DNA of 64,000 nt, from positions 372,001 to 436,000 of the forward strand of contig NZ_JACGXL010000004.1 of the NCBI RefSeq assembly GCF_014138265.1. Reading direction: 5' to 3'. The notes beneath the pieces are model-generated. The model was not told the origin of the DNA, ran no database searches, and saw only the letters and a program-made list of their open reading frames with translations. A program made the translations under genes and the position numbers. Positions 1 to 64,000 of this stretch are shown here, piece after piece; position 1 is the stretch's first letter; each line of letters starts with the position of its first letter. This DNA is from Dokdonella fugitiva. GTDB taxonomy: Bacteria > Pseudomonadota > Gammaproteobacteria > Xanthomonadales > Rhodanobacteraceae.

Positions 1-499
1 GATCCTGCAGGTCGGCACCGGCATCCACTACGGCGGCGCGCATTCGGACTACGACATCGTGCTGGTCAAGTGGCGCGCGGACGGGCAGCTCGACACGTCG
101 ATCGGCCCGCTCGGTGCGCGCGCGTACAGTCTCGACTTCGGCGGTGCGAATCCGGCCAACGCGATCGACAACTTCGACCGTGCCTATGCGTTGGCACGCC
201 AGGGCGACGGCAAGATCGTCATCCTCGGCGAAAGCCGCGCACCCGGTTCGCTCACCGGCGTCACGCTCGTGCGCCTCACGCCGTCGCTCGACCTCGACCC
301 GAGCTTCGGCGACGGCGGCAAGGCGCGCTACCTCGCGCAGGTCGCGACGGACGACCTCGACTGCACGTACGCGGTGAATCCGCTGGTCCAGCCGGGACGC
401 ATCATCGCGGGCGTGCAGGCCTGCATCGGCAATGCCACGCTGGCGCAGGCGACGATGGGCGTCGAGAACGACCTGCTGTTCGCCGACGGCCTCGACTGA
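1..499 (+). CDS. delta-60 repeat secreted protein, C-terminal part (5' end outside window)
   Basis: The reading frame is already open at base 2, so the start lies upstream and only about 165 residues are visible. The motif DPSFGDGGKARY is a delta-60 (TIGR02608-type) beta-propeller repeat, as in the complete protein at 31193-32629. The protein ends LLFADGLD at the stop, the C-terminal tail shared by many exported proteins of this window. A GTG at 59 could be read as a start but it falls inside the domain. The protein is probably extracellular or outer-surface; its function is unknown. Confidence 0.8.
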   Translation, partial: ILQVGTGIHYGGAHSDYDIVLVKWRADGQLDTSIGPLGARAYSLDFGGANPANAIDNFDRAYALARQGDGKIVILGESRAPGSLTGVTLVRLTPSLDLDPSFGDGGKARYLAQVATDDLDCTYAVNPLVQPGRIIAGVQACIGNATLAQATMGVENDLLFADGLD

Positions 500-506
500 A
501 GCGCGT

Positions 507-1178
507 TCAGCCGCCGCGCCAGGGCGAGATCGTGCAGATGTCGCCGCTGCATTCCGGGTCGTAGACCGCGTCGGCCTGGATCACGTTGATGTAGTAGTCG
601 GTGTCCGGGCGCAGGTCGCACGCGAGCGCCGGGCTCGACGTGTTGAACTGCCAGAAGATCATCATCCCGTCCGCGCTCGGCACGTCGCGCGCGAGGCAGC
701 CCGGCGAGGGCAGCCACCGCGAGAAGTCGCCGCACGCATAACTGATCGCGATCGTCGTGTGCGGGCTCGGCACCGATGCGGGATTGACGAACGATCCGAA
801 CATGCCCGGCACCACCGTGGCCGGCGTGTGGAAATGCGCCGCCACGTAATTCCATCGGTGGAACTGCTTGAACACCGGCGCGGCGCCGGTCACGCCCGGC
901 CACGACGTCACGCCGTCGTAGGGATTGTTGTGGCCCCAGATGTCGTCGTACTCGGCCAACGGCACGTCGCGCCGATACGCCGGCTGCGCGCCGTACTGGA
1001 TGTCCGACTTGAGCAGGCGCAGGCGCTGCGTGCCGTCGGGCACGAGGATCGTGTCGGGGCAATCGGTGATCGCGTCGAACTCGTCGGCGAACACGACTTC
1101 GTCCCACGACGGAGGTACGGCGGAACAGGGCACGGCGAGCACGAGCAGCAGGCCGGCGAGGGCAAGACGGATACGCAA
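507..1178 (-). CDS. secreted hypothetical protein, tandem paralogue A
   Basis: This 223-residue protein uses a TTG start at 1178, chosen because AGGAGG sits 8 nt upstream and the frame then opens with a typical signal peptide (RIRLALAGLLLVLAVPCSA). The mature chain begins near WDEVVFADEFD, a near copy of the tail found at the C-terminus of other proteins here. It is clearly homologous, along its whole length, to the next gene (1350-2012); shared blocks include IWGHN-PYDGVT-WPGVTG and FHRWNY-AHF-TPATV. Paired cysteines (SPGCLARD, ECSGDICT) suggest disulphides. No known domain was recognised. It converges with the preceding gene, leaving only 7 nt between their stops. Confidence 0.75.
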   Translation of the reverse strand: MRIRLALAGLLLVLAVPCSAVPPSWDEVVFADEFDAITDCPDTILVPDGTQRLRLLKSDIQYGAQPAYRRDVPLAEYDDIWGHNNPYDGVTSWPGVTGAAPVFKQFHRWNYVAAHFHTPATVVPGMFGSFVNPASVPSPHTTIAISYACGDFSRWLPSPGCLARDVPSADGMMIFWQFNTSSPALACDLRPDTDYYINVIQADAVYDPECSGDICTISPWRGG

Positions 1179-1349
1179 GGTCGTAGCCTCCTCTGGGCGA
1201 CGGGTGGCAAGGAAACGTCCACCACTGCAGAGCAGGCTTTCTGGACGACGTGGGAGAACGGCGGCGAAACCGCAACGCATCATCATGCGCGAGCGCGGAT
1301 TCCGATTTCGTTCGGAAAACATTGTGCGAGCGTTGGAGCGGCGCGCTCG

Positions 1350-2012
1350 TCAGTTGCGCCAGGGCGCGACCGGACAGATGTCGCCGGCACACTCCGTATG
1401 CGAGTCCTCGTCCGACTGGATGATGTTGACGTAGTAGTCGGTGTCGGTTTCGAGGTTGCAGGCGGTTTGCGGACTCGACGAGCCGAATTGCCAGAACACC
1501 ATGTAGGCGTCGGCCGTCGGTACGTCGCGGGTGATGCAGCCGGGAGTCGGCAGGTGGTTGGCGAAGTCGCCGCAGGCGCGGCTGATCGCCATCGTGGTGT
1601 TTGGCCCGGCGATCGATGCGGGATTCACGAAACGCCCGGAGAAGCCCGGCGGAACCGTCGCCGGCGTCCTGAAATGCGCGCCGATGTAGTTCCAGCGGTG
1701 GAATTCCTTGATGACGGGCGCTGAGCCGGTGACGCCCGGCCACGCAGTGACGCCATCATAGGGCGTGTTGTGGCCCCAGATGTTGTCGTACTCGCCGAGG
1801 TAGGCCGCAGGCCGGAACGTCGGGAATACACCGTAGGAAATGTTGGAATTGAGCAGGCGCATGCGCGCCGTGCCATCGGGCACGACGGTGGTCGACGGGC
1901 AGGTGGCGAAACCTTCGAAGGCGTCGGCGAAGACGACTTCGCCCCACGGCGACGCGGCATGGCCGGGCGCGGCTCCGACCAGAAGGGCGATACACAAGAG
2001 ACGTGGCTTCAC
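1350..2012 (-). CDS. secreted hypothetical protein, tandem paralogue B
   Basis: This 220-residue exported protein starts at a GTG (2012) behind a GGGGAG ribosome binding site; the signal peptide is KPRLLCIALLVGAAPGHA. Just after cleavage comes WGEVVFADAFEGFATCP, matching paralogue A (507-1178). The two genes are in the same orientation, 171 nt apart, and probably arose by tandem duplication. Conserved cysteines and aromatic-rich blocks suggest a compact beta-rich extracellular fold. Function is unknown. The A+T-rich stretch upstream (2060-2115) is the likely promoter of the pair. Confidence 0.75.
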   Translation of the reverse strand: MKPRLLCIALLVGAAPGHAASPWGEVVFADAFEGFATCPSTTVVPDGTARMRLLNSNISYGVFPTFRPAAYLGEYDNIWGHNTPYDGVTAWPGVTGSAPVIKEFHRWNYIGAHFRTPATVPPGFSGRFVNPASIAGPNTTMAISRACGDFANHLPTPGCITRDVPTADAYMVFWQFGSSSPQTACNLETDTDYYVNIIQSDEDSHTECAGDICPVAPWRN

Positions 2013-2059
2013 GGAGGGCTCCCCTGGAGCAATGCCGCAATCCCTCGCGTGCGTTCGGT

Positions 2060-2115
2060 GACGATATACACCAAGTATACCCATCAAGTACAGGTATACG
2101 CAGGATATTTTTAGC
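2060..2115. promoter_or_regulatory. A+T-rich promoter region with GTATACC inverted repeat
   Basis: A strikingly A+T-rich block lies just upstream of the minus-strand gene starting at 2012. GTATACC (2075-2081) and GGTATAC (2093-2099) form a perfect 7-bp inverted repeat with an 11-nt spacer. The TATAC elements could be -10 boxes or an operator. No exact -35/-10 pair could be assigned with confidence. Confidence 0.35.
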
Positions 2116-2179
2116 TCAAGCCATCACAGAACGAGAGCTGCCCGGAGCCGCGGAATGCGCCCCCGGAGCGGCCGGGAAG

Positions 2180-3565
2180 TCAGTCGAAGCCGTTCGCGAA
2201 CAGGCGGTCGCCGTCGGCCTCGAGCGCGCCGATGTCCGCGGCCACGCCGTGTACGCGCGCGAACGCGCCGCCACGCTGGTCCGCGCTGAGTCCCTGCGCG
2301 TTGTTCCCCGCATCGATCGCGGGGCTGTCCGCACGCAGCAGGTGCGTGCGCGTTCGGCCGCCGTTGTCGCCGAGGCCGACCAAGCGCGGATCGGCGGCGA
2401 TCGTGTCGGCCGGCACCGGTGAGGTGCCGTGGTTCTCGATGAGGTTGTCGGCGCCGCCGAACGAGGCGCCGAGACCTTCGCCGACGTCGGGCGAACCGGC
2501 CGCGCCGCCGTTGCGTGCGATGATCGAACTCTGCAGGTCCGCCGCGAAGCCGGTCTGGAACAGGCCGGCGCCGAGCGGCAGCGCTTCCTGGTTGAAGGCG
2601 ATCGTCGCGTTCGCGACCGTCAGTGCGGCCTTCGCGTAGACGCCGCCGATCGTCGCCATCGTCGCGCGGTTGCCCGAGATCGTGCTGTTCGCGATCAGCG
2701 AAGCGGGTACGGTGTTGCCGCCCTTGAGTTGCACGCCGCCGACGAAGCCGGCTTCGTTGCCGGACACGGTCGAGTTGCGCAAGCTCGCGCGGCCGCCCGC
2801 GACTGCGCCGCCACCGCTGCCGAACGGCGAGGCGAGCGCCGCGACGGTGTTGCCGTCGATGGTCGAATAGTTCGCGTCGACGACGCCGGTCACGTACGCG
2901 CCGCCACCATTGGCGAAGCCGGCCGAGGCGACGCTGTCGGCGCGGTTGCCGCTGATCGTGCTGTTCGTCATCGTGAGGTCGCCGTGCACGTACGCGCCGC
3001 CACCGACCGCGTTGCCGAGCGAGGAATAGACGCGGTTGCCGTCGACGTGGCTGCCGACCATCGCGAGGATGCCGTCGACGAACAGGCCGCCGCCGCGATA
3101 GGTGCTCGTGCCGGCGATGCCGACGACCTTGCAGTCGCGGATCGCGACATCGGTGAGTTGCACGTTGCCGCCGGAGTAGATGCAGCCGCCGGAGAGGAAA
3201 CCGCTGCCGTTGCGCAACGTGAGGCCGCTGATCGTGAGCACGCCGGCTCCGGTGTGCTGGAACACGCGGTCGTACGCGTTGCCGTCGATCGCGAGGAGGC
3301 CGGATCCGGGCCCCTGCACCGTGACGAAACTCGGCAGCTCGATGCGACCGGTGGTCAGCGTGATGAGGCTGCACTGCAACTGGCCGAGATCGATCACGTC
3401 CGTGTTGCCGGCCGCCTGCGCCGCCGCGCGCAGGCTGCCCGTGCCGCCGTTGAGGCAGTTCGTGACCGGGATCGTCGCCGCGCCGGCGGTGGCGCCGCAG
3501 AGGAGGAGCACACCGGCGGCGAGCGGTCGCAACGCAGGCATCGGCGGACGGGCGAAGCGGGACAT
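2180..3565 (-). CDS. choice-of-anchor Q / right-handed beta-helix secreted protein
   Basis: This 461-residue protein has a signal peptide (RPLAAGVLLLCGATAGA). Its start region, TNCLNGGTGSLRAA...LITLTTGRIELP, and end, PAIDAGN...DIGALEADGDRLFANGFD, are typical of the choice-of-anchor Q/CSLREA-like beta-helix proteins of gammaproteobacteria. The middle is a string of parallel beta-helix rungs (NSTISGN, ANSTISGNRA). The ATG at 3565 was chosen because it opens the signal peptide. The tail LFANGFD ends at the stop codon. It is a paralogue of 13733-15142. It is presumed to sit on the cell surface or outside; no catalytic residues were recognised. Confidence 0.8.
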   Translation of the reverse strand: MSRFARPPMPALRPLAAGVLLLCGATAGAATIPVTNCLNGGTGSLRAAAQAAGNTDVIDLGQLQCSLITLTTGRIELPSFVTVQGPGSGLLAIDGNAYDRVFQHTGAGVLTISGLTLRNGSGFLSGGCIYSGGNVQLTDVAIRDCKVVGIAGTSTYRGGGLFVDGILAMVGSHVDGNRVYSSLGNAVGGGAYVHGDLTMTNSTISGNRADSVASAGFANGGGAYVTGVVDANYSTIDGNTVAALASPFGSGGGAVAGGRASLRNSTVSGNEAGFVGGVQLKGGNTVPASLIANSTISGNRATMATIGGVYAKAALTVANATIAFNQEALPLGAGLFQTGFAADLQSSIIARNGGAAGSPDVGEGLGASFGGADNLIENHGTSPVPADTIAADPRLVGLGDNGGRTRTHLLRADSPAIDAGNNAQGLSADQRGGAFARVHGVAADIGALEADGDRLFANGFD

Positions 3566-3712
3566 GACGACCTCGACACGGACAGGGATGCTGCGTCGAA
3601 CGCCGCAGCGCCCGTACCTCGGACACGCGTGGCGGTCCGTGCTGAACTTTCCGCGCGTCGCACGCACCAAACCACGGAGAGGCGCGACCGCGCCGCTGTC
3701 CGGGAGGGCCTC

Positions 3713-4222
3713 ATGTCGAAGTCCGTCGCCGTCGCATTCACTCTCGCCGTGGCCGCGGGCGTCGCGCGCGCCGACGAGGCGATTCCGAACCCGCTGATCG
3801 ACTACGACGGCTTCCAGCGCATCGTCGCGTCGTCGAAGGACGAACGCGAGTCGCACCGCCTGAGCGAAGTGGCGTTCCTCGCGCGCATGCGCGAGCCCGG
3901 CGTGATCGTGCTCGACGCGCGCAGCGAAGCGCGTTACCGCATGCGCCACGTCAAGGGCGCGGTGAACCTGCCGTTCACCGAGTTCACCGCCGAGTCGCTC
4001 GCGCGCGTCGCGCCGCGCACGGACGCGAAGATCCTCATCTATTGCAACAACAACTTCCGCGACAGCCCGCAGGCGTTCGCACCGAAGGCGGCAACGGCGT
4101 CGCTGAACCTGTCGACCTGGACGTCGCTGAAATCCTACGGCTACACCAACGTCTACGAACTCGGCCCGCTGCTGTCGGTCGATGCGACGCGCATCCCGTT
4201 CGAAGGCAGCGAAGTGGACTGA
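3713..4222 (+). CDS. periplasmic single-domain rhodanese-like protein
   Basis: 169 residues: a signal peptide (SVAVAFTLAVAAGVARA) followed by one rhodanese domain. VIVLDARSEARYRMRHVKGA is the CH2A-type entry motif and YCNNNFRDS is the active-site loop, with the catalytic cysteine at residue 111 and Arg116 giving a C-X4-R loop. Such proteins transfer sulfane sulfur or bind thiols in the periplasm; the substrate cannot be told. The ATG at 3713 follows GGGAGGG. The gene diverges from the beta-helix gene at 2180-3565 and converges on the haem protein gene at 4275, with a strong hairpin in between. Confidence 0.85.
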   Translation: MSKSVAVAFTLAVAAGVARADEAIPNPLIDYDGFQRIVASSKDERESHRLSEVAFLARMREPGVIVLDARSEARYRMRHVKGAVNLPFTEFTAESLARVAPRTDAKILIYCNNNFRDSPQAFAPKAATASLNLSTWTSLKSYGYTNVYELGPLLSVDATRIPFEGSEVD

Positions 4223-4229
4223 TGCGCGC

Positions 4230-4263
4230 AACGCGCGTGCCGCGCAGCGGCGGCACGCGCGTT
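4230..4263. terminator. bidirectional hairpin between convergent genes
   Basis: A perfect 14-bp stem (4230-4243 with 4250-4263) and 6-nt loop lie 8 nt after the rhodanese stop and 12 nt beyond the stop of the convergent haem protein gene. There is no long T-run, but the position and stability fit a shared transcription terminator. Confidence 0.6.
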
Positions 4264-4274
4264 CGCAGGGGCGG

Positions 4275-5441
4275 TCAGTTCGACGGCGGCGGCAGTGCGA
4301 GCGTGAGCGACCAGACGAAGTCGCGCAGCACGTAGCCGGACGGTGGCGGTTGCGGGGCGCCGATGATGAAGTTCGGGTTCTGCTCGTTGCCCGCTGGGTT
4401 GATCGACGACAGGTTGTGGCAGGTGATGCACGACGACTTCGCCATCGCCTGCGGGTTGCCCGCGTTGTCGCCTTCGATGATCGAGTTGCCGAGGCGCGTC
4501 GGCTTGCCGCTCGCGTCGAGGAAGTCGACCTGCACGCCGTCGAGGCGATAGTTGAACCATTCCGGCGCGAGGTTCGCCTGCACCATGAGCGCCTTCAGCG
4601 CCGCGGTCTGCTGGGTCGACGCACCCTGGCTCGTCGCCGGGCTCGAGCCCCACGGGTCGTTGCAGCCGAGCACCTTGCAGCGCTGCGGATTGGTCGTCGT
4701 GTTCTGCGGCTCGAACGTCGCCCAGATCCACTTGTCGATGAGCTTGGAGATGAGGTGGATGCCGCCGAGCGCGTAGCAGGTGCCGCCGACGTTCTCGACG
4801 TGCACGCCTTGCGGCGGGTTGTTGCAGCTGCCGAGCTGGATCCAGTCGGCCTTGATCTCGACCGCCGGCGCGGGGAACTTGAACACGTTGCCCGCTTCGA
4901 TGAACTTGACCTGCCCCGGCCGCGTGTTGAGGCCGTTCGCGACGATGTACTGCTGCGCGTCCGGATTGAGGCGCGCCTCCTCGCAGATCGTGCGCCCGCT
5001 CCAGGTGTTCGAGTTGCAGTTCTGGTTCGCGATGTCGGGCAGCGCCGCGTGCGCGTTCGCGGCATCCTTCGCGTCCTTCGCCTTGCCCTTCTTCTTGTCC
5101 TTGCCCATCGCGTCGGCCTGCGCGCGCAGCAGCGCGGCGAGTGGACTCATGTGGAAGCGCGGCCGCTCGCCCGCGGCGAGCGCGGCGCCGCCGGCGCCGT
5201 ACAGCTGGTTCTGCTCGATCCAGGTCTGCCAGGTCACGTACGGGTACTGCACGGTGTTGACCGGACAGGTCGCCGCGACGAACAACTGCCAGGCCGTCTG
5301 TTCCGGCGTCGAAGCGACCGACGTCGGCGGCGAGCACGCAGGCGAGGCGCCCTCGGCCGCGCGCGCATCCATTCCCAACACTCCGCACAACATCAACGAC
5401 GCGCCGGCGAGGCCGCGCGCGACACAGGTGGCTCCCTTCAT
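4275..5441 (-). CDS. exported c-type haem (single CXXCH) protein
   Basis: 388 residues with a long signal peptide (about residues 1-29, ending ARA). A single covalent haem site, CITCH, lies near the C-terminus (SSCITCHNLSSINPAGNEQNP). The first two-thirds lack haem motifs and carry several cysteines (CEEARLNPDAQQY, GSCNNP, CKVLGCNDPW). A lysine-rich linker (KDKKKGKAKDAKDA) interrupts the domain. It resembles large monohaem cytochrome-like proteins of unknown role; a periplasmic redox or binding function is inferred. The start at 5441 is supported by CGGAGG 8 nt upstream. Confidence 0.7.
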   Translation of the reverse strand: MKGATCVARGLAGASLMLCGVLGMDARAAEGASPACSPPTSVASTPEQTAWQLFVAATCPVNTVQYPYVTWQTWIEQNQLYGAGGAALAAGERPRFHMSPLAALLRAQADAMGKDKKKGKAKDAKDAANAHAALPDIANQNCNSNTWSGRTICEEARLNPDAQQYIVANGLNTRPGQVKFIEAGNVFKFPAPAVEIKADWIQLGSCNNPPQGVHVENVGGTCYALGGIHLISKLIDKWIWATFEPQNTTTNPQRCKVLGCNDPWGSSPATSQGASTQQTAALKALMVQANLAPEWFNYRLDGVQVDFLDASGKPTRLGNSIIEGDNAGNPQAMAKSSCITCHNLSSINPAGNEQNPNFIIGAPQPPPSGYVLRDFVWSLTLALPPPSN

Positions 5442-5766
5442 GGTGCATCCTCCGGTAGCTGGCGTGGGACATACGGGGACGCGCCGGCGCGGCCACGGGC
5501 AAGCCGATCGAATACGCGAGACGGTTCGAAGATCCCCCTTGGCGCGACCGCTGGGCGGCGCCGCCACATCGTATCAAAACATCCACAGTAATACAGGTGT
5601 ATTGGTATACCTCAGTGCGGCGAATGGATCAGCGATGCTGAGGCCTGCCGCCACGCGAGCCGCGCCAGTGGCCCGGCATCGGCGCGCACGAGTGGCCCTG
5701 TTCGGCCGGCGTCGCGCGGCGCAGCCTCGGCTCGCGCGCACCGTGCGCATGCCGAGGGCTGCACCG
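5442..5766. promoter_or_regulatory. divergent intergenic region with palindromic A+T-rich core
   Basis: 325 nt between two divergent genes. Most of it is GC-rich without recognisable signals. Positions 5570-5615 are A+T-rich, with AATACA-GG-TGTATT (5590-5603, inverted repeat) immediately followed by the palindrome GGTATACC (5604-5611). This is a plausible promoter or operator core for one or both genes. Confidence 0.35.
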
Positions 5767-6336
5767 ATGATCGCCTTGCACTTCCTGCCTGCCGCGGGCC
5801 TCTCGCTCGCATTCGCCTGCTGCGCGGTGACCGCCGTGGCCGCGCCGCCGGACGCACCGAAGGCCGCGCAGGACCTGTCCGGCCTGCACGATTTCGACTT
5901 CGCGGTGGGCGACTGGCGCGTGCACCACCGCCTGGTCAGCGCGAAGACACGCCAGTGGATCGAATTCGACGGCACGATGAGCACGCGCAAGATCATGGAA
6001 GGCTTCGGCAACGTCGAGGACAACGTGCTCGATTCGCCGAACGGCCGCTACCGTGCCGTCGGGATGCGCGCCTACGATCCGAAGACCGGCTCGTGGGCGA
6101 TCTGGTGGGTCGACGGCCGCGATCCGCACGGAGCGATCGATCCGCCGGTCAAGGGTCGTTTCGAGAACGGCGTGGGCCGCTTCTATTCCGACGGCATGGT
6201 CAACGGCAAGCCGGTCCGCACGCGCTACCAGTGGTCGCACGCCGATGCCGACCACGCGCACTGGGAACAGGCCTCTTCATCCGATGGCGGCAAGTCCTGG
6301 GAGACCAACTGGACGATGGAGTTCACGCGCCGCTGA
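5767..6336 (+). CDS. exported DUF1579-like conserved protein
   Basis: 189 residues with an N-terminal signal peptide (residues 1-25, ending AVA). The body (LHDFDFAVGDWRVHHR, FDGTMSTRKIMEGFGNVEDN, YDPKTGSWAIWWVDGRDP, SDGGKSWETNWTMEFTR) belongs to a widespread family usually annotated as DUF1579 or hypothetical and predicted to form a calycin-like beta-barrel. The exact reaction is unknown. The ATG at 5767 is preferred over one at 5749 because GAGGG lies 8 nt before it and the hydrophobic segment follows directly. It is transcribed away from the haem gene. Confidence 0.75.
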   Translation: MIALHFLPAAGLSLAFACCAVTAVAAPPDAPKAAQDLSGLHDFDFAVGDWRVHHRLVSAKTRQWIEFDGTMSTRKIMEGFGNVEDNVLDSPNGRYRAVGMRAYDPKTGSWAIWWVDGRDPHGAIDPPVKGRFENGVGRFYSDGMVNGKPVRTRYQWSHADADHAHWEQASSSDGGKSWETNWTMEFTRR

Positions 6337-6378
6337 AGAGGCCGCTGGTCCGGACCTCCCCACCTGTCCATTCGTGCT

Positions 6379-7179
6379 TCACGGCCCCTTCGGCTTGATG
6401 CGACCGTTCTCCACGAGCCAGAGGTGGCCGCCGGTCGCGAGCATGATCGGCTTGGGATAGCTGAGGCTGAGGAACACGTCCATCGGCACCGGCAGCTCGC
6501 CTTGCGTACGGTTCTCGAGCCTCACGTAGAGCTCGGCGTCGTTGTCGGCCATGCTGATGCAATCCTTCGAGTACGCCTCGCTCGACACGAGCCGCGTGCC
6601 GTCCGCGGAGACGTCGAAACGCAGCAGAGGGCCGAGCGGGATCACCTTCGCACGATCCGACTCCGGGAACAGGTAGACGTCCCAGCGCTGCTCCGCGCCG
6701 GGCAGGATCACCGTGCCGAACGCGGCGCCGCACAGCTCGTCCGCGTTGGCGAGCGCGGTCTGCCGCGCGCGGTACATCGCGGCTTCGGCTGCATCCGGCG
6801 CGCGCGCGGGCGCGGTCGTCACCTGCGGCAGCCCCTTGCCCGGCGGCGGCAACAGCACATCGGCTTGGACATGCGCGACCGCGTCGGCGTCCTCGACGAA
6901 CAGGCTCACGCGCGTGCCCTGCGGCAGTTCGGTGATGATCCAGCCGCCGACGTCGGGCAGCGGTATCGCGATGCCCTGCGCCGCCAGCGCATCGCGCGCG
7001 CGCTGCGCGGCCTGGTCCTGGCGGTAGATCGCGCGCCCCGCGGCTTCGACGCGCGCGATGGCCGAAGCCTCGGTGGCCGATGCCGCCCGCGGCGCGAGCG
7101 GTGCATTCACCTTCGGCGGCGCCGGCGCGCATCCGGCGAGGACGAGGACCGCGGCGGTCAGGACTAATCGGACAGGCAC
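6379..7179 (-). CDS. lipoprotein, paralogue of 18846-19688
   Basis: 266 residues with a type II signal peptide and lipobox (VLVLAGC), so probably lipid-anchored in the cell envelope. It starts at GTG 7179, with GGAGG six bases upstream. It shares with the gene at 18846-19688 the blocks IYRQDQ, GGWIITE, LAPARAPD-like, CGAAFGTVILPG, DVYLF, VSADGTRL, SKDCIS, LSLSYP and HLWLV-NGRI. No known domain was recognised. Four conserved positions with cysteines suggest one disulphide. The gene converges on the DUF1579-like gene. Confidence 0.75.
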   Translation of the reverse strand: MPVRLVLTAAVLVLAGCAPAPPKVNAPLAPRAASATEASAIARVEAAGRAIYRQDQAAQRARDALAAQGIAIPLPDVGGWIITELPQGTRVSLFVEDADAVAHVQADVLLPPPGKGLPQVTTAPARAPDAAEAAMYRARQTALANADELCGAAFGTVILPGAEQRWDVYLFPESDRAKVIPLGPLLRFDVSADGTRLVSSEAYSKDCISMADNDAELYVRLENRTQGELPVPMDVFLSLSYPKPIMLATGGHLWLVENGRIKPKGP

Positions 7180-7259
7180 TCATCACCTCCGTGGCTGGCG
7201 CACGCAGCATAGGCCGACCGCGTGGACGCGTCGATGCGACGCACGCTCCCGCCGGGCGC

Positions 7260-7451
7260 TCAACGCCGCTTCGCGTCCTGCACGAATTCCTCCTTGAACG
7301 CAGCCGGATCGAGCGCGACCGAGAGGATCGTGTGGCAATGCGGACAGTCGTAGCTGACGCCGCGCCACTGCTTCGTGCTCGCCTGGATCGGCATCGCGCG
7401 TGCGTTGACGTGGTCGACCGGCTTTTCGCATTTCGGGCACTTGGACGACAT
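7260..7451 (-). CDS. small zinc-ribbon protein
   Basis: 63 residues. Two CXXC knuckles, CPKC near the N-terminus and CPHC near residue 35, make a classic four-cysteine zinc ribbon (CPKCEKPVDH ... YDCPHCHTIL). It is cytoplasmic, with no signal peptide. Such proteins act as nucleic-acid or protein adaptors; the partner cannot be inferred here. The next upstream gene on the same strand (DUF1801) begins 117 nt further on. Confidence 0.75.
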   Translation of the reverse strand: MSSKCPKCEKPVDHVNARAMPIQASTKQWRGVSYDCPHCHTILSVALDPAAFKEEFVQDAKRR

Positions 7452-7568
7452 CGGTGCGCTCCTTCCAAGGCGTGCGGTACCGGCTTGGAACCGGCACGTC
7501 CGCGCGAAGTTCCATCGCGGCTCGCGCCGACGCGCCGGCGCAGGGGAAACGGCGGGGACGCGGCGTAC

Positions 7569-7943
7569 TCATGCGCCGGATGCGGCGTCCAGCGCGACCG
7601 CGGCGCGCACGAGCCGGCGAGCGACCGTCGCGCCGATCACCATGCCTTCGCGCAGGTCGAGCGTCGCCATCTCGTACTTGCCGCCGGGCTTGAGGCGCGG
7701 CTCGATCGCGCGCAGGCGCTGTCCGCGCCAGAAGCCGAACAGGACGCGCCGTTCCTCGGCGCGGATGAGCAGGACGGGCCCGTCGCCGATATAGACGAGG
7801 TGCCCCCACTTGATCACCTCGTCGAGGTTCGCGGCGCCGCGCACCGCCGCGCGCAGGTGTTCGACGCAATCGCGCCGCCAGCCGTCGAGCGCGTCGACGT
7901 ACGCGTCGGGATCCTTCGCCGCCACCGCCTTGCCCATCGCCAT
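7569..7943 (-). CDS. DUF1801 (YdhG-like) protein
   Basis: 124 residues, cytoplasmic. LRAAVRGAANLDEVIKWGHLVYIGDGPVLLI and VLFGFWRG match the DUF1801/YdhG family, a small alpha-beta fold of unknown biochemical role. The ATG at 7943 (MAMGKAV) was chosen because the family begins here and a GGAAG lies upstream; an in-frame ATG two codons later is an alternative. Confidence 0.8.
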   Translation of the reverse strand: MAMGKAVAAKDPDAYVDALDGWRRDCVEHLRAAVRGAANLDEVIKWGHLVYIGDGPVLLIRAEERRVLFGFWRGQRLRAIEPRLKPGGKYEMATLDLREGMVIGATVARRLVRAAVALDAASGA

Positions 7944-8125
7944 GTCGTCGCTTCCGCGATCGCCGGGGGTCGTGCGTCGCAGCGTACACGCGACCACGCC
8001 GGCCCGCGGTGCAGGCATTGCGCGCATGGCCGCGCGGATCCGCGCCGACGACGTGGAGCGGCAGGCCGGCGCAGACCGTGTCGCGCGCGCGACCGCGGCC
8101 CGCGCGCGCCGCTATCATGCGGCGC

Positions 8126-8692
8126 ATGACGCACGACACGACCGCGCTCAATCGCGAGCGCCATCGCTTCGAAGGCGCGACGCAGGTGTGGCTGTTCGGC
8201 TACGGCTCGCTGATCTGGAAGGCGGACTTCGATTTCATCGAGCGCCGCCGCGCGCGCCTGTACGGCTGGTCGCGCCGCTTCTGGCAGGGTTCGCACGACC
8301 ATCGCGGCACGCCGGACGCGCCGGGACGCGTGCTCACGCTCGCGCGCGAGGCCGGCGCGACCTGCGTCGGCGCCGCCTACCTCGTCACGCCCGCCGTGTT
8401 CGATGCGCTCGACCAGCGCGAGAAGAACGGCTACCTGCGCCACGTCGAACCGCTCGAGTTCGACGACGGCGAGCGCGCGGACGGCCTCGTCTACATCGCC
8501 GACGAACACAATGCGGCCTGGCTCGGACCGGCGTCCGACGCGGCGATCGCGCGCCAGATCGCCGACGCGCACGGCCCGAGCGGTGCCAACCGCGACTACG
8601 TGTTCCACCTCGCCGAAGCATTGCGCGCCGAGGACGCCGACGACGCGCACGTGTTCGCGATCGAGCGCGCGCTGCGCCAAATCGCCGCCTGA
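8126..8692 (+). CDS. chaC: gamma-glutamylcyclotransferase, ChaC family
   Basis: 188 residues. VWLFGYGSLIWK holds the YGSL substrate-binding loop of the gamma-glutamylcyclotransferase fold, and DQREKNGYLR carries the conserved catalytic glutamate of the ChaC/GCG group. These enzymes release 5-oxoproline from glutathione in the cytosol. The length fits the short ChaC forms. The ATG at 8126 is used; an ATG at 8117 lies in a TATCAT sequence that could instead be the -10 box. Confidence 0.85.
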   Translation: MTHDTTALNRERHRFEGATQVWLFGYGSLIWKADFDFIERRRARLYGWSRRFWQGSHDHRGTPDAPGRVLTLAREAGATCVGAAYLVTPAVFDALDQREKNGYLRHVEPLEFDDGERADGLVYIADEHNAAWLGPASDAAIARQIADAHGPSGANRDYVFHLAEALRAEDADDAHVFAIERALRQIAA

Positions 8693-8717
8693 GGCGACGC
8701 TTCGCGCCGGCGCACGA

Positions 8718-8735
8718 CGCGTGGTATACCGGCGC
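8718..8735 (+). promoter_or_regulatory. possible -10 element TATACC
   Basis: GGTATACC at 8723-8730, about 70 nt before the next gene, resembles a -10 box in an otherwise GC-rich gap. No clear -35 element is visible. Confidence 0.3.
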
Positions 8736-8799
8736 GCAGCGGCGCCGCGCCGATCGGAGCGCGGCCGCGAACCGCGTCCTCCGTCGACGGATGTCCGCC

Positions 8800-10179
8800 A
8801 TGAAGCGATGCCTCGCCTGCCTCGCGCCACTCCTGTTCGCCGCGCCGATCGCGCACGCCGACACGCCACTCGCGACCGCCGCAGCGGGTGCGCTCGCGCA
8901 CCTGAAGACGACCACCGCGTCCAACGGCTGGGTCTACGCCGCCTTGGGCACGCAGTCCAACGGCACGGGTGGCGTGACGATCCTCAGGTCGACCGATGGC
9001 GGCGCGAACTGGAGCCCGTTCGCCGCGTACTCGGCGTTCGACAGCGACTACAACGGCGTCGATCTCGTCGTCAGCGGCAACGACGAGGCGAGCCTCGTGC
9101 TCGACGTCGCCGTGGTGAAGTCGCCGTCGGGCCCGACCTCGACGCTCACGGTCGACCGCTACGACGGCGCCAGCGGCACGCCGCTCGGCACCGCGTTCGC
9201 GTTGTTCAGCACCACGCACATCAAGGACGTCGCGATCGCCTCGGATTACCGCAAGCCGGGCGTCGGCACCTCGCCCTACAGCGTCGCGATCGCCTGGTCG
9301 CGCTTCACGCCCTCGCAGGACGAGATCGGCTATGCCGTGAGCACCGACGGCGGCGCGACCTACGCAACTACGCGCACCGTCGCCGGCACGTCGGCGACGT
9401 TCGGCCGCGTCGCGCTCGCATACGGCCGCAGCGCGAGCGGCTCGAACGGCCGCTACTACGTCGCCTGGGAACGCTTCGCGGCGGTCGACGACGTCGACGG
9501 CAGCATCTGCGAATCGCGCAACACGAGCACGGTCAGCAGCGCGTTCATCACGCCGGTCACGGTCAACCGCGCACCAGGCTCGAGCAACGACCCGTGTACG
9601 CCACCCGGCGCGCCCGCGCCGACGGAGTGCGACGCCGGCAGCGATCCCTGCCCCGAGTTCCCGGTCGTCGCAGCGACCGAAGGCGCCTGCCGCGCGCCGT
9701 CGATCGCCGTGCAGTACTCCGACGTCGACAACCCGATCGGCAGCAATACGACGCTCGTCACCGCGACCTGCGACCGTGCGCCCGGACTCGGCAACGTGGT
9801 CGGCTTCTACAACATGCGCGGGCACTACACGAATTTCTGGGGCCAGTTCGCGCCGACACCGGTCGGCAGCGGCGACGAACGCGATGCGCACGTCGTCTAC
9901 GACGACCACGACGCGACATTCCTGCTCACCTACGTCGATCGCGCCGCCCATGCGCTCGTGTTCAAGTCGAACGGCTTCGAATTCGCCGCGCCGAACGCGT
10001 GGACGCTCGGCAACGCCAACTACGCGGATCTCGTCGACGGCATCGACGATGCCGCGCCGCGCGTCGGCTTCGCGCCGCGATCGGGGCTGCCGAACTTCGC
10101 CTGGATCCGCCACGCTGCCGCGAACGACGTCGCCTACTTCGATCGCGGCGACCGCATCTTCGCCGACGGCTTGGACTGA
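8800..10179 (+). CDS. secreted BNR/sialidase-like repeat protein
   Basis: 459 residues with a signal peptide (residues 1-17, ending AHA). RSTDGGANWSPF and STDGGATYATTRT are Asp-box (BNR) repeats, S-x-D-x-G-x-T/W, typical of sialidase-like beta-propellers, although no sialidase catalytic residues were found. A cysteine-rich insert (NDPCTPPG, TECDAGSDPCPE) suggests disulphides. The protein ends DRIFADGLD, the tail common to this window. An upstream in-frame ATG at 8791 would add three residues. It probably recognises or displays an extracellular ligand; its role is unknown. Confidence 0.75.
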   Translation: MKRCLACLAPLLFAAPIAHADTPLATAAAGALAHLKTTTASNGWVYAALGTQSNGTGGVTILRSTDGGANWSPFAAYSAFDSDYNGVDLVVSGNDEASLVLDVAVVKSPSGPTSTLTVDRYDGASGTPLGTAFALFSTTHIKDVAIASDYRKPGVGTSPYSVAIAWSRFTPSQDEIGYAVSTDGGATYATTRTVAGTSATFGRVALAYGRSASGSNGRYYVAWERFAAVDDVDGSICESRNTSTVSSAFITPVTVNRAPGSSNDPCTPPGAPAPTECDAGSDPCPEFPVVAATEGACRAPSIAVQYSDVDNPIGSNTTLVTATCDRAPGLGNVVGFYNMRGHYTNFWGQFAPTPVGSGDERDAHVVYDDHDATFLLTYVDRAAHALVFKSNGFEFAAPNAWTLGNANYADLVDGIDDAAPRVGFAPRSGLPNFAWIRHAAANDVAYFDRGDRIFADGLD

Positions 10180-10244
10180 CGCGAACGATCGACCTGCGCG
10201 GCCGTCGTGCCATGTATGCTCGTGCATTCGACGGAGCGACCACG

Positions 10245-10721
10245 ATGGCCTGGACCGACGCGCAGATCGACGCGTTCTTCGACCGCTGCAACGAACGCCT
10301 GGACGTGTTGCAGGATGCCGCGGAGGCCGAGTACGGACTGGGCCACTTCGATCGATGGACCGCGGACGTGGATGCGGGCGTGCTGCATTTCCACGCCGAC
10401 GGCGGCGATGTCGATGCCGACTTCTATGCGGTCGGCTCCGTCGCCGGCGATTCGTTCCAGTGGGCCTGGTCGAACACGACGTTGCCGCCGGCGCTGCGGA
10501 CGCGCTCGGAAGGCCTGAAGGCGCTAGCCGAAGAGGCGGGCCTGGAGATCTTCGCGCTGCGCAAGTGGAGCGAGGCGGGCGAGCAGGAAGGCTGGGACAT
10601 GGTCGCGATCGCGCTCGAGCGGCTCGGCGGCGTCGCCGGCTATCGCCTGCCCGGCGCGGACGCGGACCTCTACGTCGTGATCACCGCATTCCGCGATCAG
10701 CGCGACCGCCGCGTCGGCTGA
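10245..10721 (+). CDS. DUF6882-like cytoplasmic protein
   Basis: 158 residues without a signal peptide. The pattern AEYGLGHFDRWTADVDAGVL, DADFYAVGSV and SFQWAWSNTTLP resembles the DUF6882 family of small soluble proteins of unknown function. The ATG at 10245 follows ACGGAGC at a suitable distance, and TATGCT (10214-10219) may be its -10 box. It converges on the SRPBCC gene with a 4-nt gap. Confidence 0.65.
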   Translation: MAWTDAQIDAFFDRCNERLDVLQDAAEAEYGLGHFDRWTADVDAGVLHFHADGGDVDADFYAVGSVAGDSFQWAWSNTTLPPALRTRSEGLKALAEEAGLEIFALRKWSEAGEQEGWDMVAIALERLGGVAGYRLPGADADLYVVITAFRDQRDRRVG

Positions 10722-10725
10722 CGCA

Positions 10726-11175
10726 TCAGCGCGGTCCCGTGCACGCCTCGACGAGCTTGCCGAGCAGGATCAGCGACTCCTGCCAACCGCAGTAGCAGTC
10801 TTCGAGGGGAATCGCCGCCGGGATGCCGTCCTGCACCACCGTGAGCTCGGTGCCGCACGACACCGCGCGCAAGCTCACGCTCGTCTGCATCGTGCCCGGC
10901 AAGCCGGGATCGTCGAACGCGTCGGTGTAGCGGATGCGCTCGTTCGGCACCAGTTCGAGGTAGCGGCCGCCGAACGCGTGCGACTCGCCCGTCGCGAAGT
11001 TCGTGAAGGTCATGCGGTAAGTCCCCTCGACGCGCGCGTCGAGTGCGTGCACGTGTCCCGTGTAGCCATTCGGCGGCAGCCATTTCGCCATCGCGTCGGC
11101 GTCGAGGAACGCGCGATAGACGCGTTCGGGCGTGGCGCGGATGACGCGGTGCAGGCGGATCGTGCGGTCGTTCAT
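10726..11175 (-). CDS. SRPBCC (AHSA1-type) protein
   Basis: 149 residues. IRLHRVIRATPERVYRAFLD, KWLPPNGYTG, MTFTNFATGES and GWQESLILLGKLVE are the hallmarks of Aha1/START-like SRPBCC proteins, which fold as a helix-grip hydrophobic cavity. Stand-alone members are small-molecule binding or stress-related proteins; ligand unknown. The start at 11175 follows CCGGAG. It is cytoplasmic. Confidence 0.85.
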   Translation of the reverse strand: MNDRTIRLHRVIRATPERVYRAFLDADAMAKWLPPNGYTGHVHALDARVEGTYRMTFTNFATGESHAFGGRYLELVPNERIRYTDAFDDPGLPGTMQTSVSLRAVSCGTELTVVQDGIPAAIPLEDCYCGWQESLILLGKLVEACTGPR

Positions 11176-11262
11176 CGTCGTATCTCCGGATCGGAAGGAG
11201 TCCTCGGAAAATACGACGAACGAGACCCTGCCCGATCGACACGCGGCCACGCATCCGATCCC

Positions 11263-11282
11263 GGCGCCGCGATCGCGGCGCC
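11263..11282 (-). terminator. perfect GC palindrome after 11290-11763
   Basis: A 20-bp perfect palindrome, able to form an 8-bp stem with a GATC loop, lies 7 nt beyond the stop of the minus-strand gene. It probably terminates transcription; no T-run is present. Confidence 0.45.
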
Positions 11283-11289
11283 ACTGCGC

Positions 11290-11763
11290 CTAGTAGCGAC
11301 TGATGAACAGGCTGTAGCCGCCGCAGTCCCCGTACGGCGAAATGTCCGTCTCCGAATCGACCATGACGTAGTATGCGGCGTGCTGGCCGGCCTCGATCAT
11401 CGATTCGGACCAGCCCGGCCCGGTGGCGTCCGCCATGTCGAAGCAGGTCGGGGTCACGCCGCATTGGCTGCAGGCGAACAGCGCGGCGTCGTAACCGGCA
11501 TTCGGCTGCAGGACGAAGCGCAGCGCCGGCGTCGCGCCATAGCGGACGCGATAACCGTACACGCGGTAGACGACGTCGCGGCCGGGCGCGTAGACCACGC
11601 CGCCGTAGTAGGAAATGTTGTCGAACGACGTGCAGCTGTCGTAGCTGGCGACGTACGGCATCATCTGCGTGCCGACCTGGATCGGTGATGCGCAGGTCTG
11701 CGCGAACGCAGGCATGCCGCCGAGCGCGGCGAACGCGGCGACGAGGATGGAGGGGATGCGCAT
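11290..11763 (-). CDS. secreted PPC-like small protein
   Basis: 157 residues with a signal peptide (IPSILVAAFAALGGMPAFAQ). The rest is rich in Tyr and Cys (YDSCTSFDNISYYGG, LFACSQCGVTPTCF, YYVMVDSE) and ends YGDCGGYSLFISRY. The spacing of VVYRVYGYRVR and AAYYVMVD resembles the bacterial pre-peptidase C-terminal (PPC) beta-sandwich found in secreted proteins. The protein lacks the IFADGFD tail. Its role is unknown. Confidence 0.6.
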   Translation of the reverse strand: MRIPSILVAAFAALGGMPAFAQTCASPIQVGTQMMPYVASYDSCTSFDNISYYGGVVYAPGRDVVYRVYGYRVRYGATPALRFVLQPNAGYDAALFACSQCGVTPTCFDMADATGPGWSESMIEAGQHAAYYVMVDSETDISPYGDCGGYSLFISRY

Positions 11764-11896
11764 GGTCGGTTTCCTCGCGAACGGGAGCCGCGCACGCGGC
11801 CCTTCGTCTTCAGGAACGGAAAAAGCGCGGGAAACCGACGATCACGCCTTGCTGCCGCTGCGACGACGGGCGCACCGGCCCGGCATGCTAGGCGGC

Positions 11897-12211
11897 CTAG
11901 GCGGCGCGACGTGGCGCGAGCACGGGCGGCACGCGCGCCGGGCCGAACCGCGCCTCGACATAGGTGCGGATGTCGTCCGCGATCGCGTCGAGATCCGCCT
12001 TCGGCGAATAGACGCCGACGATGTCGTCGATCTCGATCTCGCCGAGCGCGCGCGCCGGCACGCAGCGGAGCGCGCGGCCCTCGCCGAGGTAGACGGCGAG
12101 CGGCCGGTCGCGCATGCAGTTCAGTACGATCGAGGCGAGCGTCGCCGGCTCGTCCTGCGGCGAGCCCACGTCGAAACTCTCTTCGAGGCCATGCAGGTGC
12201 TGGTCGGTCAT
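11897..12211 (-). CDS. small cytoplasmic hypothetical protein
   Basis: 104 residues with no signal peptide and no recognised domain. The core LASIVLNCMRDRPLAVYLGEGRALRCVPARALGEIEIDDIVGVY has an alternating beta pattern. The ATG at 12211 follows GGAGGGGGAATC. Nothing in the neighbourhood suggests a function. Confidence 0.55.
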   Translation of the reverse strand: MTDQHLHGLEESFDVGSPQDEPATLASIVLNCMRDRPLAVYLGEGRALRCVPARALGEIEIDDIVGVYSPKADLDAIADDIRTYVEARFGPARVPPVLAPRRAA

Positions 12212-12303
12212 CGGGATTCCCCCTCCGGACATCGGTCACGCGACGCCCATGGAATAGTTCGACGGCGATGAATCGCAGATGACGCGTCGCGGCGCCATTC
12301 AGC

Positions 12304-12323
12304 CGGCAGCCACCGCGCTGCCG
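12304..12323 (-). terminator. hairpin after 12328-12573
   Basis: CGGCAGC (12304-12310) and GCTGCCG (12317-12323) form a 7-bp stem with a 6-nt loop, 4 nt beyond the stop of the minus-strand gene. Possible terminator. Confidence 0.4.
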
Positions 12324-12327
12324 TCCA

Positions 12328-12573
12328 TCACGCCGATTCCGCGCGCCGCCTGCGGAAACGCTCGAGCGACTCGCGCAGTGCCTCGGAGCGGTCGCGCAGC
12401 GCCTTCAGCTTGCTGCGCGTCTGGATCACCTTCTCGACGAGTTCGGCGCGATCGCGCAGTTCCTCGTCGGTCATCGGCGTGCCGAGCGGCTTGAGCGCAG
12501 TGGACGCATCGTGGGTCCGCTTCAACGCTTCGATCGCCCGGATCGCATTGCGCAGGTTCGAGTTGACGCTCAT
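12328..12573 (-). CDS. small helical hypothetical protein
   Basis: 81 residues, highly charged and almost entirely predicted alpha-helical (ELRDRAELVEKVIQTRSKLKAL, RSEALRESLERFRRRR); a short coiled coil is likely. It is cytoplasmic, with no known domain. The start at 12573 has AGGAG ten bases upstream. Confidence 0.55.
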   Translation of the reverse strand: MSVNSNLRNAIRAIEALKRTHDASTALKPLGTPMTDEELRDRAELVEKVIQTRSKLKALRDRSEALRESLERFRRRRAESA

Positions 12574-12793
12574 GCGCGGCGTACTCCTTTTCGGTTTCGT
12601 GGTGTCCGGCGGCGGAGGCGACCGCGAACAGCTGCAGGCTAGCCGCACGAGCTGAATGCGGAGCGACCGCGCGCCGACCTGAACCGAACGATGTGGATTG
12701 CGTCACGAAAGCGGTCGCGACACGCGGTTCACCTGGCCGTCAAACCGCGCTTGATAAGATTCGTGGCCATCCACCGCGACCGAGGAGGCGCGC

Positions 12794-13651
12794 ATGCACG
12801 ACTGGTTCAGCACGCCGGAGTACGGGTACTGGACAGGCTTGGCCGCCGGATTCGGGATGCGGGTCGCGGGCGCACTCGTGATCCTGTTTGCCGGCATGAA
12901 GATCGTCGGCTGGATCGCCGACGCGCTCGGGCGCGCCCTCGCACGCGCGCACATCGAGCAGACCGCGGCGCTGTTCCTCGCGCGCGTGGCGCAGACCACG
13001 ATGCAGATCGTGCTGCTGCTCGCCGCCGTCCAGCTGCTCGGCGTACCGATGACGTCGATGCTCGCTGTGCTCGGCGCCGCCGGCCTGGCGATCGGCCTTG
13101 CGCTCAAGGATTCGCTGTCGAACATCGCTTCCGGCGTCATGCTGGTCGCCTTGCGACCGTTCCGCGTCGGCGACATCGTGACCATCGGCGGCGTGAGCGG
13201 CAAGGTCGAACTCATCAACATGTTCCAGACACGCTTGCGCGGCGCCGACAACCAGACGGTGACCCTGCCGAACGCGCTCATCACCGCCGACTCGATCGTC
13301 AACCTCACGCCGGATACGATGCGTCGCATCGAACTCGTCATCGGCATCGGCTACGACGACGATATCGACCAGGCGCGCGCGATCGTCATGGAGATCCTGC
13401 GGGGCGACCGCCGCGTGCTCGGCGAACCCGCGCCGGCCGTACTCGTGTACGCGCTCGCGGAAAGCAGCGTCGACCTCGGCATTCGTTGCCATGTCGCCAA
13501 TGCAGACTGGTTCGCCGCCAAATGCGAGCTCACCGAGCGCATCAAGAAGGCCTTCGACGACGCCGGTGTCTCGATTCCATACCCGCAGCGCGACACGCAC
13601 GTCTACACCCACGCGCCCGCCTCGCAGGAGCCCGCGCGCGCGTCGACCTGA
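12794..13651 (+). CDS. mscS: small-conductance mechanosensitive channel, MscS family
   Basis: 285 residues, close to the length of E. coli MscS. There are three membrane segments (about residues 12-38, 57-84 and 86-112). The third runs into the pore-helix sequence LGAAGLAIGLALKDSLSNIASGVML, then LRPFRVGDIVTIGGVSGKVELI, the beta domain entrance, and ERIKKAFDDAGVSIPYPQRD at the C-terminus, all diagnostic. It acts as an osmotic safety valve in the inner membrane. A possible -10 box (TAAGAT) lies at 12755-12760. Confidence 0.9.
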   Translation: MHDWFSTPEYGYWTGLAAGFGMRVAGALVILFAGMKIVGWIADALGRALARAHIEQTAALFLARVAQTTMQIVLLLAAVQLLGVPMTSMLAVLGAAGLAIGLALKDSLSNIASGVMLVALRPFRVGDIVTIGGVSGKVELINMFQTRLRGADNQTVTLPNALITADSIVNLTPDTMRRIELVIGIGYDDDIDQARAIVMEILRGDRRVLGEPAPAVLVYALAESSVDLGIRCHVANADWFAAKCELTERIKKAFDDAGVSIPYPQRDTHVYTHAPASQEPARAST

Positions 13652-13732
13652 GCGCGATGCGACCGGCCGGTGTCCGAATCCGGCGCGACCCGGCGTTCCT
13701 CGGCGCTACCCCGCCCGCGCCAAGGATCGACC

Positions 13733-15142
13733 ATGACCGCCACGCGATCGCCCGGCCGCACCCGCGCATTGGCGCGCGCACTCGCGCTCTCGTTCGGCAG
13801 CGCGGTCGCCGGCGCCGCCGCCAGCGACGTTGCCACGCGCTCGAAGGCCGTGGACGCACCGCATGGTGCGAACTTCACGCTCACCAACTGCAACGACAGC
13901 GGCGCGGGCAGCCTGCGCCAGGCGATGCTCGATGCGCACAACAACACCACGGTCGACTTCAGCCAGCTCAGTTGCAGCCTGATCACGCTCACCAGCGGCG
14001 CGCTCACCGATCCGGACACCGATTCGCTCAAGCTCGTCGCGCCCGTGCGCGTCGTCGGCGGCAAGCCGCTGCCGAGCATCACGATCGATGCGAACGACCA
14101 CAGCCGCGTGATCGAGCACCGCTCGGGTGGCTCGCTCGAGATCACCGGGCTCGCGCTCAGCCACGGCCATACCAACGCGAACAAGGGCGGCTGCATCTAC
14201 GCGATGGGCCACGTCACCGCGACCGCGACCACGGTGAGTGCATGCACCGCGGCGTCCAACGACGCCAACGCCGCGCTTGGTGGCGGCATCTGGTCGAACG
14301 ACCAGGTCGACCTCGTGTTCAGCACGATCAGCGGCAACGTCGCGCTCGCGCGCGCCGGCGGCGGCTACGCCTACGGCGGCGGCGTGTTCAGCTCGTACGG
14401 GTTCTATGCGGTATTCAGTTCGATCACGAGCAACAACGCGACCGGCATCGGCTACGGTGGCGGCGTCGGCGTGACCGGCCCGGCGATGCTGCGGTCTTCG
14501 CTGGTGAGCGCGAACACCGCCGCCTACGGCGGCGGCCTCGGCCTGTTCGGCGGTCCCGACGTCGGCAGCAGCGATCTCGCGATCGTCGACAGCACGATCG
14601 CGTTCAACACCGCGACCGGCTTCGCCGGCGGCATCGAGGCGGGCGGCGACCTGACGATCCACAACAGCACGATCGCGCGCAACTACGGCGCACGCGCCGA
14701 TCACGCGAACGGCATCGTGATCGAGGGTTCGCACGTGCTCACGCTGGTTAGCAGCATCGTCGCCCTGAGCACACCCGGAGGCGACATCAGCGGCGCGGCG
14801 TCGATCGGCGGCGACCACGACTTCATCGGCCAGGCCAGCGTCGCCGTGCCGGCCGGCACGTTGTCGGGCGATCCGCATCTTTCCACCCTCGGCGACTACG
14901 GCGGGCAGACCATGGCGATCGGACTGCAACCGGGCAGTCCTGCGATCGGCGCAGGTGCGAATCCGCTCTCGCTCGTTTGCGACCAGCGCGGCGGAGGTTG
15001 GGCCGGCGCGTACGCGATGAGCGGACTCTATCCGCGCCAGGTCGGCGCGCAGGTCGATATCGGCGCAGTCGAGTTCGGCAGCGGCGACGCGATCTACGCC
15101 GACGGCTTCGAGGAACCGATCGCGAGCTGCTATCCGACCTGA
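13733..15142 (+). CDS. choice-of-anchor Q / beta-helix secreted protein, paralogue of 2180-3565
   Basis: 469 residues with a signal peptide (ALARALALSFGSAVAGAAA). The opening, LTNCNDSGAGSLRQAM ... SLITLTSGAL, and the glycine-rich rungs (GGGIWSN, YGGGVFSS, GGGLGLFGG) are beta-helix features shared with 2180-3565. The closing sequence (VDIGAVEFGSGDAIYADGFE) contains the shared tail, here followed by nine extra residues (EPIASCYPT), so the motif need not be strictly terminal. It is presumed extracellular. Confidence 0.8.
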   Translation: MTATRSPGRTRALARALALSFGSAVAGAAASDVATRSKAVDAPHGANFTLTNCNDSGAGSLRQAMLDAHNNTTVDFSQLSCSLITLTSGALTDPDTDSLKLVAPVRVVGGKPLPSITIDANDHSRVIEHRSGGSLEITGLALSHGHTNANKGGCIYAMGHVTATATTVSACTAASNDANAALGGGIWSNDQVDLVFSTISGNVALARAGGGYAYGGGVFSSYGFYAVFSSITSNNATGIGYGGGVGVTGPAMLRSSLVSANTAAYGGGLGLFGGPDVGSSDLAIVDSTIAFNTATGFAGGIEAGGDLTIHNSTIARNYGARADHANGIVIEGSHVLTLVSSIVALSTPGGDISGAASIGGDHDFIGQASVAVPAGTLSGDPHLSTLGDYGGQTMAIGLQPGSPAIGAGANPLSLVCDQRGGGWAGAYAMSGLYPRQVGAQVDIGAVEFGSGDAIYADGFEEPIASCYPT

Positions 15143-15210
15143 GCCGCGCGGCGCGGTGGTCACGCGCAGCGGTCGCGATCGGCCACCGCCGATGCGCGCC
15201 GCGGCGGCCC

Positions 15211-15555
15211 TCAGTGCTTCTGGCGACGGATCGCGCGACTGTTGCGATTCTCCGCGCGGTTGAGCCGACGCGCCTGCGCCGCGGTGAGGTGGCCGCCGTG
15301 GCGCGCCTCGTCGACGCTCGCGCGCTGCGCTATCGCCGCGTCGCGCTTCTCGTCGCGCGCCGCCTGCATCGGCGTGATCGCGCCGCTGGCAACACCGGCG
15401 TCGATGCGGCGCTGCTGGTTGTCGAGGCGCTGGTTCACTTCGTTCACGCGCGGATGGCCGGGCACGGGTTCGGCGGCGTGCGCGGTCGCCAGGCCGGCGA
15501 GGAGGAGCGTGGGCGCGAGGGCGCGCAGCAGGATGCGGTGGGCGATCGTCGTCAT
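15211..15555 (-). CDS. small exported basic protein
   Basis: 114 residues with a signal peptide (AHRILLRALAPTLLLAGLATAHA). The mature part is helical and rich in Arg/Gln (VNQRLDNQQRRIDAGVASGAITPMQAARDE and GGHLTAAQARRLNRAENRNSR), two diverged copies of a helix pair seen in small periplasmic proteins of gamma- and betaproteobacteria. Function is unknown. AAGGAG lies six bases before the ATG at 15555. Confidence 0.7.
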   Translation of the reverse strand: MTTIAHRILLRALAPTLLLAGLATAHAAEPVPGHPRVNEVNQRLDNQQRRIDAGVASGAITPMQAARDEKRDAAIAQRASVDEARHGGHLTAAQARRLNRAENRNSRAIRRQKH

Positions 15556-15698
15556 GTCGTTCTCCTTCGTCGAGGTGCGCCGTGATGCGGTGCACGCGAA
15601 CGTTCAAACGCGGTCGACGACGATCGGTTGACGCGGACGGTCCGCCCGCGAGGCGACGACCGGCGGTCGATGCCGCCGCGCCGCGGGCGCGCGGGCGC

Positions 15699-16328
15699 TC
15701 AGGCCGGCGTCGCGGGCGCGACCTGCGCCATCAGCGCGAGCGGCCGCCCTTCGTTGTCGCGGAAGAACGCCATCCATTCCTCGACGCCGTCGTCGTGTCG
15801 ATGGATCATGTGCGGCGCGTCGACGAAGGCGACACCGCGCGCCACGAGCGCGTCGCGCGCGGCATGGATGTCCTCGACGCGGAAGTAGAGGATCGATTCG
15901 TCCGTGCGCGACTCGCCTTCGCTGAGGAACAGCCGCGTGCCGCCGCAGTCGAAGAACGCGAGGTTGCCGAACGTGTACAGGTGCGGCAGGCGCAGCACGT
16001 CGCGATACCAGGCTTCCGCGGCGTCGATGTCGCGCACCGAGCGCGCGATCTGGCCGATGGGACCGACGCCGATGTGCGGATTCATGCGTTGTTTCCTCCC
16101 GTGCAGGGCGCTCGAGCGCCGGATGCCGTCCCAACCGCGCAGCTGTGCGCGACCGCTGAAGCCGAGCTTCTGCAGCACGTTGGCGACGTGGTACTTCACC
16201 GCATCGAGGCCGACGCCGAGGCGCCGCGCGATCTGCGGATTGGTGAGGCCGTGGCGCACGCCTTCGACGACCTTCCACTCGGAAGGCGTGAGCACGTCGT
16301 CGAAGGGCGGGCGACCGCGCGTGGCCAT
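15699..16328 (-). CDS. LuxR-type HTH fused to VOC (glyoxalase-like) domain
   Basis: A single 209-residue reading frame. Residues 1-80 are a LuxR-family HTH (LTPSEWKVVEGVRHGLTN, QIARRLGVGLDAVKYHVANV); residues 82-209 are a VOC/glyoxalase-fold domain (GQIARSVRDIDAAEAWYRDV, FFDCGGTRLFLSEG, EEWMAFFRDNEGRPLALM). Comparable fusions occur widely in bacteria as putative effector-responsive regulators. Internal Met82 has its own strong Shine-Dalgarno, so a free VOC protein (15699-16085) may also be made. The ligand is unknown. Confidence 0.75.
   Translation of the reverse strand: MATRGRPPFDDVLTPSEWKVVEGVRHGLTNPQIARRLGVGLDAVKYHVANVLQKLGFSGRAQLRGWDGIRRSSALHGRKQRMNPHIGVGPIGQIARSVRDIDAAEAWYRDVLRLPHLYTFGNLAFFDCGGTRLFLSEGESRTDESILYFRVEDIHAARDALVARGVAFVDAPHMIHRHDDGVEEWMAFFRDNEGRPLALMAQVAPATPA
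16086..16100 (-). promoter_or_regulatory. internal Shine-Dalgarno before the VOC domain
   Basis: GGGAGGAAA, nine bases before the in-frame ATG at 16085, lies exactly at the HTH/VOC boundary of the fusion. It is a better ribosome binding site than anything before 16328, and may give a second, shorter product. Confidence 0.5.
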
Positions 16329-16448
16329 GCGCCCACCCTAGCGCGACGAGCGGCGGATTTCCCTACCCGGTCGAGCGTTCGCGACGGACGCCGGAGCACG
16401 CGGCACCTCGGAAGCGATGCTCGTCGAATGGCCGCGGTCGGCGTCGAC

Positions 16449-17093
16449 TCAGGCGTCGTGCGCGTCCGCGCGCCGGACCGCACGCAACGTCGACCACGGC
16501 AGGCCGAAGCGCATCCGTGCAGGTCGCCCGCGCGACAGCAGCCATGCGATGCCGAGCAGCGCGGCGCCGGAGGCGCTCGCGATCGACGCCGTGGGCGGCT
16601 GCCGCGTGATCGCAAGGATCAGCGCGCCGGCGGCGCCGGCGACGCAGGTGGCGACGTTCCGCGCGATCCGCGGCAGGTCGCGCGGGCGCGTCGCGAGCAC
16701 ATGGGCGGCATACGCTTCGATCGTCGCGCCGTCGTAGATCGCGGCGAAGTGTTCCTCGCGATCGCGGTCGTCGGGCGTGCACAGGCCGGCGTCGATCAGC
16801 GCGTAGACGACGCGCCCGATGTCGCGGCTCGTCGCCAATCCCATCGCTTCGAGCTGGACGCGGACCTCCCGAGGCGTGCGCGCGGGCAGGTCCGCGACGA
16901 GCATGCGGCAGAGTTCGGCGGCATCGACGTGCGCGGACGTCGCGTCCTTGCGTTGCCACGCACCGACGAAGGTGACAGCCCCCGCGATCCACGCGACCGT
17001 GTCGCGCGGACATCCGCTGCGCGCGGCGACGCCGTCGATCGCGGCCTCGCGCCGGAGGCACGCGTCGCAGCGTGCAGGGTCATGCCGGGCCAT
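16449..17093 (-). CDS. Minf_1886-like protein with C-terminal membrane segments
   Basis: 214 residues. The N-terminus carries CDACLRRE. The middle (HVDAAELCRMLVADLP, EVRVQLEAMGLATSRDIGRVVYALIDAGL, DREEHFAAIYD) resembles the small Minf_1886 family of unknown function. Two hydrophobic segments follow (CVAGAAGALILAI and GAALLGIAWLLS), so the protein is probably anchored in the inner membrane. The start at 17093 overlaps the dioxygenase stop by 14 nt, which implies translational coupling. Confidence 0.6.
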   Translation of the reverse strand: MARHDPARCDACLRREAAIDGVAARSGCPRDTVAWIAGAVTFVGAWQRKDATSAHVDAAELCRMLVADLPARTPREVRVQLEAMGLATSRDIGRVVYALIDAGLCTPDDRDREEHFAAIYDGATIEAYAAHVLATRPRDLPRIARNVATCVAGAAGALILAITRQPPTASIASASGAALLGIAWLLSRGRPARMRFGLPWSTLRAVRRADAHDA

Positions 17094-18138
17094 CGCACTC
17101 GCCCTCGCCGCGATCGAGCGCACCGGCCGCGACGACGGCGTCGCCGAAGTCCGGTCGCGCCGGATACATCGCGATGTACTGCACCACGCGCGGGTGCACG
17201 CCGTGGTTCGCGCTGCTCGCATGCGGCAGCGCGTGATGCCAGAGGATCAGATCGCCTGCGGCGCCCGCGATCGGCCGCGCGGCTTCGACCGGGATGCGCG
17301 CGTACGGATCGACGCCGGGCGGCAGCGCGCGCAACCAGTCGTCGATGCCGCGATGGAAACCCGGGACGCAGGTGAACGCCCCCTGCTCGGCCGGCGTGTC
17401 GGTGAGGTAGAGGATGCCCTGGATGCCGAGGCCGAGTGGCGGCTCCATCACGGCATCCCAGTGCAGGTGCGGGCCGGGAAAGCGGAAGCGCTCGGTCTCC
17501 GGCGGATTGAAGCCGCAGCGATCCGCCGTCATGACGAGGTCTTCGGTTCCCCACAGTTGCGCGAACGCCTTGTGGACGCGCATCGACCCGCGCGCGGCTT
17601 CGAGTGCGGCATGCTGGAACAGCTGCACCATGATGCCCTGGCGCACGCCCGGCGCGTACCACGTGCGCGGGTCCGCGGCATCGGCGCCGATGGACGCGTG
17701 CACGGCAGCCGCCGCGGCCGCGCATTCGTCGGGCGTGATCGCCGCGCGCAGTACGACGAAACCGTGTTCGTCCCAGTGGTGCAGCGCCTGCGCATCGAAC
17801 ACGGGCGCGAGCGCGCGTACCTGCGCGTGCCGTTGCGCGGTTTCCGTCGGGTACGCACTGCCGTCCTGCAGCGCATTCACCCAGGCCACGCGCGCCGGCG
17901 AGAGCATGCCGCCGTGGCAATCGAGCACGTACTGCTGCAGCGACTCGAAGGCGGGCATCGTCGCGAGGAACCGCATGATCTGCTCGAGGCCGATGCCAAG
18001 GCTGTCGCTGAGCACGCGGTCGAGGTGTTGCCGGCGCCGATCGGGGACGCTGCCTTCACCGCGCAGCCCGCGCAGGCGACGCGACCAGTAGTCGTGCAGT
18101 GCGGGAATCAGCAGCTCGGCGGGTTCGGCGCGGGTCAT
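17080..18138 (-). CDS. phytanoyl-CoA dioxygenase (PhyH) family protein
   Basis: 352 residues. The C-terminal two-thirds is a double-stranded beta-helix Fe(II)/2-oxoglutarate oxygenase: HLHWD supplies the HxD iron ligands, LILWHHALPHASSAN the distal histidine, and HPRVVQYIAMYP the arginine expected to bind 2-oxoglutarate. DEHGFVVLRAAITPDE is the usual PhyH entry. The N-terminal 100 residues are helical and unassigned. The protein is cytoplasmic; the substrate is unknown. It is the first gene of a coupled pair with 16449-17093. Confidence 0.8.
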   Translation of the reverse strand: MTRAEPAELLIPALHDYWSRRLRGLRGEGSVPDRRRQHLDRVLSDSLGIGLEQIMRFLATMPAFESLQQYVLDCHGGMLSPARVAWVNALQDGSAYPTETAQRHAQVRALAPVFDAQALHHWDEHGFVVLRAAITPDECAAAAAAVHASIGADAADPRTWYAPGVRQGIMVQLFQHAALEAARGSMRVHKAFAQLWGTEDLVMTADRCGFNPPETERFRFPGPHLHWDAVMEPPLGLGIQGILYLTDTPAEQGAFTCVPGFHRGIDDWLRALPPGVDPYARIPVEAARPIAGAAGDLILWHHALPHASSANHGVHPRVVQYIAMYPARPDFGDAVVAAGALDRGEGECDGPA

Positions 18139-18171
18139 CGCGGCAGTGTAGCGGCGTCGCCGTGGGCGGGA

Positions 18172-18837
18172 TCAGGCCGGCGTCGCACGCTCGCTTTCCT
18201 CGGCATGGTCGAGCGCCGCGAGCAGGCGCGCGAAGCCGTCGCCCGCGAGGTTGCGCGCCGACAAGGCGGCACTCTGAGGATTGACGATCGAGACGCGCTG
18301 CGCATGGCCGTGCAGCTCGGGCACGGCGCCGATCCAATGGCGCTCGCCGCGCACGATCACGACCGCGGCGCCGCGCCGGATCGCGCGGCGCACGAGCGCG
18401 AACGCGTAGTCCTGCGACGGCAATCGCAGCTGACCGCAACCGAACGAGCGTGAACGATAGGCGATGAACTCGACCGAGAGCACGCGGCGCGCGACGTCCA
18501 CGCCAGGCCGCTCGCGCGCGAGCGCGCTGACGAGCTTGCGCCACCATCGGTTGTCGGAGCCGATGTAGAAGTGCCGCTGCGTGGGGCCGTCGCCACTCAC
18601 CGTCGCGCGCAGGCCGTCGTCGTAGCGGCCGTCCTCGCTGACGCCCGGATTGAGCAGGAGCACGACGATCGGCGCGTCCGGATCGCCGAAAAACGGCTCG
18701 GGACAGGTGTCGACGTGCAGGCGCACGTGCGCCGGCGCGTCCGCATTGAACACCTCCACGGCAAGGCGGTCCTCGTCGAGCACGTACGGCGCCACCCGCG
18801 GCAGGCGCAACCACGGGTTCGCCGGCAGATCGTCCAT
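18172..18837 (-). CDS. conserved protein, possibly uracil-DNA-glycosylase-like fold
   Basis: 221 residues, cytoplasmic. It belongs to a widespread but unnamed family beginning NPWLRLP and including PIVVLLLNPGVSEDGRY, FYIGSDNRWWRKL, VEFIAYRSRSF, LPSQDYAFALVRRAI and VRGERHWIGAVPEL. The order of blocks (an N-P-G loop early, a late loop before a helix) recalls the uracil-DNA glycosylase superfamily, but the catalytic residues were not confirmed. The gene follows the lipoprotein gene with an 8-nt gap, so they are probably co-transcribed. Confidence 0.6.
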   Translation of the reverse strand: MDDLPANPWLRLPRVAPYVLDEDRLAVEVFNADAPAHVRLHVDTCPEPFFGDPDAPIVVLLLNPGVSEDGRYDDGLRATVSGDGPTQRHFYIGSDNRWWRKLVSALARERPGVDVARRVLSVEFIAYRSRSFGCGQLRLPSQDYAFALVRRAIRRGAAVVIVRGERHWIGAVPELHGHAQRVSIVNPQSAALSARNLAGDGFARLLAALDHAEESERATPA

Positions 18838-18845
18838 CGCCACGA

Positions 18846-19688
18846 CTACTTCGTGCCGTCGTGGGCGTCGTTCACGATCGCCGTGACGCGGCCGTCGGCG
18901 ACCTTCCACAGGTGCGTCTTCGACGGCAGCATGAGTTCCCACGGATAGGTCAGGCTCGTGTAGACGTGGGTCGGTGCGGGCAGGTCCGACAGGACGATCG
19001 ACGTCATGAGCACGCGCAGGCCCGGCTGGCGCGTGTCGAAGGACAGGCAGGCCTTCGAGTACGGCTCCAGCGCGAGTACGGTGCGGCCGTCCGCGCTCAC
19101 GGCGACGCGCGCGTGCCCGCCGACGGGCACGATGTTCGAGTCGCTGCTCGCGGCGAGCACGTACACGTCCATCGTACCGTCCGCGCCGGGAAGGATCACC
19201 GTGTTGCGCGGGCCCCCGCAGACGTTGGCGGCGGCTGCGAGCGCGGTCGCGCGGGCACGCATCTGCACGCGCTCGCGCTCGTCGGGTGCGCGCGCCGGCG
19301 CGAGCGCCACGGTCGGCGAGGAATGGCTCATGTCGACGTCGGCGAGCACGCGCAAGGCGTCGTCGGTACCGGCGAGGAATGCGACGCGCACGACGCCTTC
19401 GTGCTCGGTGACGACGTAGCCGCCGTCGCGCGGCGCCGGCGCGTCGCCGCGAGCGACGCCGTAGGCGTCCGCGGCGTGCCAGACGAACTGGTCCTGCCGG
19501 TGGATCTCGCGACCGACCCGCGTGATCGCGTCGATCGCCTGCTGTTCCTCGGCCGATGCCGGCCGCGGATTCCAGTCGGAATGCTTCGCGGTCGGTGCTT
19601 GCGTCGCGCAGCCGCCGGCCGCCAGGATCGACGCCATCATGATGGCCGCGCACGCGTGGCCGCGCCGCTTGTCGAGTCGACTCGTCAT
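18846..19688 (-). CDS. lipoprotein, paralogue of 6379-7179
   Basis: 280 residues. A basic N-terminus and hydrophobic stretch end in a lipobox-like ILAAGGC, so lipid attachment is likely. It shares with 6379-7179 the blocks EIHRQDQ, GGYVVTE, LAPARAPD, CGGPRNTVILPG, DVYVLA, VSADGRTV, SKACLS and SLTYP. The two form a small envelope family of unknown function. The ATG at 19688 is preceded by a purine-rich GGGGGCGG. It is followed immediately by the UDG-like gene. Confidence 0.7.
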   Translation of the reverse strand: MTSRLDKRRGHACAAIMMASILAAGGCATQAPTAKHSDWNPRPASAEEQQAIDAITRVGREIHRQDQFVWHAADAYGVARGDAPAPRDGGYVVTEHEGVVRVAFLAGTDDALRVLADVDMSHSSPTVALAPARAPDERERVQMRARATALAAAANVCGGPRNTVILPGADGTMDVYVLAASSDSNIVPVGGHARVAVSADGRTVLALEPYSKACLSFDTRQPGLRVLMTSIVLSDLPAPTHVYTSLTYPWELMLPSKTHLWKVADGRVTAIVNDAHDGTK

Positions 19689-19765
19689 CACCGCCCCCTT
19701 CCCCATCCTTGGCCGCAAGGTAGCACGGCCCGCGGCGCGCACGCGCGCGAGCGGCGCCGATGCAC

Positions 19766-20523
19766 TCAGCTGCGCAGCTTGTAGCCGCTGCGGAAGATCC
19801 ACCACACCGCGACGAGGCAGAGCGCGAGGAAGCCGAGCGTCGCCAACGCGCTGACCGCGACGTTGACGTCGGAAATCCCGTAGAAGCTCCAGCGGAATCC
19901 GCTGATGAGGTAGACGACCGGGTTGAACAGGGTCACGTGCTGCCAGAACGGCGGCAGCATGTTGATCGAGTAGAACGCGCCGCCGAGGAAAGTGAGCGGC
20001 GTGACCACCATGAGCGGGATCACCTGCAGCTTCTGGAAGTCGTCGGCCCACAACCCGATGATGAAACCGAACAGGCTGAACGTGACCGCGGTGAGCACGA
20101 GGAAGCAGACCATCCAGAACGGATGCTCGATCTGGTACGGAACGAAGAAGCGCGCGGTGACGAGGATGAGCACGCCGAGCATCACCGACTTGGTCGCCGC
20201 CGCCCCGACGTAGCCGAGCACGACCTCGACGAACGACACCGGCGCGGACAGCAGCTCGAAGATCGTGCCGGCCCACTTCGGCATGTAGATGCCGAACGAC
20301 GCGTTCGAGATGCTCTCGTTGAGCAGCGACAGCATGATCAGGCCGGGGATGATGAACGCGCCGTAGCTGACGCCGCCGACGTCGCCCATGCGCGAGCCGA
20401 TCGCCGAACCGAACACGACGAAGTAGAGCGAGGTCGACAGCACCGGCGAGGCGATCGATTGGGTGATCGTGCGGAACGTGCGCGCCATCTCGAAACGGTA
20501 GATCGCCTTGACCGCGTGCAGGT

Positions 20524-20527
<4 letters not shown>
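19766..20527 (-). CDS. yadH: ABC-2 type exporter permease, YadH-like
   Basis: 253 residues with about six membrane segments. The motifs [71 protein letters not shown] and [20 protein letters not shown] match E. coli YadH closely along the chain. It forms the membrane part of an exporter whose substrate is not established. AGGAGG precedes the ATG, and the start overlaps the ATPase stop by four bases (ATGA). Confidence 0.9.
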
Positions 20528-21468
<941 letters not shown>

Positions 21469-21685
21469 CGGGCGGGCTCGCGGGCGAAATGAATCCGCAT
21501 GCTAGCCGACCTCGCGCGCCGTGCGCGCATCAGTGCGTTCCGGGAGCGGGACAATTGCGCAGTCCCCTGCGACGGGGAGCCCGTCGATCCTGCGGGGGCG
21601 CGCGCCGTCCCTGGCGCCGCCCGCTTCGACCTCGACGCGCGCCCATGCGGGCTGCGCCTTCGGATCGACCGGACGCGTCGGTCCT

Positions 21686-21760
21686 TCAACGCACGAACAG
21701 GGCGATCAGCAGGATGATCGGGATGGGCACGCCGAGCAGCCAGAGCAGGAGTGAACGCAT
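21686..21760 (-). CDS. 24-residue hydrophobic membrane peptide
   Basis: A very short reading frame: MRSLLLWLLG then VPIPIILLIALFVR and a stop. One transmembrane helix with a positive N-terminal residue and a central PIP. GGAAAGGAAA precedes the ATG. Similar LLLWL-GVPIPI peptides are, to my recollection, encoded in many proteobacteria, often beside stress genes. It follows the membrane protein gene at 21776-22723, 15 nt after that gene's stop, in the same direction, so it is probably the last gene of that operon. Confidence 0.65.
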   Translation of the reverse strand: MRSLLLWLLGVPIPIILLIALFVR

Positions 21761-21775
21761 GAGGTTTCCTTTCCG

Positions 21776-22723
21776 TCAACGATGGGCGGTGCGCGGGCCG
21801 TGGACGAACGTGTCGCGATGACGGCCGCCGAGGGTCGCGGACAGGCTCGCGAAGAACGCGCCGCACAGCAGCGAGATGAACATCCACACGGCGATGCCGG
21901 CAGTCGCCTTGCGTGTGTCGTCCGCCGCCTGCTTCGCCTGTGCTTTCGCGTTCTCGACCGATTGCTTCAACTGCGCATACACCTCATCGACGCGCTGCTC
22001 ACCTTGAGCGTTGTCGACGCCCGTGCGTTGCGCGACCTGCTGCCCGAGATAGGCGCGATCCGCGATCGACAGGTCACCGATGACGAGCGCTTTGGCGAAG
22101 ATCCGTCCTGTTTCCGCCCGGAGTTGCGCCGCGTCCGTAGGCGCCACGGAGGCGTTCGCACCGGGCGGCGCGCCCGGCGGCGCACGCAGCAGCGTATCGA
22201 CGTAGTACGCCTGTGCCTCAGGGTCGCCTGCGACCTTCACCGCACCCGCACCGGCGACGGCGGTCGCACCACCGACGGCGGCCGCCGTGGCCATGGCGCC
22301 TCCGCGCAGGACGCCCGCAATCGCGCTGGCGAGGAACGCGGCCACCAGCAGCGACGCGACCGCCCAGCTCAGGAAGCCGTGGGCGGTATCGCGAAAATAG
22401 ACTTCGTCGGTATGCACGGTCGGCCATTTCACGCGCAGGCGTCCCGCGACGTAGCCGCCGAGACTCGAAGCGGCAATCTGCGTGAGCGTCAGCCACAGGA
22501 TCGTGGCGACCCCGATCGTAGTGGCCGTGGCGCCCGTGAAGGACCACGGCGAAACCGACGACAGGCCGAGCCCGAAGCCGAGGATCACGAGCGCGTAGGA
22601 CAGCGCCGCCGCACCAGCGGCACCGCCGAGCACCGCCCCCCAGCTGACGCCCGACATATTGGCGTCTTCCCCGGCCCCGAAGGCGACCGGTTCCTGACGC
22701 GTGGCGGAAATTTCCATGGTCAT
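21776..22723 (-). CDS. multi-pass membrane protein
   Basis: 315 residues. There are four or five predicted membrane segments (VSWGAVLGGAAGAAALSYALVILGFGLGL; IGVATILWLTLTQIAASSLGGYVAGRL; FLSWAVASLLVAAFLASAIAGVL; AVWMFISLLCGAFFASLSATLGG) and a soluble helical loop (about residues 180-270) rich in Ala/Gln between the last two. It resembles the conserved inner-membrane proteins found beside stress genes in Xanthomonadales and Burkholderiales. No enzymatic motif. The ATG at 22723 follows AAGGA. It is the middle gene between hemerythrin and the 24-aa peptide. Confidence 0.7.
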   Translation of the reverse strand: MTMEISATRQEPVAFGAGEDANMSGVSWGAVLGGAAGAAALSYALVILGFGLGLSSVSPWSFTGATATTIGVATILWLTLTQIAASSLGGYVAGRLRVKWPTVHTDEVYFRDTAHGFLSWAVASLLVAAFLASAIAGVLRGGAMATAAAVGGATAVAGAGAVKVAGDPEAQAYYVDTLLRAPPGAPPGANASVAPTDAAQLRAETGRIFAKALVIGDLSIADRAYLGQQVAQRTGVDNAQGEQRVDEVYAQLKQSVENAKAQAKQAADDTRKATAGIAVWMFISLLCGAFFASLSATLGGRHRDTFVHGPRTAHR

Positions 22724-22760
22724 CGTTGTCCTTGGAGTTGGCGGAATCGGCAGCACGGCG

Positions 22761-23216
22761 TCAGCCGCGCATCAGCTCGCGCTTGCGAATTTCCATCTGC
22801 TCGCCGAGGGCGAGCAGTTCCGCCTTCTCGAGCAGTTTCCTCGCGCGGGGGAACATTTCCTTCTCTTCCTCGCCGGCGTGGTGCTCGACCAATTCCTTGA
22901 GCACCTTCGCGCGCCCGCTGAAGTTGTCGGTCGAAGGATCCGTCTCCAGCAGGTCGGGCAAGACCAGGTCGCCTGCCGCGCGATGCTCCTCGAGCGCCTC
23001 GAAGTACATCTTGTCGTCGTCGGATTTCGAACCGGCCTGCTTGAACGCCGGATAGAAGATCTCCTCTTCGATCGAGGTGTGCGCCTTGAGGTTCGCCTCG
23101 ATCTTCGCGAGCAGGGACTCGCGTTTCTTCACCGCGCGCGTCGTCGTCGCTTCGAGCGCTGCGAGCAGCGCGCGCATGTCCTTGTGGTCGTTCTTGAGCA
23201 GCGTGATGGCGTCCAT
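22761..23216 (-). CDS. hemerythrin (HHE) domain protein
   Basis: 151 residues forming one four-helix hemerythrin-like domain. Probable di-iron ligands: His in NDHKDM, HTSIEEEIFYP, EEHRAAGDLV and HHAGEEEKEMFP. Such cytoplasmic proteins bind oxygen or nitric oxide, or sense iron. The start at 23216 follows GAGGA. It is the first gene of the minus-strand operon 23216-21686. Confidence 0.88.
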   Translation of the reverse strand: MDAITLLKNDHKDMRALLAALEATTTRAVKKRESLLAKIEANLKAHTSIEEEIFYPAFKQAGSKSDDDKMYFEALEEHRAAGDLVLPDLLETDPSTDNFSGRAKVLKELVEHHAGEEEKEMFPRARKLLEKAELLALGEQMEIRKRELMRG

Positions 23217-23567
23217 GGGGCATTCCTCGTTTTTTCGGCGGGCGGCGGGTCGCATGCCGTCGAGGGCGTACATCAAAGCCATCCCTGTCGCATGCAACGC
23301 GTGGAAGTTCGCGGACCATGGCACCACCGCCCGGTGCGCGCGCTGAATACTTTCCCGTCCACTCAGGTGGAGGTCAGGAAGCCGCGCGTGGAAGCGTGGA
23401 CTTAGGGAGCGGGAGACGCGACGTTCGTCGGACCACACGCTGCATGCGCAGCATCGACCGCGGGACAGTGCGTCCCGGGCCGTGTACGCGGGTTGTTGCT
23501 ATCGTTCGGGCTCCGATGGTGCACGTCGACGATGCGCTTGCGCGCATCCCGGGACGAGGTTTGCGCG
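23217..23567. other. intergenic region between divergent hemerythrin and M28 genes
   Basis: 351 nt with no supported gene. It should hold divergent promoters, but no convincing -35/-10 pairs could be assigned. A short T-run is present at 23232-23237. Confidence 0.4.
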
Positions 23568-25244
23568 ATGATCCGATGTGAAGTAGCCGCGGCACGCCGC
23601 ACGTACGTGGCCGTGGCGGGCGTATCCCTGCTCCTGTGGACCGCGCTTGCCGCCAGCGCCGCGCAGCCCACGTTCTCGCTGAAGGCGATCAAGCACGATA
23701 CCGAAGTGCTGAGCAGCGACGCGTACGAAGGCCGCGGGCCGCTGAGCGCGGGCGAGGACAAGACGGTCGCCTGGCTCACCGCAGCGATGAAGCGCGCCGG
23801 GCTCGCGCCGGGTTGCCAGCGCGCCTACGTGCAGCCGGTGCCGCTGGTCGAGACGCAGACCTTGACCGACCATGCGCCGCGATTCGCCGTGAAGGACGGC
23901 AGCGTCGCGTTCGCGTACGGCACCGACATCACGCTCAACACGCGGCGCGCGACGGCGCGCATCGACCTGCACGATTCCGACGTCGTCTTCGTCGGCTACG
24001 GCGTGAACGCGCCCGAGCACGGCTGGAACGACTACGCGGGCGTCGACGTGCGCGGCAAGACCGTGCTCGTGCTCATCAACGACCCCGACTGGCGCAGCAC
24101 GACGACACAGGGCGAATTCGGCGGCGTCGCGATGACCTACTACGGCCGCTGGATGTACAAGTACGAGGAAGCCGCGCGCCAGGGCGCCGCCGCCGCGATC
24201 ATCGTGCACGACGACGCTGCGGCCGGCTATCCGTTCTCGGTGCCTGCCTCGAGCCTCGGCGGCGCGCGCGTCTCGCTCGACGACGCCGACGCGGATGCAT
24301 TGCAGTTCGAATCGTGGATCACGCACGATGCCGCACGACGACTCGTCGCCGCCGCCGGCGCGGATCTCGCCACGCTCGAACAGGCCGCCGGCGCACGCGG
24401 CTTCAAGGCGCGCGCGCTCGGCATCAAGGCCGACGTCGCGTTCGACGTGAAGTCGCGCCGCGGCGTCTCGCACAACGTGCTCGGCCTGCTGCGCGGCACC
24501 AAGCGGCCGGACGAAGTCGTCATCTACACCGCGCACTGGGACCATCTCGGCCGCTGCCCGGCCGACGCGCGCGGCGACACGATCTGCAACGGCGCGATCG
24601 ACAACGCGACCGGCGTCGCCGGCCTGCTCGAACTCGCGCGCGCGTTCCGTCGCGCGGGCGGCAGCGAACGCTCGATCCTGTTCCTGTCGACCACCGGCGA
24701 GGAATACGGCCTGCTCGGCTCGAGCTACTACGCGGCGCATCCGGCCCATCCGCTCGCGAAGAGCGTCGCCGAGATCGACCTCGATCCGCTCGGCTTCATG
24801 CTCGGCCGCACGCGCGACATCCGCCTCGTCGCCGACCAGACCGAACTCGCCGCCGTCGTGCGCGCGGGCGCGGCCGCGCAGGGCCGCGTGGTCGAGCCCG
24901 ACGCGTCGCCCGAGGCGGGCGATCGCTACCGCTCGGACACGCTGAGCTTCGCGCGCGCGGGCGTCCCGGTCGTGCTGCTCGGCAATGGCGTCGACGTCGT
25001 CGGCAAGCCGGTCGGCACCGGCAAGGCGCTGCTCGCCGACTACTTCGAGCACCGCTATCACCAGCCGTCCGACGAGTACGACGCGCACTGGGACTGGTCC
25101 GGCGCGTTGCAGGACATCGCGCTCTACTACGCCATCGGCCGCCGTCTCGCCGACGACACCGCGTGGCCGAACTGGACCGCGGACGACGAGTTCCGCGCGG
25201 CGCGCGATCGCGTGCTCGAGGCGGCGAAGGGGCGCGCGCGGTAG
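23568..25244 (+). CDS. exported M28 family metallopeptidase with PA insert
   Basis: 558 residues with a signal peptide (about 1-36). The zinc-peptidase ligands appear in order: His323 (AHWDHLG), Asp345 (DNATGVAG), Glu378-Glu379 (GEEYGLLG), Asp404 (IDLDPLG) and His498 (HQPSDEYD). A protease-associated domain (about residues 130-290) lies before the catalytic core. M28 enzymes act as aminopeptidases or carboxypeptidases outside the cytoplasm. The usual N-x-D-M ligand motif is I-D-L-D here, but the aspartate is kept. Start ATG at 23568; a GAGG lies upstream. Confidence 0.9.
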   Translation: MIRCEVAAARRTYVAVAGVSLLLWTALAASAAQPTFSLKAIKHDTEVLSSDAYEGRGPLSAGEDKTVAWLTAAMKRAGLAPGCQRAYVQPVPLVETQTLTDHAPRFAVKDGSVAFAYGTDITLNTRRATARIDLHDSDVVFVGYGVNAPEHGWNDYAGVDVRGKTVLVLINDPDWRSTTTQGEFGGVAMTYYGRWMYKYEEAARQGAAAAIIVHDDAAAGYPFSVPASSLGGARVSLDDADADALQFESWITHDAARRLVAAAGADLATLEQAAGARGFKARALGIKADVAFDVKSRRGVSHNVLGLLRGTKRPDEVVIYTAHWDHLGRCPADARGDTICNGAIDNATGVAGLLELARAFRRAGGSERSILFLSTTGEEYGLLGSSYYAAHPAHPLAKSVAEIDLDPLGFMLGRTRDIRLVADQTELAAVVRAGAAAQGRVVEPDASPEAGDRYRSDTLSFARAGVPVVLLGNGVDVVGKPVGTGKALLADYFEHRYHQPSDEYDAHWDWSGALQDIALYYAIGRRLADDTAWPNWTADDEFRAARDRVLEAAKGRAR

Positions 25245-25372
25245 CCGACGACCGGATCGGCACCCGCGCGCGCATCGCGCCCGTTCCGCAATGCGATCGA
25301 GCAATCGGGGACGACCCGCCGCGTGCTAGCTTCGGGAACGGGCGGCGAACCGCATGCAGCGGAGCAGGCACG

Positions 25373-26164
25373 ATGCGCATCGCAGGCGTGGGACAGGCGG
25401 TGTTCGCGGCGACGATGATCGGCATCGGCGTCGCCGGTTTCGTCGCGCGCGACTTCGCGCCGATCTGGCAGCCGGTGCCGAAGACGCTGCCCGCGCGCGA
25501 GGCCCTCGTCCATGCGACCGCGCTGCTGTCGCTCGCCACCGGCATCGGCCTGCTGGTACCGCGCGTGGCCGCGCGTTCGGCGGGCGTATTGCTCGCCGCG
25601 CTCGCGCTTTGGTTGCTCGCGTTCAAGCTACGCTTCGTCGTGCGCGCGCCGCTGTCGGTGGTGTCGTACGAGACCTGCAGCGAGACGATCGTGCTCGTCG
25701 CCGCGGCGTGGACGCTGTTCGCGACCGTCGTCCCACGACCGGCGCGACCGTGGCCGGCGTTCGCCGCCGGCGAACGTGGCGTGCGTCTCGCGCGCGTGCC
25801 GTACGGCCTCGCGCTGATCGCGTTCGGCGTCGCGCACTTCGCCTACCTCGCGCAGACCGCGGCGCTGGTGCCGTCGTGGCTGCCCGCGCCGACCGCGTGG
25901 GCGTCGCTCACCGGCGCGACCTACATCGGCGCCGGCATCGCGATCCTCGGCGGCATCGGTGCGCGCCTCGCGGCGACGCTGTCCGCGCTGCAGATGGGTG
26001 GCTTCACGCTGCTCGTGTGGGTGCCGACGCTGTTCGCGGGGCCGAGCACGGACCAGTGGAACGAGTTCGTCGTGTCGTGGGCACTGACCGCGGCCGGCTG
26101 GGTCGTCGCCGACGCGTACCGCGGCCGCGCGGGGTTCGCCCGCGAAACGCCCGTAGGCACGTGA
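25373..26164 (+). CDS. DoxX-like multi-pass membrane protein
   Basis: 263 residues with about eight hydrophobic segments in two similar halves (VGQAVFAATMIGIGVAGFVARDF and VPYGLALIAFGVAHFAYLAQTA), an internal duplication of the DoxX-type four-helix bundle. Short loops; no enzymatic motif. Located in the inner membrane; role unknown. GGAGC precedes the ATG at 25373. A TGCTAGCTT sequence at 25324-25332 could be a -10 region. Confidence 0.7.
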   Translation: MRIAGVGQAVFAATMIGIGVAGFVARDFAPIWQPVPKTLPAREALVHATALLSLATGIGLLVPRVAARSAGVLLAALALWLLAFKLRFVVRAPLSVVSYETCSETIVLVAAAWTLFATVVPRPARPWPAFAAGERGVRLARVPYGLALIAFGVAHFAYLAQTAALVPSWLPAPTAWASLTGATYIGAGIAILGGIGARLAATLSALQMGGFTLLVWVPTLFAGPSTDQWNEFVVSWALTAAGWVVADAYRGRAGFARETPVGT

Positions 26165-26233
26165 GATCAGCGCTGCTTCTCGGTTCGCCGCGCGAGGGCG
26201 TGCGATGATCGGGGCCCCGCGGAGCCCCCGATC

Positions 26234-27406
26234 ATGCGCATCCTTTTCGCCATCGCTGCCGCATCCGCGGCCGCCGTCCCGCTCGCCTCGCGCGCGGCGA
26301 CGCTCGAGGTCGGCCCGGGTCATGCGTACGCGACGCCGTGCGCCGCGATCGCGGCGGCGGCCGCGGGCGACACGATCCTCGTCGATGCCGCGGGCAGCTA
26401 TGCCGGCGACGTCTGCGCATGGTCGAAGGACGGCCTTACCGTGCGCGGCGTGAACGGGCGACCGCACGTCGACGCGAACGGCGCGAGCGCGCAAGGCAAG
26501 GCGATCTGGGTCATCGCCGGCGACGACACGACGATCGAGAACATCGAGCTGTCCGGTTGCCACGTGCCGGACATGAACGGCGCCGGCATCCGCCAGGAAG
26601 GCGCGAACCTCACCGTGCGGCACGCCTACTTCCACGACAACGAGGACGGCATCCTCGCCGGCGAGAACACCGCGAGCACGATCACGATCGAGCACAGCGA
26701 GTTCGCCCGCAACGGTGCCGGCGACGGCTACTCGCATAACCTCTATATCGGCCACGTCGCGCGGCTCGTGTTCCGCGCGAACTGGTCGCACGACGCGGTC
26801 GTCGGCCACCTGCTGAAGTCGCGAGCCGCGCGCAACGACATCCTCTACAACCGCCTCACCGGCGAAGCGGGCAGCGAGAGCTACGAGATCAACCTGCCCA
26901 ACGGCGGCCTCTCCTACGTGATCGGCAACCTGGTCCAGCAGCCGGCGACGACGCAGAACGGCGCGATGCTCGACTACCTCAGCGAAGGCGCCGGCGCGAA
27001 CACCGACTTCCGCCTGTTCGTCGTCGGCAACACGTTCGTCAACGACCGCGGCAGCGGCACGTTCCTGCAGGTCGGCGGCACGACGCCCGCGCTCGCGCGC
27101 GACAACCTCTTCTTCGGCGGCGGCACGGTCAGCTCGCAGGCGAGCGCCGTGCTCGACCACAACTACGCCGGCAGCGTCGACCCGTTCGTCGACGCGGCGA
27201 ACTACGACTACCGCCTGCGCGCGGACGCGATCGCGGTGATCGACCAGGGCGTCGCACCCGGCAGCGGTGGCGGCGAATCGCTGGCACCGACGAGCGTCTA
27301 CCTGCACCCGGCCGCGATCGCGCCGCGCGTCGCGCTCGGCACGATCGACATCGGCGCCTACGAATGGGCTGGCGACGCGATCTTCGCCGACGGCTTCGAC
27401 GGCTGA
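26234..27406 (+). CDS. secreted right-handed beta-helix protein
   Basis: 390 residues with a signal peptide (RILFAIAAASAAAVPLASRAA). GHAYATPCAAIAAAAAGDTILVDAG-like entry and repeated rungs (TIENIELSGCHV, LTVRHAYFHDNEDGIL, ITIEHSEFARNG) are typical of pectate-lyase-like beta-helices. No lyase catalytic arginine could be assigned. GTIDIGAYEWAGDAIFADGFDG closes the protein with the shared tail. GGAGC lies before the ATG. The next gene converges. Confidence 0.8.
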   Translation: MRILFAIAAASAAAVPLASRAATLEVGPGHAYATPCAAIAAAAAGDTILVDAAGSYAGDVCAWSKDGLTVRGVNGRPHVDANGASAQGKAIWVIAGDDTTIENIELSGCHVPDMNGAGIRQEGANLTVRHAYFHDNEDGILAGENTASTITIEHSEFARNGAGDGYSHNLYIGHVARLVFRANWSHDAVVGHLLKSRAARNDILYNRLTGEAGSESYEINLPNGGLSYVIGNLVQQPATTQNGAMLDYLSEGAGANTDFRLFVVGNTFVNDRGSGTFLQVGGTTPALARDNLFFGGGTVSSQASAVLDHNYAGSVDPFVDAANYDYRLRADAIAVIDQGVAPGSGGGESLAPTSVYLHPAAIAPRVALGTIDIGAYEWAGDAIFADGFDG

Positions 27407-27445
27407 GCATGAGGCACGCGCCGCCTTCGTCGCGCCCGTGCGGGA

Positions 27446-28819
27446 CTACTCGAAGCCGTCGGCGAAGATGTCGTCGGCGACGAATGCGAGCACGCGCCCG
27501 CTGTTGACGTCCGTAGCGTGGTCGTAGTTCGGCGCGCCGACGAACAGGCGGTCGCCGACCACCGCGATCGCGCGCCCGGCCTGCTGCCCGATCGACGGCT
27601 GGTCGTGGCTGTACAGCTCGCGGATCGGCGCCCATCCGCACGACGTGAACAGGCAGATGCGCTGCGCGACGATGACGCCGCCGGTCGCACCGGTGCCGCC
27701 GAACACCGTGTGCACGCGGAACGGTGCGCCGCCGAAGACACGGTCGCTGGCCGCGTCGTAAGCGACCGACGATCCGAGCGCATCGCCGGTGGCCGCGTCC
27801 GCGAGCACGATCTCCTGCGCCTGCTGCCAGCCGCCTGCGCCATCCGGCTCGCACACGAACACCGCGCCCGCGTTGCCGGCCGGCGGCGCGGCGCTCTTGT
27901 CGCGGCCCGGCGCGCCGACCACCACCCGCGAAGCGGCGACTGCGACGCTGCTGCCGAAGAAGTCCTGGTCGTGCGGCGACGGTGGCGTCAGGTAGGCGAC
28001 CTGCACCCAGCCCGTCGCGGTGTGCGTCGCGTTCGCGAACACGTATGCGGCGCCTGCGTCCGTCGCGCCGGCGCCGAGATCGCGGCGCGGCGCGCCGATC
28101 ACGAGCAGGTCGGGCTCGCCGGCGGCGCCGCGATGGATCGCGAGGCTCGCGCCGAAAGCGTCGCCGGCGACGCCGCCCGGTTCAGCGATGAACTGGACGT
28201 CCGCCATGCCCGCCAGCTGCGTGACCATCACGTAGCCTCCCGCGAACGCCGGCGAACCCGGCCGGCTGTCGACGCGCCACGGATCGTCCTGCGCGAGGCT
28301 CGTGCCGAAACGGTCGCCGGCGAGGCTGAAACCCGTGCCGGACCACAGCCAGTGCTGGCTGTCCGCGTGGTAGTCGTACTGCGAGATCGCACCCGCATCG
28401 GCGCCGTTGGTCGGATTGCCGGGTTCGCCGACGCGCAGCACGTCGCCCTGCACGCTCAAGGCCGCGCCGAACAACCCGCCCGCGTGCAGCACGTCCGGAA
28501 TCACCGACGCCTGCGGGCCACCGGCGAACCGGCGCACGGCGACGCGCCCGGCCACGCTCACGCCGTTGACGCTCGCGCGCGGCTCGCCGATCGCGAGCTG
28601 CAGCGCATCCGCCGCGAGCGCTGCGCCGAACTGCGCGCCCGCCTGCGGCTGCAACGGCATGATCGTGTCGAGTTCGATCCACTCGAACGAACTCGCCCAT
28701 GCGGACGGGCCCTGCGCGGCGAGCACGAGGCAGGCACCCAGGGAAGCGAACGAGGAGCAGCGTTTCCGCGCGCGAGCGCGACGGGTGCACGGAATGCCGA
28801 AACGCGATCGCTGGGACAT
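27446..28819 (-). CDS. secreted FG-GAP (integrin-alpha-like) propeller protein
   Basis: 457 residues with an N-terminal export signal (about 1-42, twin-arginine-rich start RRARARKR then a hydrophobic run). Repeats such as QFGAALAADALQLAIGEPRA, DRFGTSLAQDD, DAFGASLAIH and DFFGSSVAVAASRVVVGAPG are FG-GAP blades of a seven-bladed propeller. It ends VADDIFADGFE at the stop. Extracellular; likely adhesion or binding. GGAG lies before the ATG at 28819. Confidence 0.8.
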   Translation of the reverse strand: MSQRSRFGIPCTRRARARKRCSSFASLGACLVLAAQGPSAWASSFEWIELDTIMPLQPQAGAQFGAALAADALQLAIGEPRASVNGVSVAGRVAVRRFAGGPQASVIPDVLHAGGLFGAALSVQGDVLRVGEPGNPTNGADAGAISQYDYHADSQHWLWSGTGFSLAGDRFGTSLAQDDPWRVDSRPGSPAFAGGYVMVTQLAGMADVQFIAEPGGVAGDAFGASLAIHRGAAGEPDLLVIGAPRRDLGAGATDAGAAYVFANATHTATGWVQVAYLTPPSPHDQDFFGSSVAVAASRVVVGAPGRDKSAAPPAGNAGAVFVCEPDGAGGWQQAQEIVLADAATGDALGSSVAYDAASDRVFGGAPFRVHTVFGGTGATGGVIVAQRICLFTSCGWAPIRELYSHDQPSIGQQAGRAIAVVGDRLFVGAPNYDHATDVNSGRVLAFVADDIFADGFE

Positions 28820-28894
28820 GGTCGTGGCTCCGTCGGGTCGACGGAACAGGAATGCCGGCGGGCGACGAAGCGAACGGCGCGTGCGTCCGGCGTG

Positions 28895-29398
28895 CTAGCG
28901 CGGCACGCCCGGCTCGTCGACGGGCACCCAGTGCCGGCTCTGCGTGCAGGTGGACGTCTTGTACGCATGATTCACCCAATCGCCGCCTTCGATCGCGAAC
29001 GCGATCGAATACTCCTTGCCGCAATCGGCGATGCCTGCCGCGGTCGTGCGGCCGGTCACCGGGCCGAGCTGGCCTTCCAGGTGCGCTTCGCCCTCGTCCA
29101 CCTCGAATTCGCGCACGAGGAAATAGCCGGCCGGCAGCGTGCCCGCCGCGCCGGGTACCGCCGCGACGACCGGATGCACTCGCTTCAAGGCGTCGCGCGC
29201 ACGCGGGTCGAGTGAAGGCGGCGCGACGATCGTTTCGATCGCGCCGTGCGCGTCGATCTGCCGGAAGGTCTCGGCCGCGATCGCATCGAAGTCGCGCGGG
29301 TCCACGTGGAAGTCGGCCATGCGCCGGGTCTGCAGGTACGTGGCGCCGTTGCACGCGGCGAGGGCGAGGCCGGTGAAGGCCATGAGGATGGATCGCAC
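28895..29398 (-). CDS. small lipoprotein
   Basis: 167 residues. It starts at GTG 29398 (GGGAG 9 nt upstream). The lipobox LALAAC predicts lipid attachment after about 16 residues. The mature part (DFHVDPRDFDAIAAETFRQID, GYFLVREFEVDEGEAHLEGQLGPV, CGKEYSIAFAIEGGDWVNHAYKTSTC) has two cysteines and beta strands; no known domain. Periplasmic side of the envelope. Confidence 0.65.
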   Translation of the reverse strand: MRSILMAFTGLALAACNGATYLQTRRMADFHVDPRDFDAIAAETFRQIDAHGAIETIVAPPSLDPRARDALKRVHPVVAAVPGAAGTLPAGYFLVREFEVDEGEAHLEGQLGPVTGRTTAAGIADCGKEYSIAFAIEGGDWVNHAYKTSTCTQSRHWVPVDEPGVPR

Positions 29399-29534
29399 GA
29401 TCGTCGGCTCCCGGTCGGTTCGCAGTCGCGGCGCGACCGCGCCGCGCCGCCTGCCCATGGACCAACGCACGAACAGGTTCGGCGGGGTTGCTTCGCGCGG
29501 CACCGCCGACGGCATCGCCGCCCGTCGCGTCCCC

Positions 29535-30065
29535 CTAGCCGTAGACGCACTGCAGCGACAGCACGAACAACGCGCTCGCCGCGACGATGTTCGGCCGGAT
29601 GCGCGCACGGCGCGCGCGCAGCGCGTACGCCGCGAGCAATGCCGCCGCGACCAGCGCCTCGGTCCACCAGCCGTTGCTGCGACCGAGCCAGCCCGGTACG
29701 CCGGCCCAGCCGTGCAGCACGTTGCCGAACGCGATCGATGCATGCGGATAGAGCTGCAGGCGGGCGGGATGCATCGGCAGGTCGAGCAGCAGGTGGCTCG
29801 CGACCGCTGCGCCGATCGCGAGCGCGACGCCGCGATCACGCGGCCATAGCAGCACGGCGCAGGCGACCGCCTGCAGCAGGATGGACAGCATCGAATGCGA
29901 CCAGCCGTCGAACCAGGTCGCCGCGTCGACATGCTCGATGCCGCCGATCGCCAGCGCGAGCCACAGCAGGTCGGGCAGGAACGCCGCGCCGACGAGCGCC
30001 CACACCGGCGCCTTCGGCTGGACCGCCTTGATCGCGAGCGCGGCGGCGACGTGCGCGGCGTACAT
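29535..30065 (-). CDS. inner membrane protein, YdjM-like
   Basis: 176 residues with about five membrane segments. ALVGAAFLPDLLW and GWSHSMLSILLQAV, then ASHLLLDLPMH, recall the LexA-regulated YdjM/membrane-bound metal-dependent hydrolase family (conserved D, H and HxxxD motifs within the membrane). The activity is not established. The ATG at 30065 overlaps the stop of the upstream 31-aa peptide gene (TGATG), so they are translationally coupled. Confidence 0.65.
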   Translation of the reverse strand: MYAAHVAAALAIKAVQPKAPVWALVGAAFLPDLLWLALAIGGIEHVDAATWFDGWSHSMLSILLQAVACAVLLWPRDRGVALAIGAAVASHLLLDLPMHPARLQLYPHASIAFGNVLHGWAGVPGWLGRSNGWWTEALVAAALLAAYALRARRARIRPNIVAASALFVLSLQCVYG

Positions 30066-30160
30066 CAGCGCGCCCGCGTGTCGTCGTGGATCAGCGCGAG
30101 GATCGCCGCCGGCACGAGCACGAGCAGCAACTGCACGACGAAATCATGCCACGTCATCAT
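30065..30160 (-). CDS. 31-residue membrane peptide coupled to 29535-30065
   Basis: A short gene: MMTWHDFVVQ, a hydrophobic helix LLLVLVPAAILALI, then HDDTRAR and stop. A GGGGGG tract seven bases upstream acts as ribosome binding site. Its TGA shares a base with the ATG of the YdjM-like gene, so the pair is probably translated together and may form one membrane complex. Not recognised as a known family. Confidence 0.6.
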   Translation of the reverse strand: MMTWHDFVVQLLLVLVPAAILALIHDDTRAR

Positions 30161-30258
30161 CGCGGACCCCCCACGCGAACGGCGATGCGCGCGATGCTAG
30201 CGGAGCGCGCGGTGCGCGTCGAAGCGCGTTCGCGTGACCGGCGTTGCGCGCTCGACGC

Positions 30259-30933
30259 CTACGCGGGCGCGTACGCGACCCAGCCGCGGAACGTGAACGC
30301 CGCGTAGAACAGGTCGATCCGTTCGAAACCCGCCTCGCGCAGCAATGCGACGTCGACCTCCGGCGCGAGCAGCGGCAGTCGGCTGCCGATCGCTTCGACG
30401 GCGTTCCGCGCATTCGACGCCTCGATCCCCGACGCCGCCGCGAACGCGGCGTAGCGTTCGAGCCAGCGCGTCTTGCCCGCGTCGTCCTGCGGAAAGCTGT
30501 GGTGCGCGACGACGAGCGGCGCGCCCGGCGCGAGGCGACGGCGCAGTTGCGCGAGCGCGCGCAGGCGCTCGGCCGCATCGAGGAAGTGCAAGGTCAGGAG
30601 GCAGGTCGCACCGTCGAACGGACCGGTGGGTGCGTCGTCGACGTAGCCTTCGTGCCAGTCGACGCGCGCGGCGAGATCGCCGAGCGTCGCACGCGCGAGC
30701 TGCAGCATCGGCGCCGATGGATCGACGCCGACGAAGCGCCAGCTCCGGTGTGCCTCGGCGAACACCTTCAATTCGAGCCCGCCGCCTGCACCGAGCACGA
30801 GCACGCGGCCGTCGACGGGCACCGACTCGGCGAGCAGCAGCTCCGTCATCCGCTGCAATGCGTGGAAACCCGGGACCTGGCGGACGGGGCCTTCGGCGTA
30901 GCGTGCGACAGCCTGGGGATCGGAGAACGACAA
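30259..30933 (-). CDS. class I SAM-dependent methyltransferase
   Basis: 224 residues. VLVLGAGGGLELKVFAEA is the SAM-binding motif I, FVGVDPSAPMLQLA motif II, and FDGATCLLTLHFLD the motif around the active site. The C-terminal region (AGFERIDLFYAAFTFRGWVAY) is typical of small-molecule methyltransferases. The reading frame begins with TTG at 30933; no strong Shine-Dalgarno was seen, so the start is uncertain. Substrate unknown; cytoplasmic. Confidence 0.8.
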   Translation of the reverse strand: MSFSDPQAVARYAEGPVRQVPGFHALQRMTELLLAESVPVDGRVLVLGAGGGLELKVFAEAHRSWRFVGVDPSAPMLQLARATLGDLAARVDWHEGYVDDAPTGPFDGATCLLTLHFLDAAERLRALAQLRRRLAPGAPLVVAHHSFPQDDAGKTRWLERYAAFAAASGIEASNARNAVEAIGSRLPLLAPEVDVALLREAGFERIDLFYAAFTFRGWVAYAPA

Positions 30934-31056
30934 GGCGATTCGACGTGGCGGGACGTCAGCGATGCTACTGCGCGCTTCGCGCGCGGGTCAAAGCGCGAGC
31001 GTCGAGCGCGCACCCACGCGCATCGCCCACGTCGGCGAGCCCGCGCGACCGTTGCG

Positions 31057-31090
31057 GCGGCGGATTTGTGTCATGGCACAAATCCGCCGC
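31057..31090. repeat. perfect 14-bp inverted repeat in divergent promoter region
   Basis: GCGGCGGATTTGTG (31057-31070) and its exact complement (31077-31090) are separated by TCATGG. It lies between the divergent methyltransferase and delta-60 genes, 103 nt before the latter. It is not after a stop codon and has no T-run, so an operator, leader structure or REP-like element is more likely than a terminator. Confidence 0.5.
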
Positions 31091-31192
31091 GCGATCCGTT
31101 TGACAGCCCGCGCCGGCGTGTCGACGATCGACGGCTCGCAGCGTCGCGTCACGCCATCGCGGACCGCGCGCAACCCGCAGCACGAGGCCTCC

Positions 31193-32629
31193 ATGCGCAC
31201 ATCCACTCCCACGATCGCATCGATCACGCTGGCCGTCGCGGCCGCGTTCGTCGCGGACGCCGCACGTGCCGACGTCGTCGGCATCTCGATCGGCAGCGAC
31301 CTCCTGGTCGACGCCGCCTATGGCAGCCAGGGTTACACCGTCGTCAACTACAACGACGAAGCAGGTACGTGGGACGAAGCCGTGCGCCTGATCCCTGCCG
31401 ACGGCGGCGGTACCTGGATGGTCGGCTTCCATCGCACCAATGCGAACGGCGACCGCGTCGCGATCGCCAGGCTCGACGCGAACGGCGTGCTCGACACGGG
31501 CTACGGCGACGGCGGCAAGCAGCTCGCCGACACCGCGATCAACCTCGTCCACGACGTGATCCTCGTCGACGGGCGCTTCTACCTCACCGGCATCCACTAC
31601 CTCGACGGCGGTTTCGGCGATGCCGCGGTCGCCTGCGTCATGCCGGACGGCGCCCCGTGCGCGGGCTTCGGCAACGCCGGCTCGGTCGAGCTCCCGCTCA
31701 ACGCGCCCGGCTTCAACAGCGACGCCGCGCGCATCCTGCACCGCGACGGTGCGCTGTACGTGGTCGGCAACACCGATCCGGGCGGTTCGAGCGGCCACTC
31801 GAGCGCGATCGTCGTCGCCAAGCTCGACGCTGCGACCGGCGCGCTCGTCGCGAGCTTCGGCGACGGCAGCGGCCCGCTCGCGGGATCGGCCGTGTTCGAC
31901 CCCAACCTCATCGTCGACGGCTACGACTTCGCCTATGCGGCCGCGTTCGCCGCGAACGGCGACGTGCTCGTCGGCGGCTCCGCGCAGGACGACCGTGGCA
32001 GCCGCGCCTACGTACTCGCGCTCGACCCGGCGACCGGCGCGCTCGACCCCGCGTTCGGCGACGGCGGCTACGCCTGGGCTTCGCTGCAGAACGGCGTGAA
32101 CCACGACGACCTCACCGTGCGCGCGTTGCAGGTGCTCGGCGACGGTCGCATCGTCGCCGCCGGCAACGCGAACCACGACGACGAGTTCTTCAACACGACC
32201 ACCGGCGTGCTGCTCGTGTCGCTGCAGCCGGACGGTACGCGCACGCCCGGCTTCGGCGTCGACGGCCTCGTCCACGCCGACATCGGCGTGAACCTGCAGA
32301 CGACCGACCTCGTCGTGCGCGCGAACGGCGACCTGGTCGTGTCGACGCCGTCGAACGGCATCGTGCCGAACGACTACAACTCCGACACGCTGCAGTCGAT
32401 CGTGCAGTTCGATGCCGCCGGCAACGGCCCGACCGCGACCGTGTCGATCGAATACCCGTCGCTGGTGCTGCCGCAAGGCTGGCCGATGTCGATGCTCGTC
32501 GACGCGAGCGACCGCGTGCTCGTCGCGGGCTTCCGCCTGTGGGACTTCAACTTCCCGATCCCCGACTCCGACCACGTCGTCACGCGCCTCGTGCGCGACG
32601 TGATCTTCGCGGACGGCCTCGATCCCTGA
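31193..32629 (+). CDS. delta-60 repeat secreted protein
   Basis: 478 residues with a signal peptide (ASITLAVAAAFVADAARA). Repeats of the type LDANGVLDTGYGDGGKQL, DPAFGDGGYAWASL and PGFGVDGLVHADIG are delta-60 (TIGR02608) units of a beta-propeller. Segments QVLGDGRIVAAGNA show the usual partner motif. It ends RDVIFADGLDP, the shared tail. Homologous to the truncated protein at base 1. Extracellular; function unknown. A GAGG is placed before the ATG at 31193. Confidence 0.82.
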   Translation: MRTSTPTIASITLAVAAAFVADAARADVVGISIGSDLLVDAAYGSQGYTVVNYNDEAGTWDEAVRLIPADGGGTWMVGFHRTNANGDRVAIARLDANGVLDTGYGDGGKQLADTAINLVHDVILVDGRFYLTGIHYLDGGFGDAAVACVMPDGAPCAGFGNAGSVELPLNAPGFNSDAARILHRDGALYVVGNTDPGGSSGHSSAIVVAKLDAATGALVASFGDGSGPLAGSAVFDPNLIVDGYDFAYAAAFAANGDVLVGGSAQDDRGSRAYVLALDPATGALDPAFGDGGYAWASLQNGVNHDDLTVRALQVLGDGRIVAAGNANHDDEFFNTTTGVLLVSLQPDGTRTPGFGVDGLVHADIGVNLQTTDLVVRANGDLVVSTPSNGIVPNDYNSDTLQSIVQFDAAGNGPTATVSIEYPSLVLPQGWPMSMLVDASDRVLVAGFRLWDFNFPIPDSDHVVTRLVRDVIFADGLDP

Positions 32630-32885
32630 GGTGCGCCCGATAACGCGCGGGGATCGCAGGGAAGACCGCGGCGCCGTACGCGGCCTGGCGTCATGGGGAC
32701 GGATGCGTCACGCATCGACGCATGCCGTCGCGTTGCGACGCGGCATCTTCGCCGACTGCCTCGCCGCGCATGGCCCCGTTCTTGCTTGGGTTTCCCTCAC
32801 GCACGGCGGCGGGCGACCGCTCGCGACGCCGTGCGCCACGCGCTCGCCATGCTGGCAGCCGCGTCCACCATGCTTAGGGGAACCC

Positions 32886-33233
32886 ATGTCGATCCGGACC
32901 ATGATCCAGGCAACACTGCTGTGCACGGCGCTCGCGCTACCGGCGCTGCAGGCGGCCGCCGCCGACGAGTGGCATTTCAAGGTCACGAACGCCACCGAAA
33001 CGCGTATCACGAAGCTGCAGGTGTCCGAGGGCAAGAAGACCTGGGGTGATTTCGACATCGGCCGTGGCATCGCGCCAGGCAAGACCGAGACGCTGGTCTG
33101 GGACAGCAGCACCGACGACGAGAACTGCGAGCAGTGGATCCGCGCGAAGTTCAGCGACGGCAGCACGAGCGCGCCGAGCAAGCAGAACTTCTGCGAAGAC
33201 CTCGACACGCCGATCGAATTCTCGGAGGAGTGA
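32886..33233 (+). CDS. small secreted conserved protein
   Basis: 115 residues with a signal peptide (TMIQATLLCTALALPALQAAAA). The mature part, EWHFKVTNATETRITKLQVSE, WGDFDIGRGIAPG, WDSSTDDENCEQWIRAKFSDG and FCEDLDTPIEF, reads as one immunoglobulin-like beta-sandwich with a single disulphide (two cysteines). Similar proteins are common in gammaproteobacteria but unnamed. AGGGGA precedes the ATG. Confidence 0.65.
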   Translation: MSIRTMIQATLLCTALALPALQAAAADEWHFKVTNATETRITKLQVSEGKKTWGDFDIGRGIAPGKTETLVWDSSTDDENCEQWIRAKFSDGSTSAPSKQNFCEDLDTPIEFSEE

Positions 33234-33263
33234 TCGCGTGGAATTGCCGATGACGTGAACACG

Positions 33264-33313
33264 AGGGACGGCATGCCGGTTCCGGCCGAGCGCCGGCGTC
33301 GGCATCCGTCCCT
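33264..33313. terminator. long hairpin between convergent genes
   Basis: 33264-33278 pairs with 33300-33313 (14 bp with a single bulged C), and the loop contains a further CCGGC/GCCGG hairpin. It lies 30 nt after the stop at 33233 and about 100 nt from the convergent GH15 stop. Confidence 0.55.
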
Positions 33314-33417
33314 CTGCTTCGGCGATGCCTCAATGCTTGAGGTGCGCGCAGCGGTCACGGCGCCGCGCTCGCGCGCGCGTGACGGGAGTGGGCGACCGCT
33401 TCGTGCTGCGGCGCGCG

Positions 33418-35254
33418 TCAGGACGCCGGCGGCCTGCGCCGCGCACCGTCGTCGACGCGTTCACCCGCGCGGTCCGCACGCTGCTCCGCCGGTGGCGCGA
33501 TGCGCCGGAGGTTGAGCGCGGTGTTGACGAGCGCGATGTGCGAGAACGCCTGCGGGAAGTTGCCGACGAGCCGCCGTGCGTCGACGTCGTACTCCTCGGA
33601 CAGCAGGCCGAGATCGTTGCGGATCGCGAGCAGGCGCTCGAACAGCCGCCGCGCGTCGCGATGCCGGCCGAGCATCGTGTACGCATCGGCGAGCCAGAAG
33701 CTGCACGAGGAACGCGCCCTCGCCCGCGGGCAGGCCATCGTCCGCCTCGGCGCTGTCGTAGCGCAGCACGAATCCGCGGCGCACGAGGTCGCGTTCGATC
33801 GCCGCGACCGTGCCGCCGATGCGCGGGTCTCCGGGCGGCAGGAAACCGAGCTGCGGCATCAGCAGCAGGCTCGCGTCGAGGTCGCTGCTGCCGTACGCGC
33901 GCACGAACGTGCCACGCCCGCGGTCGTAGCCCTTCCTGCAGACCTCGCGATGGATGCGCGCGCGCAGGCGGCGCCAGCGCCCGACCGGACCGTCGAGGCC
34001 GAGGCGCTCCACGCTCTTGACCGCTCGATCGAACGCGACCCACGCCATCACGCGCGAATAGGTGAACGCGGCCGGATCGCCTCGCCCTTCCCAGATGCCC
34101 GCATCGGGTTCGCGCCAGATCGTCTCGAGATGCGCGAGCAGCGCGCGTTGCAGTTGCCAGCTCGACGCGTCGCCGGTGAGCGAGCCGCGACGCGCATGGT
34201 GCAGCGTGTCCATGAGTTCGCCGTAGACGTCGAGTTGCAGTTGCGCGTGCGCGGCGTTGCCGACGCGCACGGGCGCCGCCCCTTCGTATCCCGCGAGCCA
34301 CGGTACCGACCACTCGGTGAGTCGGCGCTCGCCCGCGATGCCGTACATGATCTGCATCTGGCGCGGATTGCCCGCGACCGCGCGCAGCAGCCAGTCGCGC
34401 CAGGCCGCGGCCTCCTCGAAGAATCCGGCGTTCATCATCGCGAGCAGGGAGAGCGTCGCGTCGCGTACCCAGCAGTAGCGGTAGTCCCAGTTGCGGTGGC
34501 CGCCGAGCTGCTCGGGCAACGACGTCGTCGGCGCAGCGACGATGCCGCCGGTCGGCGCGTAGGTGAGCGCCTTGAGCGTGATCAGCGAGCGACGGATGTC
34601 CTTGCCCCACGGCCCCTCGCCTTCGAAGCGCGCGATCCATTGCGTCCAGAACGCTTCGGTCTGCCCGAGCGCGCCATGCGGGTCGATCGGTCGCGGCGGC
34701 GCCTCGTGCGAACGCGCGTAGGTGAGCACGAACGGCACCGCGTCGCCCGCCTCGACCGTGAATGCGGCCGCCATGCGTTCGCCGTCGCCGCGCACGCCGA
34801 CCGGCGTGCGCAAGGTCACGCTGTCGGGGCCTGCGATCGCGCGCACGCCGCCGTCGTCGAGCCGCACGACCCAAGGCACCTGCGCGCCGTAGCCGAAGCG
34901 CGGCACGAGCTCCATCGCCATCGGCACGCGGCCGCGATCGCCGCGTACGATGCGTACGATGTCCGAGCACGCGCCGCGTGGCGGCATGAAATCGACGAGC
35001 GTCACGCGGCCCGTGCGCGTCTCCCAGCTCGTCTCCAGCACGAGGGTCGGGCCGCGATAGGCGCGCGTGCACGTCTTGACCGCCGCGCGCGGATGGATGC
35101 GCCAGCGACCATCGTCCGCGCCGCCGAGCAACGCCGCGAAGCAGGCGTCGCTGTCGAAGCGCGGCCAGCACAACCAGTCGATCGATCCGTCTCGGCCGAC
35201 GAGCGCGGCCGTCTCGCAGTCGCCGATGAGGCCGTAGTCCTCAATGCGTGCCAT
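33418..35254 (-). pseudogene. GH15 family glycosidase disrupted by a single frameshift
   Basis: About 610 residues if repaired. The N-terminus IEDYGLIGDCETAALVGRDG and SIDWLCWPRFDS is the classic start of bacterial GH15 trehalase/glucoamylase-like enzymes; GGHRNWDYRYCWVRDATLSL is the conserved catalytic-domain block. Near 33705-33709 the frame shifts: the protein reads GEGAFLV, and CSFWLADAYTMLGRHRDARRLFERLLAI then continues in another frame to a stop at 33418, matching the family's FLxCSFWLADAY. Loss of two bases or gain of one explains it. The start at 35254 overlaps the upstream dehydrogenase by 14 nt. Either a recent pseudogene or an assembly error. Confidence 0.8.
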
Positions 35255-36332
35255 GGCGCCCGGCGGCGAAGTCGAGCACGACCTTGACGTCGCCCGCGCG
35301 CGGCTCGAACGCCTCGCGCCACGCATCGAGCCCGACGCGACGCGTGACGAGGCGATGCAGCCAAAGACGATCGGCGGCGGCGAGCGCGCTCGCGCCAGCC
35401 GCGTAATGCGTACGGCGCGCGTTGACCGAGCCGAAGACGATGGTGTTTTCGAGCACCATCTCGCGATTGATCGCGCCCGCGTCGACGCCGACCTTGGTGC
35501 CCGTGCGCGACACGCCCGTGAGGCAGAGGATGCCGTTCGGACGCAGCCGCTTGATCGCCTCGACGATGACGGGCGCCGCGCCCGTGCATTCGATCACGAC
35601 GTCGAACGCGGCGTCGGCGGCAGGCGGTGAGCGCGGCGTGCCGTAGCGGGCACCGATGTCGCGTACGAGCGCGGGCTTCGGCCCGTCCTCCGCACGGTCG
35701 TAGACGGCGACGTCGCAGCCGCGCTGCACGCCCATCAGCGCGGCGAGCAGTCCGATCGGCCCCGCGCCCGTGACCCATACGTCGTGGATCGTGCTCGCGG
35801 CCGAGCGCGCGGCGAGCCGCTCGATTTCCGCCCAGGCCTTCGCGACGACGCTCGCAGGTTCGGTCAGCACGCCCGCGATGCCGAGTGCCGCATCGACGCG
35901 CACGGCGAAATCGGGCTCGATGCGCACGACGTCGGTCGCATAGCCATCGCGCGCCTTGATGCCGCGTTCGGTGTAGGCACCGTTCTCGCACAGGTCCCAC
36001 TCGCCGATCGCGCAGTGGGCACACGGGACCGGGTCCGGCCGGCGCACGATGCCCGCGACCGGATCGCCGGGCGCGAAGCCGCTGTCGGCCGGCGCTTCGA
36101 GCACGTGCCCCAGCGACTCGTGGCCGATGATGAGCCGCTCGCGCCCGGGCGGCGCTTCGCCGTATGCGCCCGCTAGCAGTTCACGGTCGGTGCCGCAAAT
36201 GCCGATCGCTTCGATCGCGACGACGAGCGCACCTTCGGCGCGCGCGGGCGCGGCGACTGTTTCAAGGCGGGCCGAACCTGCGAGCCCGGGCTCGAACGTG
36301 ATGGCGCGACGGCGGCGTTCGGCGGCGTCCAT
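35241..36332 (-). CDS. glucose 1-dehydrogenase-like zinc alcohol dehydrogenase
   Basis: 363 residues, medium-chain dehydrogenase fold. IGICGTDRELLAGAYGEAPPG, IIGHESLGHVLE and VPCAHCAIGEWDLC give the catalytic and structural metal regions; VTGAGPIGLLAALMG is the NAD(P) Rossmann loop. This spacing is typical of archaeal-type glucose dehydrogenases. Only three cysteines of the structural lobe are visible. The gene is coupled to GH15, so the pair may free glucose from oligosaccharides and oxidise it. The ATG at 36332 is assigned without a strong Shine-Dalgarno. Confidence 0.8.
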   Translation of the reverse strand: MDAAERRRRAITFEPGLAGSARLETVAAPARAEGALVVAIEAIGICGTDRELLAGAYGEAPPGRERLIIGHESLGHVLEAPADSGFAPGDPVAGIVRRPDPVPCAHCAIGEWDLCENGAYTERGIKARDGYATDVVRIEPDFAVRVDAALGIAGVLTEPASVVAKAWAEIERLAARSAASTIHDVWVTGAGPIGLLAALMGVQRGCDVAVYDRAEDGPKPALVRDIGARYGTPRSPPAADAAFDVVIECTGAAPVIVEAIKRLRPNGILCLTGVSRTGTKVGVDAGAINREMVLENTIVFGSVNARRTHYAAGASALAAADRLWLHRLVTRRVGLDAWREAFEPRAGDVKVVLDFAAGRHGTH

Positions 36333-36462
36333 GCGACACCAGTAACCGATCCGCACTGAATCGCGGCTTATCCATGCCGTCTGGAGGTACCCGCCCATCG
36401 ACGATCGAAAGCGCGGGGACGCTGACACGTCGAGGCGTTGCCGCCGGTTGTCCGGAGTCCTT

Positions 36463-36543
36463 CTCCGCTTGCTCCGCTTGCTCCGTGTGCTCCGTGTGCT
36501 CCGTGTGCTCCGTGTGCTCCGTGTGCTCCGTGTGCTCCGTGTT
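36463..36543. repeat. 9-bp tandem array CTCCGTGTG
   Basis: Nine contiguous 9-bp units: two CTCCGCTTG, six CTCCGTGTG and a last CTCCGTGTT, which flows into TCAATC. Non-coding, in the 306-nt gap upstream of the minus-strand dehydrogenase. Copy number is probably variable. Confidence 0.9.
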
Positions 36544-36567
36544 TCAATCTCTGGATCTCTTGCTCTA

Positions 36568-36603
36568 CTTCGTGTCCTTCGTGTCCTTCGTGTCCTTCGT
36601 GTT
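36568..36603. repeat. 9-bp tandem array CTTCGTGTC
   Basis: Three CTTCGTGTC units and a last CTTCGTGTT, again followed by TCAATC. A diverged sister of the array 25 bp to its left, with the same closing sequence. Confidence 0.9.
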
Positions 36604-36638
36604 TCAATCGTTCCGCTTTCGCGCTTTCGCCTCGACGA

Positions 36639-38135
36639 TCAGCGCCCATCGAAGCCGTCGTCGAAGATGAAGGCGGGATCGGTGTCGAGCAGCAGGTCGA
36701 GGTTGGTGACTGCGTTCGGGTAGCCCGACGAGATGTGCAAGGTGCCGAAGCGCAGCGTGTTGTTGCCGTCGACGAGTTCGGACAGCGGCACGTCGATCGC
36801 GTGGTTGTAGCCGCCGGTCTGCCCCGGTGAATCGAGCATCGCGACTTCGCCCGGCGTGAACGCGCGCTCGTGCGCGGGATGGCCGTTGAGCTGCCAGCGC
36901 AGGCGGCCCGTACCGAGGCGGATGCCGTCGATGTCGTAACCCTGGTAATAGCCGTTGAAGACGAGCCGCGCGCGCGTCGCGTGGCGCAGCGACACCGCGC
37001 GGAACACGAGCGGGTCGCCGAGCGCGCCCACGCCGTCGGGGATCACGTAGCCGAGGCTGAGGCCGGGATGTTCGATCACGTTGATCACGCCGGGCGGAAA
37101 TTCGTCGGTGGTCGTGAACGTGTGCGGGACCTCCGAAGCCGGCACCTCGTACTCGCGCGTGCCCGGCAGCACCGGGCCGTCGAAGCCGATGTTGTCCCAG
37201 TACGTGTTCCACGAGCGCAGCGGTCGCGGCAGGTCGCCGAACGTGATGCCGTACTTCCAGGTCGCGTGGTTGTGCGCGATCAGCGAGACGTAGCCGCGCG
37301 TGAACGGCAGCGGCGTCGCGAACGTGTCGACGCGCCGGCTCACGAGCGGGCCGAACGTGACGCCGTCGGCCGACGGTTCCGAGGTGAGCACCTCGATCTG
37401 CTGCGTCGACAGGCGCAGCTCGACGCGGCAGAGGTGGCCGCGCTGGCGCGGCACGTCGCTCGACGTGCCGGGCAGGTCCGTCATCGCATGGTCGCGCACG
37501 TCGTGCACTTCGATCGGGCTGCCGAGGAACACGACGACGACGCCGTTGCGCGGGTTCGGACCGCGGCCGTTGACGTCCCACGTCGGCGCGGGCGACGGAT
37601 CCTCGCTGACCACGACACTCGTGTAGCCGAGCAGGAAGTTCGAGGCGAGGTCGGTGTCGAACACGATGCGACCGGTGCGGTTCGCGAAGTCGAACGGCTG
37701 GCGGATGCGGTACGCATTGCTGCCGTAGTTCTGCGAGCCGACCGCGGTCATGAGGTAACGACTCTGGATCGGCGGCGACGGATCGCAGACGAGCGTGTCG
37801 CGTGTCGGCATGAGCAGACCCGTGACGTCGGCGCGGCACGGCGGCGGCTCTTCGGGGATCAGGCCGAACTCCGCTTCCCACACCCAGAACGTGACGCCGT
37901 CGCCCGTCGACAGCGATGGTGCGTAGCGCGTCGCGCTGAAATGGGTGCGGCTCAGTTCGACGCCGCGACCGCGGTCCCACGCCGGCGCGGGTCCCTGCTC
38001 GAACGTTTCGCAGAACGCGGGCTGCGCGAGCGGGCACGTGGCCGCATCGGCGGCGGCGCCGGCGAACAGCAACGATGCGCCGATGCACGCACGGTGCACT
38101 CGCCGAGCGTGGCGACGGGTTCGATGACCGCGCAT
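36639..38135 (-). CDS. secreted concanavalin-like / multi-domain protein
   Basis: 498 residues with an export signal (ACIGASLLFAGAAADAA). It opens with PAFCETFEQGPAPAWDRGRG, the usual first strand of a jelly-roll (LamG/polysaccharide-lyase-like) domain, and continues with FWVWEAEFGLIPEEP, QPFDFANRTGRIVFDTDL and NHATWKYGITFGDLP. A second beta domain (about 330-480) precedes the end, PAFIFDDGFDGR, the shared tail. The ATG at 38135 follows GGGGAG. Likely an extracellular glycan-binding protein; substrate unknown. Confidence 0.7.
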   Translation of the reverse strand: MRGHRTRRHARRVHRACIGASLLFAGAAADAATCPLAQPAFCETFEQGPAPAWDRGRGVELSRTHFSATRYAPSLSTGDGVTFWVWEAEFGLIPEEPPPCRADVTGLLMPTRDTLVCDPSPPIQSRYLMTAVGSQNYGSNAYRIRQPFDFANRTGRIVFDTDLASNFLLGYTSVVVSEDPSPAPTWDVNGRGPNPRNGVVVVFLGSPIEVHDVRDHAMTDLPGTSSDVPRQRGHLCRVELRLSTQQIEVLTSEPSADGVTFGPLVSRRVDTFATPLPFTRGYVSLIAHNHATWKYGITFGDLPRPLRSWNTYWDNIGFDGPVLPGTREYEVPASEVPHTFTTTDEFPPGVINVIEHPGLSLGYVIPDGVGALGDPLVFRAVSLRHATRARLVFNGYYQGYDIDGIRLGTGRLRWQLNGHPAHERAFTPGEVAMLDSPGQTGGYNHAIDVPLSELVDGNNTLRFGTLHISSGYPNAVTNLDLLLDTDPAFIFDDGFDGR

Positions 38136-38258
38136 GCGCACTCCCCAGGCCGCCGGTTCGCCGGCATTGTCGGAGCGCGCGCGTGCGTGTTTGCTCGACC
38201 GCTTCGCAGTTCGCACGATCGGCCTCGCGTCGTCGACGCGACACCGCGGCCACCGCGG

Positions 38259-38885
38259 CTAGTCACACCGCCGCGCGACGACGGTCTGGCCCTTGACGAC
38301 GGTCTCGCCCGGCACCCCGCAGAACCGCGGCGTGCGTTCACGCTGCGCCGCGTCGTTGTCGCGCAGGAAGCCGCCGGCGTCGATCGGATCGGGTTGCGCC
38401 GGCCGCGCGATTTCGAAGTGCACGTGGTCGAGCATCGCGCAACCGACCGCGCCTTCGTCGCCGAGGTAGTCGCCGGCCTGCACGGCGTCGCCGACCTTGC
38501 GATGCGCGCGGCCGGTCACCGAACCTTTCGCCAGATGCGAGTAGTTGCTCCATTCGCCGTTCGCATGCTCGATCCAGACGTAATTGTTGTGGCAGTCCTT
38601 CGCCGCGCGGCCGGACTGTTGTTCGCCGTACCCGTCCTGGATCGCGACGATGCGACCGGCCGCGGCGGCGACGACGCGGTACGGCGCCTTGCCCTCGACC
38701 GCGAACAGGTCGACGCGACCGGGCGGGCGATGCGTCGTCGCGTCGTCGAACACCTTCACGCGCGTGCCGTCGGCGAACGGCAAGCGATAGCGCCCTTCAC
38801 TCGCTTCACCCGGCGCTCCCGCCGACGCCTGCACCACGGCGGCAGCACTCGTGCAGGCGAGCAGTATCCTCGCGGCCCGGTTCAT
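38259..38885 (-). CDS. M23 (LytM) family peptidase-like protein
   Basis: 208 residues with a signal peptide (ARILLACTSAAAVVQASAGA). YRVVAAAAGRIVAIQDGYGE, NNYVWIEHANGEWSNYSHLAKGSV and GDYLGDEGAVGCAMLDHVHFEI are LytM motifs, the last holding the HxH zinc ligands. The first zinc region reads HRPPGRVDLFAV, where the usual H-x(n)-D spacing is altered, so catalysis is uncertain. Periplasmic or secreted cell-wall enzyme or its relative. GGAGG lies before the ATG. Confidence 0.8.
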   Translation of the reverse strand: MNRAARILLACTSAAAVVQASAGAPGEASEGRYRLPFADGTRVKVFDDATTHRPPGRVDLFAVEGKAPYRVVAAAAGRIVAIQDGYGEQQSGRAAKDCHNNYVWIEHANGEWSNYSHLAKGSVTGRAHRKVGDAVQAGDYLGDEGAVGCAMLDHVHFEIARPAQPDPIDAGGFLRDNDAAQRERTPRFCGVPGETVVKGQTVVARRCD

Positions 38886-39040
38886 CGTGGGTCCTCCAGC
38901 GGCTCTCGATAGGTCGCTTACGAGCGTGCGGGCGGACCGCTGAACCGCGCCGATCCACGCCGGCCCCATCGACGCGACGCGCGCTGCGATGCGTCATCGA
39001 TCGCGACCGCACCGTCACCGGTTTCCCAACTGAACGTGCG

Positions 39041-39046
39041 TATACT
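39041..39046 (+). promoter_or_regulatory. possible -10 box TATACT
   Basis: TATACT lies 33 nt before the ATG at 39079, standing out in a GC-rich gap. No clear -35 partner could be named. Confidence 0.4.
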
Positions 39047-39078
39047 CCACCGGCCAGTCGAGTCCACAGGGGGAATCG

Positions 39079-39393
39079 ATGCACCCGTCCACTACGCGCC
39101 CGGGCGGGCGCGGGCGCCTGCTTGCGTCCGGCCTCGCCCTCGCGCTCGCCGCACTGCTCGTGTCGCCGGCTTCAGACAGCCGCGCGGGCACGCCGACCTA
39201 TTCCATCGACTTCCATCGCGTCGGTTCCGGCGCTGCGCGGCTGCGCGGTGCGTGCTACCGCCTCGCCGGCAGCGTCGGCGAAGCCGCGCCCGGCTATTCG
39301 AGCGGGCCGACGATGGAAGTGGTCTCCGGTTTCTGGGCCGCCGCGGGCAATCCGCCGGACCAGATGTTCTTCAGCGGATTCGAGGGGTGCTGA
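39079..39393 (+). CDS. small secreted protein ending FFSGFEGC
   Basis: 104 residues with a signal peptide ([24 protein letters not shown]). The mature part ([40 protein letters not shown]) resembles small partner proteins commonly found before collagen-like or repeat proteins. It ends FFSGFEGC, a version of the shared tail with a terminal cysteine. Its stop is two bases before the ATG of the collagen-like gene, so the two are surely co-translated. Confidence 0.75.
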
Positions 39394-39395
39394 CG

Positions 39396-41057
39396 ATGAA
39401 ACGTTGCCTGTCCGTGCTGTTCGCGCTCGTGCTCGCCGGCCTGCTGCACGGCGTCGTCGCCGCGCCGCTCGCGCCGCAGTCGAGCGCCTTCACCTACCAG
39501 GGCCAACTCAACGCGAGCGGCACGCTCGCCAACGGCACCTACCTCTTCACGTTCACGCTGTTCGACGCCGCGAGCGGCGGTGCGCAGGTGGTCGGCACCG
39601 CGCCGATCCAGCAGTCGATCGTCGTCGTCGACGGCCTGTTCACGACCGACCTCGACTTCGGCGCGGTATTCAACGGCACGCAGTACTGGCTCGAGATCAA
39701 GGTCGGCACGACGCTCGCGAACCAGGAAACGCTGGCCGGGCGCCAGGCGGTGTCCGCGGTACCGGTCGCGCAGTATTCGCTCAATCCCGGACCTGCGGGG
39801 CCTCCCGGCGCGCCAGGCCCCGCGGGGCCGGCGGGACCGCAAGGTCCGGTGGGCCCGGCCGGCCCGCAAGGCGATGCGGGCGCCGTCGGCCCGGCCGGAC
39901 CGCAAGGCGCGACGGGCGCGGCAGGCCCAGCGGGTCCGCAAGGCGATACCGGCGCGATCGGTCCGCAAGGTCCGCAGGGCGCGACCGGCGCGATCGGCCC
40001 ACAAGGTCCGCAGGGCGCGACCGGTCCGATCGGTGCGACCGGCCCGCAAGGAGCGACGGGACCGGCCGGCGCCGCCGGTGCGACGGGCGCGCAAGGGCCG
40101 CAAGGCGTGCAAGGCGCGACGGGCGCGACCGGAGCCACCGGTCCCGCGGGCGCCACCGGTGCGACGGGCCCGCAAGGCCCGGCCGGCGTCGCCAACGTCT
40201 ACGGTGACGGCTCCGACGGTGCGGGTTCGTTCGCGACGGTCGACTGGACCTCGGCGCCGCCCGCGAGCACGTTGCAGTTCACGACCCTCAGCGTGACCGG
40301 CAACCTCACCGTGCCGAGCGGCATGGTGATCCGCGCGACCGGCAACGTCACGATCAGCGGGCAGATCCTCGTCGCGACGAACACGAACGCGGGCACCGGC
40401 ATCGGCAGTTCGGCGGCCGTGCTCGGCAACAACAACGTCGGCGTCGGCGGCGGCGCGGCGAGCCCGCTGTTCGCGCGCCTCGGCGTGAGCCCCGGCCCCG
40501 CCGGCGGCGGCATCGGCCCGTTCGTCAACAGCGGCGTGCAGAACCCGGCCGGCGGCGGCGGCACCGTGGTCATCATCGCCGGGGGCACGATCACGATCAG
40601 CGGCGGCGGAGCGATCCGCGCGGACGGTGCGGTCGGCACGGCCGCGATCGCGTCGACGAGCAACGGCGGCGGCGGCGGTGGCGGCGGCATCGTCATCCTC
40701 GCCTCGAAGACCGGCATCACCAACAGCGGCACGATCAGCGCGGCCGGCGGCAAGGGCGCGGACGCGCTCGCCGGCGCGACCGGCTCGGCCGCGTCCGGCG
40801 GCGGCGGCGGCGGTGTCGTCAACCTGCTCGCACCGACGATCACGGCCGGTTCGACCAACGTCGGCGGCGGCGCCGCCGGTGCCGGCACGAACAGCAATGC
40901 GAACACCGCCTTCGGCGGCGGCGGCGGCGGTTCCGCCGGCGCCGGCGGCAACAGCGGCAACATCGGCACGAACGCGACCGCCGGCGGCAACGGCAGCCTC
41001 TTCACGAAGATCACGAGCGATCCGTCGCCGCTGTTCGTCTCGCCGGTGCATCGCTGA
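39396..41057 (+). CDS. collagen-like secreted protein
   Basis: 553 residues with a signal peptide ([20 protein letters not shown]). An N-terminal beta domain ([26 protein letters not shown], about residues 30-125) leads into 45 uninterrupted collagen Gly-X-Y triplets (about 132-266), then a C-terminal glycine-rich beta region ([24 protein letters not shown]), again rich in repeats. A trimeric fibre is likely. Unlike its partner at 39079 it lacks the tail, ending PVHR. Extracellular fibre or stalk; role unknown. Confidence 0.85.
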
Positions 41058-41077
41058 GGCGATCGCAAGGCGCATGA

Positions 41078-41105
41078 TGCACGGCCGGCGACCGCCGGCC
41101 GTGCA
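41078..41105 (+). terminator. hairpin after collagen-like gene
   Basis: A perfect 12-bp stem (41078-41089 with 41094-41105) and 4-nt loop GACC, 20 nt after the stop. Likely terminates the two-gene unit. Confidence 0.6.
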
Positions 41106-41259
41106 AGGGGAATCGGCGCGCGCGGCCTCGTCCAGGCACCGGGCGGGTTCGCGCGACGCGATGCGGATGCACGCAATTCCGGTTCCGCTTGATCCCGGTC
41201 AAGGCACGCGGCACGCGCGAGGAGGACGCTGGAGTCCTCTCCTTCGACGGGGCAACGCC

Positions 41260-41829
41260 GTGGACATCAAGGACGCGATCTACCATCGCCGGGCCGAGCG
41301 CGCGTACACGAGCGAGGCGGTCGACGAATCCGTGCTGCGCGAGCTCATCGACGCAGCGGTGCAGGCGCCGAGCGCGATGAACGCGCAGTCGTGGACGTTC
41401 TGCATCGTGCGCGATCCGACGATGCTCGCCGACATCGCGACGCGCGCGCGCGAGCACATGCTCGCGAACACGCCGGCCGGGCTGCTCTCGCATCACGTGG
41501 ACACGGTCCTGCACGACGCGAACTTCGACATCTTCTACGGCGCACCGGCGCTCGTGCTGATCTGCAGCACGACGGACCATCCGTGGGCGGTCGAGAACTG
41601 CGCGCTCGCCGCGGAAAACCTCATGCTCGCCGCGCACGCCGCGGGCCTGGGCACGTGCTGGATCGGCTTCGCGCAAGCGTGGCTGCGCAGCGCCGAGGGC
41701 AAGGCGTTCCTCAACATCCCGTCCGAGATCCGCCCGGTCGCACCGATCATCGTCGGCCACCCGGCCGGCACGGCGAGCGTGGTGCCGCGCAAGCCCGCGG
41801 AGATCCGCTGGTTCGGCGCGGACCGCTGA
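41260..41829 (+). CDS. nitroreductase family protein
   Basis: 189 residues, cytoplasmic. YHRRAERAYTSEAVDESVLRELIDAAVQAPSAMNAQSW carries the FMN phosphate-binding Arg pair and the S-x-x-N-x-Q motif, and LMLAAHAAGLGTCWIGFAQ the second FMN region. Such enzymes reduce nitroaromatics, quinones or flavins with NAD(P)H. GTG at 41260 is chosen because homologues start at this point; a longer start at 41161 is possible. Confidence 0.85.
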   Translation: MDIKDAIYHRRAERAYTSEAVDESVLRELIDAAVQAPSAMNAQSWTFCIVRDPTMLADIATRAREHMLANTPAGLLSHHVDTVLHDANFDIFYGAPALVLICSTTDHPWAVENCALAAENLMLAAHAAGLGTCWIGFAQAWLRSAEGKAFLNIPSEIRPVAPIIVGHPAGTASVVPRKPAEIRWFGADR

Positions 41830-41909
41830 GCGCACCCGCCGCGAACACGCAACGACGAGCCGGGGCCGTGCTCTTCCTTCTATCATCGGCATGCCCTTGG
41901 AGGCTGCCG

Positions 41910-42386
41910 ATGAACATCCAGCCCGTTGCCGCGTTTCGACCAAGCCTCGCCCGCATCGCGGCCGCCGTCGCGCTAACGTACGCGTGCACGGCGGCGGCCG
42001 GGCAGCCATTGCTCACGTTCGTGCCGCTCACGCCGACGACGCTCGTACTGCCGGTCGACGGCGAGGCCTCGGTGCAGTACGCCGTGACGAACCCGTCCGT
42101 ATCGCCGCGCACGTTCGTGATCACGCCGATCGCCGGCGTCGACATCGATACTGCGGGTGGCCACTGCGCCGATCCGTTCGTGCTCGCGTCGCACCAGTCG
42201 TGCACGCCCGCGCTGCACCTGGTCGGCAGCGCGATGGGCGGCGACATCGACGGCGGTCCCGTGGCCTGCGTCGACGGCAATCCGCTGCAGTGCTGGCAGC
42301 CGTCGCCGGTCGACCAGTTGCACGTCACGCTCGTCGACGACGTCGTGTTCGCGGACGGCTTCGAGATCGCGCCGCTGTCGGCGTAG
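41910..42386 (+). CDS. small secreted protein with shared tail
   Basis: 158 residues with a signal peptide (IAAAVALTYACTAAAG). The mature chain, FVPLTPTTLVLPVDGEASVQYAVTNPSVSPRTFVITPI, resembles an Ig-like or DUF11-type fold, followed by CADPFVLASHQSCTPALHLVG with paired cysteines. The tail VVFADGFE is followed by IAPLSA. GGAGG precedes the ATG at 41910; a possible -10 (TATCAT) is at 41881-41886. Confidence 0.7.
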   Translation: MNIQPVAAFRPSLARIAAAVALTYACTAAAGQPLLTFVPLTPTTLVLPVDGEASVQYAVTNPSVSPRTFVITPIAGVDIDTAGGHCADPFVLASHQSCTPALHLVGSAMGGDIDGGPVACVDGNPLQCWQPSPVDQLHVTLVDDVVFADGFEIAPLSA

Positions 42387-42469
42387 TCACTTCGTCGCCC
42401 GAACGCGCGTGCAGGCGGCGCAGTATCGATGCTCTGATCCAGTCCCCTCCGATCCACCGCAACGACGCC

Positions 42470-42664
42470 TTCGAACCGCCGAGCGATGGTCGGCGCTTCG
42501 GTGCCCGCGACGAGCGGCACGCCCGCATCGGCCATCGTCTTGACGAAGCGCCGCAGGAACTCGAGTCTCGCGCCGAGCGTGCCTTCGTGCGCGCCGTAGT
42601 CGGCGCGGCGCCTCTCGATCCGTCGCGCGGGCGGGAGACAGCGCACCTCCGGCGCGCGCCGCAT
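42470..42664 (-). pseudogene. amidohydrolase fragment
   Basis: In the 414-nt gap between two plus-strand genes, the minus strand encodes LEFLRRFVKTMADAGVPLVAGTEAPTI, which reads like the metal-site region of imidazolonepropionase-type amidohydrolases (AGVPLLAGTDAP). Neither the rest of the enzyme nor a start or ribosome site is present, and the frame soon loses similarity. Probably a decaying remnant. Confidence 0.45.
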
Positions 42665-42800
42665 GGTGCGCGGAATATCGGGCCGTCCCTACTGCTCGGC
42701 GATGGCCGCGTGGGTGCGCAGATCCTGCCGCATCGAGACAACGGACGTCGTCCCCGCTACCCTCGGACCTTCCGCGACGTCGCATGCCCGCGAGGGAAAG

Positions 42801-43370
42801 ATGACCTTTGAGGAAATGCAGAAGGATTTCATCGTGCGTCGCAAAGGCTCGCTGGCGCTGCCGATCACCGGCGTCATCGCCTACTCGAGTGCGGCGTTCG
42901 CGAGCCTGGTGGTGCCCGCTCCGCACCACAACCTCGTGCTCGCCCTCTGCTTCTGGATGATCATGCCCGTCGGCCTGCTCATCGGCCGCTTGCGCGGCGA
43001 GGAAATGCGCACGCGAAAGGACAACCCCTTGTTCGATCTCTCCGCCAAGGCGCGCGTGATGGCGCTGTCGACATGGGCCATCCATATCCCGGTCTGGATC
43101 TACGCGCCATCGCTGTTCCCGATCACGGTGGGGATCGGCTTCGCCTTGCACTGGGTCATCTTCTCGTGGACGACCGGGCATCCGGTCGGCTTCGTCCACC
43201 TCGCGATGCGCATCGCGTTCGTGCTCGCTGCGTGGCACCTGTTCCCCGCGAACAGGGTGGGCGCGGTCGCCGCCGGCATCGTATTGGCCTATGCGATATC
43301 ACTGGTGCAACTGTGCACGATCGACTGGCGCACACGCTTCGATTTGAAGCAGGATCCCCGATGGGCCTGA
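42801..43370 (+). CDS. inner membrane protein, DUF7010-like
   Basis: 189 residues. A charged start (MTFEEMQKDFIVRRKGSLALP) precedes five or so membrane segments (VIAYSSAAFASLV, LVLALCFWMIMPVGLLIG, WAIHIPVWIYAPSLFPITVGIGFALHWVIF, MRIAFVLAAWHLFP, AVAAGIVLAYAISLVQL). The pattern D-F-x-R-R-R/K then membrane helices resembles DUF7010 proteins; function unknown. GAGGG precedes the ATG. Confidence 0.6.
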   Translation: MTFEEMQKDFIVRRKGSLALPITGVIAYSSAAFASLVVPAPHHNLVLALCFWMIMPVGLLIGRLRGEEMRTRKDNPLFDLSAKARVMALSTWAIHIPVWIYAPSLFPITVGIGFALHWVIFSWTTGHPVGFVHLAMRIAFVLAAWHLFPANRVGAVAAGIVLAYAISLVQLCTIDWRTRFDLKQDPRWA

Positions 43371-43449
43371 GGCCAGGTTGTCCGATTCCGCGTGCGGATC
43401 GCCGGGGCGATGCGTCGATCCGCGCCGTCGCGACGGTGTGCGGCGACAA

Positions 43450-44630
43450 CTAGTCGTAGTCGGGCAGGACGATGTCGTCGCGCAGATCGCGGCCGATGAG
43501 GTAATCCGCGACCGCGGGGATGCGCAGCAGGCGCGTGAGTGCATCGCGCACGCGCACGCCGATCGCGGTCCTCGGCGCGAACGACGAGGCGAGGCGGACG
43601 GCAGTCGCCTGCTTGGCGGCGAGGAATGGCCGCAACAACGCCTCGTAGCGCGCGAACGCTGCGGCCGTGTCGCCGCCGCAGCGGCCGAGTTCGCCGGCGA
43701 GCACGTAGGCTTCGGTCATCGCGAGCCCGGTGCCCTCGCCCGCGAGCAGCGATACGCACGCCGCGGCATCGCCGAGCAGCGCGACACGCCCTTTCGTCCA
43801 CGCCGGCATGCGGATCTGGCTGACGCGGTCGAAGTAGACCTCGGCCACGCCCTGCAGCGCGTCGAGGATCGCCGGGCATTCCCAGCCGACGTCGGCGAAC
43901 ACGTTGGTGAGCACGCGCTTGCGTTCGGCGTCGTTCGACGGCTCCCGCTCGCGCAGGTGTTCGTCGGCGACACGAACAGGAACAGCGTGCGGTCATCGCG
44001 CATGGAGAAGCGCGACACCTGCTTGCCGGCGACGCCATGGCTGACGTAGACCAATTCTTCGCGCGGGCGGTAGCCGACCGCGTCGAAGGCCGCGACGTGG
44101 TAACCGAGCGGCACCTCGAGGACATCGTCGTCGCCCAACGCGAGCGCGCGCACGCGCGAATGCAGTCCGTCCGCACCGACGACGAGGTCGAAATCGCGTG
44201 CGGCGGCGCGTTCGAAGCGCACGCGCACGCGATCGGCGTCCTCGTCGATGCCGGCGATCGAATCGCTGAACAGCGTTTCGACCTTGCCGTCGAGTGCGGC
44301 GAAGATCGTCGCGGCGAGGTCGCTGCGCCGTACGCTCGTGAACCGATCGCCGGTGAGCCGAGTGAACACGTCGACGTCGAAGCCGCCGCGGCGGCGGCCG
44401 TGTGCGTCGACATAGCGCACCTCGCGGACCTGGTAGCCGAATCGACGCACGTCCGACAGCACGCCCATCCGTTCGGCGATGTCGTAGCCAAGCCCCCAGA
44501 AGTCGATGACGTAGCCGCCCTGGCGCAGCCGCGGAGCCTGTTCGACGAGGACGACCTCGTGGCCGGCACGCTGCAACCACCAGGCCAGCGTCGATCCGGC
44601 GATACCCGCTCCGTTGATCGCGATGCGCAT
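43450..44630 (-). pseudogene. FAD-dependent monooxygenase disrupted by a single frameshift
   Basis: About 390 residues if repaired. RIAINGAGIAGSTLAWWLQRAGHEVVLVEQ is the FAD-binding GxGxxG motif, VVGADGLHSRVR the DG motif, and RVALLGDAAACVSLLAGEGTGLAM the second FAD-phosphate GD motif: an aromatic hydroxylase/TetX-type flavoprotein. After TLFLFVSPTN the frame breaks near 43963-43968; the expected EHLREREPSNDAERKRVLTNV continues in another frame and runs to 43450. Inferred loss of one base (or gain of two). Cytoplasmic; substrate unknown. Confidence 0.8.
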
Positions 44631-44827
44631 GCGCTGCTTCGCCCCGGTCTGCATGGACGACGCACGAGTATCGAAGGCAGCATGCAACCTCGCATGAATG
44701 CGCGACTCGAACGCGCGAGTCGGCTGCGCGTTGCCAACGGCGCATGATGGCGATACCGTCGGATCCACATGGGCGCGGGCGCGATCGGCGCTCGCGTGAT
44801 GCAGTCGCGATCCACGAGGGAACGATC

Positions 44828-45196
44828 ATGACGAACGAAGCGAGCACGACGCCACGTGCAGCCGCCGACTGGACGGTCGCCGGCGTGCAGACCGCCACCG
44901 GTGTCGAGGGGCGCGCGCGCGTGGAAGTCCTCGTGCGCGGCAAGTACACCGGCAGCGTCGACCGCGGCAGCGGCGTGGACCAGCTGCGCGTCGCGGTGTG
45001 GGACGACGGGCAGGAGAAGGACTTCAAGGTCGTCGACATCCCGCTCGGCACGACGGCCGCGCTCAGCGTGCGCCTCGGCTTCGACGGCCTCTACGCGGTC
45101 GTCGCCGACGGCATCGGCGTCACCGTCAGCGTCGGCTCGGATGCGGGCGGGGAACACGTGTTCCACCTCGATCCGTTCTTTCCCGCGAAGGGCTGA
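44828..45196 (+). CDS. small soluble hypothetical protein
   Basis: 122 residues without a signal peptide. A beta-rich sequence, RARVEVLVRGKYTGSVDRGSGVDQLRVAVWDDG, then DIPLGTTAALSVRLGFDGLYAVVADGIGVTVSV. No known domain. The ATG at 44828 has GAGGG upstream. It is followed by a strong hairpin. Confidence 0.55.
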   Translation: MTNEASTTPRAAADWTVAGVQTATGVEGRARVEVLVRGKYTGSVDRGSGVDQLRVAVWDDGQEKDFKVVDIPLGTTAALSVRLGFDGLYAVVADGIGVTVSVGSDAGGEHVFHLDPFFPAKG

Positions 45197-45221
45197 GGGT
45201 GCGGGCGATCTGCTTGCGTGT

Positions 45222-45248
45222 CGACGAAGCCGTGAGACGGCTTCGTCG
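45222..45248 (+). terminator. intrinsic-terminator-like hairpin
   Basis: CGACGAAGCCG (45222-45232) pairs perfectly with 45238-45248 around the loop TGAGA, 25 nt past the stop at 45196. A short G-T-C-G-T-T follows. It may also serve the convergent gene ending at 45333. Confidence 0.6.
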
Positions 45249-45332
45249 GTCGTTCTGCGCAGCTCATGCCGGAGCCTAACTTCCGCATGCGAACGCAACG
45301 AAGAGCGGTACACCTCGTTGCGTTTGCGCGCA

Positions 45333-46430
45333 CTATCGATCCGCACAACCAGTGTTGGCACTCATGCGGACATTCGTGAGGGTTCCCGTGACCATGTAGC
45401 ACGAGTTACCAACGAGGGCTCCTTTCGCGGCGGCGGAAAAATTGACCACGCCTTGAATGTGCGAGTTGCTGATTTTTAGGATCGCCGTCGCATCTTCCAC
45501 GCTGACCAGGTTCAGTCCGTTGCTTTCCGCCCACATCCAGGCGTCGCTGATGCTCAGGCGCGAACCGGTACCCGTATTGAGTATCCTGAACGCCGCATAC
45601 CCCGGGGTTTGGGAAGGGTCGCCGCTGAAGCCGATACCCGAGATCGTGACGTAGGACGCCGAGCCCACTTCGATGTATGGCGTGCGTGTTTCCCAGTCCT
45701 GTATTTGAGTCAGGTTGAGGATTCGCCCCGCACCATCCGAACTCGAGATGTAGACCGCGGCTGTTCCCGACGTGGCGGTGGTATTCAGGCCCCCGTCAAT
45801 GAAGGTCGCATCGGCGCCGGTCCCACCCGGACCATCGGAAAGAATCACGCGCTGGTACGCGGAGAGGTGAAACTGGTTGAAGCTTACGTTTGCAACGTGA
45901 CCATCCAGATGAACGGCCACGTTCATTCTGGCCGGACTGTTCGACTCGCCTATCACGATGTTGCGCAAGTGCGGGCCGACGAGCAGATCGTTGACGGGAG
46001 TCGTAGTGCCGATGAAGTGGATGCCCTTGTCGAAGTTGTCGATCCGGACATCGGAAACGCTCGAATAGTCGGCAGTCGGCGAGAAGCGGATGGCCTCCGA
46101 TCCCGCAACCGTGCGACCGGGCCCGTAGATGTAGACATCGCGAAGCGCGAGGTTCGTCCTTTGCGTCGACGTGGTGCTTCCGATCAGTATGCAGGGCGCT
46201 GCACCGGTCTGGCACGTGATCTTCGAGGGCATCCCCTGGAGAAGCACGGGAGGGGGCTCGATGGCGCCCGGGCACGTCAGGTTGATCGTCGTGGTGGCGA
46301 CGTAGTTGAGCGGGACGGTGACGCTTCCGCCTCCGGCACAAGCAGCAGCAATGTCGTCATTCAGCGTCGCATGGGCCGTCGACGTGGCGGCGAGTAGTGC
46401 CAGCAGTATCGCGATTGGCTTGTTGCTCAT
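45333..46430 (-). CDS. secreted beta-helix protein of foreign composition
   Basis: 365 residues with a signal peptide (PIAILLALLAATSTAHA). Repeated rungs (RTNLALRDVYIYGPG, SDVRIDNFDKGIHFIG, ASYVTISGIGFSGDP, SRLSISDAWMWAESNGLNLVS) indicate a pectate-lyase-like right-handed beta-helix, as in phage tailspikes and surface glycan-active proteins. Base composition and codon choice (many A/T third positions) differ sharply from all neighbours, and the flanks are A+T-rich. It lacks the IFADGFD tail. Probably acquired horizontally. Confidence 0.75.
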   Translation of the reverse strand: MSNKPIAILLALLAATSTAHATLNDDIAAACAGGGSVTVPLNYVATTTINLTCPGAIEPPPVLLQGMPSKITCQTGAAPCILIGSTTSTQRTNLALRDVYIYGPGRTVAGSEAIRFSPTADYSSVSDVRIDNFDKGIHFIGTTTPVNDLLVGPHLRNIVIGESNSPARMNVAVHLDGHVANVSFNQFHLSAYQRVILSDGPGGTGADATFIDGGLNTTATSGTAAVYISSSDGAGRILNLTQIQDWETRTPYIEVGSASYVTISGIGFSGDPSQTPGYAAFRILNTGTGSRLSISDAWMWAESNGLNLVSVEDATAILKISNSHIQGVVNFSAAAKGALVGNSCYMVTGTLTNVRMSANTGCADR

Positions 46431-46469
46431 CGGCTTGTTCCACTGCTATGCAGCAGATGCTGCTTTTTT

Positions 46470-46475
46470 ATTTTA
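46470..46475 (-). promoter_or_regulatory. possible -10 box for the beta-helix gene
   Basis: TAAAAT on the minus strand, 39 nt before the ATG at 46430, in a local A+T-rich patch (46463-46490). No clear -35 partner. Confidence 0.35.
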
Positions 46476-46780
46476 TGCGACAAAGAAGCATCCTTCGCCC
46501 GCTTGCTTCACAGTTCCTGTACTCGACGAAGGTTCCGATCGAGACAGCCTGACCGTTTCCGGGCGAACGCGCCGACGACCGCGCGATCAAAGTCCGCGAG
46601 CAGCCACACCTAGACCTCCACCAACGGCCTCCGTCGCCGTTGTCGCTCCTTGAATCCAAACCGCCCTGTCGGCGCATCCATGCCTCCCGAGCCCGCGGCC
46701 ATCCCGGTCCGGCAAGGTTTCCCCCACCCCCGTGTCCGCCACCGGCAAGCCGGCGGCGGACGCCTGCAGGAGCGCAATCC
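46476..46780. other. intergenic region before the serine hydrolase gene
   Basis: The remainder of the 350-nt divergent gap. It changes from A+T-rich to G+C-rich at about 46550, marking the right edge of the atypical segment. No gene could be supported. Confidence 0.4.
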
Positions 46781-48286
46781 ATGAGTCGACCCGATCCGTC
46801 CGCCATCCCGGCCGTCCGCACGTGCTTGCTTTCGATGCTCGCCGCGGTGGCCATGACCCTCGCATCCCCTGCGATCGCCGCACCCGCGAGGCTGCCCGAC
46901 ACGCTCGTGGGCAAGCTCGGCGGCGAGCTCATCCGCCACGTCGGCAGCGACAACGCGCAACAGATCCGCAGCTGGGCCTCCACGATCCTCTCGCCGGCCG
47001 TCGCTGCGAACGACAAGGCGGACTTCACGACGAACCTCGTCGCGGCCGCGCGCGACGCGGGCGGCGTGGAGCTCGTCGACGCGCGCAGCGATCCACGCCA
47101 ACCAGGCCTGCTCCAGCTCGCGGTCAAGGGACGTCGCGGCGGACGCATGGCCGTGTGGGTGCTCGCCGCCGATCCCGCGCATCCCGGACTGCTCGCGCAG
47201 GCGGCTGCGTTCCCGATGGACGATCCCTCGCTCTACGCCGCGTGGCCCAAGGAAGCGGTGTCGCACCCGGCGATGAAGCAGCTGGTCGAGACGACCTTGG
47301 ACCAGCTCGTGCGCACGGCCGACTTCTCCGGCTGCGTGACCGTCGTCGACGCGCGCGAAACGATCGTCGACGCGTGCCGCGGCCTCGCCGATCGCCGCTT
47401 CGGCGTGCCGATCGATCGCCAGACGCGCTTCCACATCGCCTCGATCGGCAAGACATTCACCGCGGTCGCGATCGCGCAGCTCGTCGAGGCCGGCAAGCTG
47501 TCGTGGGACGCGACGCTGGATTCGCTCGTGCCGGAGTATCCCGACCACGCGACGGCGAAGACGATCACCGTGTGGCAGCTCGCGCACCACACCGCAGGCC
47601 TCGGCGACTTCATGGTGCCGGAGTTCTTCGCGCATCGCGAGACGTTCGTCGATCCGGCCGACTACCTCGACCTGATCGCACGCCAGCCGAAGGTCGGCGA
47701 GCCCGGCAAGGACTGGAACTACAGCAACGCCGGCTACGTGCTGCTCGGCCGCATCATCGAGAACGTCTCGCACGAAAACTACTTCGACTACATACAGCGC
47801 CACGTCTTCACGCCCGCCGGCATGACCGCGAGCGGATTCGACAGCCCCGAGGACGTGACGCCGAAGCTCGCGGTCGGTTACTTCCACGACGGCCTGTTCT
47901 CGACCGGCTGGAAGACGGACGCGTACAAGGCCGGCTTCAAGGGCAGTCCCGCGGGTGGCGGCTATTCCAACAACACCGACCTCGTGAAGTTCGCCCGCGC
48001 GCTGCGCGACGGCACGCTGCTGCAACCGGCGACGCTCGAGAAGATGTTCGACGACGGCGTGCCGGCCGGCCCCGGCACCTACGCGGTCGGCTTCGGCGAT
48101 CGCCTCTCGCACGGTCGCCACATCCGCGGACACGCGGGCAGCATCGAAGGCACCGACGCGAACCTGCAGATGGTGTGGGAGAACGGCGCTGCCGTCGTGC
48201 TGACCAGCAACGAAGGGCCGTCGCAGACGTGGATGCTCGCCGAGCACATCGCCGACCTGCTCGCCGCCGACGGCGCCAAGCCCTGA
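46781..48286 (+). CDS. exported serine beta-lactamase-like hydrolase (class C / PBP fold)
   Basis: 501 residues with a signal peptide (TCLLSMLAAVAMTLASPAIAA). The C-terminal domain (about 180-495) shows the three active-site elements of the beta-lactamase/penicillin-binding superfamily: Ser221-x-x-Lys224 (ASIGKTF), Tyr314-Ser-Asn (NYSNAGY) and His451-Ala-Gly (GHAGSIEG) in place of KTG. Esterase or D-amino-peptidase activity is more likely than true lactamase. The N-terminal 150 residues form a separate unassigned domain. AGGAG precedes the ATG. Confidence 0.85.
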   Translation: MSRPDPSAIPAVRTCLLSMLAAVAMTLASPAIAAPARLPDTLVGKLGGELIRHVGSDNAQQIRSWASTILSPAVAANDKADFTTNLVAAARDAGGVELVDARSDPRQPGLLQLAVKGRRGGRMAVWVLAADPAHPGLLAQAAAFPMDDPSLYAAWPKEAVSHPAMKQLVETTLDQLVRTADFSGCVTVVDARETIVDACRGLADRRFGVPIDRQTRFHIASIGKTFTAVAIAQLVEAGKLSWDATLDSLVPEYPDHATAKTITVWQLAHHTAGLGDFMVPEFFAHRETFVDPADYLDLIARQPKVGEPGKDWNYSNAGYVLLGRIIENVSHENYFDYIQRHVFTPAGMTASGFDSPEDVTPKLAVGYFHDGLFSTGWKTDAYKAGFKGSPAGGGYSNNTDLVKFARALRDGTLLQPATLEKMFDDGVPAGPGTYAVGFGDRLSHGRHIRGHAGSIEGTDANLQMVWENGAAVVLTSNEGPSQTWMLAEHIADLLAADGAKP

Positions 48287-48371
48287 CCACCCCGATGGCG
48301 GCGCGTGCCGATTGTGCGAAGAATGCGCGCACGCCCGTCATCGACCCTCGCGAATCCACCGGAGCAAGACC

Positions 48372-48740
48372 ATGGAATACCTGCTGATCCCCCTCGTCGT
48401 GATGTCGGCCCCCGTGCTCATCGCGTTCATGCTGCTGCGCTACCGCTCGCAGCAGACCCAGGCACGCTATCGCACGCTGCTGCAACTGGCCGAAAAAGGC
48501 GTGGAGCTGCCGCCGCAGCTGCTGGTCGAACCGCAGCTCGCCTACTGCGAACGGCGCCGCGCGCTGGTGCTGATCGGCGCCGGCATCGGCATCATGGCGA
48601 CGCTGCTCGCCCTGCCCGTCCATTTCGACGACGGCCAGTCGATCGGCAACCTGTGGGGACTCGGCCTGTTGCCGCTGATGATCGGCCTCGGCTACCTCGC
48701 AAGCTGGTGGTTCAACCGGCGCGAGCAGGCGCGTGGCTGA
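48372..48740 (+). CDS. DUF6249-like membrane protein
   Basis: 122 residues with three membrane segments (LLIPLVVMSAPVLIAFMLL, LVLIGAGIGIMATLLALPV, LGLLPLMIGLGYLASWWF). Between the first two lies QTQARYRTLLQLAEKGVELPPQLL, the cytosolic helix characteristic of DUF6249 proteins that commonly precede ECF sigma genes. Its last eight bases overlap the sigma gene. GGAGC lies upstream of the ATG. Confidence 0.75.
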   Translation: MEYLLIPLVVMSAPVLIAFMLLRYRSQQTQARYRTLLQLAEKGVELPPQLLVEPQLAYCERRRALVLIGAGIGIMATLLALPVHFDDGQSIGNLWGLGLLPLMIGLGYLASWWFNRREQARG

Positions 48741-49308
48741 CGGCGACGCCGAAGCGCGCATCGATCGCGCGCTCGTCGCGCGCGCGCGGGTCGGCGACGA
48801 CCCGCGCGCGTTCGAGCAGCTGCTGCGTCGCCACCAGGGCATGGTGCGCGCGCAGTTGCGCCGGCTGCTGCGCGGCGACATCGCCGCCGCCGACGACCTC
48901 GCGCAGGAAACCTTCCTGCTCGCGTGGCGCAAGCTCGATCAGTTCCGCGGCGAGGCTCGTTTCTCGACCTGGCTCTATCGCATCGCCTACGCGTGCTTCC
49001 TGCAGGCACGCCGCAAGCGATCGTGGGCCGATGACGACGACGGCGACGAAGCCGCCGAGCACGTGCCGGCAGCGATGCCGGCGGTGGACCTGCAGATGGA
49101 CGTCGAACGCGCGATGCAGCGTCTCTCCGCGGCCGAGCAGACGGTGCTGCTGCACTGCGTGCAGCTCGGCCTCAGCCACGACGAGACGTCCTACGTGCTG
49201 GCGATGCCACTCGGCACGGTGAAGAGCCACGCGACGCGCGGCAAGGCGAAATTGAACGCGATGCTGGCGGCGTGGCACCCGCGCGCCGGCGAGGAGAAGA
49301 CCCCATGA
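48733..49308 (+). CDS. ECF-family RNA polymerase sigma factor
   Basis: 191 residues, GTG start at 48733. Region 2 (DDLAQETFLLAWRKLDQFRGEARFSTWLYRIAYACFLQARR) and region 4 (LSAAEQTVLLHCVQLGLSHDETSYVLAMPLGTVKSHATRGKAKL) are complete. It is encoded between the DUF6249-like membrane protein and a small membrane protein, an arrangement typical of an ECF operon whose last product is the anti-sigma factor. Direct target genes are unknown. Confidence 0.88.
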   Translation: MADGDAEARIDRALVARARVGDDPRAFEQLLRRHQGMVRAQLRRLLRGDIAAADDLAQETFLLAWRKLDQFRGEARFSTWLYRIAYACFLQARRKRSWADDDDGDEAAEHVPAAMPAVDLQMDVERAMQRLSAAEQTVLLHCVQLGLSHDETSYVLAMPLGTVKSHATRGKAKLNAMLAAWHPRAGEEKTP

Positions 49309-49628
49309 ATCCGCACGACGACGACCCCATCGACGCGCTGCTGCGCGCGCAGTTCGACGGCCCCGTACCGGATGACGGTTTCAGCAAGCGCGTGATGCAG
49401 GCGCTGCCGCCACGACGGCGCCGCGTCGACTGGCCCGTGCGCGCCGGCATCGCGGCCGCGGTGCTGACGTGCTGGGCGAGCCTGCAATCCGCACCCGTGC
49501 TGCACGAGGGCTGGAGCGCGTGGGCGAGCGGCCGGCTGACCGCATCGGCGATGGCGCTGCTGCTCGCGATCGCAGGCATGTCGCTGCTGGCGCTGTGGTG
49601 GAGCGTCGCGGAAGGCGGCGAGGCGTAA
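49305..49628 (+). CDS. probable anti-sigma membrane protein
   Basis: 107 residues. A soluble N-terminus (DDDPIDALLRAQFDGPVPDDGFSKRVMQALPPRRRRVDW) is followed by two membrane segments (AGIAAAVLTCWASLQ and ASAMALLLAIAGMSLLALWWSV). The gene starts in the ATGA overlap with the sigma factor stop, as anti-sigma genes usually do. Assignment rests on position and topology; no zinc-binding HxxxCxxC motif is present. Confidence 0.65.
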   Translation: MNPHDDDPIDALLRAQFDGPVPDDGFSKRVMQALPPRRRRVDWPVRAGIAAAVLTCWASLQSAPVLHEGWSAWASGRLTASAMALLLAIAGMSLLALWWSVAEGGEA

Positions 49629-49634
49629 GCGTAG

Positions 49635-49652
49635 GGCGGGCCCTGGCCCGCC
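49635..49652. repeat. REP-like GGCGGGC hairpin between convergent genes
   Basis: GGCGGGC (49635-49641) and GCCCGCC (49646-49652) form a 7-bp stem with a 4-nt loop, within GTAGGGCGGGCCCTGGCCC. This sequence type recurs as an intergenic palindrome in proteobacteria. Only one copy was seen here; it may also terminate both genes. Confidence 0.45.
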
Positions 49653-49708
49653 GCATTCGCATCGACGATGCCGCGCGAACCGTCCTTCCTCGTGGCGAAC
49701 CCCTCGCC

Positions 49709-50557
49709 TCACCGCCGCTCCTTCTCCAACCGCTTGCGCAGGTTCTCGCGCCCTTCTTCCGCATACGCTGCGCACGGCGTCGTCGATGCATCGCTCGTCG
49801 CGGGCAGCTGGTCCGGATGCGCGGCCATCGCGACGTCGCACGGGAGCGCCGCGAGCCGGTCCTCCGTCGCGCGCAGCGCGCTCACGACGTCGGGATGATC
49901 GGTGAAGCGGTAGTCGTCGGTCGACACCGGATTGAGGCTGTCGAGGTAGACGACGTCGCGGCATGCGCCGTCATGGCACGACCGCCAGCGCCAGCTCATG
50001 CCGCCGGGTGCGTGGCCCGGCGATGCGACCGCAGTGATCGTCGTGCGGCCGACGGTGATCACGTCGCCGTCGTCGACGGCGTGCACGCGGCGCACCGGCG
50101 GAAAGTGCGCCGACGCGCCGAAACCCTTCTGCGGGTCGTCGGGATGATACGAGCCGTGCGTCAACGCGATCACGCCGTTGCGCCCGGCCGCGACCTGCGC
50201 GCCGGTGATGCGCGCGAGCGCGGCGATGCCGCCGGCGTGGTCGAAGTGCGCATGCGAATCGAGGATCCAGCGGATCCGCGACGGATCGAAGCCCGCCTTG
50301 CGCACGTTGTCGAGGATGCGCGCCGCGGATTGCGGCAAGCCGCCGTCGATGAGCACGAGCCCGTCCTCGTCGACGACCAGCACCGAGGACAACCCTTTCG
50401 TGCCGACGTACCAGGTGTTCTCCGCGAGCGGATACGGATCGACGGGCGCGTTCCAGTCGTCGCAGCGTGAACACGTCTTGGGTTTCTCGTCGGCATGAAG
50501 CGCCGTCGCGAGTGGCGCGAGCGACAGTGCGGCGGAGAATGCGAGGGACAGGATCAT
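49709..50557 (-). CDS. exported subclass B3-like metallo-beta-lactamase fold protein
   Basis: 282 residues with a signal peptide (LSLAFSAALSLAPLATALHA). The zinc motif HAHFDH (His102, His104, Asp106, His107), SPGHAPGGMSW and AAHPDQ, together with LIDGGLPQSAARILDNVRKAGF, follow the order seen in subclass B3 metallo-beta-lactamases. These hydrolyse beta-lactams in the periplasm, but similar lactonases exist, so the substrate is an inference. The start at 50557 follows CGGAGC. Confidence 0.8.
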   Translation of the reverse strand: MILSLAFSAALSLAPLATALHADEKPKTCSRCDDWNAPVDPYPLAENTWYVGTKGLSSVLVVDEDGLVLIDGGLPQSAARILDNVRKAGFDPSRIRWILDSHAHFDHAGGIAALARITGAQVAAGRNGVIALTHGSYHPDDPQKGFGASAHFPPVRRVHAVDDGDVITVGRTTITAVASPGHAPGGMSWRWRSCHDGACRDVVYLDSLNPVSTDDYRFTDHPDVVSALRATEDRLAALPCDVAMAAHPDQLPATSDASTTPCAAYAEEGRENLRKRLEKERR

Positions 50558-50819
50558 CGTCGGCTCCGTGGATTCGGCCGCCCAGCATCGCGAGGCGGTG
50601 CAGCGATCGAGGGGCGACGATGTGGCGATTCGCGGGCGGATCCACGGATCCGCTCCGCGCATCCGATCAATGCCGAGAGTGGCAATCGCCCCGATGCGAT
50701 CCGCAATTCTTAGGGAACCAGCCCGCCGGCACGCAGGCCGACTCGCGCCGGCGCCATCCCGCGCCGGCCACCAGGCGGCGGGGGATGGAACTCCCTCGCC
50801 GCCCGTGGCTGATCATCTC

Positions 50820-53174
50820 TTACGGATCGAAACCATTCTGGAAGATGTTGTCATCCGGGTCGGTTTGGCCATCGTCGGGCGCGACCTGGATCGAGTCGAG
50901 CCAGTAGCCGGCCCAGCCGTTGTTCTGGTCGGTCACCACGCGCCAGCGAAGTTTCACGTCCTGCCCGTTCGCCGCGTGCGGCAGCGCCACCAGCACCGAA
51001 GAATACGGAACGTCGCCACTCCACACGCCCGCTCCCGGCAACGCGTTGCCGACGCCCTGGGCGATCACGTGGTCGTATCCGCCCTGCACGATCTGGCCGC
51101 CGGCTTCGGTGACCTCGCGAAACTCCGTGTCGTTGCCGATCTGGATCTCCAAGCGCGCACCGTCATAGGCGGTGACGTTGTCGGCCGCTTCGAGCCCGAC
51201 GCGTTGGCGGAACGAGACCTGGCCGCCATGCACGACATGGAACGGCGTCGTCGTGAGGGTCGCGTCGTTCGCGTTGCGTGCATCGGGCGCGAATGCCGAG
51301 TACATGCCGCTGTCGACCTGGTCGTTGGCGAGCACCCACACCGATTCCGGATGCGACGACACGTTCTGCCAGTTCGCCGGCAGCGTTCCGGCCGGGCCGA
51401 GCTCGTCGAAGGTTTCGACCGGCGGGAACGTCACGGGGATGGAGACATCGATGTGCTGCACCTCGTAAGCGCCGAGGTCGAACAGTCCGAGGTTCGGGCT
51501 GCCCGCCGCCTGCACCACGTCGATGCCGCGCGGGTGGTTGTCGAGGTCGTACTGTGTTCCGGTCGGCGAGGCATCGACGGCCGGCGATCCATCCTGCAGG
51601 TGCAGGTCGCCGGCACCCGCGTTGACGAACAGCGGGTCGGCATTGAACGCGTTGAAGAACTGTACGAAGTCGGCGGGGTTCCATTCGCCCGCATCGCTGG
51701 CGATCACGTCGCGCACGCTGTGCCCGCTGCCGCCGAGCGTCGGGTTCTGCGGCTCCCAGATGATCGAGTCGTACAGCGAGAACACCGTACCCGATTCGCG
51801 GAACACCTTGACGCCGGAGGCGAGGTGGTTGCCCGCGATCGAGCATTGCACGACGCCGAGCGTCGCGTGGGCCGTCGTCACGAGCGAGTTCGCGAAGTCG
51901 TTGCCGGTGATCACGCAATCGGACAGCTGCGGGTCGGTGCTCGTCGAGCTGTACATGAGGTTGCCGCCGAAGTTCGACGCGAGCAGGACGTGGCGCAGGT
52001 ACACACCGGCGCTCGAGCCCTCGTTGATGTTGATGGTCGCGGTGTTCTGGCGGTCGCTGACGTTGTTGGTGATCGTGTTGCAGGGCTGGCCCGCCGTGCA
52101 GTTGGCGAAACCGTCGAGCGTCCCGGGACACGCGGACGCGATGTCGTCCGCATAGACGTGGGCGTTGCCGCCGTTGACCTGGATCGCCGAGCCGTTGCCG
52201 CCGACCGTGGTCGCGTTGAAGTTGATGCCGCCGCCGACCATGCAGAACGTCGGCGCGCCGCCTTCGCCACTGAGGTACACGCCCGCGCCCGCCGCGGCCT
52301 GGTTGTTCTCGATGCGCGCGAGCTGGCCGGGCACCGCGGTGTACAGGTTGAGCACGGCATTGTTCTCGACCGAGACACCGCCGCCGACACGCGCCTTGTT
52401 CACGTTGATGTAGGCGAAGCCGCTGTTGCCCGGCGAGCCGATGTTCGCCGTGGTGTTGTCGCGCATCTGCAGACCGCCGCCGGAACCGTCGGACGAATTC
52501 GGGTTGGCCACGTTGTTGTCGATCGACGCCGGGTTGCCGAGCGCGGTCAGGTGTACCGTGCCTTCGAGGCGGATGCCACCGCCCGAGATCGATGCCGTGT
52601 TCGATTCGATCCAGCTGTAGTCCTCGAGCGACATCAGCGCGTTGTTCGACGTGCTCCGGTAGAACACGCCCGCGCCGCGGCCCGCCTTGTTGTTGTTGAT
52701 GATCGAGCTGGCGATCGCGAGGAACGAGTGATCACCGCTCCCGTTGTAGGCGATGCCGCCACCGTTGCCGCTGCCATTGTCGGCACCGTGCACGTTGAAG
52801 TTGTGCAGGGCGAGCCGCGAGTTGCCGCTGACCGAAATGGCGGGACGGCCGGAATTGCGGGAGCCGTCGATTTCCGAGAGGTCGCTGAAGTTCAGGCCGG
52901 TGTACGGAATCGGGCTGGGGGCGTCGCAACTCGGATAGCCGCCGAATATCCAGATCGACTTGTTGTTGTACGAGATCGGGCCGCTGACGTAGCCCGCGCG
53001 GACGTGGAGTTCGTACGTGCCGGTCGTGGACTGCGCGTCGATGGCGGCCTGGAGGTCGTTGTACTGGCATCCGGAGCCGACCGACACGTAGGCCGCCGCA
53101 TGGCCCGCGAACAGCAGCATCAGGGTGCCGAACGCCCGCGCGATGCGGCGGGTGGATGGGTATAGCGAACTCAT
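50820..53174 (-). CDS. large secreted beta-helix protein with C-terminal jelly-roll domain
   Basis: 784 residues with a signal peptide (AFGTLMLLFAGHAAA). CQYNDLQAAIDAQSTTG opens a long right-handed beta-helix (many NNKAGRGAGVFYR, SIDNNVANPNSSDGSGGGL and INVNKARVGGGVSVENN-like rungs). After LFDLGAYEVQHIDVSIPVTF comes a separate beta domain (ETFDELGPAGTLPANWQN ... AGYWLDSIQV) of choice-of-anchor/MAM type. It ends DDNIFQNGFDP, a diverged shared tail. GGAG lies before the ATG at 53174. Confidence 0.8.
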   Translation of the reverse strand: MSSLYPSTRRIARAFGTLMLLFAGHAAAYVSVGSGCQYNDLQAAIDAQSTTGTYELHVRAGYVSGPISYNNKSIWIFGGYPSCDAPSPIPYTGLNFSDLSEIDGSRNSGRPAISVSGNSRLALHNFNVHGADNGSGNGGGIAYNGSGDHSFLAIASSIINNNKAGRGAGVFYRSTSNNALMSLEDYSWIESNTASISGGGIRLEGTVHLTALGNPASIDNNVANPNSSDGSGGGLQMRDNTTANIGSPGNSGFAYINVNKARVGGGVSVENNAVLNLYTAVPGQLARIENNQAAAGAGVYLSGEGGAPTFCMVGGGINFNATTVGGNGSAIQVNGGNAHVYADDIASACPGTLDGFANCTAGQPCNTITNNVSDRQNTATININEGSSAGVYLRHVLLASNFGGNLMYSSTSTDPQLSDCVITGNDFANSLVTTAHATLGVVQCSIAGNHLASGVKVFRESGTVFSLYDSIIWEPQNPTLGGSGHSVRDVIASDAGEWNPADFVQFFNAFNADPLFVNAGAGDLHLQDGSPAVDASPTGTQYDLDNHPRGIDVVQAAGSPNLGLFDLGAYEVQHIDVSIPVTFPPVETFDELGPAGTLPANWQNVSSHPESVWVLANDQVDSGMYSAFAPDARNANDATLTTTPFHVVHGGQVSFRQRVGLEAADNVTAYDGARLEIQIGNDTEFREVTEAGGQIVQGGYDHVIAQGVGNALPGAGVWSGDVPYSSVLVALPHAANGQDVKLRWRVVTDQNNGWAGYWLDSIQVAPDDGQTDPDDNIFQNGFDP

Positions 53175-53385
53175 GATCTGACTCCGTGGACGGTTGACCG
53201 CGGTCAGAACGAGCTTCGATGCGCGTTCACGCCAGAGCCCGCTTCGCTGCAGGGTCCCCGCGTCGCACGGCGACGACTCCAGGCCGCGTGCGCGGCCGGT
53301 ATCGCGACCGGCGACGACGTCGAATGTCGTCAAGGCCCGCCCGACCTCGTTCAGCCCTGCGCCCAACCACCAGGAGATTCGCTTG

Positions 53386-54480
53386 ATGCGCAACCCCACG
53401 AAGGCGCTGCCTAAGGCACGCGCTTTGTCCTTCGGCCTGCTGGCGATCACGAGCCTGCCGCTGGCAGCCGCAGGCCCGTATGCCTACGTCGCATCGAACT
53501 TCGACGCGACGGCGTCGATCGTCGACCTCGCCGACACGGCGGCGACGCCGATGCAGCTGAGCGTCACGACACCGCGCAACCCCGGTTTTTATGGCAGCGC
53601 GCTCAGTGGCAAGGACGGCATGCTCTACCTCTCCGCTGACTTCGACGAGGCCGTGTACCAGTTCAACACGACGACGCGAGCGTTCGTGCGACGGATCGCG
53701 GTCGGCGACAACCCGCGCGGCATTGCCGTCGATGCGGGCGGCCGCCACGTGTATGTCGCCAACTTCGCGTCGACGACGCTGTCGGTCATCGACACGACGA
53801 CGCAGGCGGTCACCGACGTCGGCCTGCCCAACTACAGCGGCGGTTTCGCCAAGCCGCTCGGGGTCGCGTTGAACCTCGCCGGCACGCGCGCCTACGTCAC
53901 GGATACGTCGCCGGGCCATCGCCTCTGCAAGGTCAACACCGTCGCGCTGCCGGACACGACCAACGATTGCGTCGAAGTGGGCGAAAACGATTCGGCTCTG
54001 CCGACCGCGGTCGCGGTCAGCCCCGACGGCGCGCGCGTCTACGTGGTAATACACGGCAGCGGCTCGGCCGTCGCGGTGGTCGACGCGGTCACGATGCAGG
54101 TGCTGCGCACGATCCCGCTCGGCTTCAGTTCGCCCAACGGCATCGCGATCAGCGCTTCCGGCAAGCGCGCGTACGTCGGCACCACGAGCGGCGTCATCTC
54201 GGTGCTCGACCTCACGCGCGTGTCCGACGCCGGCCAGAATCCGCTCATCGACACGATCGACGACCCGGCGGTCGCGTCGGTGCAGGGCGTATCGATCTCT
54301 CCCGACGGAACGCGCCTGCTGGCGGTCGACAGCGGCAACAACGTGCTGCACGTCGTGAACATCGTCGGCGATGCCGACACGATCGTCGCCAGCGTACCGG
54401 TGAACCAGGGGCCGTACGCACTCGGCTCGTTCACGGCACCCGATGCGATCTTCGTCGCAGGCTTCGAAAAAACCGGCTGA
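53386..54480 (+). CDS. secreted YVTN-type beta-propeller protein
   Basis: 364 residues with a signal peptide (ALSFGLLAITSLPLAAAG). Blades such as NPRGIAVDAGGRHVYVANFAS, TTLSVIDTTTQAV, SPDGARVYVVIHGSG and SPNGIAISASGKRAYVGTTS are YVTN/YncE-like repeats of a seven-bladed propeller. It ends DAIFVAGFEKTG, a variant of the shared tail. AGGAG lies before the ATG at 53386. It diverges from the large beta-helix gene. Confidence 0.82.
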   Translation: MRNPTKALPKARALSFGLLAITSLPLAAAGPYAYVASNFDATASIVDLADTAATPMQLSVTTPRNPGFYGSALSGKDGMLYLSADFDEAVYQFNTTTRAFVRRIAVGDNPRGIAVDAGGRHVYVANFASTTLSVIDTTTQAVTDVGLPNYSGGFAKPLGVALNLAGTRAYVTDTSPGHRLCKVNTVALPDTTNDCVEVGENDSALPTAVAVSPDGARVYVVIHGSGSAVAVVDAVTMQVLRTIPLGFSSPNGIAISASGKRAYVGTTSGVISVLDLTRVSDAGQNPLIDTIDDPAVASVQGVSISPDGTRLLAVDSGNNVLHVVNIVGDADTIVASVPVNQGPYALGSFTAPDAIFVAGFEKTG

Positions 54481-54488
54481 TGCGAAGG

Positions 54489-54517
54489 GCAGGACGGGCG
54501 ACCGACGCCCGTCCTGC
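54489..54517 (+). terminator. perfect hairpin after the YVTN propeller gene
   Basis: GCAGGACGGGCG (54489-54500) pairs exactly with 54506-54517 around ACCGA, 8 nt after the stop. Strong stem without T-run; likely terminator. Confidence 0.65.
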
Positions 54518-54846
54518 GCGGGAGCGCCGTCGATTCCGAAGCCGTGCATGACGGTCGCGCGCTTGGGGCGGCGCAAATGCGCGCCCGTGCCGCCGCGCGA
54601 TCGCTCGCTGGCACCAATGCCCGAGCGTGTCCATCCGACCACCCTCACAGGTGGCGCGAGACTCAGGCCAAGCGGTACGCCCGGCGCGAATGCGGCGACG
54701 GACGCAGGGCCTTTCCGTAGCCCTGCATCCGTCCCGCGGGCGCGAACGCACAGGGGGAGCCACCTAGGGAGAACGGCTGCGCGGTCGCCTCGAGTAGAAC
54801 GAGCGTCGGCGACGGACTACGACACCCGGGAACGGTTCTCGTGCGC
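54518..54846. other. intergenic gap, nothing recognised
   Basis: About 330 nt between the hairpin and the sigma gene's stop. G+C-rich, no supported gene, no repeats. Confidence 0.4.
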
Positions 54847-55416
54847 CTAGCCGAGATCGTCGGGAATGCGCGACTCGAGGAACGCGCGCGCGAAGGCCCA
54901 GTCGCGATCGATCGTGCGCCGGTTCATGCCCACGATTTCGCTCACCTTCAACAGCGACACGCCCGCGAAGTAGTGCAGTTCGACCACCTGCGCGGCGCGC
55001 GGATCCACCTTCTCGAGCTCGCGCAATGCCGCATCCAGATGCAGCGCGAGCGCCGGACTGCGTCCGACCCCGGCGTGCTCCGCATCCTCGAGGTCGACGT
55101 GCACACTGCCCCCGCCGGCCTTGATGCGCGCGCGGCGCATCGCGCGGTCGAGCAGGATGTGCCGCATCGCCATCGCCGCGTAGCGGAAGAACTTGCCGTC
55201 GCTGGCGAACGAGAGCCCCTCGGTACGCGACATCTTGACGTAGGCCTCGTGCACGAGCTCGGTCGTATGCAGGGTGTTCGAGCCGCGGCGCAACTCGCGA
55301 CGCGCGAGCTGGCGCAGGGCGGCATAGACGCTGCGGAAAGACTCGTCGACGGCTGCCTCGGCGACCGGTCCGTCAAACCCCCCGTCCTCGAAAGGCTGGA
55401 TGCTCTGTTCCGACAT
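54847..55416 (-). CDS. ECF-like sigma factor of the TIGR02999 (Sig-70_X6) type
   Basis: 189 residues. LRQLARRELRRGSNTLHTTELVHEAYVKM, GKFFRYAAMAMRHILLDRA and PRAAQVVELHYFAGVSLLKVSEIVGMNRRTIDRDWAFARAFL match the TIGR02999 family, in which the region-4 helix-turn-helix is less like normal ECF factors. These sigma factors are typically encoded next to Ser/Thr kinases with TPR repeats, as here (55596, divergent). It probably responds to that kinase. Confidence 0.85.
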   Translation of the reverse strand: MSEQSIQPFEDGGFDGPVAEAAVDESFRSVYAALRQLARRELRRGSNTLHTTELVHEAYVKMSRTEGLSFASDGKFFRYAAMAMRHILLDRAMRRARIKAGGGSVHVDLEDAEHAGVGRSPALALHLDAALRELEKVDPRAAQVVELHYFAGVSLLKVSEIVGMNRRTIDRDWAFARAFLESRIPDDLG

Positions 55417-55595
55417 CGGGATTCCGCCGTTCTTCCACTTCGCGACCTACGACGATGACTGTAGCAAGGCGAGCGCGCGATTGCGACGCGCCGGCGGGCC
55501 GTGGAGAATATTTTTTCGAGGATGGCGTGGTCGCCTCGCTTTCCTCGTTAGCATTCCAACGAAGGCCCGACCCGGGCCGACCGAACGGTGCGTGC

Positions 55596-58391
<2,796 letters not shown>

Positions 58392-58410
58392 GCGAACGCC
58401 GTAGGCCCGC

Positions 58411-60549
58411 TCAGCGCGCTTCGAAACCGTACGCGAAGATCACGTCGCCGCCGCCATCCCAGACCGGCCCGGTGGTATCGACGTGCATGCCCTGCACCCC
58501 GGCAGCGAGCGGCGTCGTTTCGCCATCGCCGATGCGCACGCTGCCGCCGGACGACTGCATGCCCTTGGCCAGCACGATCGTCGCGGTGCCGCGCCCCGGA
58601 TGCGACAGCGTGACCTGCCAGTGATCACCCTCGTCCTGCAATTGCGCGTCGATCGGCTGCTCGCCGTCGTCGTGCCCGGTGACGACATTGAGGAAATAGC
58701 TCTCGGCCGAACCGATCGAATCGAGTTCGAGGCGGTACTGCCCGGCCTGCGCGTCGCCCGGCTGGTCTTCGTTGAAGACGCGCACCGATGGCGACGCCAC
58801 CGCGTACGGCGACGCCGGCACCAGCGTGATCAGCTCGGCGGTCTGCGTGCCGGCCGGTGCCGTCATGCGGTTGCCGCCGGACGCGGTCGGCGCGCGTTCG
58901 AAATGCATGACGAACGTGCGTCGCACCGCGGCCGCCGCCTCGTGCGGCCCGTCCTCCAGCCACTGGCCGCTGGCGTAGAACGGGCGCTGCGAGTCCGACG
59001 ACGCGCGCATGCGATCCAGCACGACGAGCGCCTGCAGCGGGCGGATGAAGAGGAACTCACGGATCGCGATCTCCGCATACGGCCAGTCCACGCGCGTGTC
59101 GAGGCCGTTGCGGTACGCATCGGACAGATCGACCGCGGCGAACGCGAACTGCGGTGCGTGCTGCAGGCGCACGACATGCGGCAGGCCGCGGGGCTGGTCG
59201 CCGCCCGGCGACACCGGCAACGGCCCGGTGCTGCCGATCCAGATGCCGGTCGAGCGGCCTTCGAACAGCAGCGCGTTGTGCGCGACCGGGTCGGTCGAAT
59301 CGGTCGTGCCGTGGTCCATGAAGCCGGCGAGCGCGTCGGCGTAGCCGGTGCTTTCGCGCGTCATCCAGCGCCCCTTGCGCCACAGCTGGAAGCTGCCGCC
59401 GTCGAGGTGACGATGCTCGATACCGCCCGGCGTGCCGAGCTGCAGGTGTACCTGCGTCGCGTCGCCTGTGTGGCTGGTGCGCGCATCGAACACCTCGGCG
59501 CCCTTCGCGTAATAGTCGAGCGGCATCGAAGCGAGGTCGGCGACGCTGCCGGTCGTACCGAGCGCGTCGAACATCCAGCGTCGGCCCGCACCGGTCGCGG
59601 CGCGCCACGCGAGGGCGTGATGCGCGTTGCCGCTGGCGGGATTGCGTGTGCCGAACCAGGTCGCGAAGTCGCCAAGGTAGTCGCGCAGATTGATCGCACC
59701 GCCTTCGTAGAAATGTTCGTCGTCGTTGAACGGGAAGAAGCTCGCCTCGTTCGCAGCCTCGCCGTCGATCGTCGAGGGACCCGGCGTGCTGCCGTAGGCG
59801 AGCGCGTAGATCGCCTCGGTGTAATAGGGCGTCTGCGCGAACGGGTCGTAGCCGAAATCCGCGGCGGACGCGAATGCGATCAGCGGATAGGAAAGACTCA
59901 CGACGCCGTAATCGTCGCCTTCCGGGAACACGCCGCCGACGCCGAAATCGCCGTACCAGCGCGTGAAGTCCACCCCCATGCGCTGCTCGAGCGCGTCGTC
60001 GATGAACTCCTGCGCGCGCGGATTCTCGCCGGTGCTCGCGATGCCCCACAGCAGCAGGTTGCGCGTGCGCCCGGCCCAGTAGTTGTTGGCTTCCTTGCCG
60101 GTATTGCCGAGCGTGTCGGCAAGTTCCCGGTCCATGTACCCGTTCCAGCGGGTGACCAGCGTCTGGATTTCCGCCGCGGTCAACCGGTCGTGGCACCAGT
60201 CGAACTCCAGCATCAGATCCTCGCCCTCGCCGCGCACGTCGTCGCGGAAGCCACCGTCGCCATTGCTCGCCTGCCAGTCGCGCACGTGGTGTGCGGCCGT
60301 CGTGCAATCGGCGGCGCTCCCGGTGAGCAGGCCGCGCAGGGCGAGACCGGCATAGTCGTCGGCGGCCGGCGTGAAGGCGTGCGTGCCGTAGTACGTGCGC
60401 GCCTGCTGCAGGCGGGCGGCATCCCCATAGAAGAGGCGCGGATGCGTCGCGGGCACCTGCAGCTGCACCGCGGCGGCACTGCCCGCCCAGAGCGCGGCGA
60501 GCAGGATGCCCCGTCTTGCCCAAGAGAACGAACGCGCGCGAAAGGACAT
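58411..60549 (-). CDS. secreted heparinase II/III-like protein
   Basis: 712 residues with a signal peptide (WARRGILLAALWAGSAAA). The N-terminal half is an alpha-helical toroid (VPATHPRLFYGDAARLQQART, NYWAGRTRNLLLWGIASTGENP, EGDDYGVVSLSYPLIAFA). The second half holds GIEHRHLDGGSFQLWRKGRW, which resembles the heparinase II/III beta-sandwich with its histidine. Polysaccharide lyase activity is an inference. It ends GGDVIFAYGFEAR, the shared tail. GGGGAA precedes the ATG at 60549. Confidence 0.75.
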   Translation of the reverse strand: MSFRARSFSWARRGILLAALWAGSAAAVQLQVPATHPRLFYGDAARLQQARTYYGTHAFTPAADDYAGLALRGLLTGSAADCTTAAHHVRDWQASNGDGGFRDDVRGEGEDLMLEFDWCHDRLTAAEIQTLVTRWNGYMDRELADTLGNTGKEANNYWAGRTRNLLLWGIASTGENPRAQEFIDDALEQRMGVDFTRWYGDFGVGGVFPEGDDYGVVSLSYPLIAFASAADFGYDPFAQTPYYTEAIYALAYGSTPGPSTIDGEAANEASFFPFNDDEHFYEGGAINLRDYLGDFATWFGTRNPASGNAHHALAWRAATGAGRRWMFDALGTTGSVADLASMPLDYYAKGAEVFDARTSHTGDATQVHLQLGTPGGIEHRHLDGGSFQLWRKGRWMTRESTGYADALAGFMDHGTTDSTDPVAHNALLFEGRSTGIWIGSTGPLPVSPGGDQPRGLPHVVRLQHAPQFAFAAVDLSDAYRNGLDTRVDWPYAEIAIREFLFIRPLQALVVLDRMRASSDSQRPFYASGQWLEDGPHEAAAAVRRTFVMHFERAPTASGGNRMTAPAGTQTAELITLVPASPYAVASPSVRVFNEDQPGDAQAGQYRLELDSIGSAESYFLNVVTGHDDGEQPIDAQLQDEGDHWQVTLSHPGRGTATIVLAKGMQSSGGSVRIGDGETTPLAAGVQGMHVDTTGPVWDGGGDVIFAYGFEAR

Positions 60550-60961
60550 GCCGGATTTCCCCGTGGGTCGATGCAGCTTAGAACGACGATCGACGGTCGC
60601 TCGCGACATCGAGGCAGGCAGGGACTTGCGCCGAGCGGACGAGTGATCGATGGCCGCGCCAAGTGGCGATGCCGCCTCGATCCCAACAGTGAATGTCGCG
60701 CGTTCGGTCATCGCGGACCTTGCCGCCAGCGACCTCGAGGGAATGCGCTCGTCGCGGGCAGCCGCTTCCTGGAACCGACGTCGCCGGCTCGGGTGGCGTT
60801 CCGGCGTTGGCCGCGCAACATCGTCCGGGCAACGGTCGTAGCTCATGCGCTCAATGCAAGACGTTTCGTTCCTTCGATCGCGCGCACATTCAAATGGAAA
60901 GTTACTCCGTCCCCTTTGTCCCGACATGTCGATCCGCATTCCGCGCAGGCCGGATCGCCGC
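60550..60961. other. intergenic gap, no gene supported
   Basis: About 410 nt upstream of the heparinase-like gene. Moderately G+C-rich. No RNA or repeat recognised. Confidence 0.4.
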
Positions 60962-60982
60962 GGGACCGGTGACTCCGGTCCC
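60962..60982 (-). terminator. hairpin downstream of signal peptidase gene
   Basis: GGGACCGG (60962-60969) and CCGGTCCC (60975-60982) form a perfect 8-bp stem around TGACT, 27 nt past the minus-strand stop. Confidence 0.45.
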
Positions 60983-61009
60983 GTCATTCCACACACGGTC
61001 GGCGGTTTC

Positions 61010-61909
61010 TCAGGGCGCGGGGATCGGGCCCAGCCGAGCGCGGTCGAGCGACCACCAGATCGCCGTCGCCTTGCCGCGGATGGAAGCGCGCGCGGCCGGG
61101 CCGGTCGTGCGACTGTCGACGCTGAGGGGGCGGTTGTCGCCCATGAGGTACAGCTCGTCCGGTGCGAGCACGGTGTCCGCGTACTTCATCGCGCCCGGCG
61201 GCAACGCCTCGTCGCCTCGCACGTGCGTACGCGGCTGCACGACGTCGTCGACGCTCACGCCGTCCGCACCGACGACGACGTGTTGCCCACCCGTCGCGAC
61301 GACGCGGCGCACGACCAGCTCGCCGGGGCGGCGTGCGGATTCGACCACGACGATGTCGCCGACGCGCAGCGACGCGAGCGTCGAAGGGCGCGTGTCCGCG
61401 ACGATGAAGTCGCCGGCGTCGATGCTCGGTGCCATGCTCGCCGCCGGCACGCGATAGGTATCGAAGCCGAGCCAGCTCCCACGCTGCAGCATGGCCAGCG
61501 ACAGCGGGAACTGCACGGCGACGAGCAACAGCACGTACGCGTACCAGCGGTTGTACGCGCGCAGGCGATACGGCCGCTGCATGGTCGCCCACCGCCAGGG
61601 CAGCACGAGGGAGGCGACGAACAGCGCGGCGCCAGCGAGCATCACGACGCCCATGCCGGGCAGCGTCTGCACGAGGCCGCTCCAGCCGAGCACGGCGAGT
61701 GCGGCGAAGACGCCGCCGTAGAGGAGCACGAACACGCCGAGTCGACCGACGTACGCGAACGCGAGCGACGGCACGAACAGGCCGAGCAGGAAGGCGAGCC
61801 ACGGCTTGCGCGGATGCGCACCGGGCCCCACGGGTCGGCGCACGACGCGTTCGTCGCGACCTTGCAGCGCCGCGTCGATGTCGCCGAGCGACGGGATGGG
61901 TCGTTCCAT
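61010..61909 (-). CDS. signal peptidase I homologue with Arg in place of catalytic Lys
   Basis: 299 residues. Four membrane segments (about 36-140) precede an S26 signal-peptidase domain. Box B is YRVPAASMAPSIDAGDFIVAD, with catalytic Ser158. Box D, normally Y-x-K-R-x-x-G-x-P-G, reads VVRRVVATGGQ, so the catalytic lysine is arginine (Arg201). Box E, MGDNRPLSVDSR, is intact. With the general base altered, normal preprotein cleavage is doubtful; a specialised or inactive paralogue is possible. Inner membrane, domain facing the periplasm. Confidence 0.8.
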   Translation of the reverse strand: MERPIPSLGDIDAALQGRDERVVRRPVGPGAHPRKPWLAFLLGLFVPSLAFAYVGRLGVFVLLYGGVFAALAVLGWSGLVQTLPGMGVVMLAGAALFVASLVLPWRWATMQRPYRLRAYNRWYAYVLLLVAVQFPLSLAMLQRGSWLGFDTYRVPAASMAPSIDAGDFIVADTRPSTLASLRVGDIVVVESARRPGELVVRRVVATGGQHVVVGADGVSVDDVVQPRTHVRGDEALPPGAMKYADTVLAPDELYLMGDNRPLSVDSRTTGPAARASIRGKATAIWWSLDRARLGPIPAP

Positions 61910-61940
61910 TTGCGGCGGTCTCCAGCCTGGATGCGCTGCT

Positions 61941-62102
61941 TCAGCCGGGCGGGCGTCGCGCCGACGCCCAGCGCGTGAGCATGTACGCGGCCACGAGCAT
62001 CATGGGCAACGCATTCCACATGGGGAAGCAGGTGAACTCGAACGCAACCACGAGCGCCGTCGTTCCGCAGACGAGGACGTCGATGGGGCGTGGCGGCGTC
62101 AT
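61941..62102 (-). CDS. small membrane protein
   Basis: 53 residues: TPPRPIDVLVCGTTALVVAFEFTC then a second hydrophobic segment NALPMMLVAAYMLTRW. Two membrane helices are possible. No Shine-Dalgarno of note. It lies 31 nt upstream of the signal peptidase start on the same strand, so co-transcription is likely. Not recognised. Confidence 0.4.
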   Translation of the reverse strand: MTPPRPIDVLVCGTTALVVAFEFTCFPMWNALPMMLVAAYMLTRWASARRPPG

Positions 62103-62349
62103 TTTCACGAGCGCATTATTACCTGCCCGCGAGGGCAGCCGCACGCTCTCCGTGGGTCGCACGGTTTGCCTGGCCTCTCGGCCTGGATGAATGCGCGTTC
62201 CGCCGCTGTTCCGCATCCGCATGATCGACTGGCGCCATCCGCGTCGCGCTCCGTCACGCGAGCCCGCATCGTCGCGCTTGCGGTAGCATTCGCGGCATCA
62301 CGCGTGACAGCGCCGCGGCGGTGCCACGACGACCTGAAGGAGCACGCGG

Positions 62350-63819
62350 ATGGACGCAATGGGAAAGGTGGCGGTACTGGGACTGGTACTGGCCGGTGGA
62401 TCCGCGCACGCGTACGACCTCACGGCGTTGTGGGAGTCGCGCAACGCGGGCATGACCGACACGTTCTACACGACCTACTACAACGACCACGCGATCTCGG
62501 GGCCGGCCAACGGCTTCGTCGACCATGGCGTCGCCGCCTGGTTGCCGTGCTCGAGCAACGCGCTGGACGGGCCGTTCGGCGAACCCTCGTACAAGGGCAC
62601 GCCCGCCGCGCCCGACGCGCCCGCGGGCGATGGCCTGGCGCCGTCGCGCTCCGGCCACGGCTACGCCGTGCGCATGGACTTCGCGTGCGCGCCGCCGGCC
62701 GACGCGCGGCCGCTGTATCGCCTGTACAAGTCCCGGCCCGAGACCGATCACGTCTACACGACGTCGGCCGAGGAAGTCGCTGCGCTCGAAGCGAGCGGCT
62801 ACGGCTTCGACCGCGTGGAAGGCTATCTCTTCACGTCGCAGGTCGACGGCTCGACCGCGCTGTATCGCCTGCGCAAGGACAACCGCGCGACCGGGCAGAC
62901 CGTCGAACACCGCTACACGCTGAGCGCGAGCGCGCGCGCGAGCCTGCGCGCGAAAGGCTGGTTGGACGAAGGCGTCGCCGGCTACGCATTCGCGTCGTAC
63001 GTGAACCCGACCGTCGCGGCGGTCGGTTTCGCGGGCACCTACAACGGCACGAACGTGTCGCCGACGACGCCGGTGACCGTGCCGATCCGCGACGTCGTGC
63101 CGCTCAGGTCGCAGCTCGCGCTCGGCGGCAGCCCGTCCGGCAGCAGCGTCTACGGCATGCACGCATCCAACGTGACGAAGCGCCCTGCGGGCGCCGCGTG
63201 GCAGAGCCTGAGTTTCGATCTCTACACCGGCACCTGGTTCCCGCCCGTGCCGGACGCGTCGCCGCTCGATCACATGCCGATGTATCTGCATTACGCGAGC
63301 CAGGCCGCGGCGAACCAGCTGTCCGCGGTACCGCCGTACGACGGCGTCGCGATCACCTTCGTCCCCGGCAATACGCTCAACGGTACCGTCTGCGACACGG
63401 TCGCGAACACGGGCGGGCAGATCGTGTTCGAGATCGGCGAAGGCACGATCTCCTGCGGCCCCGTGCTCGCGACGCCGCTGCGAGCCAACACCTGGTACCA
63501 CGTGGACTACGCGCTCGACGATGCCGCGCGCGTGCGCCTCACGGTCACGCAGCGCGCGACCGGCGTGCCGCTCACGTTCGCCGACGGCACGACGACCTAT
63601 GCCGGCACCGTGGCTGGCTTCTACGCGTGTCCGATACAGCCGCCGTTCGGCAGCCTCTACGCCGACGACTCGTTCTGCGCGAACCCGTACAGCGCGCACG
63701 GATTCCCGTCCGCGAACACCGGCTACTTCATCTACGCGAAGATGCGCGCGACGGATATCTCCGCGCAGATGCGCAACCTCAGGGTGCAATGGCTCGATGC
63801 GGGCTTCGCGCCGCTCTGA
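62350..63819 (+). CDS. secreted DUF5648-repeat protein
   Basis: 489 residues with a signal peptide (KVAVLGLVLAGGSAHA). PLYRLYKSRPETDHVYTTSAEEVAAL and EHRYTLSASARASLRAKGWLDEGVAGYAF are two DUF5648-type repeats (Y-x-Y/R ... D/E-H-x-Y-T ... GW/Y), known from secreted proteins with lipase- or peptidase-linked domains. The C-terminal half (FDLYTGTWFPPVPDASPL ... ITFVPGNTLNG) is a beta domain. It ends WLDAGFAPL, without a clear tail. ATG at 62350 with AAGGAG upstream. Confidence 0.75.
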   Translation: MDAMGKVAVLGLVLAGGSAHAYDLTALWESRNAGMTDTFYTTYYNDHAISGPANGFVDHGVAAWLPCSSNALDGPFGEPSYKGTPAAPDAPAGDGLAPSRSGHGYAVRMDFACAPPADARPLYRLYKSRPETDHVYTTSAEEVAALEASGYGFDRVEGYLFTSQVDGSTALYRLRKDNRATGQTVEHRYTLSASARASLRAKGWLDEGVAGYAFASYVNPTVAAVGFAGTYNGTNVSPTTPVTVPIRDVVPLRSQLALGGSPSGSSVYGMHASNVTKRPAGAAWQSLSFDLYTGTWFPPVPDASPLDHMPMYLHYASQAAANQLSAVPPYDGVAITFVPGNTLNGTVCDTVANTGGQIVFEIGEGTISCGPVLATPLRANTWYHVDYALDDAARVRLTVTQRATGVPLTFADGTTTYAGTVAGFYACPIQPPFGSLYADDSFCANPYSAHGFPSANTGYFIYAKMRATDISAQMRNLRVQWLDAGFAPL

Positions 63820-63879
63820 CGGCGTCGGCGGCTGCAGCACGCCGCTGCCGCAGGGCGTTCGTTGGCGTGTTCGTCGGGA

Positions 63880-64000
63880 CTAACCCTCGAAACCGTCCTT
63901 GAAGATGTCCGCGCCGATGAGCACGACGTCGTCGACGAAGAATCGATCGGCACCGCCCAAGCCGGTGGAGTAGGTGCGGATCACGATATCGTCGAAGTGC
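63880..64000 (-). CDS. secreted protein, C-terminal end only
   Basis: About 39 residues before the stop at 63880, continuing beyond the window. DRFFVDDVVLIGADIFKDGFEG shows the final strand of a choice-of-anchor-type beta-sandwich followed directly by the shared tail DIFKDGFEG. The rest is outside the window. Confidence 0.7.
   Translation of the reverse strand, partial: HFDDIVIRTYSTGLGGADRFFVDDVVLIGADIFKDGFEG

What the first reader, a model, noticed from the sequence alone, without database searches (positions are those of the whole stretch)
1..64000. Shared C-terminal IFADGFD-like tail on at least 14 unrelated exported proteins
Proteins at 1-499, 2180-3565, 8800-10179, 13733-15142, 26234-27406, 27446-28819, 31193-32629, 36639-38135, 39079-39393, 41910-42386, 50820-53174, 53386-54480, 58411-60549 and 63880-64000 end with (I/V/L/F)F-x-(D/N)-G-(F/L)-(D/E), or a close variant, at or within about ten residues of the stop. 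Folds differ (beta-helix, propeller, FG-GAP, heparinase-like, 104-aa peptide). It has no hydrophobic helix or basic end, so it is unlike PEP-CTERM or GlyGly-CTERM, and it is too short for a T9SS domain. It may be a new sorting, processing or attachment signal. I am not aware of a named family for it. The alternative is a relic of the first strand (F-x-D-x-F-E-x-G) of a jelly-roll domain.
Basis: partly seen in the sequence, partly recalled or inferred. Interest (0 to 1): 0.78.

Follow-up and report, generated by a model that had tools for sequence, protein, structure and literature searches.

The report
Short end tag on exported proteins
Many exported proteins of this bacterium, from dozens of unrelated families, end in nearly the same nine-residue tag, seen so far only in one bacterial order and mostly alongside one particular secretion machine, so it may be the address label that this machine reads.

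Summary
All 14 listed proteins carry the tail, 11 in strict form and 3 as variants. The window's six frames hold 11 strict matches, all 0-9 residues before a stop; the whole genome holds 176 DNA matches against 2 for the reversed pattern. Consensus: D-x-[ILV]-F-x-[DN]-G-F-[DE], then usually 0-5 residues. Eighty tailed proteins fall into 42 sequence clusters. No membrane helix or basic end follows. A few copies sit just after the signal peptide or inside proteins.

In the samples searched it is confined to one order (Lysobacterales) and patchy within it. Genomes with a second type II secretion system (T2SS-A) mostly have it; those without mostly do not: 73 of 78 versus 3 of 163, 8 fragmentary assemblies set aside. 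Where T2SS-A was present but the tail seemed absent, I found a variant, IFxDRFE. Eleven of 11 searchable genomes picked by the tail alone carry T2SS-A (7 new).

Best reading: a linear recruitment signal for T2SS-A. This is correlation only, with exceptions both ways. T2SS substrates are said to share no linear signal, so this is testable and important if true.

The parts
476..499 (+). tail LFADGLD-stop of delta-60 repeat protein (start outside window)
2180..2203 (-). tail LFANGFD-stop, directly after a choice-of-anchor Q domain
10156..10179 (+). tail IFADGLD-stop; protein has a weak BNR match and, in residues 17-216, a below-cut-off match to the T9SS-dependent protein TapA
15092..15142 (+). 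tail IYADGFE plus 9 residues, after a choice-of-anchor Q domain
27380..27406 (+). tail IFADGFD+G of beta-helix protein
27446..27469 (-). tail IFADGFE-stop of FG-GAP protein
32603..32629 (+). tail IFADGLD+P of delta-60 repeat protein
36639..36668 (-). tail IFDDGFD+GR
39364..39393 (+). variant tail MFFSGFE+GC of 104-aa exported peptide
   Evidence: matrix score 3.7, below the threshold used
42345..42386 (+). tail VFADGFE plus 6 residues of a 158-aa exported protein
50820..50846 (-). tail IFQNGFD+P; residues 612-764 match late parts of rhombosortase/myxosortase-dependent M36 models below cut-off
54448..54480 (+). variant tail IFVAGFE+KTG of propeller protein
58411..58440 (-). variant tail IFAYGFE+AR
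63880..63906 (-). tail IFKDGFE+G of a protein whose start lies beyond the window

Best explanation
The tail is a short linear signal, D-x-[ILV]-F-x-[DN]-G-F-[DE] (G replaced by R or S in some lineages), that marks folded proteins already in the periplasm as cargo of a second, order-specific type II secretion system (T2SS-A). Shown: the tail is real, kept at the peptide level while codons vary, modular, on proteins with signal peptides, restricted to Lysobacterales in the samples searched, and strongly co-distributed with the T2SS-A secretin. Inferred: the proteins cross the inner membrane by Sec or Tat, fold, and leave the flexible tail exposed; periplasmic parts of T2SS-A (the PDZ domain of GspC and/or the N-domains of GspD) bind it; the pseudopilus then pushes the cargo out. 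The tail is probably not cleaved, and some cargo may stay on the cell surface.
For: Own genome: 176 matches versus 2 reversed. Codon choice differs between hits while the peptide is kept, including in AT-rich genomes. Order-wide: clear GspD-A in 78 genomes, of which 73 have 13 or more tail matches; class B only or distant A-like in 163, of which 3 have 13 or more; 8 fragmentary assemblies were set aside. Class A and class B secretins are separated by a 100/100 branch, and the A tree groups largely by family, as expected for vertical descent. Families f1, f2, f8 and f9 each contain both states, which suggests at least four parallel absences if the families are natural groups. A prediction came true: genera with T2SS-A but no G-type tail (g31, g68) proved to carry R-type tails; 12 of 25 choice-of-anchor Q loci from them end so (9 in IFxDRFE form, 3 looser), and the pattern is enriched genome-wide, e.g. 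92 versus 2 in G036. 11 of 11 searchable genomes chosen only by tail-plus-stop have GspD-A at 916 bits or more; 4 were already in the panel, 7 are new; a twelfth could not be searched. One tailed protein is a phosphocholine-specific phospholipase C with a twin-arginine-like leader; its Pseudomonas counterparts PlcH and PlcN go by Tat and then T2SS (PMC4899797, passages). GspC-A has a PDZ domain whose model best matches EpsC and PulC structures; PDZ domains of EpsC and OutC take part in substrate choice (PMC12369372, passages). In genomes without clear T2SS-A, choice-of-anchor Q proteins end without it: 0 of 7 loci with a visible stop.
Against: Three f8 genomes without T2SS-A have tails, though few (matches: G058 28, G088 13, G133 14): of 22 sites fetched 21 were read and 13 end the frame within 7 residues, one of them in a doubtful short frame; other f8 genomes without it show up to 11 matches. 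G047 and G114, set aside as fragmentary, have many tails and no GspD-A match; counted, they make 5 of 165. Five T2SS-A genomes lack the tail (G207, G059, G073, G080, G144). The threshold of 13 was chosen after seeing the data and the association is not corrected for phylogeny. Profiling of all genes for a better match was not possible. N-terminal and interior copies, and 0-22 trailing residues, argue against classic PDZ binding of a free C-terminus. There are no secretion data. The pseudopilins of T2SS-A were not located in this genome.
Confidence: 0.6

Rival explanations
1. The tail is a surface-attachment or modification signal, recognised by an unidentified outer-membrane or periplasmic factor. 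T2SS-A merely exports the same class of proteins and so co-occurs, as T2SS components do with GlyGly-CTERM (PMC3237569, passages).
For: It occupies the place of known anchors: 11 of 72 tailed proteins carry choice-of-anchor Q, and single ones match choice-of-anchor J, a MYXO-CTERM-anchored family and M36 families that elsewhere depend on rhombosortase or myxosortase. In one genome without T2SS-A (G051, which has rhombosortase) a choice-of-anchor Q protein ends in a membrane helix plus basic residues. It would explain tails without T2SS-A in f8.
Against: No membrane helix, no fixed cysteine or cleavage-like residue in the 82 tails; copies occur at the mature N-terminus and inside proteins, which a C-terminal transpeptidase would not use. 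No partner enzyme found; rhombosortase does not fit; exosortase and myxosortase were not tested.
Confidence: 0.25
2. The tail is read by T2SS in general in this order, also by the Xps-like class B system, so the T2SS-A link is partly a by-product of lineage.
For: f8 genomes with class B only keep a few genuine tails.
Against: All 120 class-B-only genomes of f1 and f2 have 12 or fewer matches although they have class B secretins.
Confidence: 0.1
3. The tail is a relic or the first strand (F-x-D-x-F-E-x-G) of a jelly-roll domain.
For: Two non-terminal sites look like such starts by eye (L004 second site, L005); the window's genes near 507-1193 and 1350-2087 have FADEFD- or FADAFE-like stretches near the mature start.
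Against: 82 of 96 sites end the protein with at most 22 residues after; D is commoner than E at the end; a conserved D precedes; 42 clusters share it; 176 copies versus 2 by chance.
Confidence: 0.03
4. A stability or quality-control tag read by periplasmic proteases or chaperones.
For: PDZ proteases such as DegS bind C-terminal peptides (PMC12369372, passages).
Against: Such proteases are widespread (general knowledge), whereas the tail is limited to one order in the samples searched and patchy within it.
Confidence: 0.02

Closest known systems
GlyGly-CTERM / rhombosortase (also PEP-CTERM, MYXO-CTERM, LPXTG)
   Same: Short C-terminal homology shared by many unrelated exported proteins of one genome, patchy across species, follows the same 'choice-of-anchor' domains
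   Different: No membrane helix, no basic end, can also sit at the mature N-terminus or inside proteins; rhombosortase does not co-occur
T9SS C-terminal domain
   Same: Many-to-one C-terminal signal for crossing the outer membrane after Sec (recalled)
   Different: About 10 residues instead of a folded domain of some 70-100 (length recalled); no C-terminal T9SS domain model among the matches of 10 window proteins
T2SS substrate determinants (PelI/Pel3 loop 3, VesB Ig fold)
   Same: Sec/Tat-exported folded proteins; for PelI a nine-residue exposed loop read by GspC and GspD (PMC7949064, passages)
   Different: Those are substrate-specific; the two papers say that no common linear signal is known (PMC12369372, PMC7949064, passages), while this is one linear motif shared by many proteins of a genome
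T1SS C-terminal secretion signals
   Same: Uncleaved signal at the C-terminus (recalled)
   Different: Those proteins lack N-terminal signal peptides (recalled); these have them

Membership tests
PEP-CTERM / GlyGly-CTERM type sorting signals | signature motif, then membrane helix, then basic cluster at the C-terminus | tested here: not met
   82 tails read; only 0-22 residues follow the motif, no helix; no sorting model among matches of 10 window proteins or among the 25 of 56 families shown
PEP-CTERM / GlyGly-CTERM type sorting signals | partner protease (rhombosortase) co-occurs | tested here: not met
   over cut-off in 3 of 61 genomes, all three without the tail. Exosortase and myxosortase were not tested
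PEP-CTERM / GlyGly-CTERM type sorting signals | many unrelated exported proteins per genome share it | tested here: met
   80 tailed proteins in 42 clusters
T9SS cargo | C-terminal CTD domain recognised by T9SS models | tested here: not met
   no CTD model among NCBIfam matches of 10 window proteins at E<=1; one of them matches TapA, a T9SS-dependent protein, in residues 17-216, far below that model's cut-off
T2SS substrates | Sec or Tat signal peptide | tested here: met
   12 of 12 window proteins with complete start, by eye; twin-arginine-like leader on the phospholipase C by eye (a Tat-signal Pfam model matches below cut-off)
T2SS substrates | the genome encodes a T2SS | tested here: met
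   31 of 31 tail-positive genomes searched have GspD matches
T2SS substrates | secretion lost in a T2SS mutant | not testable with these tools
   needs an experiment
Jelly-roll domain first strand | rest of the domain follows the F-x-D-x-F-E-x-G strand | tested here: not met
   82 of 96 sites have at most 22 residues after them

The most novel reading that the evidence does not exclude
The first common linear secretion signal for a type II secretion system: a nine-residue, position-tolerant tag that recruits dozens to perhaps two hundred folded proteins per genome to a dedicated, ancestral Lysobacterales T2SS, with signal (G to R) and machine diverging together in one lineage.
Probability: 0.5. 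Interest if true: 0.93.

Novelty: new variant of a known kind. Interest (0 to 1): 0.84.

Why it matters
How T2SS recognises its cargo is an open question; two papers say that no common linear signal is known (PMC12369372, PMC7949064, passages read). A tag shared by many proteins of an environmental genus with a cultured species (Dokdonella; ecology and culture recalled) would make the question directly testable by tag grafting and peptide binding, would let the secretome of much of a bacterial order be read off its genomes, and could serve as an export tag for biotechnology.

Tried and rejected
Rhombosortase as partner: over cut-off in 3 of 61 genomes, all tail-negative; rejected. T2SS in general: GspD matches in 60 of 61 genomes irrespective of tail; only the class A secretin discriminates. 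Charge compensation between an R-type tail and T2SS-A: from 3-4 R-type sequences GspC-270 and GspD-145 looked acidic only in R-type species; with more sequences GspD-145 is acidic in 15 of 16 R-type and 2 of 26 G-type, while GspC-270 did not pass the 85% threshold. R-type was assigned by genus (it includes G080 and G144, which have few tails) and these species are close relatives, so it stays a lead. Structure of a tailed beta-helix protein: body largely predicted at pLDDT 80-97, nearly all of residues 389-461 including the tail below 50; compatible with a loose tail, but the alignment had 17 rows and the domain before the tail was also unresolved, so weak. Viral contigs: no relative of the FG-GAP protein. 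Literature: no paper in the library held any of FADGFE, FADGFD, FSDGFE, FRDGFE, FADGLD, FRNGFE; one search was swamped by the word Fangfeng (784 papers, 20 listed); the listings showed no description of the tail. Subscription papers and preprints are not held, so this is no proof of absence.
Full report
WHAT WAS CHECKED. The window lies at contig 4, 372001-436000, of a 4.77-Mb genome. A six-frame scan with [IVLFM][FYW]x[DN]G[FLYMI][DEN] gave 11 matches, every one 0-9 residues before a stop. So all 14 listed tails are there.

MORE THAN CHANCE. The DNA pattern NTNTTYNNNRAYGGNYTNGAN has 176 matches in the whole genome against 2 for the same pattern read backwards. I read 96 distinct sites (loci from about half of those matches, plus the window): 82 lie within 25 residues of the stop (71 within 5), 3 follow a signal peptide directly, 11 are elsewhere; some of these look inter-domain, one (L005) looks like a further N-terminal case, and boundaries were not checked. 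Letters in the 82 tails: D two before the motif (72), I/L/V, F (81), any (often A), D/N, G (82), F (75), D (58) or E (24). D/N and G were imposed by the search pattern; the leading D was not. The 20 evenly spaced 20-kb stretches were not picked for matches; there and in the window a matrix score of 6 or more was reached by 25 of 393 C-termini, 0 of 1510 interior windows and 1 of 393 reversed C-termini. The window is rich in tails: 14 in 64 kb.

WHAT CARRIES IT. Twelve window proteins have a complete start and all 12 have a signal-peptide-like N-terminus by eye. An automatic but crude test found one in 19 of the 25 tailed genes and in 117 of the other 368; the 6 misses are cut at their start, mis-started, or plainly signal peptides by eye. 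With tails cut, 80 tailed proteins (2 of 82 dropped as too short; many are 5'-truncated by the locus) form 42 BLAST clusters, and 13 window proteins form 12. Pfam on 72 of them (the window's ten left out, one replaced by a longer copy) shows beta-helices (8), FG-GAP (5), PQQ-type propellers (5), DUF5122 repeats (4), subtilases (2), a phospholipase C, an M64 peptidase, Kelch and others. One, L037:10320-12512, has phospholipase C domains and a twin-arginine-like leader; one search reports one member matching phosphocholine-specific phospholipase C at 1.4e-270, which I take to be the same protein. NCBIfam finds choice-of-anchor Q in 11 of 72, and single members of families that elsewhere end in GlyGly-CTERM or MYXO-CTERM (25 of 56 families shown). 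So the tail stands where other bacteria have a known sorting signal, yet has neither membrane helix nor basic end.

WHERE IT OCCURS. In 249 genomes of the order the counts are bimodal: up to 200 in some genera, background in many others. In the class sample (276 genomes, 4 of them of the order) the highest count outside the order is 10 (two genomes, controls 5 and 12). In the phylum sample (299 genomes, 8 of the order; slightly stricter pattern) the highest outside is 10, in G579, whose control is 0; I did not look into it. A strict version with stop codon, scanned over a collection of 84,980 species, hit 23 stretches, 22 labelled Lysobacterales, Lysobacteraceae, Rhodanobacteraceae or Dokdonella. 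The 23rd, labelled only Gammaproteobacteria, lies in a genome whose GspD coordinates equal those of G037 of the order. That strict pattern favours GC-rich codon use, so AT-rich lineages outside the class are little tested.

THE PARTNER. A GspD search in 61 genomes showed that nearly all tail-positive genomes carry two kinds of secretin (G047 is an exception). Reading loci: class A sits in gspC-gspD-gspE(-gspF), often beside rho, trx and rhlB and followed by ftsEX (neighbours named by eye), and scores 489-1488 bits against the G000 protein; class B scores under 165; G180 (466) and the second copy of G057 (324) are distant relatives of class A. A tree separates A and B with full support and the A branch groups largely by family. 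A class A profile over the 249 genomes, combined with G-type and R/S-type tail counts, gives: clear class A, 78 genomes, 73 with 13 or more matches, median 51.5; class B only (142) or distant A-like (21), together 163 genomes, 3 with 13 or more, median 4 in each group. Eight genomes with fragmentary assemblies were set aside; 7 of them have 13 or more; six have partial class-A-like matches and two (G047, G114) none. Counting those two as lacking class A gives 5 of 165. Fisher's exact p is 1.6e-51, but genomes are related and the threshold was chosen after seeing the data. At genus level 30 have both, 46 neither, 4 are discordant.

A PREDICTION THAT CAME TRUE. Genera g31 and g68 had class A but no G-type tail. 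I then read their choice-of-anchor Q proteins: 12 of 25 loci end in a variant, 9 as (I/L/V/M)FxDRFE such as SDSIFNDRFEQP or DEIFQDRFESN and 3 looser; one more has it inside; the rest run past the stretch read, were unreadable or end otherwise. The pattern with R or S is enriched in most of these genomes, for example 92 against 2 (G036) and 43 against 1 (G009); the small genomes G080 and G144 have 2 and 6. A second test: genomes chosen only because they hold the strict tail all have class A, 11 of 11, a twelfth being not searchable; four are genomes already in the panel by identical coordinates, seven are new, among them Dokdonella fugitiva A3.

REPLACEMENT ELSEWHERE. In 28 genomes without clear class A (one of the 28, G207, has class A but no tail), choice-of-anchor Q was found in 6. 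Of 14 loci, 7 show the stop and none of these has the tail; 5 run off the locus and 2 could not be read. Two end at the domain; one, in a genome with rhombosortase, ends in a membrane helix with basic residues.

HOW IT MAY WORK. GspC-A has the T2SSC and PDZ domains, and its model matches the PDZ structures of EpsC (2i4s) and PulC (5hj1) best. PDZ domains of GspC bind or select some substrates, and a nine-residue loop of PelI acts as a signal read by GspC and GspD (PMC12369372 and PMC7949064, passages read). PlcH and PlcN of Pseudomonas use Tat and then T2SS (PMC4899797, passages). From this I infer that the tail is an exposed peptide that recruits folded cargo to T2SS-A. Tolerance of N-terminal and interior positions fits a peptide read in trans better than a cleavage site. 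The predicted model of one tailed protein leaves the tail without confident structure, which is weak evidence.

WHAT DOES NOT FIT. Three f8 genomes without class A have genuine but few tails: of 22 sites fetched, 21 were read and 13 end the frame within 7 residues, one of these in a doubtful 45-codon frame. Five class A genomes have no tail (G207, G059, G073, G080, G144). Earlier work looked for and did not find a link between rhombosortase and a subclass of T2SS (PMC3237569, passages), so T2SS co-occurrence alone can mislead. I could not profile all genes, so another gene may fit better.

VERDICT. A real, apparently unnamed, order-specific short signal on exported proteins (near certain); most likely read by a dedicated T2SS (about 0.6); binding by the GspC PDZ domain in particular is a guess (about 0.35).

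Noticed in passing
L135 (G180 contig 47, 11000-30900): A distant class-A-like T2SS (gspC-gspD-gspE-gspF, with pseudopilin-like genes by eye) lies next to a rhombosortase gene over cut-off (131.6 bits) in a genome without the tail. A T2SS subclass physically linked to rhombosortase may deserve its own look.
   Followed up: partly
window 54847-58391 and L117:3384-6513: An ECF sigma factor (PF07638) beside a Ser/Thr protein kinase with TPR repeats lies between two tailed genes in the window, and a second such pair lies near gspC-A. They may regulate tailed proteins or T2SS-A.
   Followed up: partly
L117:6591-8102 (-): A 503-aa protein without Pfam match next to gspC-A ends in DDTIFRYGAE, perhaps a degenerate form of the tail.
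   Followed up: no
window 507-1193 (-) and 1350-2087 (-): Two neighbouring, similar-looking small proteins without Pfam match have an FADEFD- or FADAFE-like stretch near the mature N-terminus; L005 looks like a third. They may be N-terminally tagged relatives.
   Followed up: partly
L021:504-2885 (-): A subtilase carries the motif (VFADGLD) inside a region weakly matching the PA domain rather than at the end.
   Followed up: no
GspD-A alignment, G000 residue 145: This residue is acidic in 15 of 16 species of the R-type genera and in 2 of 26 G-type ones; possible co-evolution of machine and signal, confounded by kinship.
   Followed up: partly
G579 (phylum sample): Outside the order this genome has 10 matches of the tail pattern and 0 in its control; not examined.
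   Followed up: no
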